Source: Segetibacter aerophilus
Lineage (GTDB): Bacteria; Bacteroidota; Bacteroidia; Chitinophagales; Chitinophagaceae
Assembly (NCBI RefSeq): GCF_007991655.1
Contig: NZ_BJYT01000005.1
Location: 1 to 64,000, forward strand
DNA: 64,000 bases
Direction of reading: 5' to 3'
The position numbers and the translations under genes were made by a program. Shown here in pieces: positions 1 through 64,000 of the stretch (positions within the stretch are counted from its first letter, which is position 1; each line of letters starts with the position of its first letter). The notes beneath the pieces are model-generated. The model saw only the letters and a list, made by a program, of their open reading frames with translations. It did no database searches and was not told where the DNA came from.

Positions 1-266
1 ACAAAAGACAAAAGACAAAAGACAAAAGTCAAAAGACAAAAGACAAAAGGTAAAAGGCAAAAGGCAAAAGTCAAAAGACAAAAGACAAAAGACAAAAGAC
101 AAAAGTCAAAAGGCAAAAGGCAAAAGGCAAAAGTCAAAAGGCAAAAGTCAAAAGGCAAAAGTCAAAAGTCAAAAGGCAAAAGACAAAAGTCAAAAGGCAA
201 AAGACAAAAGTCAAAAGTCAAAAGTCAAAAGTCAAAAGGCAAAAGCCAAAAATCAAAAAACAAAAC
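1..266. repeat. Heptanucleotide tandem array (NCAAAAG)n
   Basis: Thirty-five consecutive 7-bp units run in strict phase from base 1 to 245. All are NCAAAAG except the unit at 50, which has T at position 2. Only the first base varies, being A, G or T and never C. Three decayed units follow to 266, and A-rich relics reach about 310. The order of the variable base shows a partial higher-order duplication: the block from base 1 reads AAAATAAGGGT and the block from base 78 reads AAAATGGGT. The array touches the window edge and may be longer. No reading frame runs through it because 7 is not a multiple of 3. Confidence 0.95.
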
Positions 267-402
267 TCGCAGACGCAAAACTCAAAACACCAAAACTCAA
301 AACGCAAAAACTTATTACTTACAACTTACAACTCCCCCAAAACTCCCGGCCTCCTTGGCTTACTTTTTTAGTTAGAACAAAAAAACAACTCAAATTATTA
401 AA

Positions 403-1449
403 ATGGAATACAGACAATTGGGAAACTCGGGTTTGAGAGTGCCGGTGTTAAGCTTTGGGACAGCCACTTTTGGTGGGGGTAACGAATTTTTTAAAGCTTG
501 GGGAAGCACAGAGGTAAGTGAAGCAACACGCATGGTAAACCTGTGCCTTGATGCCGGGGTAAATCTATTCGATACTTCTAATGTTTATTCTAATGGAGTT
601 GCCGAAGAGATTTTAGGGAAGGCGATCGTCGGGAAAAGAGATGAGGTATTAATTTCTACAAAGGCAACCTTTCCAATGTCGGACAAAGTAAACGATTATG
701 GCTCTGCTCGAATTCATTTGATCAACGCTTGTGAAGACAGTCTCAAGCGATTAAATACCGACCATATTGATATCTATCATATGCATGGGTTTGATGCAAA
801 AACTCCTATTGATGAGACGCTTAAAACATTGGAGAACCTGGTGCAAAGCGGCAAGGTTCGGTACATCGCCTGTTCTAATTTCTCCGGCTGGCATTTGATG
901 AAATCGTTGTCTGTTTCGGAACGTTACGGTTGGTCAAAATACATCGCTCACCAGGCTTACTATTCTTTGGTTAACCGTGATTTTGAATGGGAACTGATGC
1001 CCCTGGGTATCGATCAAAACATAGGAACAATTGTTTGGAGTCCGCTTGCAAGTGGCATGTTGAGTGGGAAGTATCGCCGTGATCAACCGCCACCCGAAAA
1101 TGCCCGCGTGGCCCAGGGAGGAAGTCCGGTTCCCGGAGATACGATAGACAATGAAAGGCTGTACAAAATAGTGGATGTTTTAGAGGAGGTCGCAGAAGAA
1201 ACAGGAAAGACTATTGCACAAGTATCCCTCAACTGGCTCTTGCAACGGCCTACTATTGCAAACATTATTGTAGGTGCAAGAAATGAAGAACAGCTAAAAC
1301 AAAACCTCGGTGCAGTGGGTTGGAACTTAACTGTTGAACAAGTAAAAAAACTGGATAAGGTGAGCGAAGTCTACCCAGCCTACCCGTATTGGCACCAACG
1401 CCAGTTTCCAATGCTGAATGCAGATCCGAAATTGTATAAAGGGCTATAA
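403..1449 (+). CDS. Aldo/keto reductase
   Basis: This is a 348-residue NAD(P)H-dependent oxidoreductase of the aldo/keto reductase superfamily, a single cytoplasmic TIM barrel. The opening MEYRQLGNSGLRV is typical of the YajO/Tas-like branch. The catalytic tetrad can be read as D57 (FDTSNVYS), Y62, K87 (ISTKATF) and H128 (YHMHG). The cofactor-binding end is represented by the IIVGARNEEQLKQNL stretch near residue 287. Length is normal for the family. It stands alone between the heptamer array and a convergent gene. The substrate cannot be told from sequence. Confidence 0.93.
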   Translation: MEYRQLGNSGLRVPVLSFGTATFGGGNEFFKAWGSTEVSEATRMVNLCLDAGVNLFDTSNVYSNGVAEEILGKAIVGKRDEVLISTKATFPMSDKVNDYGSARIHLINACEDSLKRLNTDHIDIYHMHGFDAKTPIDETLKTLENLVQSGKVRYIACSNFSGWHLMKSLSVSERYGWSKYIAHQAYYSLVNRDFEWELMPLGIDQNIGTIVWSPLASGMLSGKYRRDQPPPENARVAQGGSPVPGDTIDNERLYKIVDVLEEVAEETGKTIAQVSLNWLLQRPTIANIIVGARNEEQLKQNLGAVGWNLTVEQVKKLDKVSEVYPAYPYWHQRQFPMLNADPKLYKGL

Positions 1450-1770
1450 AAGGCGGATCAACTTACCATTATATGAGATCAAGAAGTCGCTTCTTCTGTA
1501 GCTAAAAAACTACTACCTCTCTCGCAAGAGTGGTCACTTTTGATATGCATTGCTTTAAAATGAAAAAAAAATCCTTCAGGCAAAAAGTTTACTGCTTCGC
1601 GCTTTTGTGTTGTGATTAGGTCAACAATCGCATTAATTTTATTTCTGAACATTGAAAATCTACTTGAATTTATTTTAATACTAACGTTATTCTCATGTGC
1701 TTTTTTAAGAGCGCAACGTCCGCTGTTTCTACAGGGGACTCCTTGTAAACCTAATCGAACTAAACATAAA
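1450..1770. other. Intergenic stretch, no gene seen
   Basis: Between the aldo/keto reductase and the terminator of the next, opposite gene. A short frame at 1612-1854 opens with a non-ATG codon, has a hydrophobic then random composition, runs through the terminator hairpin and into the facing gene, and is not credible as a protein. Nothing else is recognised. Confidence 0.6.
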
Positions 1771-1794
1771 AAACCTGCGCTTCCACGCAGGTTT
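1771..1794 (-). terminator. Rho-independent terminator
   Basis: A perfect 9-bp stem (AAACCTGCG and its complement) with the loop CTTCCA. It is flanked by an A-rich run on the left and a T-rich run on the right, so it can work in both directions. It sits 22 bp past the stop of the minus-strand aspartyl protease gene. Confidence 0.85.
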
Positions 1795-1816
1795 TTATTT
1801 ATTACAACCCGGTCGT

Positions 1817-3037
1817 TTATAAAATGCTTTTCACCTCTACAATCGTGGAAGTAACCTGGTTGCCTCGCAACAAAAACACTTTTAGCTTAGCCCCTGTTTT
1901 TGACAAAAGCATTTTATATTCTTCGATGTCGTTTTTAAAATTGTTATTTATGCCATAAATAATATCGTTGTCTTTAAGGCCGGCGACATGGGCAGGTGAG
2001 TCCTTCACAATGTCTTTGATGATCGTTTTTCCGTTCTCAACTAAAAGTGAACAGCCGACATAACTATAGTTAAAAGGTTGGTTAAAAGTGTTGTTGGGGG
2101 CAATGTGAATTTCATTGTTGGGATAGTTGATAATTACGTTAAAACGTGCCATTAACTCGTTGCCGATAATGCCCCCGGTTGCAGGATAGTTAGAAACGTT
2201 ATAAGTGTCATCGAAAATGTAAGTGGGTACTTTTTTTAAAGAGTAAGGGCCAATGTGTACTTCTTCGACCGTCGTCAACATCATTTCTTTTTTTCCACCC
2301 AGCCCCTCTGCACCTGAAGTAAAAATCTTTTTGTTATTATTCAGCACGCTGCTGTCTTTAATAAACTTGTCTGGTAGCATAAAACACATATCGGCACCTG
2401 TGTCAAAATAAAACTTGCTATCAATTTTCCGGTTGTCACGTAAAGTTGCGTCAATAGCTGCGAGCTTATTAGGGCGCGTCTTCAATACATATCCTTCTTT
2501 TGGGTAAGCAATGCTTCCGGGTTTCCAAACTTCGATCATGAATTGATCATAATTCAGTTTAACGATATATGCCTTTAAAAAGCTGTAACCTATTACCCCG
2601 TGAATTTTAATATTATGAGCTTCTGTTAAAAAGCTATAATCATTTACATGAAAATTAAGGTGATTAATTTGGAGACGAGGCAGCCTTAGTTTTTGATCGA
2701 TTATAAATTCAGCCGTCTTTTTTTGCGCCAACCCTTTGAGCGTTTCCTCGCTTATTGTAGGAGTTAGATTGAAGCGCTGTGCAGTAGCAGAGTCTATTGA
2801 GATTCCCCCACTGCCGGTATCAAGAATGAAATTGAGTGTATCGGGGAAACTACCGAACTGGCCTTTTATGATAATGATTCCGCGGTTGGTTAATATGAAA
2901 GGAAATTTAGTAAGCAGTTCTGCTTTAGAGCTTTCTGTCTCATTTTTTGAATATGCGGAAAAGCTTGTAAAAAGAGCCGTAGCAGTAATGCATAGCAAGC
3001 GAACGAAGAAAGTCTTGTATAACGTGTTAGAAATCAT
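1817..3037 (-). CDS. Secreted aspartyl protease with C-terminal PDZ domain
   Basis: A 406-residue protein with an N-terminal hydrophobic signal segment (about residues 8-29). Two retropepsin/pepsin-like halves follow, each with the catalytic DTG motif: D73-T74-G75 in ILDTGSGGIS and D212-T213-G214 in FYFDTGADM. The last ~80 residues form a PDZ-like domain (SPAHVAGLKDNDIIYGINN). The two-DTG plus PDZ layout is common in Bacteroidota and implies a periplasmic or surface peptidase. Substrate unknown. It is a single gene with its own terminator. No lipobox cysteine is evident after the signal segment. Confidence 0.88.
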   Translation of the reverse strand: MISNTLYKTFFVRLLCITATALFTSFSAYSKNETESSKAELLTKFPFILTNRGIIIIKGQFGSFPDTLNFILDTGSGGISIDSATAQRFNLTPTISEETLKGLAQKKTAEFIIDQKLRLPRLQINHLNFHVNDYSFLTEAHNIKIHGVIGYSFLKAYIVKLNYDQFMIEVWKPGSIAYPKEGYVLKTRPNKLAAIDATLRDNRKIDSKFYFDTGADMCFMLPDKFIKDSSVLNNNKKIFTSGAEGLGGKKEMMLTTVEEVHIGPYSLKKVPTYIFDDTYNVSNYPATGGIIGNELMARFNVIINYPNNEIHIAPNNTFNQPFNYSYVGCSLLVENGKTIIKDIVKDSPAHVAGLKDNDIIYGINNNFKNDIEEYKMLLSKTGAKLKVFLLRGNQVTSTIVEVKSIL

Positions 3038-3604
3038 ACGAGAGTTTTTATAGGTTTTATAAAATCGGCTGATGATTGCTGAAGCTTCTATGCTACTTAC
3101 TCTCCCAAACGCAAATGCGATCAGACGTTTTTAGCATTGAGGAGAGGAAAGGAACTGAAATAACGAAGGCTAGGAAACGCGCTACTTGTAGATCTCTTGC
3201 TGTCGGTTCTTCTTAATGTCGCTTATACAATAATAAAAAATTAGGTGCTACAATAGGTTGCTGTTTTGCCGAGACGTTACTTGTTGAGGTGAAGCATTAT
3301 TAAACTTTCTTGAAGGTGGAGAAAGTACATTTTTATTTGGAAAAGAGCGGGACGGAGCCCATTCATCCTGGGCAAAAAAAGGCTTTAGTTTCCGGTGCAG
3401 ATTTTACTTTAAAATGTCAACCGAAATGCGCCGATTTTACAGGGTTCTCCAAAGTGTTAACAGCCTAATAAATTTGACATCCGGTTTCCATTATTCAAGC
3501 TATAAAGCCTTTTTACAGCCTTATGAACCGCTTATCATTTACACTTCTTTTTTAGGCGTTTCCCCCAAGATAAGTTCTACTTTAGAACCTAAGAACGTCT
3601 TCGT
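3038..3604. other. Intergenic region between two divergent genes, no clear gene
   Basis: 567 bp separate the aspartyl protease start from the LytTR gene. A frame at 3414-3608 overlaps the LytTR start by ATGA but has no recognisable domain and an unconvincing composition. A weak hairpin, GCCCA/TGGGC, lies near 3357-3373. The space probably holds promoters for both flanking genes, but no clear TTTG/TAnnTTTG pair was found. Confidence 0.5.
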
Positions 3605-3982
3605 ATGAAAGAAATATTCGAAAATCCCATCCGAATGAAGAAGAGGCTAATTGTTAAAAAAGGCATAGAGAATATTGCACTGAAGATTGAAGACATAGCC
3701 TTGATCTACACGGAAAATAAACTGGTATTTGTAATTGATGGCCAATCCGGCAAAAAATATATAACTGATAAGAAGCTGGTCGAACTGGAGGAGGAATTAG
3801 ATGGCAGCATTTTCTTTAGGGCAAACAGAAAATATATAATCAGTATAAATTTTATAAAGGCCTTTAAGCCTTTTGAGAAGGTAAAAATTCAGGTCTATCT
3901 AACCGTGCCCGAGTTAGACCACCAAATCATTGTGAGCCAGGAGTCGGCGAAGTTTTTCAGGAAATGGATTGATGAAGTGTGA
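3605..3982 (+). CDS. Stand-alone LytTR DNA-binding domain protein
   Basis: A 125-residue protein made almost entirely of a LytTR domain. Typical features are ENIALKIEDIALIYTENKLVFVI, then FFRANRKYIISINFIKAF, and the C-terminal beta-strand ending FFRKWIDEV. LytTR domains bind direct-repeat DNA sites and normally follow a response-regulator receiver domain. Here no receiver domain is present in this frame and no kinase is adjacent. It may act as a one-component or accessory regulator (inference). It is followed by a copy of the dispersed repeat and the converging bshA gene. Confidence 0.85.
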   Translation: MKEIFENPIRMKKRLIVKKGIENIALKIEDIALIYTENKLVFVIDGQSGKKYITDKKLVELEEELDGSIFFRANRKYIISINFIKAFKPFEKVKIQVYLTVPELDHQIIVSQESAKFFRKWIDEV

Positions 3983-4049
3983 GTTGCTTTATACTTGATG
4001 TAGACTACATAGATAGTAGTGATCAACCAGGTTGAATAGAAACTCAACT

Positions 4050-4076
4050 GTACAAGTGAGTGACACAACGATGCTC
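4050..4076 (+). repeat. Dispersed intergenic repeat, class A copy
   Basis: Carries GTACAAGTGAG followed by TGACACAACGATG; only the last few bases differ from the class consensus. It lies in the gap between the converging LytTR and bshA genes. Confidence 0.8.
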
Positions 4077-4096
4077 CAAAACGTTATAAAGCCAGT

Positions 4097-5257
4097 TTAC
4101 ACAGCTTCGCTTTTAAGCTGGCTTTCTTCGCAATCCATAGTGCAAAAACGGCTATAGAGTTTTTCGTACACGGGCACGATGTTATGAATGTCGAACCTGC
4201 ACGCCTGCTCATAAGCCTGTTGCTTAAAAGTGGCAAGTGTTTCATCGTTTTGTAGAATTTCAATTGCACACCGGCTCATATGTGCAACGTCACCAACATT
4301 ACACATGAACCCAGTTTTGCCATCAATATTCACTTCAGGCAAACCACCTGCGTTGGTACTTAACACTGGCATACTTGCCGCCATCGCTTCCAGTGCCGCC
4401 AGTCCAAAACTTTCGTACTCCGAGGGAAGTATAAAGAGATCACTGACCACCAAAATTTCTTCCATTTGCTCCTGCTTACCGAGGAAGCGCACGTCGTCTA
4501 CAATTCCCAGTTCTTTCACCAGGTCTTCCATTACGGGTCTTTCAGGACCATCACCAACCATCAGCAATTTTGCCGGCATTTGCTTCCTCACTTCTGCAAA
4601 CACATGCACCACGTCCTGCACTCTTTTAACCTTTCTAAAGTTGGAAGCGTGCACCAATATCCGCTCTCCGTGCGGTGCAATCACACGGCGAAATGCATCA
4701 ATCGGTTTCTTGCTAAACCGTCCCACATCTACAAAGTTTTGGATCACCTCGATCTCTTTTGTAATGGCAAAAGACCGGTAAGTTTCAAGTCGCAGATTAT
4801 CACTAACAGCAGTTATTGCATCGCTTTCGTTGATACTAAAAGTTACCACGGGCGCGTAGGTTTTGTCTTTTCCTACCAACGTAATGTCCGTACCGTGCAG
4901 GGTAGTAATGACAGGTATTTTTTTGCCAACTTTTGCCACTATCTGCTTTGCCATGTATGCCGCCGATGCGTGCGGAATAGCATAATGCACGTGCAACAAA
5001 TCTAGTTTGTGAGACAGTATTACGTCGACCATTGTACTCGATAACGCAACCTCGTAAGGCGGATAGTCGAATAAGGGGTACGTGGGCACGCGAACTTCGT
5101 GATAAAAGATATTTGCACTAAAAACATTCAAACGTACAGGCTGCTGGTACGTAATAAAATGAACAAAATGTCCTTTATCGGCCAGTGCTTTACCTAACTC
5201 TGTAGCTAACACACCACTTCCACCAAAGGTGGGGTAGCAAACGATACCTATACGCAT
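4097..5257 (-). CDS. bshA: N-acetyl-alpha-D-glucosaminyl L-malate synthase BshA
   Basis: A 386-residue GT4-family glycosyltransferase. It begins MRIGIVCYPTFGGSGVLATE, the hallmark of BshA, with the glycine-rich loop that binds the UDP-sugar. The C-terminal half has the EX7E motif (E282 and E290 in YESFGLAALEAMAA) and the GGLPEV loop. BshA joins UDP-GlcNAc and L-malate in the first step of bacillithiol synthesis, which is known in Bacteroidota. bshB and bshC are not in this window. Length fits the family. It is a single gene, bounded on both sides by copies of the dispersed repeat. Confidence 0.93.
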   Translation of the reverse strand: MRIGIVCYPTFGGSGVLATELGKALADKGHFVHFITYQQPVRLNVFSANIFYHEVRVPTYPLFDYPPYEVALSSTMVDVILSHKLDLLHVHYAIPHASAAYMAKQIVAKVGKKIPVITTLHGTDITLVGKDKTYAPVVTFSINESDAITAVSDNLRLETYRSFAITKEIEVIQNFVDVGRFSKKPIDAFRRVIAPHGERILVHASNFRKVKRVQDVVHVFAEVRKQMPAKLLMVGDGPERPVMEDLVKELGIVDDVRFLGKQEQMEEILVVSDLFILPSEYESFGLAALEAMAASMPVLSTNAGGLPEVNIDGKTGFMCNVGDVAHMSRCAIEILQNDETLATFKQQAYEQACRFDIHNIVPVYEKLYSRFCTMDCEESQLKSEAV

Positions 5258-5302
5258 TGTTGCAGTTGAATTTTTTATGTTACCGGCATTGGCTTGTTAT
5301 GC

Positions 5303-5329
5303 AGCTTTACTTGCGTCGCACCCTTGTGC
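5303..5329 (-). repeat. Dispersed intergenic repeat, degraded class B copy
   Basis: Contains TTGCGTCGCACCCTTGTGC, close to the reverse complement of the class B consensus core. The outer CAACATT end is lost. It lies between the divergent bshA and M28 peptidase genes. Confidence 0.65.
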
Positions 5330-5475
5330 CGAAAATTTTCTATTGCCCGCATCAATTTATTCAAAATAACCTGCGGTGCAATAACATGCAAGTAACAATA
5401 AATTCTCTTATTGGTTTAGATTAGGGCGATGCATGGGTTGACTAACATGCAGTAATTTGCCGCATAATTTTTTAC

Positions 5476-6852
5476 ATGAAGAAACTACTTGCTGCTTTTG
5501 TTTTATTGCCTTTTATAGGTCAGGCCCAAAATACCGACTCTCTTTCTATAAGAAGAATTGCAGATGAAATGCTGACTAACGGAAAAGCCTTCGAAAATCT
5601 TCGACACCTTACCAAAAAGATTGGTGGCCGGCTGGCAGGATCTCCGCAGATGGTGAAAGCTGAAAACTGGGGACTGTCAACGCTAAGGCAATCGGGCGCC
5701 GATACCGTTTATTTCCAGGAGTGTCTTGTTCCTCATTGGGTGAGGGGAGGGGCGGACCAGGCTACAGTAATAAGTGTAGATGACAGAAAACAGAGACGAC
5801 TGTTGGACGTGCTTGCTTTAGGAAATTCAATGGGCAGTGGTAAAAAAGGAGTTACCGCCGAAGTAGTCGCAGTGGCATCGTTCGATGAGCTTGAAAAACG
5901 AAAGGATGAGGTAAAGGGTAAAATTGTTTTTTATAACTATCCGTTCAATCCAACTTATGTCGTTCCTGCGCTAGCTTATCGTGAGTCAGGTATTTACAGA
6001 GCAGCCGGTCCAAGCCGTGCAGCAAAATATGGGGCAGTAGGGGTTATTGTTCGATCTATGAGTGAAGGAACAAACAATCATCCCCATACAGGAGCAACCA
6101 GGTATAACGACTCTTTTCCAAAGATCCCCGCAGTTGCTGTTGGCTTAGAGGATGCGGATTACTTGTGGCAAACTTGTAAAGGAGGGCGCAAAGTCTATGT
6201 TTCGTTTACTACCAATGGTCATTTTTTACCCGACACAACCGGTCACAATGTGATAGCAGAATTGAAAGGTTCAGATGGTTCTAATGATTTTATAACTGTT
6301 GGCGGCCACCTTGATAGTTGGGATGTAAATGAGGGTGCACACGACGACGGAGCAGGCATCGTACAAACTATAGAGGTTTTAAGAACCTTAAAAGCTTTAG
6401 GCTATAAACCAAAGAAAACGCTTCGGTTTGTTTTATTTGCAAATGAAGAAAATGGAACCCGCGGAGGACTTAAATATGCTGAACAGGCAAAAGCTAAAAA
6501 CGAACATCACGTGCTTGCAATCGAAAGTGACGAGGGTGGCTTTACACCCCGTGGATTCGGTTTTACCGTAGGTAGTGACACGTTAGAAAAAATACGGCCC
6601 TGGGTAAAACTACTGGTGCCGTACGGGGTGTATGAATTTACAGCAGGTGGAGGTGGTACCGATATAGGCCCTTTAAACAAAACGCTAAACACACCCTTAG
6701 CTGGACTCGTTCCTGACAACCAGCGGTACTTTGATTTGCATCACGCACGAAATGATGTTTTTGAGGCAGTAAACAAAAGAGAACTTTTATTGGGTGCTAT
6801 TAATATGGCAGCTTTAATTTACCTCGTAGACAAATACGGCTTGTCACTATAA
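5476..6852 (+). CDS. Secreted M28-family zinc peptidase (carboxypeptidase Q-like)
   Basis: A 458-residue exported metallopeptidase. The signal peptide is MKKLLAAFVLLPFIGQAQ with probable cleavage after AQA. A protease-associated (PA) domain lies around residues 120-240. The M28 catalytic domain follows, with the di-zinc ligands visible as H278 (GGHLDSWD), D290 (AHDDGAG), E324/E325 (NEENG), D352 (ESDEGG) and H422/H423 (LHHARND). Architecture and length match plasma glutamate carboxypeptidase-like enzymes. It probably releases amino acids from peptides outside the inner membrane. Single gene, with no tight neighbour. Confidence 0.92.
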   Translation: MKKLLAAFVLLPFIGQAQNTDSLSIRRIADEMLTNGKAFENLRHLTKKIGGRLAGSPQMVKAENWGLSTLRQSGADTVYFQECLVPHWVRGGADQATVISVDDRKQRRLLDVLALGNSMGSGKKGVTAEVVAVASFDELEKRKDEVKGKIVFYNYPFNPTYVVPALAYRESGIYRAAGPSRAAKYGAVGVIVRSMSEGTNNHPHTGATRYNDSFPKIPAVAVGLEDADYLWQTCKGGRKVYVSFTTNGHFLPDTTGHNVIAELKGSDGSNDFITVGGHLDSWDVNEGAHDDGAGIVQTIEVLRTLKALGYKPKKTLRFVLFANEENGTRGGLKYAEQAKAKNEHHVLAIESDEGGFTPRGFGFTVGSDTLEKIRPWVKLLVPYGVYEFTAGGGGTDIGPLNKTLNTPLAGLVPDNQRYFDLHHARNDVFEAVNKRELLLGAINMAALIYLVDKYGLSL

Positions 6853-7009
6853 AAAAAGCGACTTTAAAGGTATTTTACGCTTCTGCCAAAAGGCTGTATT
6901 TTATGTTGAAAGCTTCAACTACCAATGAGGCAAAAGTTTGAAAACGATTTTAAAAAGTGTAGTATTGGCAGGATTATTTTATACTAAACGATAATTACAA
7001 TTATTCTCC

Positions 7010-7378
7010 ATGGCAAAAGTCGTCAGCATAGTGGTTCTTATTTTACTCCTGGTTTTTGGGGGTTGGTTCTATTGGAAATACTACTTCACTTATAGCGATG
7101 GCAACCGTACCGGGTTGTTGCAAAAATTTTCGCGCAAAGGAAATGTCTTCAAAACCTACGAGGGCGAAATGGTGCTTAATAGTGTCATCAGCAACAATGC
7201 GAGTCCAATGACGATGGAAAAGTTTTTTTTCTCAGTAGAAGATAAAAATGTTGCCTCAAAAATGGCCGGGTTTGAAGGAAAAAGGGTTGTACTTCATTAC
7301 GAAGAAAAAAATGGAGCGCTCTTTTGGAGAGGCGACACACGTTATATAGTTGACAGCGTAAGCAACGTAGTACCGTAA
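7010..7378 (+). CDS. Conserved hypothetical membrane-anchored protein
   Basis: A 122-residue protein with one N-terminal transmembrane segment (VVSIVVLILLLVFGGWFYWKYYF, residues 4-26) and a soluble beta-rich remainder. The pattern SDGNRTGLLQKFSRKGNVFKTYEGEM is seen in short Bacteroidota proteins of unknown function, which databases sometimes mislabel with an enzyme name. I see no catalytic motif. The stop codon is separated from the end of the facing gene by a single base. Confidence 0.75.
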   Translation: MAKVVSIVVLILLLVFGGWFYWKYYFTYSDGNRTGLLQKFSRKGNVFKTYEGEMVLNSVISNNASPMTMEKFFFSVEDKNVASKMAGFEGKRVVLHYEEKNGALFWRGDTRYIVDSVSNVVP

Positions 7379-7379
7379 G

Positions 7380-8081
7380 TTATGAGGAGTACAACAGGAA
7401 GATTGCAAGCCTCTTGTGTATATCCGGCAACTGTTTTTTCCATTCACCAATTGTTTTAGTCACAATCGTTTCAGTTGGCGCCGTGATGTCTACGGCGATA
7501 CAGAGCTGTGTTTGAGGTTTGCATGTTTCTGCCAGCTGTTTTATTAATTGATTATTTCGGTAAGGTGTTTCAATAAATATTTGCGTGCAGTTTTTTTTCG
7601 CTGACTCATTTTCAAGCTCTTTCAAAGCTGTTCTGCGTTCGCCGTTGTCAATAGGAAGATAGCCGGTAAATTGAAAACGTTGGCCATTCATTCCGCTCGC
7701 CATAAGCGCTAATAATATACTACTCGGACCCACTAACGGCTTCACTATCGAACCAGCCTTTTGGGCTGCATTTACCAACACTTGTCCCGGGTCTGCAATG
7801 CCGGGACAACCCGCTTCACTGATAATACCGATATTCTTTCCTTCTTTTAAAAGTTGCGTAAAAGCCTGTTGCACCTCACTTTCAGCTTTGTGAATGGTGA
7901 ACCATTTGTAATCGTCAATCACCATCTCGCGCCATAGTAGCTTTAAATGTCTTCGGGCAGTTCTTTCATTTTCGACAAAAAAGACCTGGCACTGCTTAAC
8001 GGCATCCAGCACATACAGAGGAATTGTTTCTATTGCCTGGTCGTACAAGAAAGTAGGGATAAGAAAAACACTGCCGGTCAT
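7380..8081 (-). CDS. RsmI/YraL-like SAM-dependent methyltransferase
   Basis: A 233-residue protein of the tetrapyrrole-methylase fold. Recognisable segments are the N-terminal LIPTFLYDQ, the central GIISEAGCPGIADPGQ (the SEAGxPxIADPG motif shared with RsmI) and the GPSSILLALMASGMNGQRFQFTGYLP segment that binds SAM and substrate. RsmI methylates the ribose of C1402 in 16S rRNA. This shorter Bacteroidota version lacks the C-terminal extension of E. coli RsmI, so the exact target is inferred. It ends tail-to-tail with the gene at 7010, and neither has an obvious terminator. Confidence 0.82.
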   Translation of the reverse strand: MTGSVFLIPTFLYDQAIETIPLYVLDAVKQCQVFFVENERTARRHLKLLWREMVIDDYKWFTIHKAESEVQQAFTQLLKEGKNIGIISEAGCPGIADPGQVLVNAAQKAGSIVKPLVGPSSILLALMASGMNGQRFQFTGYLPIDNGERRTALKELENESAKKNCTQIFIETPYRNNQLIKQLAETCKPQTQLCIAVDITAPTETIVTKTIGEWKKQLPDIHKRLAIFLLYSS

Positions 8082-8211
8082 GGAGAAGGTTTAGAAATTA
8101 GAAGTTTGCGAAGCTCGGAAATTAGGTCAAAAATTCTATTGGCTCAACAAAAGAATGTGTGCTCAAATCATTGAAAGTGCTGATTTTGATTTTGACGAAT
8201 ATTGCAATAAG

Positions 8212-8238
8212 GTACAAGAGTGCGACGCAACGAAAGCT
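8212..8238 (+). repeat. Dispersed intergenic repeat, class B copy
   Basis: Reads GTACAAGAGTGCGACGCAAC, an exact class B left and core part. The right part then diverges (GAAAGC). It lies between the RsmI-like gene and the EI24 gene. Confidence 0.75.
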
Positions 8239-8302
8239 TAATAGTGAGTAATTGTTGGGCACCAAATCTGACTGCCTTTTGCAACTTGCCAACTTCCTTT
8301 TA

Positions 8303-9073
8303 TTACTGCTCAGCCTGTTTTATTTTCTCTTGATGGATACTTAACGTTGCTGCAATAACGGCATAGGAAGGAGCGAAAAGCCATCCTGCAACCGGTACCA
8401 GGTGAAGCAGGTAAAACACCAGGCCGTTTGCAATGGCGAGGCCTTTTCTTTTGCCAATAAAGTGAATGCTTTCTGCTGCTGTTAAATGATTTCTTTCCAG
8501 GCTATAATCGAGCATTGAGAAGCCGTAATAGTAACACTCGACCAGGAGCGCAAAGACAGGAATGATCCAGCCCGCAACAGGAATAAAAGAAAGAATGGCA
8601 AATGCAATGAGATAGACGCATTGCCATAACGTATTTCGAAATGCAATACGAACACCGCGCACTACGTCTTTTAGCAACTGCGAGAAATTGAAAGGCACCT
8701 CCTTTCCTTCAAGAATTTCTTCGGTTTTTTCGCTCAGATAGGCAAAGATGGGTGAGCCTAAAATGAGCCAGATATATTTAAACAAGGAAAAATAAAAGAG
8801 CATTAAAATCATCCAAAGTATGATGCCGGCAATTGTAAACAGCAAACCTACAACCGTGCTTTGCATACTTTCGATCCATTGCTTTAAACCCGTTTCAATA
8901 CTGATCCACTCGATCACATAGGTTGCACTTTTGCCAAAGAAATACATGCTGATGCAAAACATCAGCATGTAAATAATGCCGGGTATAATGATCCATTTCC
9001 ACAGCTTGTGCTTACGAATAAAGCTATACGCATCTCCGTATGATCTAATGCCAATTACAATGTCTTTAAGCAA
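8303..9073 (-). CDS. EI24 / CysZ-like integral membrane protein
   Basis: A 256-residue inner-membrane protein. Hydrophobic segments lie near residues 27-45, 73-110, 145-180 and 210-235, matching the EI24 domain (Pfam family that includes the sulfate permease CysZ). The motif SFIPVAGWIIPVFALLVECYY with the following HFIGKRKGLAIANGLVFYLLHLVPVAGW is typical. No sulfate-assimilation genes are nearby, so a sulfate transport role is not supported by context. It is divergent from the DNA glycosylase gene, with 39 bp between the starts. Confidence 0.82.
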   Translation of the reverse strand: MLKDIVIGIRSYGDAYSFIRKHKLWKWIIIPGIIYMLMFCISMYFFGKSATYVIEWISIETGLKQWIESMQSTVVGLLFTIAGIILWMILMLFYFSLFKYIWLILGSPIFAYLSEKTEEILEGKEVPFNFSQLLKDVVRGVRIAFRNTLWQCVYLIAFAILSFIPVAGWIIPVFALLVECYYYGFSMLDYSLERNHLTAAESIHFIGKRKGLAIANGLVFYLLHLVPVAGWLFAPSYAVIAATLSIHQEKIKQAEQ

Positions 9074-9112
9074 ATGGGATAGTGTTTATGGTATAAATTT
9101 AGACCGTATTTC

Positions 9113-9835
9113 ATGCCGTCTTTTAAATTAGATGAGGGACGGCAAACAAACAACTTTAAACAAGAGAGCAAATTGAACGAACAACGGGAATTAAATACTG
9201 ATTTTGCAAATTGGAGAAAATTGCCAACGGAGTTTTTTGAAAGGCAGGATGTTGTAGCCATCACGAAAGACCTGGTTGGAAAAATACTTGTAACAAATTT
9301 TGATGATAAACTAACTGCAGGCAGAATTGTGGAGGCGGAAGCATACAACGGTCCATTTGATAAAGCCGCTCATTCATACGGCAACCGTCGTACTGCGCGT
9401 ACTGAAGTGATGTTTGGTCCTGCAGGCAGGGCTTACATTTATTTGTGCTATGGGATACATCAAATGTTCAATATTGTGACGAATGCTGAAGGGATACCGA
9501 ACGCCATTTTAATCAGGGCACTTGAGCCGCTTGCAGGTATAGATATTATGCTTGAAAGAACCAAGAAAACCGCCCATACTTTCGATCTCACCCGGGGACC
9601 CGGAAACGTAGCCAAAGCGCTTGGGTTTCATACAAGCCAAACAGGCATGAGCCTTCAAAGCGACCAGCTTTATATAGCCGAGGATGGTTTTAAATACGCC
9701 CAGGGTGAAATAGTAGTCAGCCCGCGAATTGGTGTTGATTATGCCGCCGAAGATGCTTTATTGCCTTATCGTTTTATTGTGCAAGGCAATAAGTATGTAA
9801 GCGGAAAGAAAATTAAGCAAGCTCCAATAACATAA
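9113..9835 (+). CDS. DNA-3-methyladenine glycosylase (AAG/MPG family)
   Basis: A 240-residue base-excision repair enzyme that removes alkylated purines. It shows the family blocks LPTEFFERQDVVAITKDLVGK, the catalytic-glutamate motif RIVEAEAYNGPFDKAAHSYG, RTARTEVMFGPAGRAYIYLCYGIHQMFNIVT and the late block LTRGPGNVAKALG. The first ~38 residues are not part of the family core, but no internal Met is available before the core, so the start at 9113 is kept. It sits just upstream of a broken acetyltransferase gene. Confidence 0.92.
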   Translation: MPSFKLDEGRQTNNFKQESKLNEQRELNTDFANWRKLPTEFFERQDVVAITKDLVGKILVTNFDDKLTAGRIVEAEAYNGPFDKAAHSYGNRRTARTEVMFGPAGRAYIYLCYGIHQMFNIVTNAEGIPNAILIRALEPLAGIDIMLERTKKTAHTFDLTRGPGNVAKALGFHTSQTGMSLQSDQLYIAEDGFKYAQGEIVVSPRIGVDYAAEDALLPYRFIVQGNKYVSGKKIKQAPIT

Positions 9836-9836
9836 G

Positions 9837-10367
9837 ATGATTGAAATAAGAATGATTGAAACGGAAGATTATTTTCAATTATTTGAATTAGTAGAAAAAA
9901 AACAGGGAAAGGCTTTTAACCTATTTTCCAAAAACTTCCCGTGCTATTACTGATCTTGAATCTGCAAGAAAATTCACGCGGTTGAAGTTGCGGCAGGCAA
10001 TGAACAGGGAGCAATTTTATTTTGTGGTGTTTTTAAAAAACAGCACCCAATCATTGGAAATGTCATGGTTAAAAACATAGATTGGAGTGTACCAAAAGGA
10101 GAACTGGCTTATTTTATTGATGCCGAACAAGAAGGCAAAGGTTTTACTTCTAACGCAGTGGAGTTGGTTAAGAATTACGCGTTTGAGGATTTGAAAATAG
10201 AGAAGCTATACATCAAAATTGATCCGAGAAATTTGGGTAGTAAAAGAGTTGCTATAAATAATGGCTTCGAGAAGGAAGGATACTTTAAACATGAATACAG
10301 AACCGGTTACGGAGATGTAACTGACGTGGAGAGATATGGGCTGGTGAACAACCGTAGCCGGCGTTAA
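9837..10367 (+). pseudogene. GNAT-family N-acetyltransferase, interrupted by two indels
   Basis: Read from ATG 9837, the protein starts MIEIRMIETEDYFQLFELVE and then runs into a stop. If one base of the 8-A run at 9895-9902 is ignored, the frame continues as KNRERLLTYFPKTSRAITDLESARKF. A second shift, one base missing near 9973-9978, restores the original frame as VEVAAGNEQGAILFCGVF and on to the end. That last part holds the acetyl-CoA site region (AYFIDAEQEGKGFTSNAVELV) and the RimJ/RimL-like tail NGFEKEGYFKHEYRTG. The +1 and -1 changes nearly cancel. It is therefore either a recent pseudogene or a sequencing error in homopolymers. The intact downstream part alone spans 10065-10367. Confidence 0.8.
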
Positions 10368-10502
10368 TGCTATACGTATATTTTTAGCTTGATACTCTTT
10401 ATTGTTTATTAATAGCTGTGTAGCAGTTTATTTTTCACATGGAAAGGAAATAGGCGTGAAAGACTTCTGCTGTCAAACTCATTAAGTAATTTCGTCAGCA
10501 GA

Positions 10503-11159
10503 ATGAAAAATCACGTTGATACATATCAATACAAAGGATTAAGGCGCCAATTGGTAGAACTTCTTAGAAAAAAAGGGATAACTGACGAAGGTGTATTGGC
10601 CGCAATTAATAATATCCCAAGACATTTCTTTCTTGATTCCGCTTTTGACAAAATTGCTTACGAAGACCGGGCTTTTCCGATAGGTGAGGGGCAAACTATC
10701 TCACAACCTTACACTGTTGCTTATCAAACCCAGTTGCTGGAAATCAAGCCAAATGATAAAGTGCTTGAGATAGGTACGGGAAGCGTTTACCAGGCTTCCG
10801 TTCTTGCAGAAATGGGAGCTAAGGTGTTTACAATTGAACGCCAGAAAAAGCTTTACGAAAAAAACAAAGACTTTATATTCAAAGGCAATTATCCTAATAT
10901 CAAGTTCTTTTACGGGGATGGATTTCAAGGGCTACCAACTTACGCGCCTTTTGACAAAATCATCATAACTGCGGCAGCGCCCTTTATTCCTCCAAAGCTG
11001 GTAGCACAGTTAAAGACCGGGGGGATGATGGTTGTACCAGTAGATTTGGGACCTGTTACTCAAATGCTGCGACTAACAAAACTCGCTGACGGAGGATATA
11101 CTGAAGAACAATTTGATAATTTCTCCTTCGTTCCTATGCTCGAAGGAAGAAGCGGGTAG
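10503..11159 (+). CDS. pcm: Protein-L-isoaspartate O-methyltransferase
   Basis: A 218-residue SAM-dependent enzyme that repairs isoaspartyl residues in aged proteins. The opening block RRQLVELLRKKGITDEGVLAAINNIPRH, the substrate motif FPIGEGQTISQPYTVA and the SAM motif VLEIGTGSVYQASVLAEMG are diagnostic. The second glycine of the usual GTGSGYQ is valine here. The late motif DKIIITAAAPFIPPKLVAQL is also present. It is a single gene ended by a bidirectional terminator shared with the following receptor gene. Confidence 0.94.
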   Translation: MKNHVDTYQYKGLRRQLVELLRKKGITDEGVLAAINNIPRHFFLDSAFDKIAYEDRAFPIGEGQTISQPYTVAYQTQLLEIKPNDKVLEIGTGSVYQASVLAEMGAKVFTIERQKKLYEKNKDFIFKGNYPNIKFFYGDGFQGLPTYAPFDKIIITAAAPFIPPKLVAQLKTGGMMVVPVDLGPVTQMLRLTKLADGGYTEEQFDNFSFVPMLEGRSG

Positions 11160-11192
11160 AAGCTATGTAGTTGTAAAATTGAACGCATAAAA

Positions 11193-11220
11193 AAAGGTCG
11201 CTTTATTAAGAGCGACCTTT
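11193..11220. terminator. Bidirectional terminator between pcm and the receptor gene
   Basis: A 10-bp stem (AAAGGTCGCT pairing with AGCGACCTTT) around an 8-base AT-rich loop, with A and T runs on the outer sides. It lies between two converging genes and can serve both. Confidence 0.88.
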
Positions 11221-11237
11221 TCATTGAAGAAACAATC

Positions 11238-13922
11238 TTATTGACTGATCATATTATCACCACCGTCGACTTCTCTTGTATTTTTCCTTTTGAGGAGGTT
11301 AACGTCGAATTTACCGAAGCGATAGCCAAAGTTTATTCTAACAATTTGCGGATCTCTTCTACGTCTTGAAGTTTGCCTTAAGAAATCAGACTCAGAGTAA
11401 GTGCTGAAAAATTGCGTTCTGAAGACATCGTTCATACTGATAGTCAGTGAGGCACTGTTGCCACCTTTCCATGTCCAATCTTTCCTGATCGCTGCATCAA
11501 ATCCGTAACGCGGGTTAATGTATCCTTGGGCAGTAGCTACAGGTCCACCGCCGAAGCCTCCACCTCCACCGCCTCTCATTCCGCCGCCGCCACCGCCGCT
11601 TTGTGGTAACACAGTTTTGGCGTAGTAGTCGCCGGAAAATTGGAAAGAGAATGTTTTTAGGAATTTGACGCTGTTGTTCCATTTAACAAACCAACTAGTG
11701 CGTTTATTAGAGATATTGGGAAGTTTGGGATCGTTCACATTTATCCTTGAATTAAACAAGTTGAAGTTAACCGTCATGTCCCACCATTTTGTAATAGGCA
11801 TTCTGTTAGTCAATTCAATACCATAAGTGACGCTGTTATTTGCATTTAAATAGGTATTGAAAAGAACACTATCGCTACTTGAATAGTGATGTGCGGTGTC
11901 GGGATTTTTATCCAGGTACTGGTAGCGGGTAATCAGGTTGGTGTTGTATTTGAAATAACCATTAGCTAGAAAGTTAGCGCCCCTTTTATAGTTGTTATTA
12001 TAAGCGATTTCAAAGGAGTTGGTAAATTCAGGCTTTAGGCGTGGGTTACCAACGCTTAGATTATACGGATCTGAATAATCTGTGAAAGGGATCAGCTGGA
12101 AGAAGTTCGGCCGATTAATCCTTCTTGAATAGTTGAACTGTAAATCTTCTTTATCAGACAATTTATAAGTAAGAAAAGCACTTGGGAAAAGAGATAGAGG
12201 GAAGTCAACATTAAAAGAAGAAATAGAATCTCTTCCCAAAACATCTCTACCAATGGTTGATCCATTATAAGTAGAACTTTCTGCTCTCAAACCTACTTGA
12301 TAATTCCATTTGCCTGCTTTCTGACTGTAGTTTGCATAAGCAGCGTACACTTTATCTGTATACTTATACGTACTGCTAATGTTTTTTGAAAGCACATATT
12401 GATCGGTACTTTGATTGTAAAAATATTGATCGTTTGCGTTTTTCTGATCGCGAATCGAAGCACGACCTCCCAATTCTAATTTTTGTGTCTCGCTTAGAGG
12501 ATTAGTGTAATCAGTTTGTATTGTCCAGTTTTTAGTACTTCCGGCACTAACTGATTTTTGCATTACAGGAAGGCTTTTGAACTGGTAGGTAGAAATGTAG
12601 GTCTGTGTGTTTATGAAGCCAACATTTTCATTGTTATTGGAATTGTAGTTGACGTCTCCGGTTAATTCATGTCCTGTTTTTGCAAAGTTGTGTTTGTAGC
12701 TAAACTGAGAACCGATGTTCTTCATTTTTCCTTCGCTATTCTGCCTGACCGTATTAAAGGAAGGATTAGCAATTAGCAACGAGTCGACATGCTGTTGGTC
12801 ATTGTTTTTAAAATTTCCCTTATTATAGTTAGTGGAGATCGTGATTGTGTTCCTGTTATCTATTAAAAAGTCAAAACCGCCACGAATAAATGCAAAGTAC
12901 CCGTTGTTAATAGGATTGCTTTGTTGCAACACCCTGCTTGTAGGTATTCCTTTGTTAAGATTTATACGATCTGTTGTTCCGGATGAGATAGATTTTCTTT
13001 GATTATAAACTCCGCTTGCAAAGAAGTTGATCTTGTTCTGCCTGAGGTTTAAATCGCCTCCGATGTTTACTTTTCCTCTTGCATCTATACCTGTACGAAT
13101 TCCACCGTTGTAACCAGTCTTTTTGTTTTTCTTCAATACAATGTTTAAGATACCAGCATTGCCGCCTGAGGCATCAAATTTAGCAGATGGGTTAGTAATC
13201 AATTCAACCCGATCAATTATGTCTGCAGGTATTTGATCGAGAGTCATTGTGGTAGGGCGACCATCTACAAATAATTGAGGTGCTGCATTTCGCAGTGTTA
13301 CGTTTCCGTCAATATCTACACTTAACGATGGAATACTTTTCATAACCTCGGTAGCGGTCTGGCCCTGGCTAGTTAAGTTTTTGTCCACGTTAAAAATCTT
13401 GCGGTCAACACCCATCTCAAACATCTGGCGCGTAGCAGTAACAGTTACGTTACCGAGATTTGCTGCATCCTGCTCTAATTTGATGTTTCCGAGGTCTCGA
13501 TCTATCATACCCATCATCTGGTCTCCTCCACCTCCCTGTTGTCCCCGGGCTCCGAAAGAAATCTTCTGTTCAGCTGTTTTATATCCTATGGCAGATATTC
13601 TTAGTGTGAAATTTCCCATGACAGGAACATTGTCAAGGCTAAAATCACCATTAGGTTCAGTGATAGTTGCTTTAAGAGTGGTAGAAGCAGTTTTCTGGGT
13701 GGCTGTATCGGTTCGATTTCCCAATAGTTGAAGGGACACTCCATCTACGCCCTTGTTAGTTTTGCTGTCGACTACTTTTCCATACAAATGACCCGAATTA
13801 AGACCTTGAGCTCGTCCTGCTCCTCCGGCCCCTCCAGGTCGCCCACCCGCAGGCCGTTGGGCCATCAATCCCGCTGAAATAAAAAGTAAAAAAGTGAATA
13901 ATATTCTTCTCATATAGTTCAT
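11238..13922 (-). CDS. Outer-membrane beta-barrel receptor (TonB-dependent-receptor-like)
   Basis: About 894 residues from the chosen ATG at 13922; an ATG at 13913 is equally possible, and the longer frame from 13985 adds 21 residues in front of the signal peptide. The signal peptide is MRRILFTFLLFISAGLMAQ. Next come a Gly/Arg-rich linker, a carboxypeptidase-regulatory-like beta-sandwich (GHLYGKVVDSKTNKGVDGVSLQLLG), a plug domain (ATEVMKSIPSLSVDIDGNVTLRNAAPQLFVDGRPT) and a barrel of the OMP_b-brl_3 type ending in an aromatic strand (VRINFGYRFGKFDVNLL). A glycine-rich loop occurs near residue 770. No SusD partner is adjacent. It probably imports or senses an unknown ligand. Confidence 0.88.
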   Translation of the reverse strand: MNYMRRILFTFLLFISAGLMAQRPAGGRPGGAGGAGRAQGLNSGHLYGKVVDSKTNKGVDGVSLQLLGNRTDTATQKTASTTLKATITEPNGDFSLDNVPVMGNFTLRISAIGYKTAEQKISFGARGQQGGGGDQMMGMIDRDLGNIKLEQDAANLGNVTVTATRQMFEMGVDRKIFNVDKNLTSQGQTATEVMKSIPSLSVDIDGNVTLRNAAPQLFVDGRPTTMTLDQIPADIIDRVELITNPSAKFDASGGNAGILNIVLKKNKKTGYNGGIRTGIDARGKVNIGGDLNLRQNKINFFASGVYNQRKSISSGTTDRINLNKGIPTSRVLQQSNPINNGYFAFIRGGFDFLIDNRNTITISTNYNKGNFKNNDQQHVDSLLIANPSFNTVRQNSEGKMKNIGSQFSYKHNFAKTGHELTGDVNYNSNNNENVGFINTQTYISTYQFKSLPVMQKSVSAGSTKNWTIQTDYTNPLSETQKLELGGRASIRDQKNANDQYFYNQSTDQYVLSKNISSTYKYTDKVYAAYANYSQKAGKWNYQVGLRAESSTYNGSTIGRDVLGRDSISSFNVDFPLSLFPSAFLTYKLSDKEDLQFNYSRRINRPNFFQLIPFTDYSDPYNLSVGNPRLKPEFTNSFEIAYNNNYKRGANFLANGYFKYNTNLITRYQYLDKNPDTAHHYSSSDSVLFNTYLNANNSVTYGIELTNRMPITKWWDMTVNFNLFNSRINVNDPKLPNISNKRTSWFVKWNNSVKFLKTFSFQFSGDYYAKTVLPQSGGGGGGMRGGGGGGFGGGPVATAQGYINPRYGFDAAIRKDWTWKGGNSASLTISMNDVFRTQFFSTYSESDFLRQTSRRRRDPQIVRINFGYRFGKFDVNLLKRKNTREVDGGDNMISQ

Positions 13923-14035
13923 TTTAAAAGTGCAAAGTTCTCCCTGCTCCAGTGAACAAAGGTTGATAAAAGGTATAAACGGCAAATTTGAAAGATAAGT
14001 GGATTAGTAATCCTACTTTCTCCCTAATTACACGC

Positions 14036-14641
14036 TTATTGGGTCATTAACAATAAAAAAACCTGGAACAGCCCAATTAGAAACCCTATAACCGCGCCAA
14101 GGACGCCCGCTATTTTTAATTCGGCAGAAATAGCAGAAGTAAATGTCTTCTCAATTTCATTCAATGGGAGATTGCTGATCTTTTCAGTCACTATTTTTTC
14201 GATGTTAAGGTCGGCCTGTAGTACAGTCAAATATTGCCTCATCAAAACAGGAAAAAGTTCTTCCAGTTCCTTCATGAAAACAGCTTTCACCTGGGCAATG
14301 GTCTTATCGCCAATTAGCATTCCCAGCATCGGGATCTGTGCTGTTAACTTTTCACGCAAAAAAGTATCAATGTGCACTTCAAGCAGCGGCAAGATTTTAC
14401 TCACATTTTCAGGATTAGCTATTTTTCCCTCTAAATCATTGAAAGAAAAGAATTCTGCACTTGCCAGCTTTCCCAACTTCATGGCAAACTGTCGCTGTCT
14501 CTTAGGGAGAATTCCTTGGATAGAAACCCTTAAAAAGCGTTTTTGTTCTCTAGGATGAAAAAGCAATTTAATAGCAAGCCAATTTGTAACCCAACCAATG
14601 AAAGCCGAAATAATAGGAATGAAAACGAGACTCAAATTCAT
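14036..14641 (-). CDS. DUF445-family membrane protein
   Basis: A 201-residue protein starting MNLSLVFIPIISAFIGWVTNWLAIKLLFHP, the conserved DUF445 opening with the glycine-tryptophan-asparagine helix. A charged, helical middle follows, then a C-terminal membrane helix (VLGAVIGFLIGLFQVFLLLM). A longer frame extends upstream to 14911 but would translate through the tRNA-His gene, so ATG 14641 is preferred. Function is unknown. The gene lies just downstream of tRNA-His on the same strand, after that gene's terminator. Confidence 0.85.
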   Translation of the reverse strand: MNLSLVFIPIISAFIGWVTNWLAIKLLFHPREQKRFLRVSIQGILPKRQRQFAMKLGKLASAEFFSFNDLEGKIANPENVSKILPLLEVHIDTFLREKLTAQIPMLGMLIGDKTIAQVKAVFMKELEELFPVLMRQYLTVLQADLNIEKIVTEKISNLPLNEIEKTFTSAISAELKIAGVLGAVIGFLIGLFQVFLLLMTQ

Positions 14642-14683
14642 GTAAATAAATAGCAGGTAATAAGTAATCGAGTTAAATAAAAA

Positions 14684-14708
14684 AACCTTGTTACAATGCA
14701 ACAAGGTT
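14684..14708 (-). terminator. Terminator after tRNA-His
   Basis: A perfect 9-bp stem (AACCTTGTT with AACAAGGTT) around a 7-base loop. On the minus strand it is followed by a run of seven T. It lies 13 bp past the 3' end of the tRNA and upstream of the DUF445 start. Confidence 0.88.
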
Positions 14709-14720
14709 AAGTTTCCTAAG

Positions 14721-14795
14721 GGAGACCGATGGGTTTCGAACCCACGGCCTTCAGTGCCACAAACTGACGCTCTAACCAACTGAGCTACGATCTCC
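14721..14795 (-). tRNA. tRNA-His (anticodon GTG)
   Basis: A complete 75-nt cloverleaf on the minus strand. The anticodon stem TCAGT/ACTGA encloses the loop TTGTGGC with anticodon GTG. The D arm is GCTCAGTTGGTTAGAGC and the T stem-loop is GTGGG-TTCGAAA-CCCAT. The acceptor arm has eight pairs because the extra G at position -1, a histidine-specific identity element, is encoded and pairs with C73. The CCA tail is not encoded. Confidence 0.97.
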
Positions 14796-15167
14796 GTTTT
14801 TATTAGGGTGGCAAAAATAGAAAAAAAAGTCTTTCCACAATAATTTATCTGACGTGTTTCGCATTGCTGAAAATCCTCAAAGGTTTGCACCTTAACGGCC
14901 CTTATTCTCATTTAAGACTAAATTTTTCCTTTCACTAACGCCGCTACCTAAATTTCATTAGTTTTCATTTTTATAACATCTAAGAGTTCACTTAGTCCGA
15001 TTATTGTTGTTATTGCTTCTTTAGGTTAACCTTAATTGTTTTAATTGTAGGACAACAAATGTTTCTTCACAGCAGTTATTGTAGAGGAAATTAAGTCGCG
15101 GTAAAACCTTTGTTAAGATAAAAAGTGGAACTTTAATACAAGGCTTTTTACTTTATTTTTGAATCGA
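14796..15167. other. Intergenic region upstream of the tail-specific protease
   Basis: 372 bp between tRNA-His and the S41 protease. It must contain the tRNA promoter (minus strand) and the protease promoter. A TTAACCTTAATTG stretch at 15026-15038 resembles the TTAAC repeats found upstream of the receptor at 42.9 kb. TATTTTTG at 15154-15161 fits the TAnnTTTG box but would give an almost leaderless transcript. Nothing else is seen. Confidence 0.5.
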
Positions 15168-17315
15168 ATGAAAAAAATCTTTCAATTTATGCTTAAACGC
15201 AAAGTGTTGCCTGTAGTGCTGGTTGTTTTGTTTTCCGGCGTCTTTTGGGCATTTCAATCTCAGGGAGGAAATGGTAGCTCTTTAGCTACACAGCAAAAAA
15301 TCTTAACTAGCCTCGGAACTATAATTGAGCAAAATCATTATAACCCTAAAGCAATTAACGATAATTTCTCGCAACAGATCTTCAAGAAATTTTTAGAGTC
15401 GATCGATCCCGAAAAAAATATTTTTCTGCAGTCGGATATTAATTCATTAAAAAAGTTTGAGACTTCTATTGACGACGAAATCCATGGAGCTCCAATTCAA
15501 TTTGTTCCTGCTGTCGATGCATTATATAGCAAAAGGATGCAGGAGGTTATGGCTTTTTATAAGGACCTACTTGCCAAACCCTTCGACTTTACTGCTAATG
15601 AAGAAATTGTCGTTGATGGTAAGAAGCTAAATTTTGCCAGCAGCGAAAATCAAAGGAAGGAAATGTGGAAGAAGAAAATTAAGTTTCTTACTCTTGAGAG
15701 ATATACAGATCTATTAGACCAACGTGAAAAAAACAAAGACAAAAAAGATTTTGTCGTAAAGACAAATGCTGAGCTTGAAAAAGAGGCAAGGGAGAAAGTG
15801 GGTAAAATAATGGACAAGAATTTTGAAAGGATCAGATTGAAGTTTAACGCAGATGATCGTTTCAACATGTTCATCAATACCATCACTGCATACATGGATC
15901 CTCACTCTGATTACTTTCCCCCGGTAGAGAAAAGAATGTTTGACGAGCAAATGAGTGGAAAGTTTTACGGGATTGGTGCATCGTTGAAAGAAGAGGAAGG
16001 AAATATAAAAGTTGCTAGCTTACTTACCGGAAGTCCTGCCTGGAAAAGTGGCGAGATACAAGTGGGTGATATAGTAATGAAAGTTGGACAAGGGAAAGAT
16101 GAACCTGCCGAGTTAACCGGGTTAGCCGTTGAAGATGCTGTAAAAATAATTCGCGGCAACAAGGGAACAGAGGTGAGACTTACGCTTAAAAAGCCTGACG
16201 GAAGTTTGAAGTTGGTTCCGATTATTCGTGATGAAATAGTTCAGGATGAAGTATATGTAAGAAGCGCAATTGTAAACGGAAAGCAGAAAATTGGTTACAT
16301 TTTTCTGCCTGATTTCTATGCTGACTATGAAAAGCCAGATGGACATCGTTGCTCCTCGGACGTAGCTAAAGAAATTCAAAAACTTAAAGCAGAGGGTGTT
16401 GACGGAATAGTAATGGATCTAAGAAATAATGGCGGAGGATACTTACCTGAAGTTGTTGAAATGGTAGGTTTGTTTATTCCTGATGGACCGATAGTGCAAG
16501 TGAAAGACAGAGAAGGTAAAGCGACTGTGCTTAGAGACAACGATAAGTCTGTTGCCTACACCGGACCTCTTACTGTTTTGATCAATGAGTTTAGTGCATC
16601 AGCTTCTGAAATTTTTGCAGCAGCTATCCAGGATTATGGTCGTGGAGTTATCATCGGAAGTACTTCTTCTTATGGCAAAGGTACCGTTCAGAGAAATATT
16701 CCTTTCGGCAGGCCTTTAGACCTTTTTACGGGAAGAACTGAATTTGGGGCAATAAAACTTACTCTTCAAAAATTCTATAGAGTTAACGGAGGTTCAACCC
16801 AACTGAGAGGTGTTACTCCAGACATTGTACTTCCTGATGAATATGAGTACTTAAAATTCAGAGAAAAAGACAACGAGAATGCTTTGCCATGGGATGAAAT
16901 TGAGAAAACAAGTTTCACTAAATGGCAAGGTGGCTGGGATGTGAATGAGGTGAAGGCAAAGAGTGCAGAAAGAATTAAAAACAATGTAAATTTTAACCTG
17001 ATTAATAATAATGCGCTTTGGCTGTCGAAGCAGAATGACAAAATTTACAGCTTGAATATCGACAAGTATAAAGAGGAACAGAAGGCGTTAAGGGCTACTA
17101 TAAAACAAAATGATAGTTTAGCTAAGCTGACAGTTGAACTTCCTTTTGAAGGACTAAAAACTGATGAGGCGAAGTATAACAACGTTGATAAAGACAAGGG
17201 AGAGAGATATAAGAATTGGCTTAAGAACCTTAGAACAGATATTTATATAAACGAAGCTGCTAATGTTATCAAAGACATGACGGCCAAAACTTCTGGGCTC
17301 GCAAAGACAGAGTAA
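15168..17315 (+). CDS. Carboxy-terminal (tail-specific) processing protease, S41 family
   Basis: 715 residues from ATG 15168; a TTG-initiated frame adds three residues and is not needed. One N-terminal membrane/signal segment (residues 10-25) is followed by the DUF3340-like helical N-domain. A PDZ domain follows (GIGASLKEEEGNIKVASLLTGSPA to the start of IIRGNKG). The catalytic core has DGIVMDLRNNGGGYL, the serine motif FSASASEIFAAA and the lysine motif SSYGKGTVQ. A C-terminal DUF3340-type region ends the protein. This is the E. coli Prc/Tsp layout. It degrades or trims proteins from their C termini in the periplasm. Confidence 0.93.
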   Translation: MKKIFQFMLKRKVLPVVLVVLFSGVFWAFQSQGGNGSSLATQQKILTSLGTIIEQNHYNPKAINDNFSQQIFKKFLESIDPEKNIFLQSDINSLKKFETSIDDEIHGAPIQFVPAVDALYSKRMQEVMAFYKDLLAKPFDFTANEEIVVDGKKLNFASSENQRKEMWKKKIKFLTLERYTDLLDQREKNKDKKDFVVKTNAELEKEAREKVGKIMDKNFERIRLKFNADDRFNMFINTITAYMDPHSDYFPPVEKRMFDEQMSGKFYGIGASLKEEEGNIKVASLLTGSPAWKSGEIQVGDIVMKVGQGKDEPAELTGLAVEDAVKIIRGNKGTEVRLTLKKPDGSLKLVPIIRDEIVQDEVYVRSAIVNGKQKIGYIFLPDFYADYEKPDGHRCSSDVAKEIQKLKAEGVDGIVMDLRNNGGGYLPEVVEMVGLFIPDGPIVQVKDREGKATVLRDNDKSVAYTGPLTVLINEFSASASEIFAAAIQDYGRGVIIGSTSSYGKGTVQRNIPFGRPLDLFTGRTEFGAIKLTLQKFYRVNGGSTQLRGVTPDIVLPDEYEYLKFREKDNENALPWDEIEKTSFTKWQGGWDVNEVKAKSAERIKNNVNFNLINNNALWLSKQNDKIYSLNIDKYKEEQKALRATIKQNDSLAKLTVELPFEGLKTDEAKYNNVDKDKGERYKNWLKNLRTDIYINEAANVIKDMTAKTSGLAKTE

Positions 17316-17332
17316 AGATTAGCAAAGAACAT

Positions 17333-17370
17333 AACAAAAATGCCATCTCCCAAGAGATGGCATTTTTGTT
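17333..17370. terminator. Long perfect bidirectional terminator
   Basis: A 17-bp perfect stem with a 4-base loop (CCAA), whose outer part is the A/T tract. It serves the tail-specific protease, and its right arm overlaps the last two bases of the facing methyltransferase stop codon. Confidence 0.9.
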
Positions 17371-18235
17371 ATTTAACAGGTTTAATTGGATGACTGTACT
17401 TTATAGTCTGACTTCGGGCAATTAGTAAATTGAACTTTCGAGGCAATAATGTTTCAAACCTCAGCGCAAATCGCCTGAACCGAAAGTTGAAACGTCCTTG
17501 CGGAAGAAGTCTGTTAAATCTTTCAATCCCGCCTAAAGGAACTATTTCTGTTTTAGCAAAAAATTGGTTGCCTATCTGCACATAACTTCTATAGCTATTG
17601 TCTCTCGTAGGATGTGGGTCTTTATTCTTCCACTCTTCAAACTTTCTTTTTTGCAAGATCGACGGTCGACCAGGAACAGGAACTATCCAGCGAAGAGTAT
17701 CTAAAAGCTTATTGTTTTCGGCAGGTTCGAAGTATCGAACAACACCTTCAGGTTTTAAAACGTTTACTATTTTCTTTGTAAACTCCAACTCTTGCTCATG
17801 AGTTAAATGGTGCACAAAGTTTTTCCCTGCGACTATGTCAAATGACTCAGGTGGTATTTCAGCCAAAAGAAAATCTCCGTAAATAAACTTGATAGGATGT
17901 CTGAAAGGATACTGCCTATTGAGTTCCTCTATTATCCTTCCTGATTGTGCAGATATATCGTTGGCGGTTACATTAGCTCCAAAAGCCGCCATCAAAGCAA
18001 CGTTTACGCAATCGCCACAGCCCAGTTCTAATACCTTTTTTCCCGCAATCTCATTTTTGAAGTTTCCATGATAAAATCCTGCAAAGCTCGTGTAGGTACG
18101 TACAGCATTATCCAAAAAAGTGTCCTTGTTTTTGATCTTATTTAAGACACTTTCAATATTTACACGCGAATAAACATCGTTGTAAAACTGTTCATTCTTG
18201 ATCTGACTTTCATTCCAGGTAGCTGAATTTTCCAA
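17369..18235 (-). CDS. Class I SAM-dependent methyltransferase
   Basis: A 288-residue methyltransferase with motif I KKVLELGCGDCVNVALMAAFGANVTANDIS, motif II FDIVAGKNFVHHL and motif III EGVVRYFEPAENN. The first ~65 residues (WNESQIKNEQFYNDVYSRVNIESVLNKIKNKD) resemble N termini of sugar or lipid methyltransferases, but the substrate is unknown. A basic C-terminal stretch rich in Arg and Phe follows. Single gene, divergent from ispH. Confidence 0.8.
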   Translation of the reverse strand: MENSATWNESQIKNEQFYNDVYSRVNIESVLNKIKNKDTFLDNAVRTYTSFAGFYHGNFKNEIAGKKVLELGCGDCVNVALMAAFGANVTANDISAQSGRIIEELNRQYPFRHPIKFIYGDFLLAEIPPESFDIVAGKNFVHHLTHEQELEFTKKIVNVLKPEGVVRYFEPAENNKLLDTLRWIVPVPGRPSILQKRKFEEWKNKDPHPTRDNSYRSYVQIGNQFFAKTEIVPLGGIERFNRLLPQGRFNFRFRRFALRFETLLPRKFNLLIARSQTIKYSHPIKPVK

Positions 18236-18377
18236 GAAAATAGGTAGTTGTTTAATTTGGGTTTACGAACAAAAATGAAGAATTCTTTAAATTGAAATTT
18301 TAGCCGGAATTGATTTAAACGAAAAATGTGCAATAGTTATTTCTTGCAGCCTTAACATTTATTCCTTTCGCACTTTG

Positions 18378-18385
18378 TACCTTTG
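18378..18385 (+). promoter_or_regulatory. Putative -7 box (TACCTTTG) of ispH
   Basis: An exact match to the Bacteroidota TAnnTTTG element, 15 bp before the ATG of ispH. No TTTG at the usual -33 distance is clear. Assignment rests on the -7 match and position only. Confidence 0.45.
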
Positions 18386-18400
18386 TTTCCGTTTAAAATT

Positions 18401-19627
18401 ATGAAGAAATTTAATGTTCCAGGTGTTTATCGAAGCAGTATTATTAGTGCTATAAAAAGCAAAAGGAAAGAGGCAGATAAGCTAAAAAAAGATTTTAGTC
18501 CCACCCTGTTGGATTTTGGTCCGCTTCAAATTTTTCTCGCCCGTCATTTTGGCTTTTGTTATGGTGTTGAAAACGCTATAGAGATTGCTTTCAGAACGAT
18601 AGATGAAAACCCGGGAAAGCGCATTTTTTTGCTTAGTGAAATGATTCATAATCCGCAGGTAAATGCCGATCTCTTGAATAGAGGCGTCCACTTTCTGCAA
18701 GATACCAAAGGCAAACCTTTAGTTGATTTTGATGAACTTTCTGCTGACGACATAGTTATCATTCCCGCTTTTGGTACAACACTTTCTATTGAGGGCAAGC
18801 TGAACAAAATTGGCATTACCACGGAAAAATATAACACTACTTGTCCTTTCGTCGAGAAAGTTTGGAATAGGAGCGAGCAGATTGCAGGCAAAGGATACAC
18901 AATCGTAGTGCATGGTAAACCTTCCCACGAGGAAACAAGAGCCACCTTCAGTCATAGTGCTGCGAACGCACCAACAGTAGTTGTGAACGATATGGATGAT
19001 GCTGTTAAGCTTGCAAAATATATCACAAGGGAAAAGCCACTGGCTGATTTCTATGTAGAATTTGAAGGACGATATTCAGAAGGTTTTCTCGTTGAAAGGG
19101 ATTTGCAAAAAGTCGGAGTTGTCAACCAAACTACTATGTTGGCTAGCGACACGCAGGCGATAAGCGATTTTTTAAAAGAATTGATGGTGCAGTATTTCAA
19201 CTTAACGGATGCAAACATTGATGAACGCTTTGCTGATACACGGGATACCCTGTGTTATGCAACAAATGATAACCAAACTGCCGTGATGGGATTGCTGGAA
19301 ACTCCTGCTGATCTTGCAGTGGTGGTAGGTGGCTATAACAGTAGCAATACATCTCATTTAGTTGAATTGTGCGAGGAGAAGCTTCCTACCTTTTATATTG
19401 ATTCTGCAGACAAAATTTTGTCAAAAAAAGAAATTCTGCACTACAACTTCCATAGTAAGCAGGAACTGCACACTGTTGAGTATCTGCCATCCGATGAACC
19501 GGTTAGAATATTAATTACCAGCGGAGCAAGCTGCCCGGATGCAGTAGTCGAAGCGGTGATAAGAAAGTTTGTATCTTTCTATGAGGTCGATAGAACGGTA
19601 GAAGAAATTTTGAGCTATTTTGAATAG
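18401..19627 (+). CDS. ispH: 4-hydroxy-3-methylbut-2-enyl diphosphate reductase
   Basis: 408 residues from ATG 18401. It catalyses the last step of the MEP isoprenoid pathway, making IPP and DMAPP with a [4Fe-4S] cluster. The three cluster cysteines lie in FGFCYGVENAIE, NTTCPFVEKVWNR and TSGASCPDAVVEAV. The substrate histidines lie in SEMIHNPQVN and VVHGKPSHEETRATFSH. The protein is about 90 residues longer than E. coli IspH, with an N-terminal extension and an insertion around FYVEFEGRYSEGFLVERDLQKVG, as in other Bacteroidota. It faces cmk. Confidence 0.95.
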   Translation: MKKFNVPGVYRSSIISAIKSKRKEADKLKKDFSPTLLDFGPLQIFLARHFGFCYGVENAIEIAFRTIDENPGKRIFLLSEMIHNPQVNADLLNRGVHFLQDTKGKPLVDFDELSADDIVIIPAFGTTLSIEGKLNKIGITTEKYNTTCPFVEKVWNRSEQIAGKGYTIVVHGKPSHEETRATFSHSAANAPTVVVNDMDDAVKLAKYITREKPLADFYVEFEGRYSEGFLVERDLQKVGVVNQTTMLASDTQAISDFLKELMVQYFNLTDANIDERFADTRDTLCYATNDNQTAVMGLLETPADLAVVVGGYNSSNTSHLVELCEEKLPTFYIDSADKILSKKEILHYNFHSKQELHTVEYLPSDEPVRILITSGASCPDAVVEAVIRKFVSFYEVDRTVEEILSYFE

Positions 19628-19704
19628 AACGGTAAAGACTAGTTTTTTCCTCCATACTCTGCCCACCCCTATAACACTTCCATTTCGATTAATCTCTCGA
19701 CGAA

Positions 19705-20397
19705 CTACGCCACTTCCGGTTCTTTCAACTTTTCCTTTACAAGCTTCAGAGCTATCTTCAATTGTTCCTTCATCGATAGGTTTGAATTGTCAAGAACGAC
19801 GGCATCTTTGGCTTTCCGCAGAGGGCTAAACTCGCGATGACTGTCTATATAATCTCGCGTCTCCAGGTTTGCCTTCACCTCCGTTATCGTGATATGCGGA
19901 TTTTTAGCTAGTAATTCTCGAAACCTTCTTTCAACCCTAACTGCAGGATCTGCAATCAAAAATATTTTCAATTCAGCATCAGGAAAAACTGTTGTTCCTA
20001 TGTCTCTTCCATCCATTACAATACCCTTGGTATCACCCATTTTTCTTTGCTGTTCTACAGCAAACTCACGCACTTCTCTTACAGAGGCAACCTCGCTTAC
20101 GTTTTCAGCAACAACCATATCTCTGATGAGCCATTCCACGTTTTCGTCATTTAAAAAAATCTCGCAGCTATTTGTTTCCTCGCTATAGCAAAACTCAAGT
20201 GTTATATTTTCAAGCGCTTGAACTACGGCTTCTTTTACATTCCAGTCCACGTGGTTCCGTAGAAAGTAAAGGGTGATGGCGCGGTACATTGCTCCGCTGT
20301 CGATGAAAACATAATTTAGCTCTGCCGCTAAAGCTTTTGCTAAAGTACTCTTGCCACAAGAAGAATATCCATCGATAGTAATTATTATCTTTTTCAT
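19705..20397 (-). CDS. cmk: Cytidylate kinase
   Basis: 230 residues from ATG 20397; the frame extends 12 residues upstream with poor sequence. CMP and dCMP are phosphorylated to the diphosphates for nucleic-acid synthesis. The P-loop is GYSSCGKSTLAK, followed by the YVFIDSGAMYRAIT substrate block and VMDGRDIGTTVFPDAELKIFLIAD, both typical of Cmk. Length is normal. It lies between the converging ispH and the upstream clpC, on the same strand as clpC. Confidence 0.95.
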   Translation of the reverse strand: MKKIIITIDGYSSCGKSTLAKALAAELNYVFIDSGAMYRAITLYFLRNHVDWNVKEAVVQALENITLEFCYSEETNSCEIFLNDENVEWLIRDMVVAENVSEVASVREVREFAVEQQRKMGDTKGIVMDGRDIGTTVFPDAELKIFLIADPAVRVERRFRELLAKNPHITITEVKANLETRDYIDSHREFSPLRKAKDAVVLDNSNLSMKEQLKIALKLVKEKLKEPEVA

Positions 20398-20584
20398 ACA
20401 AACGCAGGAATTGCTTCTGCAAAAATGTAACAATTATCGGAAAGAAAGTATGATTAAATGAGAGGCAATTTTTGTAAATCGAGAATAAAGTAGTTTGATC
20501 AAAACAAGCTTCAAAAGCTATAAAAGCTTTTTTTAATACAAGAAAGTAGGGTAGAATCAATTGGTAAAAGCCCAAATAAAAAAA

Positions 20585-20610
20585 GCCACCCAACCCGAAG
20601 GATGGATGGC
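20585..20610 (-). terminator. Terminator after clpC
   Basis: GCCACCCA pairs with TGGATGGC with one internal mismatch. On the minus strand it is followed by a T-rich run (CTTTTTTTATTTGG). It lies 23 bp past the clpC stop. Confidence 0.7.
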
Positions 20611-20632
20611 TAAAAAATTACAACTACGAAGA

Positions 20633-23170
20633 CTAAGCCTGACTTTGTTCTTTTTCCTCTATTTTCTCTTTAAGGCTGAAAACGATCTTCTCATTTGCTT
20701 TATCAAGGTCTGCGATTAAAACATCTCCTTGTTTGACATTCATGCTTAGAATCTCTTCTGCTAATTCATCTTCAAGATGTTTTTGAATAGCTCTGTGCAA
20801 TGGTCTTGCACCAAACTGAACATCATAACCTTTCTCTGCAATAAAGTCTTTAGCAGCAGGCGTAATCTCTAAACTGAAACCAAGGTTAGTCAAACGCTTC
20901 ATCACGTTCTTCATTAGTATATCAATGATCTCAAAAATGTGATCTTTCGAAAGCGAGTTGAAGACAACAACGTCATCGATCCTGTTTAAGAATTCAGGGG
21001 AGAATGTGCGCTTCAGCGCTTTTTCAATCACCGCTTTGTTATTCTCGTCTGCGTTTTGAACCCTGTTTGCAGTAGCGAAACCTACACCGTCTCCAAACTC
21101 TTTTAGTTGACGAACACCGATGTTTGATGTCATGATGATCAACGTATTCTTGAAATCGATCTTTCTACCTAAACCATCAGTCAGTTGACCATCATCTAAT
21201 ACCTGCAACAATATGTTGTAAATATCCGGATGAGCTTTCTCGATCTCGTCTAACAGGATTACACTGTAAGGCTTGCGACGAACTTTTTCAGTAAGTTGAC
21301 CACCCTCTTCATATCCCACATATCCCGGAGGCGCACCAACAAGGCGACTCACTGTAAACTTCTCCATGTACTCACTCATGTCAATGCGAATAAGTGAATC
21401 TTCGCTATCGAACATATAGCGCGCTAAAGAACGGGCTAACTCAGTTTTACCAACGCCTGTAGGACCTAAGAATATGAAAGTACCAATGGGCTTCTTAGGA
21501 TCTTTTAAACCTACACGGTTCCTTTGAATGGCTTTGGTAACCTTTGCAATTGCTTCCTCCTGGCCTACAACCATTGCTTTCATGTCATCACCCATACGGC
21601 GAAGCTTCTCTGTTTCAGCTTCTACCATACGTTTAACAGGTATTCCTGTCATCATGCTCACCACTTCAGCGATTGCTTCTTCGTCAATTGGGAAACGTTT
21701 GTTTTTACTTTCCTCTTCCCATGATGTTTTAGCTTTTTCCAAAGCTTCACCCAAGCGCTTTTCAGTATCACGGAGCGCGGCAGCTTCTTCAAAACGCTGG
21801 CTCTTTACAACTTTGTTCTTTTCAAGCTTAATATCTTCGATTTTCTTTTCAAGCTCTAATATTTCTTTAGGAACATTAATGTTCTTTAAGTGAACCCTTG
21901 CACCTACTTCATCCAACACATCGATTGCTTTGTCTGGCAATAAACGATCGGTCATATACCTGTCACTCAGCTTCACACAAGCTTCAATAGCATCAACGGA
22001 GTAAGAAACACTATGATAGTCCTCATACTTACTTTGAATATTGGTAAGTATTTGAATGGTTTCCTCAACAGTAGGTGGTTCTACCAATACTTTTTGAAAA
22101 CGACGATCTAACGCGCCATCTTTCTCGATGTACTGACGATACTCATCTAAAGTAGAGGCGCCTATGCATTGTAACTCTCCTCTGGCAAGAGCTGGTTTGA
22201 ATATGTTAGAAGCATCCAATGATCCACTGGCGCCACCAGCACCTACAATGGTGTGAATTTCATCTATAAACAAAATCACGTCACGGTTCTTTTCCAGTTC
22301 GTTCATGATAGCCTTCATTCTTTCTTCGAACTGACCGCGATATTTAGTTCCGGCAACAAGTGCTGCAAGATCAAGGCTAATTACTCTTTTGTCGAACAAT
22401 ACACGGCTTACCTTTCTTTGCACAATCCTTAAAGCTAAACCTTCCACAATGGCGGTTTTACCCACACCTGGTTCACCGATTAATATTGGGTTGTTCTTTT
22501 TACGGCGGCTTAAGATTTGGCTTACCCTTTCGATCTCTTTTTCACGACCAACAATCGGGTCTAAAGTGCCACTTTCTGCAAGCTTGGTAATGTCACGTCC
22601 AAAATTATCTAAAACCGGAGTCTTGCTTTTAGGGTTGCTCTGTTGCTTAGCTCGTTGCTGTTGCGAATAGCCTTTCCTGTCGTCATCGAAATCATCGTCA
22701 TTGTCCTCCGTGTATTCGCTTCTTGGTTCGCTGCTTCTTACCATTCCTAATTCGTTTCTAAAAACATCATAATCCACATCAAATTGATTTAAGATTTGTG
22801 TTGCTATGTTTTCTTTATTTTTTAGAATTGAAAGCATCAGATGTTCAGTTTCCACAAGCGGGCTTTTTAGCGCCTTAGCTTCTAAAACGGTGACACGAAT
22901 TACCTTTTCCGCCTGCTTTGTTAAAGGCAAACTATTGATGTTTGCGATGTTCTTTCCTGTTTTATCTTTTACTGCAAGCTCGACTTCTTTGCGAAGCTCA
23001 TACAGGTCTACATTTAATGTTTTTAAAATGCGGATAGCTGTATTTTCGCCCTCTCTTATCAAACCTAGCAGCAAATGTTCCGTCCCTATGAAATCATTCC
23101 CTAAACGGAGAGCTTCCTCTCTGCTAAACGAGATGATTTCTTTAACCTGGGCTGAAAAATTATTATCCAT
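20633..23170 (-). CDS. clpC: ClpC-type AAA+ ATPase, Clp protease regulatory subunit
   Basis: 845 residues from ATG 23170 ([24 protein letters not shown]). The N-domain has two Clp-N repeats, residues 1-145. The first AAA+ module has Walker [16 protein letters not shown] and Walker [18 protein letters not shown] middle region contains a UVR motif ([18 protein letters not shown]), which marks ClpC rather than ClpA or ClpB. The second AAA+ module has [15 protein letters not shown] and ends with a D2-small domain. It unfolds proteins for ClpP; clpP is not nearby. It is divergent from the STAS gene with 90 bp between starts. Confidence 0.95.
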
Positions 23171-23260
23171 AAAGTTTAAATTGCTTAGATACAATAATAA
23201 CGAATATTTTTGAAGCTTGAGTATGCGTCGTTATTCACACATGTTAATCAAACCGTAATC

Positions 23261-23647
23261 ATGAAGGTCAAAATTGATACCAAAGAGAAATTTTATGTTA
23301 TAACGCTGATGGAGCCATTTCTCTCTGACAATTTAGCAGCAGACCTTACTCAATTAGTTACGAAATTTCTACATGAAGAGATTAGCAATGTGGTACTAAA
23401 GATGGGAGAAGTTGAAAGTGTTGAAGATAAAGCAGCTGAAGAATTGGCACAACTTCAACAAGTCTTTTATGAAAAAAATGCCTCATTTGTTATTTGCGGT
23501 TTGAAACCAAGTATTGAGCAAAAGCTTGACGAGATGGGATTGCTCGAAGAGATGAATATAACACCTAGTGAAAGCGAAGCCTGGGATATTATTCAAATGG
23601 AAGAGATCGAAAGAGAACTGATGGACGATAACAACGAAAATTTGTAG
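23261..23647 (+). CDS. STAS-domain protein (anti-sigma-factor-antagonist-like)
   Basis: 128 residues from ATG 23261. The first ~105 fit a STAS fold: ISNVVLKMGEVESVEDKAAEELAQLQQVFYEKNASFVICGL matches the beta-alpha-beta core of SpoIIAA/RsbV. At the usual phosphorylation spot (DSxG/DST), this protein has SVEDK, with no serine or threonine after the acidic residue, so standard kinase switching looks unlikely. The tail is acidic (EEIERELMDDNNENL). No anti-sigma kinase is nearby. It lies 236 bp upstream of RNase Z on the same strand. Confidence 0.78.
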   Translation: MKVKIDTKEKFYVITLMEPFLSDNLAADLTQLVTKFLHEEISNVVLKMGEVESVEDKAAEELAQLQQVFYEKNASFVICGLKPSIEQKLDEMGLLEEMNITPSESEAWDIIQMEEIERELMDDNNENL

Positions 23648-23883
23648 TACGTTTTTCTTCATCGGCTTCAAATCTTCTATCGCCAACGATGCGTCGAATC
23701 ATGCGACTAGTGTAACATTGTTCATCCTTTAGCAATTACAAACTGTACCGGATTTTTAACTCTATTCTTTCCAACACTTTAGTCGTTATTATAATATAGC
23801 GGTTTATCTTAACCGCGGCAACTTCAATAGTTGAAAGCCTAATTCCGTTATCTTTATCCAATATAAAAAATGTTGTTGTAACA

Positions 23884-24789
23884 ATGTTCGGAGTAACTAT
23901 TTTAGGAAACAATTCTGCTTTGCCGGCGTACGACCGGCATCCCACTGCGCAGGTAGTTACGCTCGATCAATTCCAGTTTTTAGTTGACTGCGGAGAAGGT
24001 ACCCAAATGCAACTCGCCAGGTATAAAATCAGGCGAAGCCGCATCAACCATATCTTTATCTCTCACTTACATGGCGATCATTATTTTGGTTTACCTGGCC
24101 TTATCACTAGCATGGGTTTGTTGGGTCGGGATACAGATCTTCACCTGTATGCGCCTCCTGAATTGAAACCCATTATTGATTTGATCTTGAGTGCTGCCGA
24201 TACCAAGTTTGGTTATACCCTTCATTTTCATCCATTAGACAAAGAAGGTGTGTTGGTAGACAACGCAAAGTTTTCTGTCGAAACCTTCCATGTTTATCAT
24301 AGAATTCAATGCTGGGGATTTATTTTCAGAGAAAAGAAAAAGCCGCGAAAAATTAACAAACAAGCAATTACCCCATACCATCTTAATGCTACCCAATACG
24401 AGTCGCTAAAAAGCGGAGAAGATGTGACAACCGACACGGGAGAAGTAGTGTTAAACGAAACCGTTACCGTTGCCAATACCCCGGTTAGAAGCTACGCCTA
24501 TTGTGCCGATACCTTACACAATCCTACACTTGCTGACAAGGTAAAGCATGTAACAATGGTGTATCACGAAACGACTTATTTGAAAGGCCTTGAGGAACGA
24601 GCTTCTCAACGCTTTCATTCAACTACTCACCAGGCTGCAGATATAGCCCTAAAGGCAAATGCAGGCCGTTTATTAATCGGTCATTTTAGCAGCAAATACG
24701 AAGAGCTAAATGACTTTTTGGAGGAGGCCAGGGAGGTTTTTCCTACAACCGATCTCGCTATCGAAGGGGTCACCTACAGAATTTTATAA
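23884..24789 (+). CDS. rnz: Ribonuclease Z
   Basis: A 301-residue metallo-beta-lactamase-fold endonuclease that trims tRNA precursors at the 3' end. The zinc motif SHLHGDHYFGLPGL gives H61, H63, D65 and H66. Later ligands appear in SYAYCADT, HETTYL and LIGHFSSKYEE. The PVRSYAYCADT region and the histidine in TTHQAADIA are as in the RNase Z short form. tRNA-His in this window has no encoded CCA, consistent with a need for tRNA 3' maturation. Confidence 0.94.
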   Translation: MFGVTILGNNSALPAYDRHPTAQVVTLDQFQFLVDCGEGTQMQLARYKIRRSRINHIFISHLHGDHYFGLPGLITSMGLLGRDTDLHLYAPPELKPIIDLILSAADTKFGYTLHFHPLDKEGVLVDNAKFSVETFHVYHRIQCWGFIFREKKKPRKINKQAITPYHLNATQYESLKSGEDVTTDTGEVVLNETVTVANTPVRSYAYCADTLHNPTLADKVKHVTMVYHETTYLKGLEERASQRFHSTTHQAADIALKANAGRLLIGHFSSKYEELNDFLEEAREVFPTTDLAIEGVTYRIL

Positions 24790-25039
24790 ACTCCAGGCTT
24801 TCAACCTTTTTAACAGTGATTTATCCTCTCGATAAAATCAGAAGACCACTTTAACGCCGGCGCTTTTACCTTTTATGATTTTTAGAATGAAAGAATTACG
24901 GAATGAAACGGTGTATCAAAAGCGAACACAGGCTGTATCACAAACGGAACATTTGGCTGCCAACAATAGTTCTTCTACTTTGCAAATCAACCAGTTATAA
25001 AAATGGCATATTGTTGACAGTACAGCAATAAATTTTTAT

Positions 25040-25762
25040 ATGACTTCTGTAACTAGCCAGGTTACTGGTTTATCAACTAGCACAAACAACCAAAACCAAA
25101 TGATAGAGCTAAAACACATTTCCAAGTGGCATATGCAAGGTGGCAAACCAGTGTTTATTTTAAAAGACATCAACCTTTCAATTAACGAAGGCGAGTTTAT
25201 TTCTATCATGGGACCTTCCGGTTCAGGCAAGTCAACCCTACTAAACGTAATCGGCATGTTGGATGAGCCAAATGAAGGAGAATATATTTTCATGGGCGAA
25301 TCAGTAAACAAGCTGAAAGAAAAACAGCGTTCGAAGATCTATAAACAAAACATAGGTTTTGTATTTCAGGCATATCACCTGATAGATGAACTGACAGTCT
25401 ACGAAAATATCGAAACTCCCCTGCTTTACCAGGATGTAAAAGGTTCTGAACGCAAAGCAATGGTTGCAGACATTTTAGACCGTTTTCAAATGGTAGGGAA
25501 AAAAGATCTTTTTCCATCCCAATTATCAGGCGGACAGCAACAATTGGTAGGCATTGCGCGCGCATTGATTGTAAAACCAAAACTGATACTTGCAGATGAA
25601 CCTACCGGCAACCTTAACTCAAAACAAGGCGAGGAAATTATGGCCCTTTTTACTGAACTAAACAAAGAAGGCGTTACCATCATACAGGTAACACACTCAG
25701 AAAAAAATGCAGAGTACGGAAGCAGGATTGTCAACCTGCTTGATGGACGTATTGAGAGCTGA
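25040..25762 (+). CDS. ABC transporter ATP-binding protein (LolD/MacB-like)
   Basis: 240 residues from ATG 25040; the second ATG at 25100 (MIELKHISKW) matches where the family usually begins and may be the true start. Walker A is GPSGSGKST, the Q-loop is NIGFVFQAYHLIDELT, the signature is LSGGQQQLVGIARAL, Walker B is LILADEPTGNL and the H-loop is IIQVTHSE. This is the subfamily that drives MacB/LolCDE-type exporters. A TolC-family gene follows after 37 bp, but no permease or membrane-fusion gene is adjacent, so the partners must lie elsewhere. Confidence 0.9.
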   Translation: MTSVTSQVTGLSTSTNNQNQMIELKHISKWHMQGGKPVFILKDINLSINEGEFISIMGPSGSGKSTLLNVIGMLDEPNEGEYIFMGESVNKLKEKQRSKIYKQNIGFVFQAYHLIDELTVYENIETPLLYQDVKGSERKAMVADILDRFQMVGKKDLFPSQLSGGQQQLVGIARALIVKPKLILADEPTGNLNSKQGEEIMALFTELNKEGVTIIQVTHSEKNAEYGSRIVNLLDGRIES

Positions 25763-25799
25763 TCTGGCTATAAAAGAATTTTTTTAAAGAATTAAAACA

Positions 25800-27233
25800 A
25801 TGAAAGAAAGAATAATTGCAGGTATAGTTTGTTTGTTTTTAGTGGCGCAGTTAAAAGGGATAAGTCAAACTGCAGGTGAACGAAGACTTACTTTAAAACA
25901 ATGTGTGGATGCAGCAATCAACAATAATCTTCAGGTAAGGCAAAGTGACTTGCAGATGCAAGCTGCCGGAGTAAACTTAAAGCAAGCGAAGTCAAACATA
26001 TTACCCGACCTGTCTGGCAATTTAGGCCACGGCTTCAACCAGGGAAGAAGTATTGATCCATTTACTAATAGCTATATCAATCAACAAATTAATTTTGCTA
26101 ATTACAGCCTCAGTTCAACAGTAGTATTGTTTAACGGTTTTCAGCTAAAGAATTTGATTAAGCAAAATAGCCTTAGCTACGAAGCGAACAAGATGGATCT
26201 GCAACAAACAAAAGATAACGTAACCCTTAATGTCATCTTGGCCTATGTACAAATTCTGAACAATGAGGAACAATTGCAGCAATCTTACAATTCTGCAGAG
26301 GTTACAAGAAAACAGGTGCAACGTCTGACGGTCATGAACGAAGCAGGTGCAATTCCACCTTCACAATTATATGATTTAAGAGGGCAACTTGCGAACGACG
26401 AAATAACCATCGTAAACAATAGAAACGCCTTGAATGCTGCTAAACTCAGCCTGGCGCAACTAATGAATGTGCCTTTTGAAAGTAATGTAGTAGTAGAAAA
26501 AGTTCCTGTTGATACACTGCAGCAATACAACACAGATCCTAAAGCCTTATACGACGCTTCGGTAAGACAACTGGCCATAGTTAAAGCTGCCGAGTTAAGA
26601 ACCCAAAGTGCATTAAAAAGTGTGCAGGTTGCAAAAGGGATTTCTTACCCGACTGTTGGCCTGAGCGGTAGTTTCAATACTAATTATTCGAATGCTGCTA
26701 CCAAAGAAATTTTCGTTAACTCCCAGGAGGTTCCATCCGGTGACTACGTTAGCCTCAACGGATCTAAAGTTCCCGTCATGACCACGAGACAAAATTACAC
26801 TTCACAAAAAATTGGTTATGGAGACCAGTTCAATAATAACTACAACACCTCTCTTTTTCTGAGTATCCAGGTTCCTATTTTAAATCGTTTTCGTGCTAAA
26901 AACAGGATTGCTTTGGCAAAAATTGATGTAAGAAATGCAGAGGTGGTTGCCGAGACTGTTAAGACACAATTGAGTCAAAACATAGAGGAAGCCTATTTCA
27001 ACATGACTGCGGCAAGCGAGAAGTATCAAACATTACAACGACAGGTAGCAGATTTCTCCGAATCGTTTAGAACTGCAGAAGTAAGGTTCAACGCCGGCGC
27101 GATAAACCAGGTAGATTATCTGATCGCTAAAAACAATGTTGACAGGGCGAACGCCAACTTAATCTCTACCAAGTACGATTACATTTTTAGGCTGAAAATA
27201 CTTGACTACTACCAGGGCAAGCTGAGTTTATAG
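25800..27233 (+). CDS. TolC-family outer-membrane efflux protein
   Basis: 477 residues with a signal peptide (MKERIIAGIVCLFLVAQLKGISQ). Two outer-membrane efflux repeats follow: LTLKQCVDAAINNNLQVRQSDLQMQAAGVNLKQAKSNILPDL starts the first, and LRTQSALKSVQVAKGISYPTVGLSGSF the second. Long coiled-coil helices dominate (around residues 165-200 and 360-440). It forms a trimeric exit duct for an exporter. With the ATPase upstream it probably belongs to a tripartite ABC efflux system of unknown substrate. Confidence 0.9.
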   Translation: MKERIIAGIVCLFLVAQLKGISQTAGERRLTLKQCVDAAINNNLQVRQSDLQMQAAGVNLKQAKSNILPDLSGNLGHGFNQGRSIDPFTNSYINQQINFANYSLSSTVVLFNGFQLKNLIKQNSLSYEANKMDLQQTKDNVTLNVILAYVQILNNEEQLQQSYNSAEVTRKQVQRLTVMNEAGAIPPSQLYDLRGQLANDEITIVNNRNALNAAKLSLAQLMNVPFESNVVVEKVPVDTLQQYNTDPKALYDASVRQLAIVKAAELRTQSALKSVQVAKGISYPTVGLSGSFNTNYSNAATKEIFVNSQEVPSGDYVSLNGSKVPVMTTRQNYTSQKIGYGDQFNNNYNTSLFLSIQVPILNRFRAKNRIALAKIDVRNAEVVAETVKTQLSQNIEEAYFNMTAASEKYQTLQRQVADFSESFRTAEVRFNAGAINQVDYLIAKNNVDRANANLISTKYDYIFRLKILDYYQGKLSL

Positions 27234-27305
27234 ATTGAATGTTTTTGATAGAGATTCTCTAAAAAGCTAAAATGGATTGGAGGTAGCGGGCATTACAGCT
27301 CTCTT

Positions 27306-27332
27306 CAACATTGTTGTGTCACTCCCTTGTAC
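27306..27332 (-). repeat. Dispersed intergenic repeat, A/B hybrid copy
   Basis: Begins CAACATTGTTGTGTCACTC and ends CCTTGTAC. The outer end is class B-like (CAACATTGTTG) and the core is class A-like (GTGTCAC). It lies between two converging genes. Similarity continues about 25 bp outward (GCGGGCATTAC at 27286-27296), as in the copy at 33327. Confidence 0.8.
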
Positions 27333-27380
27333 TTGTATCGCTTGCTCATCTACACCTTAAAGGTTTAAAAGGCAACCAAC

Positions 27381-28361
27381 TCAAATGTTTGTGTAAGGTT
27401 TGTAAAGGTTTTTGAAAGTAGTAAGGTCTCTTTTCATTGCCTGTAGCACTTCGTCTTTTGGTATCGTAAGGGTCTTTGCACCATTTTCTGCTCCTCCCAA
27501 TTTATATTCATAGTGCAGGCACACCGGTCCGCTGAACTGCGATTCATTCAATATTTTAAAATACTTGCTAAAATCAACCATACCTGTTCCCAGGGGCACA
27601 TTTTCTTCTACCCACTTCCCGTCCTTTTTCGCCCATTGAAAATCTTTCAAGTTGATTGTTTTGATATACTTCTGTAGCAGATTAAATCCGACTCCCCAAC
27701 TATGCGAACCTTCTACAGTGGCATGCCTAATGTCATATTGGTTGCCTATCCATTCCGCATCCAGATCTTTCAAAGCCATCCACAAGTCTACCACAGCAGC
27801 GCCAAAATACTCTCCTGCATGATTTTGATAGTCTCCGTGAATTTTGTATTTCTTGTTTAGTTCGGCCAGCTCCTGCAGTTGTTTTTTAAAATTGGGAATG
27901 TTATCAGCCACGCTCGCTTTTTTGTCGTAAGAAAACCACCCAAGGCGATAATTTTTTATTCCTAGCGCTCCAGCTGTTTTTAAGATAGGTATCGAATATT
28001 GGTCGGATGCTTTTGTAATGGCTGTAGTAATCATGTAAACTTCCAGTCCTTGTTTTCTGATGGCAGCTACTGCTTTTGGTAGGTCTTCCTCAACCCGTTC
28101 GGGCAGTACATGCCCTTCAGGTCTTACCGTCAGATCCATTCCGTCAAAGCCCATTTCTTTTACTGCAACTGCCATGTCATTCCAGTTCAGCCAGTGCAAA
28201 TTTTTAGAGAAAATGGAGACTTTAAATGCTTCCTTTTTTAAAGGGGATGCCTGAGGATTTGCTGACCGGCTGAAAGCCTTTCCAAAAGAACTAGAGCTTA
28301 TCGACAAAGCAGAGGCAGCTAATGTAGATTGTTTAAGGAACGTGCGTCTGCTTTTTTGCAT
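27381..28361 (-). CDS. Sugar phosphate isomerase/epimerase-like TIM-barrel protein, Tat-exported
   Basis: 326 residues. The N terminus MQKSRRTFLKQSTLAASALSIS carries a twin-arginine motif (SRRTFLK), so the folded protein is predicted to cross the inner membrane. The rest is an AP-endonuclease-2-type (xylose-isomerase-like) barrel with GFDGMDLTVRPEGHV, YQNHAGEYFGAAVVDLW, IGNQYDIRHATVEGSHSWG and FSGPVCLHYEYK as recognisable strands and metal sites. The reaction is unknown. Such proteins commonly act in sugar or inositol catabolism in Bacteroidota. Confidence 0.86.
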   Translation of the reverse strand: MQKSRRTFLKQSTLAASALSISSSSFGKAFSRSANPQASPLKKEAFKVSIFSKNLHWLNWNDMAVAVKEMGFDGMDLTVRPEGHVLPERVEEDLPKAVAAIRKQGLEVYMITTAITKASDQYSIPILKTAGALGIKNYRLGWFSYDKKASVADNIPNFKKQLQELAELNKKYKIHGDYQNHAGEYFGAAVVDLWMALKDLDAEWIGNQYDIRHATVEGSHSWGVGFNLLQKYIKTINLKDFQWAKKDGKWVEENVPLGTGMVDFSKYFKILNESQFSGPVCLHYEYKLGGAENGAKTLTIPKDEVLQAMKRDLTTFKNLYKPYTNI

Positions 28362-28394
28362 GTAGTTTTTTTAAGTGGATTAATGTTTATTGAA

Positions 28395-28835
28395 TTATGA
28401 GTTGCGGTTACCGCTTCGATCAACTGATAAGGGACCGTTGCCTTCAACAAGAAAAAATATAAGACCAACAAGAACACTTACAGATAACCAGAACTCTGAG
28501 TAAGGTTTAAAAACGTGCTCAGGAAGATTAACAAAAAAAACCGCGACAAGAAGAATAGGGATTTGAAAAAGACACGAAGAACGGGTTTGAGTACCGATGG
28601 TAATCATTAAACCCCCGATAATATGAATAACAATAATTAAGTGGGCAGACAAGCTGATGCCAAAGGAGGTTACCAACTTTGATTTTGCCATCAGTACAGA
28701 AAACGCATCAAGGTTTAAAGCAAATTCAACTCCTTTCCAAATCAGCACTAATCCCAATATTATTCTCAGAATATCAATCCAGCGAGGATGATGGGTATCA
28801 CCCCATCTTTCAATTTTGGTGATGATATTAGTCAT
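28395..28835 (-). CDS. DoxX-family membrane protein
   Basis: 146 residues from ATG 28835 (MTNIITKIERWGDTHHPRWIDILRIILGL). Four transmembrane segments are visible, near residues 20-38, 55-75, 82-102 and 112-132. The LRIILGLVLIWKGVEFAL opening and the GGLMITIGTQTRSSCLFQIPILLVAVFFVNLP segment match the DoxX/SURF4-like family. Function in bacteria is poorly defined. It lies 34 bp upstream of the Tat-exported isomerase on the same strand, so the two may be co-transcribed. Confidence 0.8.
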   Translation of the reverse strand: MTNIITKIERWGDTHHPRWIDILRIILGLVLIWKGVEFALNLDAFSVLMAKSKLVTSFGISLSAHLIIVIHIIGGLMITIGTQTRSSCLFQIPILLVAVFFVNLPEHVFKPYSEFWLSVSVLVGLIFFLVEGNGPLSVDRSGNRNS

Positions 28836-29045
28836 ATGGCAGGTATAAAACGTTAGCAATTGTTACCATTCTAAAGTTATAAAGAAATTAAGAAAAGCAT
28901 TTGTAAAAGTTCATACTAGACTCACCCCATCTAAAGTGCAAACTTGGTCTACTAGCAATAAGAAATTAGGCCTGAATTTAATTAACCGTAGGTCTTTTTA
29001 CGTCGCTCAAGGCTGCTGGAAGAAAGCGTGTTATTTCGACACCAG

Positions 29046-30359
29046 CTATTCCAGTATCAACGCGACTATTGCAAATACATCAATAACAAGCAGCGAGATA
29101 CTTACATCTTTGAATTTGCCGGAAAACAGTTTTAAAACGGTCCAACTAAGAAACCCCCAAATGATTCCTTGTGTAATTGAGTAGGTAAACGGGATGAGCA
29201 CCATTGCAAGAAAAGCTGGTATCGCTTCATCTAGTTGACTCCAGTTGATCTTTGTTACCGGTCTGATCATAAACACGCCAACTAAAACGAGCGCAGGTGC
29301 GGTTGCAATAGAAGGAACAACCGATAGCAAAGGGGCCAGGAATAAAAAAGGCAAAAATAATAGAGCGCCAACTACTGCTGTCAATCCTGTTTTTCCTCCC
29401 GCCTCGATACCTACTGCCGATTCTATATAAGCAGTGCCGGGGCTTGAGCCTACTAGCCCGGCCAGAGTGGTTGAAACCGCATCCGTCATTAGTGAACGCT
29501 TTATATTTCTTGGCTCGCCGTTTTCGTCCAGCATCCCTGCTGCCTCAGATAATCCCACGAAAGTGGAGAGGCTATCAAACATGTCAGTAAAAACAAAGGC
29601 AAAAATAACCGGTACTACTGACCACTGCAGTGAGTGTACAAGATCAAGTTGCCCTAACAGGCTAAAATCAGGCGCAGCAATTATGCCTTGATAATTGACA
29701 AGCGGGAATGTATTGTCGCTGATACCCCACCATCTTCCAAGGGGATAGGCCAATAATGTTGTAAATAGAATCCCAATTAAAATTGCACCCTTTACATTTC
29801 TAATTACCAGCACTGCGGTAACAATAAAGCCGGTAATAAAAGTAAGCAGCACAGGAGTCAATTTGCCAATTCCTATAATGGTTGCCGGGTTGGCAACGAG
29901 AAATTTTGCATTGGCAAAACCTATAAGTGTTATAAAAAGGCCTATACCAGATGCAATTGCAAAACGAAGTGTTCGGGGGATTGCGCGAACAATGTGCGTG
30001 CGGATATTAAAAACAGAAAGCAACAGAAAAATAATACCGGACCAGAATACCGCTCCCAATGCAATTGGCCACGGCACTTTCATTCCTATTACTGCTGAAA
30101 AAGTAAAAAACGCATTTAAACCCATACCTGGAGCCACCAGTATAGGGTTGTTGGCATATAGACCCATCGTAAGGCTGCTAAAGAAGGCAACAATAACAGT
30201 GGCCGTAAGAACCGCAGAGAAAGGCATTCCCGCCTGGCTAAGAACAGAAGGGTTGACAACAATGATATAGGACGTAGCAAGAAATGATGAAACGCCTGCA
30301 ATCACCTCCGTTTGAAAAGACGTCTTGTTTTCTTTCAATTGAAAGTAAGCATTTATCAT
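29046..30359 (-). CDS. NCS2-family purine permease (AzgA-like)
   Basis: 437 residues with about 12-14 membrane segments. Diagnostic blocks are NPILVAPGMGLNAFFTFSAV, the FAFVFTDMFDSLSTFVGLSEAAGMLDENG segment with the transport motif, and the SSPGTAYIESAVGIEAGGKTGLTAVV block of the AzgA (adenine/guanine/hypoxanthine) branch. It imports nucleobases by proton symport. No purine riboswitch was recognised in the short upstream gap. It is in the same direction as the preceding MpaB-like gene, 59 bp downstream of it. Confidence 0.92.
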   Translation of the reverse strand: MINAYFQLKENKTSFQTEVIAGVSSFLATSYIIVVNPSVLSQAGMPFSAVLTATVIVAFFSSLTMGLYANNPILVAPGMGLNAFFTFSAVIGMKVPWPIALGAVFWSGIIFLLLSVFNIRTHIVRAIPRTLRFAIASGIGLFITLIGFANAKFLVANPATIIGIGKLTPVLLTFITGFIVTAVLVIRNVKGAILIGILFTTLLAYPLGRWWGISDNTFPLVNYQGIIAAPDFSLLGQLDLVHSLQWSVVPVIFAFVFTDMFDSLSTFVGLSEAAGMLDENGEPRNIKRSLMTDAVSTTLAGLVGSSPGTAYIESAVGIEAGGKTGLTAVVGALLFLPFLFLAPLLSVVPSIATAPALVLVGVFMIRPVTKINWSQLDEAIPAFLAMVLIPFTYSITQGIIWGFLSWTVLKLFSGKFKDVSISLLVIDVFAIVALILE

Positions 30360-30418
30360 AGCTAGGTTTGAATTGAAGATAGTAGATTTTGGAAATGAAA
30401 GATTACAAACAGCAGGCT

Positions 30419-31177
30419 TTATACCACATCTAATTCTTTAATTTCTTGTTTGTATTCTTTAGGTAGAATGGCTGATTTTAAAAACCAGTCAAGACGCAGT
30501 TTTTGTAACAGTTTGTATAAGCCAAGAACCGGGGTCAAGAGTGAAAATTTTCCAAGCGATAGAAGTTCGTTCACCCGCCGAGGTACAACTAATATTTGGC
30601 CCTCAAGTAGAAGCCTGTACCTGACGGGACCTAAATGCTTTTTATATTGTTTGTAGAGGTCTACCGTAAAGTCACTTTTCAACAGGTCATTCTGCAAGTG
30701 TTCATCGCGCATTCTCAACCATTCTTCATAGCTTGAAGGAAGTCCTATTAAAGCCATCCTTTGCCCCACACGATTGAACACATCAAATACTTCTTTTCTT
30801 TCTTCTATAGAAAGCTTCCTTTCCAGTACTTCGTAAGAACGAATGGAATAATCAATCAGCATAAACAAAACATCGCGATAAGCCCAGTCAGGGATTTTAT
30901 CACCTCTTTGTTGTTCGACAGAGGCGTGAATGGCGGCGATCTTATCAATCGCCTTTAGAGCAGCTTCATTTTCAGAAAAAACAATTTTTCTCGCGTAGTT
31001 GACAGTAGAAAACAATCTACCTAAAGGATCGGCAGGCAAGCGCCCGGTATAGTATAGCCAATCAACAGCTTTGTTAAGAGCGAACTCAGCAGACGCTCCC
31101 GCAAAGATGAAGAGAATGGTATCTCCTTTGCCCCAAATCTCCCGTACCACAGAATCCTTCTCTACAAAAAATTTCAT
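30419..31177 (-). CDS. MpaB/latex-clearing-type oxygenase domain protein (DUF2236)
   Basis: 252 residues. The DUF2236 pattern appears as a heme-site region: ILFIFAGASAEFALNKAVDWLYYTGRLPADPLGRLFSTVNYARKIVF, then AIHASVEQQRGDKIPDWAYRDVLFMLIDYSIRSYEVL and a late helical stretch. The family includes rubber oxygenase Lcp and fungal MpaB, which cleave isoprenoid chains. The His of AAIHASVE is at the position usually conserved. The substrate here is unknown. It is divergent from the cupin gene. Confidence 0.75.
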   Translation of the reverse strand: MKFFVEKDSVVREIWGKGDTILFIFAGASAEFALNKAVDWLYYTGRLPADPLGRLFSTVNYARKIVFSENEAALKAIDKIAAIHASVEQQRGDKIPDWAYRDVLFMLIDYSIRSYEVLERKLSIEERKEVFDVFNRVGQRMALIGLPSSYEEWLRMRDEHLQNDLLKSDFTVDLYKQYKKHLGPVRYRLLLEGQILVVPRRVNELLSLGKFSLLTPVLGLYKLLQKLRLDWFLKSAILPKEYKQEIKELDVV

Positions 31178-31288
31178 GTGTAAATATACTTCTTACCAAT
31201 TTCCGATTCATGCTCCAAAAAGTTTAAAACCCTGCAAAAGGTTTTGTAGTTCTTTTGCAAGAGGCACAGATTTTACTTAATTCATGCT

Positions 31289-31648
31289 ATGATAAAGGCT
31301 TATAAAATTTACACAGATTACGATGGGCATACTCATATTACTCGGGGATCTGTTGCAGAAGATTTTCTTTCAAATGCAAATAATATCAGGTTCAAAGAAA
31401 CGCCCGCTTATTCTTCCTACGATTGGCATCCTGCACCTTCTATTCAATATGTGATTACACTGACCGGCACCCTTGAGTTTACAACTTTTCTAGGCGAAAC
31501 TTTTATTTTAAAACCCGGGGAGATTTTGCTGGCAATGGATGTGACCGGCTCCGGGCACAAGTGGAAATTGATTGACGACCAACCATGGAAGAGAGCTTAC
31601 GTAACCTTTGATGCAGATAAAGAAATGCTGTTTGTAGAAGAACGCTAA
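31289..31648 (+). CDS. Cupin-domain protein
   Basis: A 119-residue single-domain beta-barrel protein. WHPAPSIQYVITLTGTLEFTTFLGETFILKPGEILLAMDVTGSGHKWKLI is the cupin core, with the PGE turn and a GSGHKW block holding a probable metal histidine. Only part of the usual metal-binding motif is present, so metal use is uncertain. Function unknown. It is divergently oriented to the MpaB-like gene with 111 bp between the starts. Confidence 0.78.
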   Translation: MIKAYKIYTDYDGHTHITRGSVAEDFLSNANNIRFKETPAYSSYDWHPAPSIQYVITLTGTLEFTTFLGETFILKPGEILLAMDVTGSGHKWKLIDDQPWKRAYVTFDADKEMLFVEER

Positions 31649-31912
31649 AAGCTATTACAAAAGCTTTAAACCTTGAACTGTTACAATTCCTGCAGTCTGA
31701 AAAAGCCCGTTATTAGAACTGTCATTTAAGCTTAGGCTTTGCCAAAAACTGTCAGCTTTTTGAGCTTGCTTATCGTTCATCTGCCATTAAAACATTCCTT
31801 TATTTTTCTTTAACAAAAGGGTAGTATTCAACTGTTATCGAATAGTTATAAGACGATGTTTTAACCTTAATCAGCACATAATTTGTATAAATATCAACGT
31901 AAAAAATAAATT

Positions 31913-32377
31913 ATGAAAAAGCTACTTGTGATATTGTTCTCGTTGAGCGTAACGTTGAGCGCAATGGCTCAACCAAAGATTGGGGGTACTTTTCGTGGTC
32001 GTGTTTATAACGGTGGAGGTGCACATTATGTTAGACCGCGTGTAACTGTTATAGCACCTGTTGTTCCTTATTATGGCTATGGTCTCGGGCTTGGATATAA
32101 CAGGTTTGGTTATGGCTATTCACCTTTCAATGATCCTTTTTATTATCAAAGAAATGATTTTAGACGCGACTCAAAACCTACTCAGCTAGACCTTCAGTTA
32201 GAGGAAATCGATAACGAATACGATTACAAAATTTCTTCTGTGAAAGATGATAAAACTCTTTCCAAAGATGAGAGAAAGCAAAAGGTTCGCGATCTGAAAC
32301 ACGAAAAAGACCAGGAAATTATCGAGGCTAAAAAGAATTACTACAAAGCCGAAGATGATAAAAAAGACACCGAATAA
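31913..32377 (+). CDS. Exported Gly/Tyr-rich protein with charged C-terminal coil, unknown function
   Basis: 154 residues. The signal peptide MKKLLVILFSLSVTLSAMAQ has probable cleavage at AMA-Q. Residues 24-85 are rich in Gly, Tyr and Phe (YYGYGLGLGYNRFGYGYS). Residues 90-154 are highly charged and helical (LQLEEIDNEYDYKISSVKDDKTLSKDERKQKVRDLKHEKDQ), likely a coiled coil. It resembles small periplasmic or envelope proteins of Bacteroidota with no assigned role. A TTAACCTTAA element lies 43 bp before the ATG, and a strong terminator follows. Confidence 0.8.
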   Translation: MKKLLVILFSLSVTLSAMAQPKIGGTFRGRVYNGGGAHYVRPRVTVIAPVVPYYGYGLGLGYNRFGYGYSPFNDPFYYQRNDFRRDSKPTQLDLQLEEIDNEYDYKISSVKDDKTLSKDERKQKVRDLKHEKDQEIIEAKKNYYKAEDDKKDTE

Positions 32378-32412
32378 TTTTAATGGAAGTGTGCTAGTAT
32401 CTATGAAATTCG

Positions 32413-32434
32413 AAGCTCCGCAATTGCGGAGCTT
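32413..32434 (+). terminator. Rho-independent terminator
   Basis: AAGCTCCGC pairs perfectly with GCGGAGCTT around AATT, followed by a run of T. It closes the gene ending at 32377. Confidence 0.9.
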
Positions 32435-32604
32435 TTTTGTTGTAGTCGAATATTGATACATGTTAAGCGGTTGTAAAACGTCAGTTGTATCTCCGTGGGT
32501 ACAAGAAAAATAAATTGCTTTTTATATTAAATCAGATGCTTTGTAACTTCCCATTTTAATTATGTCTTGATTTATTTACCAAAACATCCCATAAAATAAA
32601 ACAA

Positions 32605-33270
32605 ATGGATAAGAAGACCGAGCTACTTAAGCTTATTCCGGAACAAGGGATTTTACCCTTATACTTTTACAAGGACACGGAAGTAAGTTTAAATGTTTTA
32701 AGAGCCCTTTTTAATGCTGGAATAAGAACGGTAGAATACACCAACAGGGGAGAAGCTGCTTTGAAGAACTTTAGGGAAATGAAACAGCTGTGTGAGCGCG
32801 AGTTGAATGGAATGTATTTGGGTATTGGAACGATTAAGAATGCAGATAGCGCCAAAGCCTTCATTGATGCCGGAGCTGACTACATAATAAGTCCGGGTTT
32901 GGTAGAGGATGCGGCAAAAGTGGCCGATCAAAACAATATGCTGTGGGTACCGGGATGTATGACCCCAACCGAAGTAATCAGGGCAGAACAGCTTGGTGCC
33001 AGGTTTGTAAAGCTATTTCCTGGTAATATTTTAGGGCCTGCTTTTGTAAGCGCTATCAAAGAATTATTTCCCGAAGTCATGTTCATGCCGACCGGTGGAG
33101 TTGACTTGGATAAAGAAAATATTGCAGGTTGGTTTAAGGCAGGTGTCACTGCAGTTGGCATGGGCAGTAAACTAATCAGTAAACAACTTCTTGAAGCCAA
33201 AGACTACGGCAAAATAGAAAGCATGACGAAAGAAGCTATGGAAATAGTACGGTCAGTAAAAAGTAAATAG
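32605..33270 (+). CDS. 2-dehydro-3-deoxy-phosphogluconate / 4-hydroxy-2-oxoglutarate aldolase
   Basis: A 221-residue class I aldolase (KDPG/KHG type). It forms a Schiff base through K136 in GARFVKLFPGN, with E44 (RTVEYTNRG) as the catalytic base. The phosphate-site loop is FMPTGGVDLDKENIAGWF and the tail is TAVGMGSKLIS. It splits KDPG into pyruvate and glyceraldehyde-3-phosphate in Entner-Doudoroff or uronate breakdown. No KDPG-forming dehydratase or kinase is beside it. A dehydrogenase of the Gfo/Idh/MocA family follows on the same strand. Confidence 0.92.
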   Translation: MDKKTELLKLIPEQGILPLYFYKDTEVSLNVLRALFNAGIRTVEYTNRGEAALKNFREMKQLCERELNGMYLGIGTIKNADSAKAFIDAGADYIISPGLVEDAAKVADQNNMLWVPGCMTPTEVIRAEQLGARFVKLFPGNILGPAFVSAIKELFPEVMFMPTGGVDLDKENIAGWFKAGVTAVGMGSKLISKQLLEAKDYGKIESMTKEAMEIVRSVKSK

Positions 33271-33326
33271 TAGACATATTGTTTAAAAAGAAAGAAGATG
33301 GTCGTGCGGGCATTGTATCATTTCAA

Positions 33327-33353
33327 AGCATTTGTTGCGTCGCACACTTGTAC
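33327..33353 (-). repeat. Dispersed intergenic repeat, class B copy
   Basis: Contains TTTGTTGCGTCGCACACTTG followed by TAC, close to the reverse complement of the class B consensus. Outward similarity (GCGGGCATTGTA at 33307-33318) matches the flank of the copy at 27306. It lies between the aldolase and the Gfo/Idh/MocA gene. Confidence 0.8.
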
Positions 33354-33477
33354 TGTTTTTCTTTTTGCAACCGATTAAAAATTGCTGTTCAATCAACCAT
33401 TATAGTTGCGGAAATTAAATATGTATAATTTCGTGACCACAAAAACTCAAAAACTAAAATCAAAAACCTTGTTTGCT

Positions 33478-34638
33478 ATGAAAAGAAAATTACGGATGGG
33501 GATGATAGGAGGTGGAAAAGATGCCTTTATAGGTAGTATTCATCGCTTTGCATCTAATATGGACGGAATGGTTGAATTGGTATGTGGAGCACTCAGCATT
33601 AATAAAGACGTTGCCATCGAGAGCGGTCGTTCCCTGTTTCTTCCTGAGGATAGGATTTATACGAATTACGAAGAAATGATCGAAAAAGAGAGTAAGCTAC
33701 CCGAGGGCGAGCGGATGGATTTCGTAACTATTGTAACTCCAAACTTTGCACATTTTCCGCCTGCTGTAGCCGCATTGGATAAAGGTTTTCACGTAGTGAT
33801 CGAAAAACCTATCACCGTTTCTTTAGAAGAGGCTCAAAAGCTAAAACAAAAACTGGATGAAACCAGATTGATACTTTGCCTAACTCATACCTATACCGGT
33901 TTTCCGATGGTAAAACAGGCGAAAGACTTAGTTGCCAGCGGAGCATTGGGTAAAATAAGAAAAGTATATGTTCATTATCACCAGGGATGGCTCAGCAGAT
34001 TATCAGAAAGAGAAGGAAATGCACAGGCTAGCTGGAGAACAGACCCAAAGAAGTCTGGAAAAAGTGGTGTCATGGGCGACATCGGAACCCATGCCTTTAA
34101 CTTAGCTGAGTACATAACAGGTTTACAAGTTACAAAGCTTTGTGCTGATCTTAATATAGTAGTAGAAGGTCGACTGTTAGACGATGACGGCGGAGTATTT
34201 CTAAAGTTCGACAATGGAGCTTCAGGTGTGTTAACCGCAACGCAAATAGCAGCCGGCGAAGAAAACAACCTTTCTATAAAAGTGTATGGCGAGAATGGAG
34301 GATTAGAATGGCACCAACAAGAGCCTAACTCTTTAATTGTAAGATGGCTTGACAAACCAATGGAAATCTTAAGAGCAGGAACTCCGTTTGTGGGTGATTT
34401 GGCCAAACAAAATCAACGCACTCCCGGCGGGCACCCTGAAGGTTACTTGGAAGCTTTTGCAAACATTTATCGAAATTTTGCAAATACATTATCTGCCAGG
34501 CTTAACAACACAACAGTCAATACTAGTATCATAGAATTCCCCTCTATTACCGAAGGCATAAGAGGAATGGCTTTCATAGAAAACGTAGTGAAAAGCCATG
34601 AGAGTAACGAAAAATGGACCGACTACTCAATCGATTAA
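33478..34638 (+). CDS. Gfo/Idh/MocA-family oxidoreductase
   Basis: 386 residues from ATG 33478 (MKRKLRMGMIGGGKDAFIGSIHR). Alternative upstream starts, including ATG 33421, give a poor N-terminal extension. A Rossmann NAD(P)-binding domain (GMIGGGKDAFIG, then VTIVTPNFAHFPPAVAALDKGFHVVIEKPIT with the catalytic EKP lysine) is followed by the alpha/beta substrate domain with GVMGDIGTHAFNLAEYITG. It probably oxidises a sugar or cyclitol. The closing WTDYSID is typical of Bacteroidota homologues. Confidence 0.9.
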   Translation: MKRKLRMGMIGGGKDAFIGSIHRFASNMDGMVELVCGALSINKDVAIESGRSLFLPEDRIYTNYEEMIEKESKLPEGERMDFVTIVTPNFAHFPPAVAALDKGFHVVIEKPITVSLEEAQKLKQKLDETRLILCLTHTYTGFPMVKQAKDLVASGALGKIRKVYVHYHQGWLSRLSEREGNAQASWRTDPKKSGKSGVMGDIGTHAFNLAEYITGLQVTKLCADLNIVVEGRLLDDDGGVFLKFDNGASGVLTATQIAAGEENNLSIKVYGENGGLEWHQQEPNSLIVRWLDKPMEILRAGTPFVGDLAKQNQRTPGGHPEGYLEAFANIYRNFANTLSARLNNTTVNTSIIEFPSITEGIRGMAFIENVVKSHESNEKWTDYSID

Positions 34639-34664
34639 TCTTGCTAATTGTGCTTAAATAAAAT

Positions 34665-34689
34665 AAAGCCGTCCTTTAAGGGCGGTTTT
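34665..34689 (+). terminator. Rho-independent terminator
   Basis: A 10-bp stem, AAAGCCGTCC with GGGCGGTTTT, including two G-T pairs, with a 5-base loop and a T run. It lies 26 bp after the Gfo/Idh/MocA stop. Confidence 0.85.
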
Positions 34690-34800
34690 TTTTATAAAAG
34701 GTAGACGTGCGTTAATTTCTTGTTTTTACAGCCAGAATTACCTTTAAAAATTGAAGAGCTGTTAGTACAACATCTTTACCCTTTTTACGTTTAGATATAT

Positions 34801-34835
34801 ATTGTGGTCGAAAACTATTAAAACGTGTACCTTGG
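34801..34835 (+). promoter_or_regulatory. Putative promoter of the 37-residue membrane peptide gene
   Basis: ATTG at 34801-34804 and TACCTTGG at 34828-34835 with 23 bp between them. The downstream box differs by one base from TAnnTTTG. It is placed 17 bp before the ATG of the small gene. Confidence 0.4.
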
Positions 34836-34852
34836 CAAAAATTTATACAGTT

Positions 34853-34966
34853 ATGCAGTTGAAGAATCAGGAGGGTTATATCGGCTATTTAATAGGAAGC
34901 GCATGTATTGTATTTCTTTGGCTTATAAATAAAGGCCTTAATATTTCGGAAGCCGAAAACGACTAG
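34853..34966 (+). CDS. Small single-span membrane protein, 37 residues
   Basis: ATG 34853 opens a 37-codon frame beginning MQLKNQEGYIGYLIGSA and ending NISEAEND. Residues 10-26 form one hydrophobic helix (IGYLIGSACIVFLWLIN), with polar ends and an acidic tail. It is too short for standard gene calls. Support comes from its own promoter-like boxes upstream, a terminator 25 bp after the stop, and isolation between two other terminators. No family is recognised. It may be a structural or regulatory membrane peptide (inference). Confidence 0.6.
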   Translation: MQLKNQEGYIGYLIGSACIVFLWLINKGLNISEAEND

Positions 34967-34990
34967 CCCTGTTATATTTGAAATTTTTCA

Positions 34991-35011
34991 AAAGCAGCCC
35001 TCGGCTGCTTT
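34991..35011 (+). terminator. Rho-independent terminator of the small membrane-protein gene
   Basis: A 9-bp perfect stem, AAAGCAGCC with GGCTGCTTT, with loop CTC and a following T run. Confidence 0.88.
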
Positions 35012-35073
35012 TTTAGTTTACCATACATGCTTTTTTACTTTTCCGGCTGTTTACAACTGCTAGCCTTAAAATA

Positions 35074-35101
35074 AAAAGCCGCATGTAATTATGCAGCTTT
35101 T
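35074..35101 (-). terminator. Terminator after queA
   Basis: AAAAGC, one mismatch, then GCAT pairs with ATGC and GCTTTT around GTAATT. On the minus strand a TTTTTATTTT run follows. It lies 33 bp past the queA stop. Confidence 0.78.
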
Positions 35102-35133
35102 CGAAAAATCGGTCATTTTAATTTCAAGATCTA

Positions 35134-36183
35134 TTATAGAACCAGCATAGCATCTCCGTATGTAGAGAACTTGTACTTGTCTTTTATAGCTTTTTTATAA
35201 GCTTCGGTGATAAGGTCGTACCCCCCAAAAGCGCAGGTCAATATAAATAAGCTGCTTTTTGGCAAATGGAAATTGGTAACCATTGCATTAGCTACATTGA
35301 AATCATAAGGCGGGTGAATAAAATTGTTAGTCCAGCCTTCACTTGGTTTTAGCAACTGTTGCGACGTGTAGCTACTTTCTAAAGCCCGCATCGTAGTGGT
35401 GCCAATCGAGCAAATACGGCGGCCATCTTCCTTCGCTTTGTTTACGATTTTGCAGGCAAATTCGTCAATCTGGTAAAACTCAGCGTCCATTTTGTGTTTG
35501 TGCAAGTCTTCTACTTCAAGCGGACGGAAAGTGCCTAACCCTGAGTGAAGTGTTACTTCTGCAAAGCGAATACCTTTTATTTCACAACGCTTAATCAATT
35601 CCTTACTAAAGTGAAAGCCTGCAGTAGGGGCTGCTACAGCACCTTCATGTTTTGCATACACTGTCTGGTATCTTTCGCGATCTTCTTCATCCGGCTTACG
35701 CTTTATATATTTTGGCAGAGGAGTTTCACCTAATGCCTCAAGTTGTTTTTTGAAATCATCTTCAGCTCCGTCCCACAAAAACTTAATTGTTCTTCCGCGA
35801 CTTGTTGTATTATCTATTACTTCAGCAACCAACTCATCATTGTCTCCGAAATACAGTTTGTTACCAACACGAATTTTTCGCGCTGGATCCACAATTACGT
35901 CCCACAGACGATTAGCGGCATTTAATTCTCTTAATAGAAAAACCTCCACAACTGCGCCTGTTTTTTCCTTTCTTCCGTACATTCTGGCAGGAAAAACTTT
36001 TGTGTTATTAACAACAAAAACATCTTTGTCGTCAAAATAATTTAAAATGTCACGAAAGTGCAGATCTTCTAATTGTCCTGTCTTGCGATGAACAACCATC
36101 ATTCGGCTGTCTTCTCTTTTTTTGGTAGGATTTTGGGCAATCAGGTTAAGGGGAAGGTCAAAAATAAACTTCGATAATTTCAT
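35134..36183 (-). CDS. queA: S-adenosylmethionine:tRNA ribosyltransferase-isomerase
   Basis: 349 residues. It transfers the ribosyl part of SAM to preQ1 in tRNA to form epoxyqueuosine. Recognised blocks are the opening [88 protein letters not shown] and the [28 protein letters not shown] end. Length is normal. No other queuosine genes and no preQ1 riboswitch are seen next to it. Confidence 0.95.
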
Positions 36184-36500
36184 ATTTTTTTTTGTAGAGT
36201 CTCTATAAAAGACCTAGTTGCTTGTAAACAGGCTAGTCTTTAAAACTGAATAAGTCTGCAAAATTAGCCTTTTCCAATTTATTTTGATCAGAAACTAAAT
36301 GTTAAGAGTTAGAAGCCTAGTTCTTAGCGGAAAGTGTATTATCGATAAGAAGAATAAGTAACATGGTCCGTTAACTATAATTAAAAAAGTCACATTTAAT
36401 CTAACTTAAATGAAATATTATAATCATGGGAAAGTATAATTTTTAGTAAAAACACTCGTTTTACTCGATCATTGCATAAATAGCGGTGATAGCTTAATAA
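36184..36500. other. Intergenic region between queA and the glycan cluster
   Basis: 317 bp between divergent queA and the aminotransferase gene. It is AT-rich and presumably contains both promoters. No clear TTTG/TAnnTTTG pair, hairpin or repeat copy was recognised. Confidence 0.5.
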
Positions 36501-37718
36501 ATGAAAATTCCTTTTTCTCCTCCTTTTATAGACGACGATGTAAAGGCAGAGGTTATGTCGGCCCTTGAAAGCGGATGGATCACAACTGGTCCTAAAGTAA
36601 AAGCGTTGGAACAAGAAACCGTGAAATATGCAGGAATTGAGCAGGCTCTCTGTGTAAACTCAGCAACTTCCGGTTTAATGCTCGTATTGCATTGGTTAGG
36701 GATAGGCAAGGGAGACGAAGTAATCATTCCTGCTTATACTTACTGTGCAACAGCTTTAGCAGTCATGCACGTTGGAGCAACGCCCATAATGGTTGACGTA
36801 AAAGATGATTTCAATATAGACCCTGAAAAGGTTCGTGCTGCAATCACGAATAAAACGAAAGCTGTAATACCAGTAGATTTTGCTGGCTGGCCATGTGATT
36901 ACGATACTCTATTTACAGTTGTAAACGATAAAGAGGTAACGAGCATATTTAATCCAAAAGGCGACAAACAGGAAAAGTTAGCAAGAATAGCTATTGTCAG
37001 CGATGCGGCCCATTCATTTGGGGCAGTATATAAAAATAAAAAAACTGGCAGCCTTGCAGATTTTACCGTCTTTTCTTATCATGCCGTAAAAAATCTAACT
37101 ACTGCCGAAGGAGGTGCTATTTGCATAACGTTGCCTCTACCTTTTGATAATGCAGAGGTTTATCGGACTTTAAGATTGTGGTGTTTAAACGGGCAAACAA
37201 AGGATGCTTTTTCTAAAAGCCAGGTAGGAGGTTGGAGATATGACGTGGTGTACGCAGGTTTTAAAATGAATATGCCTGATGTATGTGCAGCAATTGGGTT
37301 GGCGCAAATAAGAAAATATACTACATCAATTCTGGCTGAAAGAAAACGTGTCTTCGAATACTTTTCAAGTGAATTTTCTAAAAATACATGGGCAGAGATT
37401 GCACCCTTTAATGATGATGTTAGTTGCTGTAGCTATCACTTGTACCCTCTGAGAATTAGAGGTGTTAGGGAAGAACAACGGGATCAAATTATTGAGAAAA
37501 TTTCGTTAGCTGAAGTAGCGGTGAACGTTCATTTCATACCCTTGCCCATGCTAACAGTCTTTCGCGAGCTTCATTATAACATTCAGCATTATCCTGTTTC
37601 ATATCAAAATTATTCGTGCGAGATCTCACTACCTATATATCCTCAATTAGACAATAAGCTGTGTGAACACATCGTTAAGGTAGTCAGGGATGCTGTAAAA
37701 GAAACCATTGGACAATGA
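36501..37718 (+). CDS. DegT/DnrJ/EryC1/StrS-family sugar aminotransferase
   Basis: A 405-residue PLP enzyme that places an amino group on a nucleotide-linked keto-sugar. It opens IPFSPPFIDDDVKAEVMSALESGWITTGP. The PLP lysine is K197 in FSYHAVKNLTTAEGGAI, with D168/H171 in IVSDAAHSFGA. Bacillosamine, perosamine or viosamine-type products are possible. The next gene, a PglC-like transferase, overlaps it by four bases (ATGA type), so they are translationally coupled. A 4,6-dehydratase-like gene two places downstream could supply its keto-sugar. Confidence 0.92.
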   Translation: MKIPFSPPFIDDDVKAEVMSALESGWITTGPKVKALEQETVKYAGIEQALCVNSATSGLMLVLHWLGIGKGDEVIIPAYTYCATALAVMHVGATPIMVDVKDDFNIDPEKVRAAITNKTKAVIPVDFAGWPCDYDTLFTVVNDKEVTSIFNPKGDKQEKLARIAIVSDAAHSFGAVYKNKKTGSLADFTVFSYHAVKNLTTAEGGAICITLPLPFDNAEVYRTLRLWCLNGQTKDAFSKSQVGGWRYDVVYAGFKMNMPDVCAAIGLAQIRKYTTSILAERKRVFEYFSSEFSKNTWAEIAPFNDDVSCCSYHLYPLRIRGVREEQRDQIIEKISLAEVAVNVHFIPLPMLTVFRELHYNIQHYPVSYQNYSCEISLPIYPQLDNKLCEHIVKVVRDAVKETIGQ

Positions 37719-38314
37719 AAATGATTGGGTTTTTTGACTATGCGTTTTCGTTGGTAGGACTAATTATCTTATCTCCTGTTTTTTTACTTGTTATTTTACT
37801 AATCAAGCTTACTTCCAAAGGACCTGTTTTTTTTAAACAAACCCGGGTAGGGAAGGATGGTAGAGATTTTAAAGTTTATAAGTTTAGAAGCATGTTTGTG
37901 GATGCAGATAAAAGAGGTTTGTTGACGGTTGGGGGAAAAGATGTAAGGGTAACTAAAGCAGGATACTACTTACGAAAATTTAAAGTAGATGAGTTGCCTC
38001 AATTGATAAATGTGATAAAAGGTGAAATGAGTATTGTAGGTCCAAGACCAGAGGTGAGGAAGTACGTTGACTTGTATAGCGAAGACCAGTTGAAAGCTTT
38101 GAAGGTTTTACCGGGCATTACTGATTATGCTTCAATACAATACAGAAATGAAAACGACCTCCTGGCGCTTTCGCATAATCCCGAGGAACTATACGTGAAA
38201 GAGATCATGCCAAAAAAGATAGAACTGAACTTTAGATATATAAATAATCGAAGTGTTGGTGAATATTTCAAAATAATTATTGAAACAGTCATTACTTCTT
38301 TGAAAGGAAAATAG
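37715..38314 (+). CDS. Initiating sugar-phosphate transferase (PglC/WcaJ C-domain type)
   Basis: A 199-residue monotopic phosphoglycosyl transferase. One N-terminal membrane segment (YAFSLVGLIILSPVFLLVILLIKL) leads into the cytoplasmic catalytic domain with KGPVFFKQTRVGKDGRDFKVYKFRSM, RKFKVDELPQLINVIKGEMSIVGPRPEV and LPGITDYASIQYRNEN. It moves a sugar-1-phosphate from a UDP-sugar to undecaprenyl phosphate and so starts surface-glycan assembly. Short PglC-like form, without the large membrane N-domain of WcaJ. It overlaps the aminotransferase gene by four bases. Confidence 0.92.
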   Translation: MKMIGFFDYAFSLVGLIILSPVFLLVILLIKLTSKGPVFFKQTRVGKDGRDFKVYKFRSMFVDADKRGLLTVGGKDVRVTKAGYYLRKFKVDELPQLINVIKGEMSIVGPRPEVRKYVDLYSEDQLKALKVLPGITDYASIQYRNENDLLALSHNPEELYVKEIMPKKIELNFRYINNRSVGEYFKIIIETVITSLKGK

Positions 38315-38538
38315 CAGATAGAGTTGTATTTAAGTTACTTTTAATGCCACCGATATAAAAGCAACTATTTCTTCTTTTTGCTAGTCATAATTCATCGTGG
38401 AGCATAGTAATTACATGTACTTAGTTAAGTTTGACTTATAACAAAAGATCTTTATTATCTCCCAAATCAATTCTAGAAGAATACCAAATTGAGCTTAGCT
38501 GCGAGTGACGGCGCTGCTCAGAAAAACAAAAAAAGGTC

Positions 38539-40506
38539 GTGAAAAACTTAAGGAAATTTTTACTGCGAAACAAAATAGCTCCCAAGTGGTTGATATTTGT
38601 TCTCGACCTTAGTATTTGCTGTTTCGCAATAGTATATGCAAATTACCTTAGGCTAAATTTTGACCTGGATCTCATTCATCTTACAGACCTTGTAGATGAT
38701 ATAATGGCAACTGTCATTGTAAACTCCATTTTATTTTACATTTTCCGGACTTATCATGGCATTATAAGACTATCAGGTTTTCAGGAAGCTTTCAGAAGTA
38801 TCTCGGCTGTCTTCTATTCATTTTTTATAATGCTGCTTCTTAATGTAGGATTAAGAAGCTTTGGACTCGCATCCTTTATTCCAACTTCAGTCTTATTTAT
38901 TTATTTCTTCATTTCTTCTTTTTCTGTTTTTGGCTACCGCCTTCTTGTGAAGCATTTATACAAGATCAGCGTGAACCAGGAAGAAAACATTCATATCGTT
39001 ATTTATGGTGCAGAGTTGAATGGATCTGTTTTAAAGAAAACGATTGAGCAAACTTCTAACAATCGCTATAAGATTGTTGCTTTCATTGACGACGATGAAA
39101 ACTTGTTTGGGAAAACAATCGATAATGTAAAGATTTATTCTTTTAACCAGGTTCAGAACGTCATTAAGTCGTGGCAGATAAAGATGTTGTTTTTCGCACG
39201 CCAGGATTTTGATCTAAATAAAAAGAATAAAATAGTTGACTATTGCCTTGAACAGAACATTAAGGTGATGAACATTCCTCCCATGAGGGAATGGATACAA
39301 GGGCACCTTAATATTAACCAGCTGCAGCAGGTAAAAATTGATGAGTTACTTGGTCGCCCGCAAATAAGTTTGAAAAACGAGCATGTAACAAACATGCTTC
39401 GCAATAAAAAAGTTTTAATTACAGGAGCAGCAGGGTCTATAGGAAGCGAACTTGCACGTCAGATTGCTGGTATAAATGCATACTCTCTGATTATTTGTGA
39501 TCAAACGGAAACGGGGCTATACGAACTTGAATATGAGTTGCAGAAGAAATATCAATTAGGAAACACTTTAAAAGTATTCCTGGGAGATGTCAAAGACGAG
39601 AAAGCAATGAATAACATGTTTGCAATGTATATGCCTGACATCGTGTTTCATGCTGCTGCTTATAAGCACGTACCAATGATGGAAAACCATCCTTCCGAAG
39701 CAGTTAGAAATAATGTTTTAGGAACGAAAGTGCTTGCAGATTTATCTGAATTTTATTCGGTAGAGAGATTTCTATTTGTCTCAACAGACAAGGCTATAAA
39801 TCCTACCAATGTAATGGGAGCATCCAAACGAATAGCTGAAATCTACTGTCAGTCCTTGCAATCAAGGAAGACAATCCCAGTATTCGATGAGGGCGTTATT
39901 CAAATAGCCCCACGCAAAACAAGAACTAAGTTTATCACAACGCGTTTCGGAAATGTGCTTGGTTCTAATGGTTCTGTTATTCCGCGCTTCCAGGAGCAAA
40001 TATCTAAAGGCGGCCCTGTTACTGTTACACATCCTGATATCATTCGCTATTTCATGACTATACCTGAGGCTTGTTCTCTTGTATTAGAAGCTGTAACGAT
40101 GGGCAACGGTGGGGAAGTATTTTTGTTTGACATGGGCGAACCAATTAAAATACTTGATCTCGCAAAAAAGATGATAAAGCTTGCAGGCCTCACACCGGCA
40201 AAAGATATCGAAATCAAATTCACAGGATTAAGGCCGGGAGAGAAATTGTACGAAGAACTACTTAACAAAGAGGAAGAGGTGATTTCAACCCATAATAAAA
40301 AAATACTTATAGCAAAGGTGATAGAATATGATTACGAAAAAATTTCGAAGAGTATAGATAAAGCAGTAAGCATTGCGATCCTAAATAAGGATGATGAAGT
40401 TGTAAAACAGATGAAACGTATTGTTCCTGAATATATAAGCAACAACTCAATCTACGAAGCAATGGATGAAGAAATACTTACGGCCACTCTTACTTCTCAT
40501 GGATAG
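38539..40506 (+). CDS. Membrane-bound nucleotide-sugar 4,6-dehydratase (PglF/CapD-like)
   Basis: 655 residues starting at GTG 38539. Four N-terminal membrane helices (residues 18-130) are followed by a CoA-binding-like Rossmann region (IHIVIYGAELNGSVLKKTIE). The catalytic SDR domain follows, with VLITGAAGSIGSELARQI, DIVFHAAAYKHVPMMENHP and STDKAINPTNVMGASKRIAEI. The TDK set in place of the usual Tyr-based triad is the PglF/WbpM pattern. It likely converts UDP-GlcNAc to the 4-keto-6-deoxy sugar that the aminotransferase uses (inference from pairing). Confidence 0.93.
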   Translation: MKNLRKFLLRNKIAPKWLIFVLDLSICCFAIVYANYLRLNFDLDLIHLTDLVDDIMATVIVNSILFYIFRTYHGIIRLSGFQEAFRSISAVFYSFFIMLLLNVGLRSFGLASFIPTSVLFIYFFISSFSVFGYRLLVKHLYKISVNQEENIHIVIYGAELNGSVLKKTIEQTSNNRYKIVAFIDDDENLFGKTIDNVKIYSFNQVQNVIKSWQIKMLFFARQDFDLNKKNKIVDYCLEQNIKVMNIPPMREWIQGHLNINQLQQVKIDELLGRPQISLKNEHVTNMLRNKKVLITGAAGSIGSELARQIAGINAYSLIICDQTETGLYELEYELQKKYQLGNTLKVFLGDVKDEKAMNNMFAMYMPDIVFHAAAYKHVPMMENHPSEAVRNNVLGTKVLADLSEFYSVERFLFVSTDKAINPTNVMGASKRIAEIYCQSLQSRKTIPVFDEGVIQIAPRKTRTKFITTRFGNVLGSNGSVIPRFQEQISKGGPVTVTHPDIIRYFMTIPEACSLVLEAVTMGNGGEVFLFDMGEPIKILDLAKKMIKLAGLTPAKDIEIKFTGLRPGEKLYEELLNKEEEVISTHNKKILIAKVIEYDYEKISKSIDKAVSIAILNKDDEVVKQMKRIVPEYISNNSIYEAMDEEILTATLTSHG

Positions 40507-40538
40507 TTTATAAATTGCAGGAATGAATTTTTTTTTAG

Positions 40539-41291
40539 ATGTTTAATTTTTTTAAGAGATCGGGTAAACCAGTTGAACCCGATTTGTCATTTATAGGAAT
40601 TGATATGCATTCTCATCTGCTGCCTGGTATAGATGACGGTTTGCAGGAATTGGAAAATTCGGTAGCATACATCAAGGATCTGAAAGAACTAGGGTACCAT
40701 AAACTCATTTGTACTCCGCACATATTATCAGATTTATATCCTAACAGTCCTCAAACAATTTTGCCAAAATTAGCCCTTGTTAGGGATGCTTTAAAGGCCG
40801 CTGGTGTAGATATCCAGGTAGAAGCGGCTGCAGAATATATGATAGATCATATGTTTTCTGAATTGCTTGCCAAGTCAAAAAAGGAAGACTTGCTTACAAT
40901 AGCTGGTGATTATATTCTTGTTGAGATGTCTTACTTATCGCCCTCGCCAAATTTTGACCAGGCAATTTTCGATTTAAGAATGATGGGTTTACAACCAATA
41001 CTTGCGCATCCCGAAAGGTATAGCTATTACCATCATGAGTTTGAACAATACGAGCGATTTAAGGACCTTGGTTGCAAACTGCAGGTGAACTTGTTATCGT
41101 TGTCCGGAGGTTACGGCCCACATGTAAAGAAGATAGCTGAACGGTTATTCAAAAACGAGATGGTTGACTTTCTTGGAACAGACCTTCACCATGACAGACA
41201 TTTGGCTATGCTTAAAAGCCTGGCGACAAAAAAAGAGTTTTATGACCTTGTAAACGGTGCTGAAATCCTCAATAATACTTTGATTAAATAA
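40539..41291 (+). CDS. CpsB/CapC-type PHP tyrosine-protein phosphatase
   Basis: 250 residues. PHP-fold metal motifs are IDMHSHLLPGIDDGLQ, ICTPHI, LAHPERYSYYHHEF and FLGTDLHHDRHL. Relatives remove phosphate from tyrosine kinases that control capsule or exopolysaccharide export. No bacterial tyrosine kinase (Wzc) gene is in this window, so the partner is elsewhere. It lies 32 bp after the dehydratase gene and appears to end the glycan operon, with a strong terminator behind it. Confidence 0.9.
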   Translation: MFNFFKRSGKPVEPDLSFIGIDMHSHLLPGIDDGLQELENSVAYIKDLKELGYHKLICTPHILSDLYPNSPQTILPKLALVRDALKAAGVDIQVEAAAEYMIDHMFSELLAKSKKEDLLTIAGDYILVEMSYLSPSPNFDQAIFDLRMMGLQPILAHPERYSYYHHEFEQYERFKDLGCKLQVNLLSLSGGYGPHVKKIAERLFKNEMVDFLGTDLHHDRHLAMLKSLATKKEFYDLVNGAEILNNTLIK

Positions 41292-41310
41292 TGAACAGTT
41301 TTTCTAAATA

Positions 41311-41340
41311 AAGAAAGGTGGCCATTCAGCCACCTTTCTT
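41311..41340. terminator. Bidirectional terminator
   Basis: A 12-bp perfect stem, AAGAAAGGTGGC with GCCACCTTTCTT, around CATTCA. It lies between the converging phosphatase and alcohol dehydrogenase genes and can serve both. Confidence 0.9.
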
Positions 41341-41358
41341 TATTACATCGATTATCAA

Positions 41359-42519
41359 CTACGGCTTTAAAATCACCTTTACACAATTATCTTCTTTCTT
41401 ATTAAAAATGTCATAAGCATAAGCTGCTTGTGAAAGCGGTAAACGATGTGTAATAATATCGTCCAGCTTGATTTTGCCTTCCTCTACCCAACGGTTTAAT
41501 TCGTCAATGTAAGTATGAGCTGGAGCTTGTCCTGCGCGGATAGTTAATCCTTTATCAAAGATTTGGTGCCAGGGGAAATTATCATAAGGGTATCCGTATA
41601 CACCTACGACTGAAACAGTACCGCCACGTCTCACAGCCGACAGGCACATGCGTAAAGCATTGATTGTTCCTTTTTCCATTCTAATCACGCTTTTTACACG
41701 GTCAAGTGCACTTCTATCTGCCTCCATCCCGACGGCATCAATGACTACGTCTGCACCTCGGCCACCCGTCCAGTTTCTAATCTCCTCAATTGCTTTATCA
41801 TGGTCCTTCACGTTAATAATTTCTGCACCGCAAACAGTTGCAGCCATTGTTAACCTATAATCTTCAATGTCAAGAGCGATAACTTTCGATGCTCCTCGAA
41901 GCCAGGCCACTTTCATCGCCATTAATCCAACAGGTCCGCAACCAAAAACAGCGACCGTTTCTCCACCTTTCACTCCACCCCAATCAACCGCCGCGTAACC
42001 TGTTGGCAAAATATCGGTAAGAAATAATACTTGTTCGTCAGTAAGCGCGTCCGATACCTTCCGGGGTCCAAAATCAGCATAGGGAACTCTCACATATTCT
42101 GCCTGTCCGCCATCATAGCCGCCGTACAGATCCGTGTATCCAAACAAACCGCCGCCTTTTTCACTCATCAATCCGCCCTCGGGTCCGTAGTTATCGGCGT
42201 TAGAGTTTTCACAGTGACCAACAAGGCCGGTATTGCAGAAGTAACAACCTCCGCATGCAACCGGAAAAGGAACTACCACGCGATCTCCTTTTTTTAACTT
42301 GCTGACATTGCTTCCCACTTCCTCCACTATTCCCATAAACTCATGTCCTAAAATCATATTACGCGGCTGCGGAAACATACCGTTATATATATGAAGGTCA
42401 GATCCGCAGATAGCGGTGGATGTTACCCTGATAATTGCGTCTCCCTGTTGTTTTATTTCCGGGTCAGGTACGTTATCAACCCTAATGTCTTTTGGATTAT
42501 GAAATACTGCAGCTTTCAT
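41359..42519 (-). CDS. Zinc-dependent alcohol dehydrogenase
   Basis: 386 residues from ATG 42519 (MKAAVFHNPKDIRVDNVPDPEI). Longer frames upstream to 42684 are low-complexity and not expected. The MDR fold shows catalytic zinc residues in AICGSDLHIYNG and LGHEFMGIVEEVG. Structural zinc cysteines lie in CGGCYFCNTGLVGHCEN. The cofactor site is GGETVAVFGCGPVGLMAMKVA. It resembles the glutathione-independent formaldehyde or threonine dehydrogenase-like branch. The true substrate is unknown. Confidence 0.9.
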   Translation of the reverse strand: MKAAVFHNPKDIRVDNVPDPEIKQQGDAIIRVTSTAICGSDLHIYNGMFPQPRNMILGHEFMGIVEEVGSNVSKLKKGDRVVVPFPVACGGCYFCNTGLVGHCENSNADNYGPEGGLMSEKGGGLFGYTDLYGGYDGGQAEYVRVPYADFGPRKVSDALTDEQVLFLTDILPTGYAAVDWGGVKGGETVAVFGCGPVGLMAMKVAWLRGASKVIALDIEDYRLTMAATVCGAEIINVKDHDKAIEEIRNWTGGRGADVVIDAVGMEADRSALDRVKSVIRMEKGTINALRMCLSAVRRGGTVSVVGVYGYPYDNFPWHQIFDKGLTIRAGQAPAHTYIDELNRWVEEGKIKLDDIITHRLPLSQAAYAYDIFNKKEDNCVKVILKP

Positions 42520-42700
42520 TGAAGATGATTTAGAATTAGTGAAATAATAGTGGTTGTTTTTAAGGAGAGGTAACTCTAAGTCGAAAAAAATTATGCCATT
42601 TAATAAAATTTGCTTTAAAATGATGCAAACCTTGTTTAAAGGGTCGGGCATTAAACGGAGTGAGAGCATTATTGAATCCAGCATTTGTTATCTAATTTTT

Positions 42701-42726
42701 CAACGTTGCGTCGCATTTCGTTTATC
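42701..42726 (-). repeat. Dispersed intergenic repeat, class C copy with a 3-bp deletion
   Basis: CAACGTTGCGTCGCATTTCG followed by TTTATC. The outer half matches class B except that ATT is missing. The inner half is replaced by TTTCGTT, as in the copy at 61913. Confidence 0.7.
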
Positions 42727-42825
42727 CGTTGTGCTTCTATTAAACATGCCCGTTTGCCTAATAAAAAACTGTCGACAATCCCTTAAAACATTAGAAAACT
42801 TTCACTGAAAATCTTGCTGATTTTA

Positions 42826-42861
42826 TTAACCTTCGTTAACATTAAACCAACCCCTCTTAAC
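42826..42861 (+). promoter_or_regulatory. TTAAC direct repeats, putative response-regulator site
   Basis: TTAAC occurs at 42826 and 42836, and again at 42857, with TTAAAC between them at 42842. The first two are spaced exactly 10 bp, one DNA turn, as expected for OmpR/PhoB-type regulators. The repeat ends 18 bp before the receptor ATG. A matching pair in the same orientation lies upstream of the GLPGLI gene. Confidence 0.45.
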
Positions 42862-42878
42862 CTGCTTTCCTTTACCAT

Positions 42879-45707
42879 ATGAATACTTTCGTAGCATCAA
42901 CTACCACAGCTATGAGAAAAGTCGGCTTGCTTATTTTTTCACTAATAATTTTCACTACAATTGCTCTTGCACAAAAAGGTGGAACGGTTCAAGGCGTAGC
43001 ATTTGATACGCTGCTAAAACAACCTGTAAGCGGTGCGACAGTTACGTTACTAAGACAAAAAGATTCATCTTTAGTTAGCTTCTCATTGGCCGATGAAAAG
43101 GGGAGGTTTGATATTTCGGATATTGCTAGTGGCGACTATCGGCTGATGATTACACATGTTAACTATAGGAATTCGAATAAACTGTTTACAGTTAATTCGT
43201 CTAACATGCGTGTTGATCTTGGTAATGTTGTTATGCACAACCGTTCAACTATGTTGGAAGAAGTTGTCGTTACTTTCGAAGCTCCACCGGTTACGCTAAA
43301 TGGCGACACTATTCAATACAATGCCGGTTCTTTCAAAACTCAGCCTAATGCGACGGTAGAAGAATTAATCAAAAAGCTACCGGGTTTACAAGTTGATAAA
43401 AATGGCAACATTAAGGCTCAAGGTGAAAAAGTGAAAAAAGTATTGGTTGATGGAAAGGAATTTTTTGGCAATGATCCGAAATTAGCTACCCGTAACCTAC
43501 CTGCTGATGCAGTTGATAAGGTGGATGTGTATGACCGTCAAAGCGACCAGGCGCAACTTACAGGATTTGATGATGGAAGTGGTGAAAAGACCATTAATCT
43601 GAAACTTAAGAAAGAACGCAAAGGTGGAATGTTCGGAAAAATAAACGCCGGTGCGGGAACAAGCGATCGTTACCAGGGAAAATTCAATGTAAATTCCTTC
43701 AAAGGAGCACGACAAACGTCGTTGATCGGCATGGGAAATAATACAAATGCTGAAGGCTTTTCCTTTGTTGATATGCTTAATTTCTCAGGAGGTTTGCAAC
43801 AACAGCAAAATGGGGGAGGGGGAAGTCAGGTTTTGAACCAAATGGCAGGCACTCAAAATAATAATGGTATAAATACCACGTGGGGTGGCGGTTTTAATCA
43901 TAATGATATCATTGGTACAAAAACAGATTTTCGAAGTAATTACTTCTACAGCCGTTATAATCCATTCATAGAAAGCAATGTTCAACGCGAGTATTTACTA
44001 CCCGATTCTTCTTATTTCTACAAGTCAAATTCAAGAACGAATAACTTGACCAACACCCACCGCGTCAACTTCATTACAGACATTCAAATAGACTCTTTTC
44101 ATTCTCTTAAAATATCTCCTTCGTTTGGCAGTCAACGTACAACAAACAATTCTGTAAGCGATTATGAAACATCGTCAGGTAGGGGGCAGGTAAGCAATTC
44201 AGGCTTTAGTAATAACCTTGGCAAAAGCAGCGGTTATAATTTTCAAAACGAAGTGTTGTTTAGAAAGAAATTCAGGCTAAAAGGAAGAACCTTTTCTATA
44301 AATCTGCAAGCTACCAAAAACAAAAGCGATGGCAACGAAGACCAACAAGCTATTACCCAATTTTATAACAAGGAAAGTACATTGGTTAGGAGGGATTCTA
44401 TTTACCGCCAGAGCCAGTTAGACGCAAATAGTTGGTCTTATACTGCCAAAGCTATTTACACTGAACCGGTTTTTAAAAGATCATTATTAGAGTTTAGTAT
44501 CGCCAATAGCAACAGTAAAAACAATTCTAACAGAACGACCTACGACTACAATTCCTCTACGGGTAAGTACAACCGTTTAAACCCAATGCTCTCAAATAAT
44601 TTCGATAATTCCTACGGGTATATAAACTCAGGTTTACGCTTACGTACGCAACGGAAAAAATATTATTATGCGGTTGGTGCATATTGGCAGAATGCAGCTC
44701 TACAAGGAAAAATAAAAACGGGAATTAATGATTCTCTAATTAAAAAAGCATTTTCTAACCTGTTACCGGTAGCACAGTTTCAATACAATTTTAACCGTTT
44801 TAATAAGCTCAGCTTTTTCTACCATACTTACACAACCCAGCCTTCCGTCACCCAACTGCAACCAGTGCCTGATGTTAGTAATCCGCTGTATATAAGAGAG
44901 GGTAATCCATTTCTAAAGCAGGAATACACGCACGCAGTAAGGCTTGGCTATACCTCGATCAACTTCTATAAAAACAGGAACGCTTTTATAAACATCAATG
45001 CTAGCCAGACGCAAAACAAAATCGTTAATTATGATATCGTCGATAGCGTTGGTTTGGTTAGGTCGCGGCCGGTGAATGTAAACGGCGTCTACGATATAAG
45101 TGGTAGCCTGAGTTACAGTTTTCCAATCAAACCTTTAAGAGGAAGCATGGAGGTAAGTAGCACTATTGCTTTCAATAAAGGCAAGCAATTCATCAATTCA
45201 AACCAGAACAATATTGCTACCACTTCGATTGGACCTGCGGTTCGTTTAGACGTTAATCCAACAGAAAAACTGAATCTTGTTTTGAGTGCTTCAGCTAATT
45301 ATAATTCCGCTGTGTATTCACTTCAAAAAACTTTAAATGCTACTTATTTAAGTCAAAACTACGGTGCTGAAATTGGATGGCAGCTGCCTGCTAAATTCTT
45401 CTTCGCTACAGATTTTACTTATAATATGTACAGTCGCCAGGCATCCGCTTTTAATACCAATGTTCCATTGTGGACTGCTTCACTTAGCAAATTATTTTTG
45501 AAGAATAATCGTGGCGAGATTAAGTTGTCAGGTTACGATCTGCTTAATCGCAACATCAGCATCAACCGCAACACTACGCAGAACTATATCGAGGATGCAA
45601 GCATTACCAGCCTTCGCAGGTACTTTCTGTTAAGCTTTACATTTAGTTTAAACAAGACGGGCCTTTCAACCGGTGGAGGTAGAAATAACGTGCAGATAAG
45701 AATGTAA
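42879..45707 (+). CDS. Outer-membrane beta-barrel protein, GLPGLI-associated TonB-receptor-like
   Basis: 942 residues from ATG 42879; ATG 42912 (MRKVGLLIFSLIIFTTIALAQ) gives a cleaner signal peptide and is a fair alternative. A carboxypeptidase-regulatory-like domain (GTVQGVAFDTLLKQPVSGATVTLL) precedes a plug-like domain (ATVEELIKKLPGLQVDKNGNIKAQGEKVKKVLVDGKEFFGNDPKLATRNLPADAVDKVDVYD). A barrel of the OMP_b-brl_3 type ends LLSFTFSLNK. This receptor family is often found with GLPGLI proteins, and one is encoded just downstream on the opposite strand. No SusD-type lipoprotein is nearby. Confidence 0.88.
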   Translation: MNTFVASTTTAMRKVGLLIFSLIIFTTIALAQKGGTVQGVAFDTLLKQPVSGATVTLLRQKDSSLVSFSLADEKGRFDISDIASGDYRLMITHVNYRNSNKLFTVNSSNMRVDLGNVVMHNRSTMLEEVVVTFEAPPVTLNGDTIQYNAGSFKTQPNATVEELIKKLPGLQVDKNGNIKAQGEKVKKVLVDGKEFFGNDPKLATRNLPADAVDKVDVYDRQSDQAQLTGFDDGSGEKTINLKLKKERKGGMFGKINAGAGTSDRYQGKFNVNSFKGARQTSLIGMGNNTNAEGFSFVDMLNFSGGLQQQQNGGGGSQVLNQMAGTQNNNGINTTWGGGFNHNDIIGTKTDFRSNYFYSRYNPFIESNVQREYLLPDSSYFYKSNSRTNNLTNTHRVNFITDIQIDSFHSLKISPSFGSQRTTNNSVSDYETSSGRGQVSNSGFSNNLGKSSGYNFQNEVLFRKKFRLKGRTFSINLQATKNKSDGNEDQQAITQFYNKESTLVRRDSIYRQSQLDANSWSYTAKAIYTEPVFKRSLLEFSIANSNSKNNSNRTTYDYNSSTGKYNRLNPMLSNNFDNSYGYINSGLRLRTQRKKYYYAVGAYWQNAALQGKIKTGINDSLIKKAFSNLLPVAQFQYNFNRFNKLSFFYHTYTTQPSVTQLQPVPDVSNPLYIREGNPFLKQEYTHAVRLGYTSINFYKNRNAFININASQTQNKIVNYDIVDSVGLVRSRPVNVNGVYDISGSLSYSFPIKPLRGSMEVSSTIAFNKGKQFINSNQNNIATTSIGPAVRLDVNPTEKLNLVLSASANYNSAVYSLQKTLNATYLSQNYGAEIGWQLPAKFFFATDFTYNMYSRQASAFNTNVPLWTASLSKLFLKNNRGEIKLSGYDLLNRNISINRNTTQNYIEDASITSLRRYFLLSFTFSLNKTGLSTGGGRNNVQIRM

Positions 45708-45787
45708 AGATTGAAAGGTTTTCACCTGCGAAGTCACTTCGATTTTTTAGAATTTTTTCTTTTTGTGATGAGCTTTGAAGCTACATC

Positions 45788-45814
45788 TAACACTCTTGCG
45801 TCGCACACTTGTAC
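45788..45814 (-). repeat. Dispersed intergenic repeat, class B copy (left arm of an inverted pair)
   Basis: TAACACTCTTGCGTCGCACA followed by CTTGTAC, close to the reverse complement of the class B consensus. It forms an inverted pair with the copy at 45956. Confidence 0.8.
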
Positions 45815-45955
45815 GGGCGCTACAATGCATCTTTTTTCAAAAAATTCTAAGATCGATTATTGCAGGTTTAGATGTTTATGGACAATTTTTAATAAAAGGA
45901 ATAATTGTCCAAATATTGTTCAAAGTGCCGGCTTGAGTAGAGCAAATAAATAAAT

Positions 45956-45982
45956 GTACAAGTGAGTGACACAACGATGTAC
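45956..45982 (+). repeat. Dispersed intergenic repeat, class A copy (right arm of an inverted pair)
   Basis: GTACAAGTGAG and GTGACACAACGATGT match class A exactly up to the last few bases. Downstream similarity continues as AAATGCTCG at 45995-46003, as in the copy at 52400. Confidence 0.88.
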
Positions 45983-46070
45983 AATACAGAACTAAATGCT
46001 CGAACAAAAAGAAAAATATAGTCACTCGAAACCTTGCTAATATTTAAGTTCTCTCACTGAATGGGCAGAT

Positions 46071-46107
46071 AAAAAAGTCCCGAAGGATAAACCTCCGGGA
46101 CTTTTTT
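46071..46107 (-). terminator. Terminator after the GLPGLI gene
   Basis: AAAAAAGTCCCG pairs with CGGGACTTTTTT around a loop that includes a further GG/CC pair. It lies 20 bp past the stop of the minus-strand GLPGLI gene. Confidence 0.9.
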
Positions 46108-46126
46108 AAAACATTAATGAGCGCTT

Positions 46127-46936
46127 CTAACTTCCTCCCCTAATTGTAATATTGCCACCTTTAAAATTCTGTTGCATCTGCTGCATCAGTGCATCTCTTT
46201 CTTTTTGAAGTTCCTGTATCGTTACCTTCTTACCTTTTTGCGGCACTTTTATTTTTGCTACTTCGGTCTTTTCTGTAAGTTCAATTGCTTTGTAAAGGGT
46301 GCGGCCATTATTCAAATCCAGCTCCAGTATTAAACCAGGCAACTGCTTTGGGTACATGGGACCGGCAAAGACAGGTATATCAGTTGCGAACCACGCAGTT
46401 GAATAAGTAGTGTCTGTTACTTCCTCCTTCTTAATTTCACCATTAATCATTTGGGTTCGAGGCCTTTTACCTATTGTTTCTGCAGTTGCCTTTCTGCAGG
46501 GATGTCCAAGTATGTTTTTTGTTTCGTCGGAAATTTTCCAGTTCAATTGTTTTATATCCTCTTCAACAATGAATTTTTTACCACCAACTTCCACCTGGTC
46601 TGTTCGCTTCCCTGAATTGATATCTACAAAAGTTATGTCATCGGTACCTCCCATAAATGAAATACGAATTGGTCCACTAGAAGGTAATTCTTCCGGAGGC
46701 ATTTCATCATCTGCTTTTTGCCATATGGATTGATTGTTTCCAAACAGCAATTCAAAACGGTCTATTCTTGGTTGGCTTAAAATTTTGGCAACTTCAGGAT
46801 TTTCAGGCGCCCCTTGTAGCAGTAGGCGCCCCTGCATTTTCACCTGTCTTTCGTACAATACCCTTCCCTGTTTCATTTGGGCGATAGAAGAAAAAGCAGA
46901 AATGAGAAGTGCTGTTGAGAATACATATTTCTTCAT
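46127..46936 (-). CDS. GLPGLI-family exported protein
   Basis: 269 residues from ATG 46936 (MKKYVFSTALLISAFSSIAQ, a signal peptide). The family signature appears as KQLPGLILELDLNNG, preceded by ILGHPCRKATAET and an AWFATDIPVFAGPMYP segment, all typical of GLPGLI proteins. The family is restricted largely to Bacteroidota and has no proven function. It is often encoded with an outer-membrane receptor of the type found at 42879. It is divergent from the sensor kinase gene, with TTAAC direct repeats between them. Confidence 0.9.
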   Translation of the reverse strand: MKKYVFSTALLISAFSSIAQMKQGRVLYERQVKMQGRLLLQGAPENPEVAKILSQPRIDRFELLFGNNQSIWQKADDEMPPEELPSSGPIRISFMGGTDDITFVDINSGKRTDQVEVGGKKFIVEEDIKQLNWKISDETKNILGHPCRKATAETIGKRPRTQMINGEIKKEEVTDTTYSTAWFATDIPVFAGPMYPKQLPGLILELDLNNGRTLYKAIELTEKTEVAKIKVPQKGKKVTIQELQKERDALMQQMQQNFKGGNITIRGGS

Positions 46937-46995
46937 GTGTTGAGTTTTGTCAAAGTTATACATCGTCTTCTGGCGCACATGTTAATGCATCTATC

Positions 46996-47016
46996 ATTAA
47001 GGTTAATTAAGGTTAA
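46996..47016 (-). promoter_or_regulatory. TTAACCTTAA direct repeats, putative response-regulator site
   Basis: On the minus strand TTAACCTTAAT occurs twice with a 10-bp period (46996-47006 and 47006-47016). It lies 60 bp upstream of the GLPGLI start and 34 bp upstream of the kinase start. The spacing suits an OmpR-family dimer. The same pattern in the same orientation precedes the receptor gene at 42879. Confidence 0.5.
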
Positions 47017-47049
47017 TGACACATTTACCGTTTTAGTAATCCTGTACAT

Positions 47050-48753
47050 TTGATTTCAAATGGGCAGCGTTTGAAGCGTTTACAATGGTTAGTTGTTTTG
47101 ATGGTCGTTACACTGTTTGTTATAACAGCGTTTCAGTGCTATTGGATCTACAACAACTATCAGCGTGAGGCAACAACACTTCGGGTAAAGAGCAACTCTT
47201 TGTTCCGCCAGGTTGTTGAGGAAGTGCAGGCGTCGCATCTAAGGTTTGATACAGTTAAGACTAAAAACGTTAAAGAGGTTATTGACAATAATCTTCTTCC
47301 TGCAGTAAGCCAAACAATGTCAGCTCCCGCAAACGTTTCCCGGCGATCTATTGTAAGACTAACGAATACCGTTGTAAACCGTTTGAAGGATGATTCGACC
47401 GGCAAGGGAATTAACAATAGAAAAGAGGTATTTATTACGCTTAAGCCGGGCAGTTCATTTATTTCAAATGATAGTATCCATCCCCATACAATCAAGCTCG
47501 ATACTATAAATCCTGCCTCTATCGGCAATGTAGTAATTATAAATGGCGTTAGAAGCAGCGATAGTTCAAGCGCCCAGGATTTTCGTTTGCAAATGGCAGA
47601 ACGTTTAATGTCAAGGCAACTTCCACCACTGGGTACAAACAGGCATGTTGTAAGAATGGTATTATCAGAGAAGGATTCTAACCGCCAAAAAGAAAGACGA
47701 CTTTTTTTCAAAAAGAAGTTACCTAACATGCCGCCTGATGTTGATTTTGTTTATCGCATCTCAACACCATTCGATTCGCTTCCTCTTAATGAACTCTCTA
47801 ATGCCTATACAACAAAGAGTTCCGCTGACCGGTTGAATGTGCCTTTTAATATTTACAAAACCTCACGGAAAGAGGGGATAGTGGAAGAGAAGGATAATGA
47901 AGTTTTAGTTGGTATTGAACAACCTTCCATATATCGTTTAGAGCTCGGCAATAGTTTTCCTTACTTAATAGAAAAAATATCCTTGCCAATTGGGTTTTCT
48001 TTTTTTTTGGTCGCCGTAACCTTACTTTCTTTTGTAGCTTTTTATACAAGCCTGATTAGGCAACATAAACTGGCTGAAGTAAAGAATGATTTTATCAGCA
48101 ACATCACGCATGAACTAAAAACGCCCATTGCAACGGTTAGTGTAGCTATTGAGGCCTTGAGAAACTTCAATGCCTTGCAGGATAAAGAGCGGACAAAAGA
48201 ATATTTAGATATTTCTGAAGGTGAGCTAAACAGGTTGTCACTGCTGGTAGATAAAGTGCTTAAATTCTCAATGTTCGAGCAAGATAAAATTGAGTTACAA
48301 GTTGACACATTTGACATGAGGTTATTAGTTGAGGAAGTGGTTTCGTATTTACGTGTACAACTTGACAAAGCTGGAGCGATCGTTAAGATAGAAGCCGAGG
48401 GAAACACTGAAATGAAAGGAGACTTCATTCATTTGCAAAGCGTAATTTTTAACCTGCTTGATAATGCTATAAAATATACCGGCAAAGACGCCGCAATAAA
48501 AGTTGATATAAAAGGGTCGCTTGAACAACTGGTTATTGCTGTAAAAGATAACGGGCCAGGAATAGCACAAGAATATAAAGACAAAATTTTTGAAAAATTC
48601 TTTAGAGTGCCAACAGGCAATCAACACAACGTAAAAGGGTATGGACTAGGTTTAAGTTATGTCGCACACGTTATTCAAATGCATAAGGGGATGATCGAGG
48701 TAGAAAGCAGTGAAGGAAAAGGTAGCAGTTTCATTATTAAATTTCCACGGTAA
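47050..48753 (+). CDS. Membrane sensor histidine kinase
   Basis: 567 residues. TTG 47050 is the most plausible start, since no ATG precedes the first helix; TTG 47071 is an alternative. Membrane helix 1 (WLVVLMVVTLFVITAFQCYWIY) is followed by a ~275-residue periplasmic sensor region and helix 2 (ISLPIGFSFFLVAVTLLSFVAFY, near 318-340). The HisKA domain has phospho-acceptor H354 in SNITHELKTPIATV. The ATPase domain shows NLLDNAIKYT, DNGPGIA and GYGLGLSY. The response regulator gene begins 2 bp after its stop, so they form a two-component pair. Confidence 0.93.
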   Translation: MISNGQRLKRLQWLVVLMVVTLFVITAFQCYWIYNNYQREATTLRVKSNSLFRQVVEEVQASHLRFDTVKTKNVKEVIDNNLLPAVSQTMSAPANVSRRSIVRLTNTVVNRLKDDSTGKGINNRKEVFITLKPGSSFISNDSIHPHTIKLDTINPASIGNVVIINGVRSSDSSSAQDFRLQMAERLMSRQLPPLGTNRHVVRMVLSEKDSNRQKERRLFFKKKLPNMPPDVDFVYRISTPFDSLPLNELSNAYTTKSSADRLNVPFNIYKTSRKEGIVEEKDNEVLVGIEQPSIYRLELGNSFPYLIEKISLPIGFSFFLVAVTLLSFVAFYTSLIRQHKLAEVKNDFISNITHELKTPIATVSVAIEALRNFNALQDKERTKEYLDISEGELNRLSLLVDKVLKFSMFEQDKIELQVDTFDMRLLVEEVVSYLRVQLDKAGAIVKIEAEGNTEMKGDFIHLQSVIFNLLDNAIKYTGKDAAIKVDIKGSLEQLVIAVKDNGPGIAQEYKDKIFEKFFRVPTGNQHNVKGYGLGLSYVAHVIQMHKGMIEVESSEGKGSSFIIKFPR

Positions 48754-48755
48754 TT

Positions 48756-49442
48756 ATGGCGATCAAAGTACTATATGTAGAGGACGAATTGTTTCTTGGA
48801 AAAATTGTAAAGGAAAGTCTTGAAACCAGGGGATTTGACGTTCGTATGGAAGCTGACGGAACAAATGTGTTAAAACTTTTTAATGAATATCAACCAGATG
48901 TTTGTGTTTTAGATGTTATGTTGCCCAACAAAAATGGTTTTGAAATTGCCCGGGAGATCAGGGAAATTGATAAAACTGCACCGATCGTATTCTTAACTGC
49001 AAAGTCACAAACCGAAGATGTGGTAAAGGGTTTTACAGTAGGTGGCAACGACTACATAAGAAAACCTTTTAGCCTTGAAGAACTAATTGTTCGGCTCGAG
49101 AATGTGCTAAGAAATAAAGACAAAAAGGAAAGTGAAGAACACGAAACCATCCATCTCGGGAAGTTTACTTTTTATGTAAATAGATTGTCATTGGTATATG
49201 GTACAGAAGAAAAAAAACTCACTTTCCGTGAATCAGAGCTTTTAAAACTGCTTTATAGAAATCGCAATAGCATTATTGACAGAAGAGATATTCTCAATGT
49301 GATTTGGGGCAACGATTCTTTTTTCAACAGCCGAAACTTAGATGTATACATCACAAAGCTTAGGACCTATTTGAAGGACGAATTGAGAATTGAGATAATT
49401 ACGATCAAGGGCGTTGGATATCGGTTCGTAGTAGAAAACTAA
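48756..49442 (+). CDS. OmpR-family response regulator
   Basis: 228 residues. The receiver domain (1-120) has the phospho-acceptor D53 in VLDVMLPNKNG, acidic residues E9 and D10, T81 (VFLTAK) and K103 (IRKPF). The C-terminal winged-helix DNA-binding domain (about 135-228) contains LTFRESELLKLLYRNRN and RNLDVYITKLRTYL, ending IKGVGYRFVVEN. It is cognate to the kinase immediately upstream. Likely targets are the TTAAC-repeat promoters of the GLPGLI and receptor genes (inference). A strong terminator ends the operon. Confidence 0.95.
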   Translation: MAIKVLYVEDELFLGKIVKESLETRGFDVRMEADGTNVLKLFNEYQPDVCVLDVMLPNKNGFEIAREIREIDKTAPIVFLTAKSQTEDVVKGFTVGGNDYIRKPFSLEELIVRLENVLRNKDKKESEEHETIHLGKFTFYVNRLSLVYGTEEKKLTFRESELLKLLYRNRNSIIDRRDILNVIWGNDSFFNSRNLDVYITKLRTYLKDELRIEIITIKGVGYRFVVEN

Positions 49443-49476
49443 GCTCAACTTGTTGCTTGCTGTAGCACAAAAAAAT

Positions 49477-49501
49477 AAGAGACGGTTTTTGACCGTCTCT
49501 T
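49477..49501. terminator. Bidirectional terminator
   Basis: A 10-bp perfect stem, AAGAGACGGT with ACCGTCTCTT, around TTTTG, with A-rich left flank and T-containing right flank. It lies between the response regulator and the converging ychF. Confidence 0.88.
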
Positions 49502-49524
49502 TACATAAATAGATACTCTAGAAT

Positions 49525-50625
49525 TTATACATTGAATCTGAAGTGCATAATGTCCCCGTCTTCTACCAAGTAATCTTTTCCTTGTACTGCAAGTTTACCA
49601 TTGTCGCGACAAGCTGCTTCTGAACCGTATTTTATAAAGTCTGTGTACTTAATTACTTCAGCCCTAATGAAACCTTTTTCGAAATCTGTATGAATTACTC
49701 CGGCAGCTTGCGGAGCAAGCATTCCTTTTGTAATGGTCCATGCACGCACTTCCTGTACACCGGCGGTAAAATAAGTGGCAAGGTTTAGTAAGCGATAAGT
49801 TGAGGTGATCAGCCGCGCAACACCACTTTCATGTAATCCCATATCTTCTAAAAACAATTGCCTGTCTTCAAAACTCTCCATCACCGCAATTTCACTTTCA
49901 ATAGACGCGCTGATTAGCAATGTTTCAGCCTTTTCGTTTTTCACGGCTTCTTTCACCGCCTCTGAATGATTGTTGCCGCCTACAACGCTTTTTTCATCTA
50001 CGTTACATACATATATCACCGGCTTCATTGTAAGCAGGAAAAGATCTGCAAAATGCTTTTCTTTATCTTCCGGACTTACTTCAAAGCCGCGGGCATTTTT
50101 ACCTTGCTCCATAAAAGCCTTTAGTTGCTTTAGGAGGTCAAGTCCATGGAGGAATTCTTTATCGCCGGTTTTTGATAATTTCTCGTTTTTAGAGATTTTC
50201 TTATCTATTCCTTCAAGGTCTTTCAACTGAAGTTCTGTATCAATAATTTCCTTGTCCCTAACAGGATTTACATTGCCATCGACGTGAATAATATTATCGT
50301 CTTCAAAACAGCGAAGCACATGTATAATTGCATCGGTAGCACGAATGTTTCCTAAAAACTGGTTGCCTAAACCTTCACCTTTGCTTGCACCTTTTACCAG
50401 TCCGGCGATGTCAACAATCTCAACAGTTGCCGGAACAACGCGTTGAGGATTTACGATTTTTTCCAACGCAATCAATCTTTCATCAGGAACGGTGATCACC
50501 CCAATATTTGGTTCGATTGTACAAAAAGGAAAGTTTGCTGCAACCGCTTTAGCGTTACTGAGTGCATTAAATAGAGTTGATTTTCCCACATTTGGCAATC
50601 CCACAATACCTGCTTGAAGACCCAT
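49525..50625 (-). CDS. ychF: Redox-regulated ATPase YchF (Obg-related)
   Basis: 366 residues. P-loop GLPNVGKSTLFNALSNA, switch and G3 DIAGLVKGASKGEGLGNQFL, and the NxxE-type base motif (VCNVDEKS) that makes YchF prefer ATP over GTP. A helical insertion and a C-terminal TGS domain (VRAWTITKGMLAPQAAGVIHTDFEKGFIRAEVIKYTDF) complete it. It binds ribosomes and has been linked to stress responses. Length is as in E. coli (363). An AT-rich direct-repeat stretch (AATTAAAAATTAAAG) lies just upstream of the ATG. Confidence 0.96.
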   Translation of the reverse strand: MGLQAGIVGLPNVGKSTLFNALSNAKAVAANFPFCTIEPNIGVITVPDERLIALEKIVNPQRVVPATVEIVDIAGLVKGASKGEGLGNQFLGNIRATDAIIHVLRCFEDDNIIHVDGNVNPVRDKEIIDTELQLKDLEGIDKKISKNEKLSKTGDKEFLHGLDLLKQLKAFMEQGKNARGFEVSPEDKEKHFADLFLLTMKPVIYVCNVDEKSVVGGNNHSEAVKEAVKNEKAETLLISASIESEIAVMESFEDRQLFLEDMGLHESGVARLITSTYRLLNLATYFTAGVQEVRAWTITKGMLAPQAAGVIHTDFEKGFIRAEVIKYTDFIKYGSEAACRDNGKLAVQGKDYLVEDGDIMHFRFNV

Positions 50626-50778
50626 TATAATTAAAAATTAAAGATTAAAAATTCAAAAGACAAGGTGAACACTACATGTAAAAGACACCTCTCCATTTTG
50701 CGGCAAAAGTAGGTATTTGAAACTATAACCGTATTATTGTGACACTTAAATCACGACACCTAATATCAAACAGTATTA

Positions 50779-52278
50779 ATGGCATTGAGTAGGATTTGGT
50801 CGGCTTTCATTATTATAGCAGTTCTGGTTGCAGCATCAAAAGCAGTTTTCTTTGGAGATAGCCAGATATTTAGTCAAATGGTGGTAGGTAAGGCTGACGA
50901 TGCATATGATAGTGTTCGATATTTGATGATTGGTTCTCCCACCGAAACTGGTATCAAGACTAAAGAAGGGTTTGCTAAATATCTTTCCGCATTTGCTTAT
51001 GTAGCAGCCGACTCAGCTCATCCCGCTAATGTTATAATCAGCGACAAGGTTGACAATGACTCCATTTCTATCTTAAAAGGGGTAGAGGGAAAGATGGCCA
51101 TTTTTACTTACAAATCAATACAATCACGATTAGTCAAAAAAGCAGACGGAATCATTGAAACCTGTAAAAGCGCAGTTAACATCTGCATAGGTTTGATTGG
51201 TATCATGGCTTTATTTATGGGCTTTATGAGCATTGCGGAAAGGGCAGGGGGTATTCGTTTGTTGTCGCGAGTCATTGGTCCTTTTTTCTCCCGGCTATTT
51301 CCCGGTATCCCAAAGGGTCATCCCGCTCATGGGCATATGATGATGAATTTCTCAGCCAACTTGCTTGGTTTAGATAATGCGGCCACGCCTTTTGGATTGA
51401 AGGCAATGGAGAGCCTGCAGGAAATTAACCCGAAAAAAGACGTGGCGTCCGACGCACAGATCATGTTTTTGTGTTTGCATGCAGCCGGTTTTAACCTGAT
51501 ACCTGTAAGCGTTATCGCCGTTAGGGCTTCGATGAAATCGGCAAACCCAACCGATATTTTTGTTCCTTGTATGATTACCACTTTTGTAGCCACTATTGCT
51601 GCAATGATCATCGTTTCATATAAGCAGAAGATCAACTTATTACAGCCCGTGGTATTGGCGTGGGTCGGAGGTTTTTCGGTATTGCTTGTACTACTCGTGG
51701 TGTATTTAACCTCGTTAGATGCGCAATCGGTACAAACATTTTCTAATGTGCTAAGCAACGGACTTATACTGGTTATTTTTTTACTAATTATAACTGCAGC
51801 AGTTTATAAAAAAATCGATGTGTTCGATGCTTTTATAGATGGCGCGAAAGGCGGATTTGAAACGTCAGTACGTATCATTCCCTACCTCGTGGGAATGTTG
51901 GCGGCAGTAAGTCTTCTTCGTACAAGCGGAACGTTCGATGTGGTTATTAACGGGATAAAGTCTTTTTTTGCTGCCTTGGGTACTGATACCCGTTTTGTAG
52001 ATGCTTTGCCGACAGCCCTGATACGCCCGCTAAGTGGCGGAGGTGCGCGGGGAATGATGGTAGATGCAATGAAGAACTTCGGGGCAGATTCTTTTGTAGG
52101 CAGGCTTGCTTCTATAATGCAAGGCGCCTCAGACACTACCTTCTATGTGATTGCGATTTACTTTGGTGCCGTATCTATTAAGAATACACGGTATGCAGTT
52201 GGCGCTATGCTGATCGCCGACCTTGTCGGTTTACTGACTGCTATTACACTTGCTTATTTGTTTTTCGGGAATATTTAA
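50779..52278 (+). CDS. SpmA-SpmB fusion, nucleoside-recognition (Gate) domain protein
   Basis: A 499-residue integral membrane protein. The N-terminal part (VNICIGLIGIMALFMGFMSIAERAGGIRLLSRVIGPFFSRLFPGIPKGHPAHGHMMMNFSANLLGLDNAATPFGLKAMESLQ) is SpmA-like. The C-terminal part (GAKGGFETSVRIIPYLVGMLAAVSLLR and MMVDAMKNFGADSFVGRLASIMQGASDTTFYVIAIYFG) is SpmB-like. In spore formers these are separate genes needed for core dehydration. The fused form occurs in non-sporulating Bacteroidota with unknown function. A ~75-residue extracytoplasmic stretch lies between the first helix and the Gate domain. Confidence 0.9.
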   Translation: MALSRIWSAFIIIAVLVAASKAVFFGDSQIFSQMVVGKADDAYDSVRYLMIGSPTETGIKTKEGFAKYLSAFAYVAADSAHPANVIISDKVDNDSISILKGVEGKMAIFTYKSIQSRLVKKADGIIETCKSAVNICIGLIGIMALFMGFMSIAERAGGIRLLSRVIGPFFSRLFPGIPKGHPAHGHMMMNFSANLLGLDNAATPFGLKAMESLQEINPKKDVASDAQIMFLCLHAAGFNLIPVSVIAVRASMKSANPTDIFVPCMITTFVATIAAMIIVSYKQKINLLQPVVLAWVGGFSVLLVLLVVYLTSLDAQSVQTFSNVLSNGLILVIFLLIITAAVYKKIDVFDAFIDGAKGGFETSVRIIPYLVGMLAAVSLLRTSGTFDVVINGIKSFFAALGTDTRFVDALPTALIRPLSGGGARGMMVDAMKNFGADSFVGRLASIMQGASDTTFYVIAIYFGAVSIKNTRYAVGAMLIADLVGLLTAITLAYLFFGNI

Positions 52279-52289
52279 AGTTCTTCATC

Positions 52290-52316
52290 AAACATTCTTA
52301 CCGCCCTGTTCGTTTC
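52290..52316 (-). repeat. Dispersed intergenic repeat, degraded class C copy (left arm)
   Basis: AAACATTCTTACCGCCCTG followed by TTCGTTTC. By eye it shares about 18 of 27 positions with the class C copy at 61913. It is paired in inverted orientation with the copy at 52400. Confidence 0.5.
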
Positions 52317-52399
52317 TACCTGGTTGCTTGTGAGATGTATTCGGACATTATAGAACCTCACTTGCTGCCGGGTCAATAAAAGTCGAGTAATAACAATAG

Positions 52400-52426
52400 G
52401 TTGAATGGTGTGACACAACGATGTTA
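52400..52426 (+). repeat. Dispersed intergenic repeat, class A copy (right arm)
   Basis: The core and right part GTGACACAACGATGTTA match class A. The left GTACAAG is degraded. Downstream similarity (CTAACGCTCG at 52437-52446) matches the copy at 45956. Confidence 0.75.
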
Positions 52427-52502
52427 AATAGAATTCCTAACGCTCGTTCCACAATACTTCCTCTTTTAAATTCTCTTACCTTGCTTAAAATAATTCCACT
52501 AC

Positions 52503-53657
52503 ATGAATTTCCAATTCACTGAAGAACAACTGATGATAAAACAGGCGGCAAGGGATTTTGCCATTGCAGAATGCCTGCCGGGAGTAATAGAAAGGGACGA
52601 GCAACAAAAATTTCCAAAAGAACAGATAACCAAACTAGCTGACCTGGGGTTTATGGGTATGATGGTAGACCCGCAATACGGCGGTAGTGGAATGGATACT
52701 ATTAGCTACGTTTTGGCAATGGAGGAAATTAGTAAAATCGATGCAAGCGTGAGTGTTTGTATGAGCGTAAACAACAGCCTGGTTTGCTGGGGCCTCGAAG
52801 CGTTTGGAACGGAAGAACAAAAACAAAAATATTTAACCCCACTTGCCCAAGGCAAGAAGGATGGTGAATTATATATCGGCGCGTTCTTGCTAAGCGAGCC
52901 CGAGGCTGGAAGTGACGCTAGTTCTCAGCATACAACCGCCGAGGACATGGGTGACCACTACCTTGTGAACGGCACCAAAAATTGGATAACCAACGGCTCA
53001 ACATCTTCAGTGTACCTCGTTATGGCTCAAACTCACCCGGAGCAAAAAAGTCATGGTATCAATACTTTAATTATAGAAAAAGGGTGGCCCGGTGTGACAG
53101 TCGGGGGGAAAGAAAACAAATTAGGCATCAGGGGAAGTGATACGACTTCAGTAATGTTCGACAATGTAAAAGTGCCTAAAGAAAACCGGGTAGGCGAAGA
53201 CGGTTTTGGCTTTAAGTTCGCCATGAAAACTTTAGCCGGCGGAAGAATAGGCATTGCCTCCCAGGCATTGGGTATTGCCAGCGGAGCATATGAACTTGCA
53301 CTTAAATATTCAAAGGAGCGAAAGGCATTTGGCAAAGAGATTATGCATCACCAGGCGATACAATTTAAGTTGGCAGATATGGCTACCAGGATCGAGGCGG
53401 CAAGAGCGTTGTGTTTAAAGGCTGCGTGGCAAAAAGACCAGGGGCAGGATTATACGGTAAGCTCTTCGATGGCAAAAGTTTTCAGTAGTGAAACTGCGAT
53501 GTGGGCGGCGGTGGAAGCGGTGCAAATACATGGCGGCTACGGGTTTGTTAAGGAATATCACGTCGAGCGGTTAATGCGTGACGCGAAAATTACCCAAATC
53601 TATGAAGGCACCAGTGAAGTGCAGCGGATAGTAATCAGCCGCTTACTTTTGCAATAG
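52503..53657 (+). CDS. Acyl-CoA dehydrogenase
   Basis: A 384-residue FAD flavoenzyme, first step of fatty-acid or branched-chain acyl-CoA oxidation. The usual three-domain order is present: helical N-domain, middle beta domain (YIGAFLLSEPEAGSDASS, with the FAD-binding WITNGS) and a helical C-domain. The catalytic glutamate is E368 in IYEGTSEVQRIVISR. The pattern is closest to short-chain/butyryl-CoA dehydrogenases, but chain length is not certain. It precedes nuoA by 74 bp on the same strand. Confidence 0.93.
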   Translation: MNFQFTEEQLMIKQAARDFAIAECLPGVIERDEQQKFPKEQITKLADLGFMGMMVDPQYGGSGMDTISYVLAMEEISKIDASVSVCMSVNNSLVCWGLEAFGTEEQKQKYLTPLAQGKKDGELYIGAFLLSEPEAGSDASSQHTTAEDMGDHYLVNGTKNWITNGSTSSVYLVMAQTHPEQKSHGINTLIIEKGWPGVTVGGKENKLGIRGSDTTSVMFDNVKVPKENRVGEDGFGFKFAMKTLAGGRIGIASQALGIASGAYELALKYSKERKAFGKEIMHHQAIQFKLADMATRIEAARALCLKAAWQKDQGQDYTVSSSMAKVFSSETAMWAAVEAVQIHGGYGFVKEYHVERLMRDAKITQIYEGTSEVQRIVISRLLLQ

Positions 53658-53731
53658 GGTTCATGCTTTCCCAAACTGATTTTTATTCCGTTTCCCGATA
53701 CTCCTTATTTTTACATCGAAATTTCTACAAC

Positions 53732-54127
53732 ATGTATTTTTTAGACGCTGCAATAAATGAGGCAAGCACCTCGGCTAATTATTTTCCTATAGGGCTTCAG
53801 CTACTTTGTGCTATCGGCTTTGTTGGCTTGATGATGGGCCTTACTCACTTATTAGGTCCTAAACGAAAAACAAGCGATAAACTTCAAAACTTCGAAAGTG
53901 GTATAGAAGCGGTTGGTAATGCGCGTCAGCCGATGGCAGTAAAATATTTCCTTGTGGCCATCCTCTTTGTTTTGTTTGATGTGGAGGTTATTTTCTTTTA
54001 TCCTTATGCCGTAAACTTCAGGCAGTTAGGCTGGTCGGGCTTTGGGGCGCTCGCGATGTTTGTCGGTTTCTTCCTGGCAGGTTTTTACTATATTATTAAA
54101 AAGGGCGCGTTGCAGTGGGAAGATTAA
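53732..54127 (+). CDS. nuoA: NADH-quinone oxidoreductase subunit A
   Basis: 131 residues from ATG 53732 (MYFLDAAINEASTSANYFPIG). The upstream ATG 53663 would add a 23-residue tail not expected for NuoA. Three membrane helices are present, and the conserved loop GPKRKTSDKLQNFESGIEAVGNARQPMAVKYFLVAILFVLFDVEVIFFYPYA is diagnostic. It lacks the usual YECG cysteine motif: FESG is found in its place. Membrane arm of complex I, near the quinone entrance. It is followed by a 396-bp gap before nuoB. Confidence 0.93.
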   Translation: MYFLDAAINEASTSANYFPIGLQLLCAIGFVGLMMGLTHLLGPKRKTSDKLQNFESGIEAVGNARQPMAVKYFLVAILFVLFDVEVIFFYPYAVNFRQLGWSGFGALAMFVGFFLAGFYYIIKKGALQWED

Positions 54128-54222
54128 GATCAGAAAGAATTTTATAAGCAGGGCGAAAATTCCTGCTTTTTTCGTTTAAACCTGTATCGATAACTTTTTT
54201 GTTCAAACCGTTCTGCTTCTTT

Positions 54223-54249
54223 CAACATCGTTGTGTCACTCACTTGTAC
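54223..54249 (-). repeat. Dispersed intergenic repeat, class A copy, full match
   Basis: CAACATCGTTGTGTCACTCA followed by CTTGTAC is the exact reverse complement of the class A consensus. It lies in the nuoA-nuoB gap. Confidence 0.92.
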
Positions 54250-54393
54250 AGCAAAACAGTGCTGTGCTTGTACCATCGGGGTTGGGGCTTGCATGTTTTT
54301 TGCATCCTCTAAAAAAAACATTCATCCCTTTTTAAATAATCTAAACAACAGGAATTTGTGATTCATTTCAGATAATTCCGTTTGAAACATTTC

Positions 54394-54423
54394 TTTGGAT
54401 TTGACGCACTTGCAGTACTTTTG
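54394..54423 (+). promoter_or_regulatory. nuoB: Putative promoter of the nuoB operon
   Basis: TTTG at 54394-54397 and TACTTTTG at 54416-54423 with 18 bp between them fit the Bacteroidota -33/-7 consensus. Transcription would begin near 54430, leaving a leader of about 95 bp before nuoB. Confidence 0.6.
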
Positions 54424-54523
54424 CACGTCTTTAATTGCTGTTTTGCAGCTTTCAAAAAATGTTGGTAAAACAACGGTTATTTTTTAGAAGGTAATTTGAA
54501 AAGGATTTAAAATCAGACAAATT

Positions 54524-55087
54524 ATGGCTCGTCCAGTAAGATTTCATACACAAGTTAAAGAGCTCGAAGCTCCAGAAACATATATGGGAGAGGGCTTTGG
54601 TGCCACCTCTTTAGAAAAGGTTTTAGGCCTTGCACGAAAAAACTCCATTTGGCCGTTACCATTTGCAACCAGTTGTTGCGGTATTGAGTTTATGGCAACC
54701 ATGGGTTCTCACTACGATCTATCGAGGTTTGGAAGTGAAAGACTAGGCTTCTCACCTCGCCAGTGCGACTTGCTAATGGTGATGGGAACAATCGCTAAAA
54801 AAATGGCTCCGATAGTAAAGCAGGTTTACTTGCAAATGGCCGAACCTCGTTGGGTAATGGCAGTTGGTGCCTGCGCGTGTTCAGGAGGTATATTCGATTC
54901 TTATAGCGTATTACAAGGTATAGACCAGGTAGTTCCTGTAGATGTCTACGTTCCGGGATGCCCGCCAAGACCTGAAGCAATTATTGATGGCGTATTGCGT
55001 ATCCAGGATCTGGTACACAACGAAAGTACCCGTCGCAGAAACGGCGAACAGTACAAAGCTTTGATGGAAAGCTACGGCATACAATAA
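54524..55087 (+). CDS. nuoB: NADH-quinone oxidoreductase subunit B
   Basis: 187 residues. It carries the terminal [4Fe-4S] cluster N2 that passes electrons to quinone. Ligands are C51 and C52 (TSCCGIEFMAT), C117 (GACACSGGI) and C146 (VPGCPPRPEA), with spacings equal to E. coli NuoB. Nearly every conserved block (SERLGFSPRQCDLLMVMGTI) is present. It starts the main nuo gene run behind the putative promoter. A 12-bp inverted repeat lies between it and nuoC. Confidence 0.97.
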   Translation: MARPVRFHTQVKELEAPETYMGEGFGATSLEKVLGLARKNSIWPLPFATSCCGIEFMATMGSHYDLSRFGSERLGFSPRQCDLLMVMGTIAKKMAPIVKQVYLQMAEPRWVMAVGACACSGGIFDSYSVLQGIDQVVPVDVYVPGCPPRPEAIIDGVLRIQDLVHNESTRRRNGEQYKALMESYGIQ

Positions 55088-55115
55088 AGCAAATGCGGGA
55101 AATTCGAAATTTGAT

Positions 55116-55155
55116 AATTTGAAAATGTGATCCTACGCCTTTTCATTTTCAAATT
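55116..55155. repeat. AT-rich inverted repeat between nuoB and nuoC
   Basis: AATTTGAAAATG (55116-55127) and its exact complement CATTTTCAAATT (55144-55155) form a 12-bp stem with a 16-base loop. There is no T run, so terminator function is doubtful. It may mark processing or be a remnant of a low-complexity repeat. Confidence 0.75.
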
Positions 55156-55184
55156 TCAAATTGATTAATTTTCAAATTAGATAG

Positions 55185-55772
55185 ATGCCCTTAACTAACC
55201 CTGATATCATACAAAGATTAGTTGACAAGTTTGGAGAATCACTTACTGAATTTGGTGAACCTTATGGCATGCTTACTTTTTCTGCCCCGAGGGAAATGAA
55301 TTTGAAGGTGATGCGTTTTTTATACGATGAGCCCGATTTGGGATTTCAATTCTTGACTGATTTATGTGCGGTTCATTATCCTGAACGTGTGGGGGAGGAG
55401 TTAGCCCTGGTTTACCACTTGCATAACCTCGTGGAGAATGTAAGGATAAGATTCAAGGTATTTCTTCCGGTAGCTCAACCAGATGTAATCACTGCCACCA
55501 GCATTTTTGAATCCGCAAACTGGATGGAACGGGAGACCTACGATTTTTTTGGGGTCAACTTTATTGGTCACCCGAACTTAAAGAGGATTTTGAATGTTGA
55601 GGAGATGGATTATTTCCCTATGCGCAAAGAATTTCCTTTGGAAGATCAAAGCCGTATAGATAAAGATGATGAGATGTTTGGTCGCGGTGGCAGCATTGAC
55701 TTTGGCAATCGTGAGGTACCTGATGAGCCAAGGACAATCAGCGAAGCTGATAAGGATAAAACATGGATATAG
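55185..55772 (+). CDS. nuoC: NADH-quinone oxidoreductase subunit C
   Basis: 195 residues of the 30-kDa subunit, peripheral arm. The family motif is WMERETYDFFGVNFIGHPNLKRIL, followed by FPMRKEFPLEDQSR. The protein is separate from NuoD, unlike the fused NuoCD of E. coli. A charged C-terminal tail (residues 165-195) is poorly conserved. A dispersed-repeat copy lies in the gap before nuoD. Confidence 0.95.
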   Translation: MPLTNPDIIQRLVDKFGESLTEFGEPYGMLTFSAPREMNLKVMRFLYDEPDLGFQFLTDLCAVHYPERVGEELALVYHLHNLVENVRIRFKVFLPVAQPDVITATSIFESANWMERETYDFFGVNFIGHPNLKRILNVEEMDYFPMRKEFPLEDQSRIDKDDEMFGRGGSIDFGNREVPDEPRTISEADKDKTWI

Positions 55773-55816
55773 CTTCTTTTAATTCGAATTATAAAAAGGT
55801 GCCGAAAACATTGAAA

Positions 55817-55843
55817 GTACAAGAGTGCGACGCAACAATGTTG
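55817..55843 (+). repeat. Dispersed intergenic repeat, class B copy, full match
   Basis: GTACAAGAGTGCGACGCAAC followed by AATGTTG. This copy defines the class B consensus. Downstream similarity (GAATAGAA, AATGCC) extends it to about 55861. It lies between nuoC and nuoD. Confidence 0.92.
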
Positions 55844-55879
55844 AATAGAATAGAAATGCCGACAACAAAAAAATAAAAG

Positions 55880-57115
55880 ATGTCTGTTGTAGAACAACCT
55901 AAACATAGAGTGCTTCCCGATGGAAGTATTGAAAAAACCACTACCACCTTAAACCTGGGGCCGACGCACCCGGCTACGCATGGTGTGTTCCAGAATATTT
56001 TGGAGGTAGATGGTGAAAGAGTGGTGGACGCTGAACAAACTGTTGGTTATATACATCGGGCTTTTGAGAAAATTGCTGAGCATCGTCCTTTATACCAGAT
56101 TACACCGCTCACCGATAGATTGAATTATTGCAGCAGCCCGATTAATAACATGGGTTGGCACATGACGTGCGAAAAACTGCTAGGCCTTACGCTTCCAAAA
56201 AGGGTCGACTACCTGAGAGTAATCATAATGGAGCTTGCCCGAATTGCAGACCACCTTATTTGTAACTCAGTTGTTGGCGTGGATACCGGAGCTTTTACTG
56301 GCTTTTTGTACGTGATGCAATACCGCGAATTGATTTACGAAATATGGGAAGAGGTTTGCGGTAGCCGCTTAACAACAAATATTGGCCGTATCGGTGGATT
56401 TGAAAGAAATTTCAACGACATAGCATTTAGGAAACTCGAGAAGTTTCTAAATGAATATCCGAAGGTGCTGAAGGAGTTTGAAAACCTCTTTAACCGCAAC
56501 CGGATTTTCATGGAGCGGACACAGGGAGTTGGAGGTATCGCTCCCGAGAGAGCCCTTAACTATGGCTTTACGGGTCCTAACTTAAGAGCAGCAGGAGTAG
56601 ATTACGACGTGCGCGTACATTCTCCCTATAGCAGTTACGAAGACTTTGATTTTACTGTTCCTGTTGGAAAAACAGGCGATGTATACGACCGGTTTTTAGT
56701 TCGAAACGAAGAGATGTGGCAATCGCTTGAAATTATCAAGCAGGCTTACCGCAAGGTGCAGGATTTCAAGGGGAAAGACGCTGAAGTTTTTCATGCGGAT
56801 GCTCCTGAGTATTATCTCCCTGAAAAGAAGGATGTGTATACAAAAATGGAAGCGCTTATTTATCACTTCAAGATAATTATGGGCGAGACCGATATTCCTG
56901 CAGGTGAAGTTTACCATTGTGTAGAGGGCGGAAATGGCGAATTAGGGTTTTATCTAATTAGCGACGGAGGTCGTACTCCTTATCGCTTGCATTTTCGCAG
57001 ACCTTGTTTCATCTATTACCAGGCTTACACAGAACTAATAAAAGGTAGCATGTTGAGTGACGCAATCATTTGCATGAGCTCGCTAAATTTGATTGCCGGT
57101 GAGATGGACGGATAA
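55880..57115 (+). CDS. nuoD: NADH-quinone oxidoreductase subunit D
   Basis: 411 residues of the 49-kDa subunit, which with NuoB forms the quinone pocket. Family blocks are LGPTHPATHGVFQNILEVDGERVVDAEQTVGYIHRAFEKIAEHRPLYQ, NNMGWHMTCEKLLG and the C-terminal GRTPYRLHFRRPCFIYYQAY. The catalytic histidine of HPATHG is present. Normal length. Confidence 0.96.
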   Translation: MSVVEQPKHRVLPDGSIEKTTTTLNLGPTHPATHGVFQNILEVDGERVVDAEQTVGYIHRAFEKIAEHRPLYQITPLTDRLNYCSSPINNMGWHMTCEKLLGLTLPKRVDYLRVIIMELARIADHLICNSVVGVDTGAFTGFLYVMQYRELIYEIWEEVCGSRLTTNIGRIGGFERNFNDIAFRKLEKFLNEYPKVLKEFENLFNRNRIFMERTQGVGGIAPERALNYGFTGPNLRAAGVDYDVRVHSPYSSYEDFDFTVPVGKTGDVYDRFLVRNEEMWQSLEIIKQAYRKVQDFKGKDAEVFHADAPEYYLPEKKDVYTKMEALIYHFKIIMGETDIPAGEVYHCVEGGNGELGFYLISDGGRTPYRLHFRRPCFIYYQAYTELIKGSMLSDAIICMSSLNLIAGEMDG

Positions 57116-57131
57116 TTAAAAATTAAAATTA

Positions 57132-57162
57132 AAAATGAAAAATTGAAGTCATTTTTCATTTT
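57132..57162. repeat. AT-rich inverted repeat between nuoD and nuoE
   Basis: AAAATGAAAAAT (57132-57143) and ATTTTTCATTTT (57151-57162) form a perfect 12-bp stem with a 7-base loop. It is preceded by reiterated AATTAAAA. It lies inside the operon, 18 bp before the nuoE start. Confidence 0.75.
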
Positions 57163-57179
57163 GCCTTTTTCAATTATAA

Positions 57180-57680
57180 ATGATACAGTTTTCAGAAAAG
57201 AGTTTAAACGAAGTGCAGAAGATTTTTGCACGTTATCCGGAAGGAAAACAAAAGAGTGCTTTACTGCCGGTGCTGCACCTTGCACAGGAGGAATTTGGTG
57301 GCTGGCTGGATGTTCCAGTTATGGATTATGTGGCAGAGTTGCTTGGTATTACACCTATAGAGGTATACGAGGTTGCGACTTTCTACAGTATGTACAATAT
57401 GAAGCCGGTAGGTAAGTTCGTTTTTGAAGTTTGCCAAACCGGGCCTTGTATGCTGAGAGGTAGCGATGACATTATTAATTATATAAAAAGTAAATTAGGT
57501 ATCAGCGTGGGAGAAACAACGCCTGACGGACTTTTTACTCTGAAAGTTGTTGAATGCCTTGGAGCTTGTGGATACGCACCAATGATGCAATTAGGAAAGC
57601 ATTTCAGAGAACATCTAACGCCCGAAAAAGTAGATTCAATTATAGAAGAGTGCCGTAGCTTTTCAGCAATCAATAATTAG
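57180..57680 (+). CDS. nuoE: NADH-quinone oxidoreductase subunit E
   Basis: 166 residues of the 24-kDa subunit, thioredoxin-like, with [2Fe-2S] cluster N1a. The four ligands are C85 and C90 (CQTGPCML) and C126 and C130 (ECLGACGYAP). The motif VYEVATFYSMYN is typical. The next gene is not nuoF but a VOC-family gene inserted between them. Confidence 0.96.
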   Translation: MIQFSEKSLNEVQKIFARYPEGKQKSALLPVLHLAQEEFGGWLDVPVMDYVAELLGITPIEVYEVATFYSMYNMKPVGKFVFEVCQTGPCMLRGSDDIINYIKSKLGISVGETTPDGLFTLKVVECLGACGYAPMMQLGKHFREHLTPEKVDSIIEECRSFSAINN

Positions 57681-57728
57681 TTTAAAGGTTTTATAGATAA
57701 GAATTCGGTTTGTTTAAAAAAGAGGGTC

Positions 57729-58136
57729 ATGAAACTTACACCTTATATACACTTCCAGGGAAATGCTGAAGAGGCAATGCATTTTTACACTGCAGCTTTA
57801 GGAGGAAATGTGATTGCGATAAGTCGATATGGTGATAGTCCAATGGCGTCAGATGAAGATTATAAAGACAAAGTGCTGCATGGAAGAATTCAGTTTGGAG
57901 ATAACGTGATTATGATATCTGATACATTTAAAGGTAAAAATGTGCAAACTGAAGGAAACATTCAATTGTCCATTGAGCTAAGTGAGGAAGGTCAGATAGA
58001 CGATGTTTTTAAAAGAATGTCAGAAGGTGGTACGGTTACCATGGAACTTCAGGACACTTTCTGGGGCGCCAGGTTTGGAATGCTGAAAGACAGGTTTGGA
58101 GTTAATTGGATGTTTAATTACGAATTGAAGAAATAG
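57729..58136 (+). CDS. VOC-superfamily protein (PhnB/glyoxalase-like) inside the nuo locus
   Basis: 135 residues: MKLTPYIHFQGNAEEAMHFYTAALGG, then KVLHGRIQFGDNVIMISD and GARFGMLKDRFGVNWMFNYE, the standard PhnB-like (DUF3330/VOC) pattern. Such proteins are one-domain barrels that often bind a metal, but enzyme activity is unproven. It is in the same direction as the nuo genes, 48 bp after nuoE and 61 bp before nuoF, so it is probably co-transcribed. It is not a complex I subunit by known biology. Confidence 0.9.
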   Translation: MKLTPYIHFQGNAEEAMHFYTAALGGNVIAISRYGDSPMASDEDYKDKVLHGRIQFGDNVIMISDTFKGKNVQTEGNIQLSIELSEEGQIDDVFKRMSEGGTVTMELQDTFWGARFGMLKDRFGVNWMFNYELKK

Positions 58137-58197
58137 GTCAAAATTTTAAATTAATAAGTCAAAAAGAATTATCTGTTTTGATTTTTTATTTGGAGAA

Positions 58198-59547
58198 ATG
58201 AGTACAAAATTATTATTAGACAAGGCAAATATTGAAGGAATACGTTTTTACAAAGCGTACCGCGAGAACGGCGGATATGCTGCAGTAGAAAAAGCCTTCA
58301 AAATGACTCCGACAGAGATCGTTGAAGAAGTAAAGAAAAGTGGTTTGCGGGGTCGGGGAGGAGCAGGTTTTCCAACGGGGATGAAATGGAGTTTCCTTGC
58401 AAAACCGGAAGGCGTTCCTCGTTATCTTGTTTGCAATGCAGATGAGAGTGAGCCTGGAACTTTTAAAGACAGATATCTAATGGAGTTCCTCCCGCACCTG
58501 TTAATAGAGGGTCTGATTATCTCATCTTTTGCTTTAGGAAGCAACAGAACATATATCTACATCAGAGGTGAATATGCCTGGATCCCAGATATTTTAGAAC
58601 ATGCGATTGAAGAGGCTAAGCAAAATGGCTGGCTAGGTAAGAACATTTTAGGGACGGGTTTTGATTGCGAGATATATGTGCAGCGTGGTGCCGGTGCTTA
58701 CATCTGTGGAGAGGAAACTGCTTTGATAGAAAGTCTTGAAGGCAAAAGAGGTAACCCTCGCATCAAGCCACCGTTTCCTGCTATCAAGGGTTTATGGGAA
58801 AGTCCTACAGTCGTTAATAATGTTGAGACCCTTGCCGCTATCGTTCCTATTTTCAATATCGGTGGTGAGGAGTATGCTAAGATTGGAGTTGGTAAATCGA
58901 CAGGTACTAAATTGATAAGCGCTTGTGGAAATATCAACAAGCCAGGCGTGTACGAGATCGACATGACAATTAGTGTTGAGGAATTTGTTTATAGCGATGA
59001 GTATTGCGGTGGTATTCCAAATGGTAAGAGATTAAAAGCCTGTATTCCTGGTGGATCATCCGTACCTATTTTGCCTGCTAATCTTTTATTTAAAACTGCG
59101 AAAGGCGAAACACGTTTGATGAACTACGAGAGTTTGTCAGACGGAGGATTTGCAACAGGAAGTATGATGGGTTCAGGAGGCTTTATAGTATTGGACGAAG
59201 ATCAATGCATTGTTCGACATACGTTAACTCTTGCGCGTTTTTATCATCATGAAAGCTGTGGTCAATGTAGTCCGTGCCGGGAAGGTACCGGTTGGATGAA
59301 ACGCGTTCTATATAACCTCGAGTACGGAAAGGGCAAATTGAGCGATATCGATTTGTTGTGGGATATACAAAGAAGAATTGAAGGAAATACCATTTGCCCC
59401 TTAGGTGACGCCGCCGCATGGCCTGTAGCGGCTGCGATCAGGCATTTTAGAGATGAATTTGAGTGGCATGTACTAAACCCGGAAGAAAGCCAGGTAAGAA
59501 ATTTCGGATTAGCACATTACGCTGATGCGAGAGAGGTTATGGTGTAA
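58198..59547 (+). CDS. nuoF: NADH-quinone oxidoreductase subunit F
   Basis: 449 residues of the 51-kDa subunit, where NADH binds and FMN is reduced. The FMN/NADH motifs are GLRGRGGAGFPTGMKW, GAGAYICGEETALIESLEGKRGNPR and PPFPAIKGLWESPTVVNNVETLA. The [4Fe-4S] cluster N3 ligands are in SCGQCSPCREGTGW and NTICPLGDAAA. Length is normal. It forms the electron input module with NuoE and NuoG. Confidence 0.97.
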   Translation: MSTKLLLDKANIEGIRFYKAYRENGGYAAVEKAFKMTPTEIVEEVKKSGLRGRGGAGFPTGMKWSFLAKPEGVPRYLVCNADESEPGTFKDRYLMEFLPHLLIEGLIISSFALGSNRTYIYIRGEYAWIPDILEHAIEEAKQNGWLGKNILGTGFDCEIYVQRGAGAYICGEETALIESLEGKRGNPRIKPPFPAIKGLWESPTVVNNVETLAAIVPIFNIGGEEYAKIGVGKSTGTKLISACGNINKPGVYEIDMTISVEEFVYSDEYCGGIPNGKRLKACIPGGSSVPILPANLLFKTAKGETRLMNYESLSDGGFATGSMMGSGGFIVLDEDQCIVRHTLTLARFYHHESCGQCSPCREGTGWMKRVLYNLEYGKGKLSDIDLLWDIQRRIEGNTICPLGDAAAWPVAAAIRHFRDEFEWHVLNPEESQVRNFGLAHYADAREVMV

Positions 59548-59614
59548 GCTTTGTATTCATAAATAACTTTAAACTTCCCGCCTTGCTACTTATGCAGGCG
59601 TGAAAAAATAAAAT

Positions 59615-60763
59615 ATGGCTGAAGAAGTAAAAAAAGATGCTCCTCAAATGTTTAAAGTTACCATCGACAATATAACTGTCGAGGTAGCTCCGGGTACATC
59701 TATATTAATGGCAGCAAGAAAGGTAGGCGGAGATGTAGCTCCTCCTACCATGTGTTTCTATAGCAAGCTGAAAGGCAGTGGAGGTAAATGCCGAACTTGT
59801 TTGGTTGAGGTCGCCGCAGGTTCAACTGCTGACCCCCGGCCAATGCCTAAACTCGTTGCAAGTTGTCGCACCAACGTAATGGATGGAATGGTTGTGAAGA
59901 GTATAACCAGTGAGAAAGTGCTTGATGCGCGTAAAGGCGTGGTGGAATTTTTATTGCTCAACCATCCCCTCGATTGCCCAATTTGTGATCAGGCAGGAGA
60001 ATGTCATCTGCAGGATTTGAGTTATGAGCACGGAAAAGAAGAAACACGCTACGAGTTCCAGCGTCGCTTATTTGAGAGAGAAGACATCGGTCCTTACATT
60101 CAATTGCACATGACCCGCTGCATTTTGTGTTATCGCTGTACTTACATAGCTGACCAAATTACCAACACCAGGATGCACGGTATTTTAGATAGAGGTGAAC
60201 ACGCCCAAATAAGCACCTACATTTCTAAAGCTATTGACAACGACTTTAGCGGAAATATGATAGATGTTTGTCCTGTTGGTGCATTAACTGATAGAACTTT
60301 CCGCTTCAAACAAAGGGTGTGGTTTTTAAAGCCATTGAACGCCCACCGAGATTGCGATAAGTGCTGCGGTAAAGTAACCATCTGGAACAGGGGAGATGAA
60401 GTATTTCGTGTAACTGCAAGAAAAGATGAGTGGGGTGAAGTTGAAGATTTTGACGGTAAGACCGGATGGATTTGTAACACTTGTCGCTTCGATAAAAAGA
60501 AAACAAGTGATTGGGTTATTGAAGGTCCGAGAAAAATAAACAGGCATTCAGTCATTTCTGCCAATCATTATTTAGATGACCTTAAGCGTCCTCACGAAAC
60601 GATTGCCGAGGTAATGGGCGGACGGAAACCGAAACTCTTAATGGATATTCATGCAGTGAGCGAAGTAAACAAGCCAACTGTGCATCTAAGCGAAATTGAA
60701 GGTCCGGCCACAAGCGAGGTATTTAATAAAGAAAATGGTAGACTTTTGCCTGAAACAAAATAG
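59615..60763 (+). CDS. nuoG: NADH-quinone oxidoreductase subunit G, short form
   Basis: 382 residues. It has the ferredoxin-like [2Fe-2S] domain (MCFYSKLKGSGGKCRTCLVEV), the HC3 [4Fe-4S] site (HPLDCPICDQAGECHLQD), the C4 site (CILCYRCTY and VCPVGAL) and a fragment of the Mo-bisMGD [4Fe-4S] segment (CDKCCGKVTIWNRGDEVFRV, GWICNTCRF). The large inactive molybdopterin-like domain of E. coli NuoG (910 residues) is missing. The reading frame shows no sign of damage, so this looks like a genuine short form. Confidence 0.93.
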   Translation: MAEEVKKDAPQMFKVTIDNITVEVAPGTSILMAARKVGGDVAPPTMCFYSKLKGSGGKCRTCLVEVAAGSTADPRPMPKLVASCRTNVMDGMVVKSITSEKVLDARKGVVEFLLLNHPLDCPICDQAGECHLQDLSYEHGKEETRYEFQRRLFEREDIGPYIQLHMTRCILCYRCTYIADQITNTRMHGILDRGEHAQISTYISKAIDNDFSGNMIDVCPVGALTDRTFRFKQRVWFLKPLNAHRDCDKCCGKVTIWNRGDEVFRVTARKDEWGEVEDFDGKTGWICNTCRFDKKKTSDWVIEGPRKINRHSVISANHYLDDLKRPHETIAEVMGGRKPKLLMDIHAVSEVNKPTVHLSEIEGPATSEVFNKENGRLLPETK

Positions 60764-60800
60764 TGAACTAAGATTAGGCTTATAAATAAAGGGATAAATA

Positions 60801-61859
60801 ATGGTGCTTTTACAAATTGACTGGGCTTTATTATTCGAAAAACTTGCCCTTATCGGAGCTATTATAACTGCATCGTTGGTGATCGCGATGTATTCTACAT
60901 GGGGCGAGCGCAAGGTGGCGGCTATTTTACAGGACCGGAAAGGTCCTAATCGTGCTGGTCCTTTTGGCCTTTTACAGCCCCTTTCCGATGGAGGTAAGTT
61001 ATTCTTTAAAGAGGAAATCATTCCAAATACCTCAAACAAAACCCTGTTTATTTTAGGCCCTTGCCTGGCTATGTTAACTGCGATGATGACAAGTGCAGTT
61101 ATCCCGTGGGGCAACCAGATACACATCAATATGTTTGGTATCGATCGTACGGTGAACCTCCAAATTGCAGACATTAATATCGGAATCCTTTACATTTTTG
61201 GTGTTGTAAGCACAGGCGTGTATGGTATCATGATCGGCGGATGGGCGAGTAACAATAAGTTTTCGCTGATGGCCGCAATGCGTGGAGCTTCGCAGGTAAT
61301 TAGCTATGAATTAGCCATGGGCCTCTCAATGATTGCCCTTTTAATGCTAAGTGGTTCACTTAGTCTGAAAACTATTGTGGAGCAGCAAATACAAGGGTCA
61401 TGGTGGAATATAGTTTATCAGCCTATTGGCTTTCTTATTTTTATTATTTGCGCTTTTGCTGAATGTAACCGCGCTCCGTTTGATTTGCCGGAAGCTGAGA
61501 ATGAATTGAATTTCGGTTACCACCAGGAGTATTCAAGTATGAAGCTCGGTTTTTACCTGTTTGCTGAATACATAAATATGTTCATCAGCAGTGTTATTAT
61601 GGCAACTCTTTACTTTGGAGGTTATGATATGCCTTTTGTAAATGAAGCAAATTTGTCTGTAAATCTTGCAGCTATCATTGGTTTCGTGGCACTGTTCGGA
61701 AAAACTTTTATCCTGATTTTTATATTTATGTGGGTTCGTTGGACACTCCCTCGTTTTCGGTACGACCAATTGATGAACCTTGGATGGAAATCATTAATTC
61801 CTCTTGCTTTGGTAAATATGTTCATAACCGGGGCAGTTATATTATGGAGACAAGGATAA
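60801..61859 (+). CDS. nuoH: NADH-quinone oxidoreductase subunit H
   Basis: 352 residues, eight or more membrane helices, connecting the peripheral arm to the proton pumps. Diagnostic segments are STWGERKVAAILQDRKGPNRAGPFGLLQPLSDGGKLFFKE and FAECNRAPFDLPEAENELNFGYHQEYSSMKLG, which carry the charged residues of the quinone chamber. Normal length. A 422-bp gap separates it from nuoI. Confidence 0.96.
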   Translation: MVLLQIDWALLFEKLALIGAIITASLVIAMYSTWGERKVAAILQDRKGPNRAGPFGLLQPLSDGGKLFFKEEIIPNTSNKTLFILGPCLAMLTAMMTSAVIPWGNQIHINMFGIDRTVNLQIADINIGILYIFGVVSTGVYGIMIGGWASNNKFSLMAAMRGASQVISYELAMGLSMIALLMLSGSLSLKTIVEQQIQGSWWNIVYQPIGFLIFIICAFAECNRAPFDLPEAENELNFGYHQEYSSMKLGFYLFAEYINMFISSVIMATLYFGGYDMPFVNEANLSVNLAAIIGFVALFGKTFILIFIFMWVRWTLPRFRYDQLMNLGWKSLIPLALVNMFITGAVILWRQG

Positions 61860-61912
61860 TTTGTAAGTGTCGTTATCAGAGAGTTTTTGGTACAAGCTAT
61901 GCCGCTCCGATT

Positions 61913-61941
61913 AAACATTGTTGCGTCGCATTTCGTTCATC
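61913..61941 (-). repeat. Dispersed intergenic repeat, class C copy (left arm of an inverted pair)
   Basis: AAACATTGTTGCGTCGCA followed by TTTCGTTCATC. The outer half is class B. The inner half is the TTTCGTT variant also seen at 42701. Confidence 0.8.
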
Positions 61942-62100
61942 AGTAGTAACTCGGTTGGATCAAAGGAAATGGTAAGTAACAAGCTTACGGTGAATGTAGA
62001 GCATCGAAAATTTGGTATGGAACGTTTACTGTCGGTTGACCAGGTATTCAATGATGAATGTTAGGCAGATTATTGTTCACCGAAGAATAAAGAACAGAAA

Positions 62101-62127
62101 GTACAAGTGAGTGACACAACGATGTTG
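62101..62127 (+). repeat. Dispersed intergenic repeat, class A copy, full match (right arm)
   Basis: GTACAAGTGAGTGACACAAC followed by GATGTTG, identical to the complement of the copy at 54223. It is inverted relative to the copy at 61913. Confidence 0.92.
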
Positions 62128-62281
62128 ATAAAAGATAAAGTGACCACCAACAAAAAGATTTAAAAAAGTCCTCTCAAAGGTGTAGGTAAATAAAGTTGGT
62201 AGGTTAGAGGTAGAAAAATATTTTTGCAAACCTTTTTAAAAAAGCCGGAAGCTGGCAGCAATTGCTAAAAGCTTTCTTTAT

Positions 62282-62830
62282 ATGCAACCGTTAACAAAAA
62301 AAGTAAAACAAGTAGAACGCAAGCCAATGACCTTTCTCGAAAGGTTATACCTTCCCGAGATTTTTAAGGGAATGGCAATTACGTTTAGTCATATTTTCAA
62401 AAAAGTTCCGACGGTTAGTTACCCGGAACAAACACGTCCTTTTGCTAAAGTGTTTCGTGGCTTACACGTCTTAAATCGGGATGAAGAAGGACGAGAGAAG
62501 TGTACTGCATGTGGTCTTTGTGCATTAGCCTGTCCTGCAGAAGCCATCACTATGGAAGCTGCTGAACGTGTGCGAGGAGAAGAGAATTTATATCGTGAGG
62601 AGAGATATGCAGCAAAATATGAGATCAACATGCTGCGCTGTATTTTTTGTGGCCTTTGTGAAGAAGCATGCCCAAAAGATGCAATCTATTTAAGTGAAAC
62701 ATTTGCTCCGGCCAACTACCAGCGTAAAGGATTTATATATGGTAAAGAAGATTTGCTGATACCTAATCCGCTTACCCAACCTGAAGAGTATGAAAAGGCT
62801 AAAGGGGAAAGGGCACCGGCAACACAATAA
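62282..62830 (+). CDS. nuoI: NADH-quinone oxidoreductase subunit I
   Basis: 182 residues of the 23-kDa ferredoxin-like subunit with clusters N6a and N6b. The two ligand motifs are CTACGLCALACP and CIFCGLCEEACP, each with the CxxCxxCxxxCP spacing. An N-terminal amphipathic segment (FLERLYLPEIFKGMAITFSHIF) contacts the membrane. 21 bp separate it from nuoJ. Confidence 0.96.
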   Translation: MQPLTKKVKQVERKPMTFLERLYLPEIFKGMAITFSHIFKKVPTVSYPEQTRPFAKVFRGLHVLNRDEEGREKCTACGLCALACPAEAITMEAAERVRGEENLYREERYAAKYEINMLRCIFCGLCEEACPKDAIYLSETFAPANYQRKGFIYGKEDLLIPNPLTQPEEYEKAKGERAPATQ

Positions 62831-62851
62831 CAACTTTACTAACCGCCACTA

Positions 62852-63355
62852 ATGAGTACAACTGAAATTTTATTCTGGTTTCTTTCCGCTCTTGCACTGG
62901 TCAGTGCTACAATGGTCTTAATAAGCAAAAATCCTGTTCACAGTATCTTGTGGCTGATCATTGTTTTCTTTGCAATTTCAGGTCATTACATTTTATTGAA
63001 CGCACAATTCTTGGCAATCGTTAACCTCATTGTATATGCGGGTGCTATAATGGTATTGTTCCTGTTTGTGGTGATGTTAATGAATTTGAATAGCGACTCG
63101 GAGCCACAGAAAAATAACCGGTTTAAAATTGCAGGTGCTATATCAGGGGGATGTTTAATGTTGATAATGATTGATGTAATTAGGGATGCGGGCGAGGTTC
63201 AGAACGCGAAAGCTTTGGTTAAAGAAGGCAATATAGGGTTGATAAAAAACCTTGGGATGGTGTTGTTTAAAGACTACGTAATTCCATTCGAAATAAGCAG
63301 TGTGCTGTTTTTAGCAGCAATGGTGGGTGCAGTAGTAATAGGTAAGAGGAATTAA
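62852..63355 (+). CDS. nuoJ: NADH-quinone oxidoreductase subunit J
   Basis: 167 residues with five membrane helices. The conserved stretch NPVHSILWLIIVFFAISGHYILLNAQFLAIVNLIVYAGAIMVLFLFVVMLMNL contains the pi-bulge helix that couples quinone chemistry to proton pumping. Normal length for the family. Confidence 0.95.
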   Translation: MSTTEILFWFLSALALVSATMVLISKNPVHSILWLIIVFFAISGHYILLNAQFLAIVNLIVYAGAIMVLFLFVVMLMNLNSDSEPQKNNRFKIAGAISGGCLMLIMIDVIRDAGEVQNAKALVKEGNIGLIKNLGMVLFKDYVIPFEISSVLFLAAMVGAVVIGKRN

Positions 63356-63440
63356 CAGCCTAGCCCGTAAGGGGAATAACGGAGCGAATATTTTGTGGTA
63401 ATTATTTAATAACAACTTAATTTCTAAAAAGAATTAAGGC

Positions 63441-63463
63441 AAAAGCCCCTTTAGGGGTTTGGG
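63441..63463. repeat. CCCCTTTAGGGG-type palindromic repeat before nuoK
   Basis: AAGCCCCTTTAGGGGTTTGG, a palindrome centred on TTTA, ends just upstream of the nuoK ATG at 63466. Related copies are at 63900-63922, 63934-63956 and 63965-63980. Confidence 0.85.
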
Positions 63464-63465
63464 GT

Positions 63466-63801
63466 ATGCCAATAACATATTATATAGTCTTATCGATTGT
63501 TCTGTTTTGCATTGGGGTTGTTGGAGTATTGACGCGGAGAAATGCAATTATCATTTTTATGTGTATTGAATTAATGTTGAATGCGGTAAACCTTTTACTT
63601 GTTGCTTTTTCAAAAATGCATAATGGAAAGGCAATAGTATCAAACCCAACTTCAACTGTAGGAATAGACGGCCAGTTGTTTGTATTTTTTATAATGGTAG
63701 TTGCGGCAGCAGAGGTTTGCGTGGGTTTGTCGATTATTGTTATGATGTATCGGAATACGCATTCTGTAGATGTAAATTTCTTAAACAGGTTAAAGAATTA
63801 G
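63466..63801 (+). CDS. nuoK: NADH-quinone oxidoreductase subunit K
   Basis: 111 residues with three membrane helices, the smallest antiporter-like-adjacent subunit. The conserved glutamates for proton transfer are in [17 protein letters not shown] and the second is in [17 protein letters not shown]. It is preceded immediately by a CCCCTTTAGGGG repeat that occupies the ribosome-binding region. Confidence 0.96.
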
Positions 63802-63899
63802 CCCCGGCCCTAAAGGGAGAAGAGAGTAAAGCAGGCTTATAAATAATTGGAGTTGGGCAAGGAGGATTAATTCAAAAACGTTTTTAAAATATATTTTCT

Positions 63900-63980
63900 T
63901 AAATCCCTTTAGGGATTTAGGGTTCACTTTCTTAAGCCCCTTTAGGGGTTTGGGGGCAAATTTCCTTTAGGGGTTGGGGT
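63900..63980. repeat. Cluster of three CCCTTTAGGG palindromic repeats before the next gene
   Basis: AAATCCCTTTAGGGATTTAGGG at 63900-63921, AAGCCCCTTTAGGGGTTTGG at 63934-63953 and TTTCCTTTAGGGGTTGGGG at 63961-63979. The block ends directly at the ATG of the last, partial gene. It resembles short palindromic repeats that fill intergenic spaces in many Bacteroidota. Confidence 0.85.
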
Positions 63981-63983
63981 AAT

Positions 63984-64000
63984 ATGGCAAAACTCGCTTA
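63984..64000 (+). CDS. nuoL: Partial gene at the window edge, probably nuoL
   Basis: ATG 63984 opens MAKLA, then the window ends. nuoL is expected after nuoK in the standard order, so the name is inferred from position only and not from sequence. Confidence 0.4.

Follow-up and report, generated by a model that had tools for sequence, protein, structure and literature searches.

The question raised by this locus is what kind of element a short motif is that recurs between genes and keeps complementary bases inside its core. The window analyzed here is a stretch of 64,000 nucleotides (64 kb) from Segetibacter aerophilus, for which the initial annotation had listed 14 copies. When a weight matrix built from the 24-bp core was applied to the window with a threshold of at least 25 bits, 11 of these copies were recovered, i.e., all the cores given below except those at 42701 and 61913. 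The latter two resembled each other and kept the right half of the core, but not the rest, and the copy placed at 52290 gave no match in any scan. The features are as follows, with G numbers standing for genomes.

4050..4076, + strand: class A core between convergent genes (matrix, 41.9 bits)
5303..5329, - strand: class B core with a diverged 3' end (matrix, 25.3 bits)
8212..8238, + strand: class B core (matrix, 36.7 bits)
27306..27332, - strand: class A core, with an orthologous copy in G006 (matrix and orthologous-site comparison)
33327..33353, - strand: class B core, with an orthologous copy in G006 (matrix and orthologous-site comparison)
42701..42724, - strand: right half only (TGCGACGCAAC), a sub-variant in common with 61913
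45788..45814, - strand: class B core, left partner of an inverted pair (matrix)
45956..45982, + strand: class A core, right partner of an inverted pair (matrix)
52400..52426, + strand: class C-type core (T10, T12, A16), with orthologous copies in G006 and G009 (matrix)
54223..54249, - strand: class A core, with an orthologous copy in G006 and a weak relic in G009 (10.1 bits)
55799..55873, + strand: full element of about 75 bp (box1, core, box2/3, A-run) around the 55817 core
55817..55843, + strand: class B core directly upstream of a nuoD-like gene (orthologous-site comparison)
61913..61939, - strand: right half plus CAATGTT, a sub-variant and inverted neighbor of 62101
62083..62157, + strand: full element of about 75 bp around the 62101 core
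62101..62127, + strand: class A core, with a nuoI-like ferredoxin gene downstream

From the gene order, we take the genes before the 55817 and 62101 cores to be putative nuoC and nuoH, respectively.

The conserved unit was about 75 bp long, with limits at -18 and +57, and was composed of the 24-bp core, flanking boxes, and an A-run. Classes A and B shared 22 of 27 positions, as originally described, and the double change proposed for positions 12 and 16 held well outside the window. Covariation of these positions, named at the outset as a check, was present in 411 aligned copies, and among 6005 core copies from 21 genomes, 2725 carried T-A, 3227 carried C-G (by subtraction), and 53 were mixed, compared with 48 mixed forms in reversed controls. 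One-sided changes were about as rare as chance matches, and two-sided changes were found everywhere. The T-A share differed by genome, with 9 of 167 copies in G013, 59 of 844 in G034, and 33 of 44 in G016. In the 411 copies, CAAC at positions 17-20 was nearly invariant. Position 4 was occupied by C in 80% and by G in 11% of them, giving GTAC in most class A/B copies; most class D copies had GTTG. The second dyad that had been claimed, CAACA-A-TGTTG, did not survive this alignment, where the arm at positions 25-27 was variable, with the commonest base at 45, 63, and 41%.

Class D is a third class, in which position 8 pairs with 15 in place of the 12/16 pair. When the 557 of 603 copies with a box3 score of at least 10 were analyzed for this class and for folding, positions 8 and 15 were complementary in 50 of 59 class D cores, a set that includes chance matches and of which 43 fit NN-GAGCG-TN'G; the shuffle mean was 18.6, and none of 2000 shuffles was as high. 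This class had box1, box3, and the A-run in common with A/B. Classes A and B offered two to three adjacent pairs, the commonest cores folded weakly in isolation (-0.8 to -3.3 kcal/mol), and no single simple hairpin fitted both A/B and D. Covariation between core and boxes was weak, the largest listed value being 0.135 bits for c10/a9 versus 0.877 bits for 12/16 (568 of 602 copies, box3 score of at least 9). The one-base center of the dyad had been taken as an argument against a hairpin, and this is doubtful because a 3-nt loop might be closed by pairs 11-17 and 12-16 when the DNA is single-stranded, and because the 8/15 pair of class D has a different center and is no extension of the duplex dyad of A/B.

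The motif is real and much commoner than first described: the window's genome (G000) contained 355 copies at up to 3 mismatches from the two-class pattern, and the reversed control gave 0. In the window, the class A 27-mer had 5 matches at up to 3 mismatches and 0 in 100 shuffles. Weight-matrix scores over 2.05 Mb were bimodal, with 376 matches scoring more than 20 bits but 46 in the range from 4 to 20, and the reversed control of the same scan gave 8 above 4 bits and 0 above 16. Genomes of the same genus had 3-881 copies each with the pattern at up to 3 mismatches, and the 12-base core ranged from 4 to 1075 copies within one genus, with 4 copies in G008 (the core-copy count over genomes leaves out G012, G015, G017, G020, and G035), a spread more like that of mobile DNA than of essential sites. 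No motif match was detected in 23 genomes from other families of the same order, nor in the phage and plasmid collections, each searched with one 77-base query. Among viral contigs, there was one exact match to the 24-base pattern, at locus L155; that contig carried a tail-fibre-like gene, and one of its five frames had any PHROG match. No earlier description of the element was found in the literature searched.

The location between genes, in both orientations, was confirmed for the 13 real copies of the window, which lay outside the genes predicted by a simple caller. Equal density inside genes had been named as a refuting outcome, and the comparison did not refute the claim: in a 2-Mb sample that was 85% coding, 338 of 344 placed copies were intergenic (placement required a called gene on both sides), with an earlier, smaller count giving 86 of 91. 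The other six overlapped predicted genes; three of them lay at an end, and the remaining three no more than 75 bp from a predicted start. Relative to their neighbors, 123 copies were antisense to both and 115 sense to both, and 54 lay between two gene ends and 46 between two gene starts. Close pairs were inverted in 48 of 49 cases (39 -+, 9 +-, 1 --, 0 ++). Even spacing was rejected, with a coefficient of variation (CV) of 1.00 versus 0.91 (sd 0.09) for random placement, and so was replication polarity: an 800-kb stretch whose GC skew was positive in 14 of 16 blocks carried 59 copies on the + strand and 54 on the - strand. The -7 promoter motif of Bacteroidetes is TAnnTTTG. On the element's strand, it peaked at +80 to +160, which fits the promoter of the next gene, and of 48 promoter-like motifs in the interval from +60 to +200, 33 preceded a gene start; the element there thus lies upstream of the next promoter. 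The element as a promoter was discarded, since the main -7 peak fits the next gene. From -60 to -40, the motif rose slightly on the same strand, with 11 in one 20-base bin.

The random orientation to genes, folding energies near those of shuffles, and the position upstream of the next promoter argue for action at the DNA rather than the RNA level, and this part of the initial annotation stood, although its exclusion of a hairpin is doubtful. A cis-acting RNA, leader or intercistronic, with 12-16 within a short stem would be in keeping with the compensatory changes, with copies located within a row of genes (for instance, the one before the nuoD-like gene), with the slight -7 motif rise at -60 to -40, and with a forward strand that folds slightly better than shuffles (mean -11.9 versus -11.1 kcal/mol). 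We regard it as improbable nonetheless, as copies antisense and sense to both neighbors were equally numerous, the larger promoter peak sits between the element and the next gene, and the consensus fold was empty with 80 copies per class on either strand. Moreover, there was no strong core-box covariation, T-G wobble showed no excess (20 versus 23 in the control), and Rfam at gathering scores found only a tRNA in the window. Uptake signals such as the Neisseria DUS and Haemophilus USS are frequent in genes as well as in non-coding DNA. The element resembles them in being dispersed on both strands in many near-consensus copies, with A-rich flanks and a small decayed tail, and differs in its near-absence from genes, its length of about 75 bp, and its strict internal pairing, which uptake does not need; none of the papers listed in a literature search was, by title and abstract, about such a signal in Bacteroidota, and maintenance by uptake bias, as an uptake or sorting signal, would be very improbable. 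A group of unrelated regulons, each with its own transcription factor but similar operators, would explain why several classes exist, and we give this the least credence of all, since the 800-kb stretch held 103 copy clusters per 376 intergenic regions of at least 90 bp, the copies were placed without regard to where genes start or which way they run, and class D carries the box1, box3, and A-run of A/B.

A selfish origin calls for closer comparison. The element would then be of the REP/REPIN type, moved as single-stranded DNA by a Y1/RAYT or related transposase that reads the hairpin, and the classes would be subfamilies. High copy number, extragenic location, inverted dimers, and subfamilies with alternative complementary bases speak for this, together with patchy copy numbers, class ratios specific to lineage, and the somewhat related copies of G001, including two 84%-identical ones flanking a RAYT-like gene. 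These two belong to locus L297, which has three copies; they are alike over 87 bp from GTAC and lie beside the RAYT-like frame, with one stop inside the match, and this arrangement is taken as a possible duplication, not a unit. According to PMC3733652, REPs have subfamilies with alternative complementary bases and favor inverted dimers, head-tail ones being rare, and our element resembles the REP/BIME/REPIN repeats of the GTAG super-family in being short, extragenic, present in hundreds of copies, divided into subfamilies, and arranged in inverted dimers. Unlike them, it starts with GTAC or GTTG rather than GTAG (or the GTRG and GYAG variants), lacks the stable 5-13 bp palindromic stem and a RAYT gene link, and is about 75 bp long with A-rich boxes, old-looking copies, and a constrained core. 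The same paper places CGTC-tagged REPs, which have no dedicated transposase, in Bacteroidetes among other phyla (PMC3733652); the element shares the phylum and likewise has no evident dedicated transposase, but its CGTC lies only inside the class B core (complementary strand) and in part of class D, never as an end tag, and the 8-9 bp stem is missing. Bacteroidetes Y1 genes of subclass 2.6 are flanked by atypical structures with dispersed copies, as described in PMC6006769; the likeness, as drawn from that description, is in phylum and dispersal, and the element, unlike those structures, was not found flanking Y1 genes.

The gene scans weighed against the selfish origin as well. Among the matches listed, 30 Y1 loci (PF01797) and 30 RAYT loci (NF047646) were scanned for about 1.5 kb per side. 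Two scans of the Y1 loci each placed the element near 3 of 30, and the two combined near 4; among the RAYT-model loci, 3 of 30 had it nearby (5 element-like matches, with 4 further pattern matches judged chance by eye). The density of the own contig predicts about 12 to 14 matches per 30-locus set, a figure that is only rough because element density differs among genomes. A RAYT/Y1 link was rejected. In addition, G007 and G033 had no Y1/RAYT gene at E<=1e-3 despite 120 and 283 core copies, and the 121 G000 copies had no parent-offspring look. RAYT genes do not explain the element, and we consider the selfish reading rather unlikely.

Orthologous sites gave information about age and constraint. 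At 16 shared sites, core identity was 0.83 (random copies 0.79), a value inflated because the orthologous set required both copies to be present, and flank identity, lowered by indels because identities were ungapped, was 0.29 upstream at -60..-37 (random copies 0.28), where the surroundings are unrecognizable, and 0.36-0.40 downstream of the unit (random copies 0.27-0.29), so that the surroundings were not wholly lost. The core is intact while much of the surrounding DNA is scrambled, and it is probably a working DNA signal. The class was swapped in place at three orthologous sites, for which gene conversion could be an alternative source; the 55817 site carried the element in 8 genomes, with the 12/16 type altered in 2, and the 62101 site was class B in G003 and G004. 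The orthologous copy was present in 16 of 22 directed comparisons with flanks at least 78% identical. Within the genus, it was present in 19 of 41 comparisons for flank identities of 73-78% and in 17 of 52 below 73%, and comparisons between other labels gave 8 of 26 and 36 of 126 (counts leave out 2 rows of L276, the window's own genome). Turnover of the element is real. Among the 121 G000 copies, no parent-offspring pairs were apparent, flank identity being about that of independent draws. The G001 copies were more alike than independent draws (top 0.82 versus 0.69-0.71), and some later copying is therefore likely there. Orthologous sites with and without the element both occur. Their alignments had diverged too far to show a clear target duplication; at one empty site, in G006, a possible 4-base repeat was seen by eye. 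A longer autonomous parent was rejected after the flanks of 124 G000 copies were compared: in the best 30 of 75 matches, 28 were neighboring-copy overlaps, and the other two (243 bp at 84% and 133 bp at 89%) each joined a single pair of places.

Collectively, we favor, with a probability of about 0.48, a dispersed extragenic element of about 75 bp in Chitinophagaceae that is REP/BIME-like in behavior but outside the known REP families, old, selected, and read by a putative protein. It would have been spread long ago by a putative mobilizer, and most copies would now be kept by selection as candidate binding sites. The putative protein, probably a dimer or a nuclease-like reader of a small hairpin formed when DNA is single-stranded or extruded, would recognize the paired core; the A-rich boxes on both sides may serve as bend or contact regions, and each site may have a structural or insulating role between one transcription unit and the next. 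A more tentative proposal, in which we place limited confidence, is that of a family-wide intergenic address: the classes would be versions of one site, each carrying a self-matching base pair of its own, read by a putative protein or a few paralogues at hundreds of places, often in inverted, mostly outward-facing pairs, and organizing or insulating transcription units. If true, this address would constitute a new chromosome-structuring system whose sites change class in place without loss of function. The roughly 6000 natural 12/16 copies in 21 genomes are a rare handle for finding the reader of the site, and the element would offer a test of whether repeats of a REP-like kind can be sites under selection and not selfish DNA.

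Thirteen of the 14 motif copies listed for the window by the initial annotation were real and all 13 lay outside predicted genes, as had been claimed; the one listed at 52290 was not a copy. At ≤3 mismatches, the class A 27-mer had 5 matches in the window vs 0 in 100 shuffles, and a core weight matrix at ≥25 bits recovered 11 of the 14 listed copies. At 42701 and 61913 the right half alone was retained, and these two were alike (42705-42732 and 61920-61947, 89% over 28 bases), being a sub-variant where CGAAATGCGACGCAAC replaces the GTACAAG start. Two other repeats were observed in the window: an array of 7-base units of the CAAAAGN type at the extreme start (2-323), and four copies, within 540 bp (63443-63980), of another 22-base palindromic repeat of the AAGCCCCTTTAGGGGTTTGGGG type, possibly a second extragenic repeat family.

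Base composition around 91 copies, 411 copies and 144 copies of the compared genome G001 placed the limits of the unit at about -18 and +57, in the order box1, A-rich spacer, core (1-24), box2, box3 and A-run. Spacer lengths showed one-base variation, and copies within a genome have almost nothing in common outside these limits. The boxes and core classes were as follows:

Box1: G-Y-TGAATARARA
Box2: similar to box1
Box3: AAATGCYGGTNAC
Class A core: T8 A10 T12 A16
Class B core: A/T8 T10 C12 G16
Class C core, a minority: T10 T12 A16
Class D, a third form: GTTGAACNGAGCGTN'GCAAC, with boxes similar to those of the other classes

The window's own genome (5.89 Mb) contained 180 + 175 copies at ≤3 mismatches, and the reversed control gave 0. 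Matches to this pattern were present in 19 of 59 genomes; the genus had them in all 10 of its genomes (3 to 881 copies each), the remaining family members in 9 of 26 and other families of the order in 0 of 23. Applied to 197 genomes sampled from the class, the 24-base pattern (≤3 mismatches) had matches in six, i.e., the own genome (551), one family member (89) and four with single matches of 2-3 mismatches each; the reversed control gave one match, in another genome. Counts of the shorter core GNGYGACRCAAC summed to 6005 over 21 genomes; they were lowest in some family members (1 or 2, which is the chance level) and highest in G001 (1075). Among the matches listed, exact copies came from Segetibacter, Ferruginibacter, Foetidibacter and Pinibacter, and from MAGs labelled Chitinophagaceae, Chitinophagales, Sphingobacteriales or Bacteroidota. 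The uncultivated viral contig L155, which also has a tail-fibre-like gene, contained one exact core copy at position 6077; a single query against the phage records and one against the plasmid records gave no element match.

The proposal that the facing positions 12 and 16 covary proved right. In 411 copies there were 217 T-A, 186 C-G and 8 other states, and over the 21 genomes T-A accounted for 2725 and C-G for 3227 of the 6005 core copies, the latter obtained by subtraction rather than by direct count. Double changes were thus abundant, and the one-sided states were at about chance level, since T-G occurred 20 times vs 23 in reversed controls and C-A 33 times vs 25. The class ratio was lineage-specific, with T-A shares of 9/167, 59/844, 24/283 and 33/44 in genomes G013, G034, G033 and G016, and mixed in those members of the window's genus that carry copies. 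Position 10 was also coupled in the 411 copies (A10 with T-A, T10 with C-G), and therefore a class is more than a single base pair; because A10 faces A18 in 261 of 278 class A copies, this class does not accommodate a simple stem of three pairs. In class D, positions 8 and 15 were complementary in 50 of 59 copies (24 G-C, 16 T-A, 7 C-G, 3 A-T), a count reached by 0 of 2000 shuffles (mean 18.6), and no such link was found in A/B copies. The largest core-to-box covariation listed was 0.135 bits (c10/a9) vs 0.877 for 12/16. A second dyad, also proposed initially, was not supported. Single cores folded weakly, as RNA or DNA alike, and the one-base centre, taken initially as an argument against a hairpin, does not by itself exclude one. 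The 12/16 coupling is not self-sustaining and must need a reader.

Placement was analyzed for 344 copies in about 2 Mb of sequence, 85% of it coding. Intergenic siting held here too, with 338 copies between genes, three touching a gene end and three ≤75 bp from a predicted start. Relative to both neighbours, 123 copies were antisense and 115 sense; 54 lay between two gene ends and 46 between two gene starts. The nearest gene was closer on the A-run side (median 66-97 bp vs 115-159). Neighbouring copies ≤350 bp apart were arranged -+ in 39 cases, +- in 9, -- in 1 and ++ in 0, and 18 of these 49 pairs were of the same class (20 expected). By eye, the DNA between paired copies was dissimilar from pair to pair; at loci L235 and L197 it resembled a further inverted repeat (in L235, one of the GAGAAATCTGC type), as would be expected if additional small elements had settled at these places. 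Along 800 kb, in which 14 of the 16 blocks had positive GC skew, copies were randomly spaced, 59 on the + and 54 on the - strand, and formed 103 clusters vs 376 intergenic regions ≥90 bp long.

Sixteen sites were located in at least two genomes; they were chosen by presence of the element in both, and identities are ungapped. In 52 within-site pairs, identity was 0.83 in the core (random copies 0.79), 0.29 at -60..-37 (0.28), 0.44 in box1 (0.32), 0.50 in box3 (0.41), and 0.40 and 0.36 downstream of the unit (0.29 and 0.27), where gene starts are frequent. These values indicate that the core was kept at consensus and much of its surroundings turned over. Of 22 directed comparisons with flanks ≥78% identical (two self rows left out), 16 had the element; at 73-78% and below 73%, it was present in 19/41 and 17/52 within the genus, and in 8/26 and 36/126 between other labels. 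The 12/16 type was retained at 13 of the 16 sites. Class had changed in place at three. Before a nuoD-like gene, six genomes carry B, G007 carries A and G025 carries C; before a nuoI-like gene, the window's genome and G006 carry A, and G003 and G004 carry B; the third is L202/L255. Gene conversion between copies could also produce such swaps. Beside the conserved element before the nuoD-like gene, G006 and G009 had a gap of 584-695 bases, and the matching gap in the window's genome was 33-44 bases between matched stretches.

Mobility was considered as a source of the copies. No sign of recent copying was seen among 121 copies of the window's genome (926 kb, about a sixth of it), whose flank identity (mean 0.439, top 0.69) was close to that of independent draws (0.42-0.43, 0.65-0.69); 134 copies of G001 showed some relatedness (mean 0.462, top 0.82, vs 0.43-0.44 and 0.69-0.71). 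Y1 transposase genes occurred in 22 of 26 genomes and RAYT-model matches in 24; G007 and G033, where neither was found, had 120 and 283 core copies. Two scans each placed the element near 3 of 30 Y1 loci, and it was near 3 of 30 RAYT loci; these counts do not exceed what its density predicts. At locus L297 (G001:C56), two copies, 84% alike over 87 bp and with the first base exactly at GTAC, flanked a RAYT-like gene that has a stop within its matched stretch.

The element resembles REP/BIME repeats in genomic behaviour and differs from them in the tag, the stem and the RAYT association, as tested against the descriptions in PMC3733652 and PMC6006769. In the literature searched on REP/REPIN in Bacteroidetes, MITEs and dispersed repeats, uptake sequences and Chitinophagaceae repeats, mostly at the level of titles and abstracts, no description of it was found, and the motif letters as a query returned only papers with unrelated titles. 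The element is a dispersed, extragenic, DNA-level unit. Its reader could recognise either a dyad in duplex DNA or a short hairpin. The compared copies look old, yet their cores are intact, a combination that favours selection on these sites and their recognition by a putative protein.
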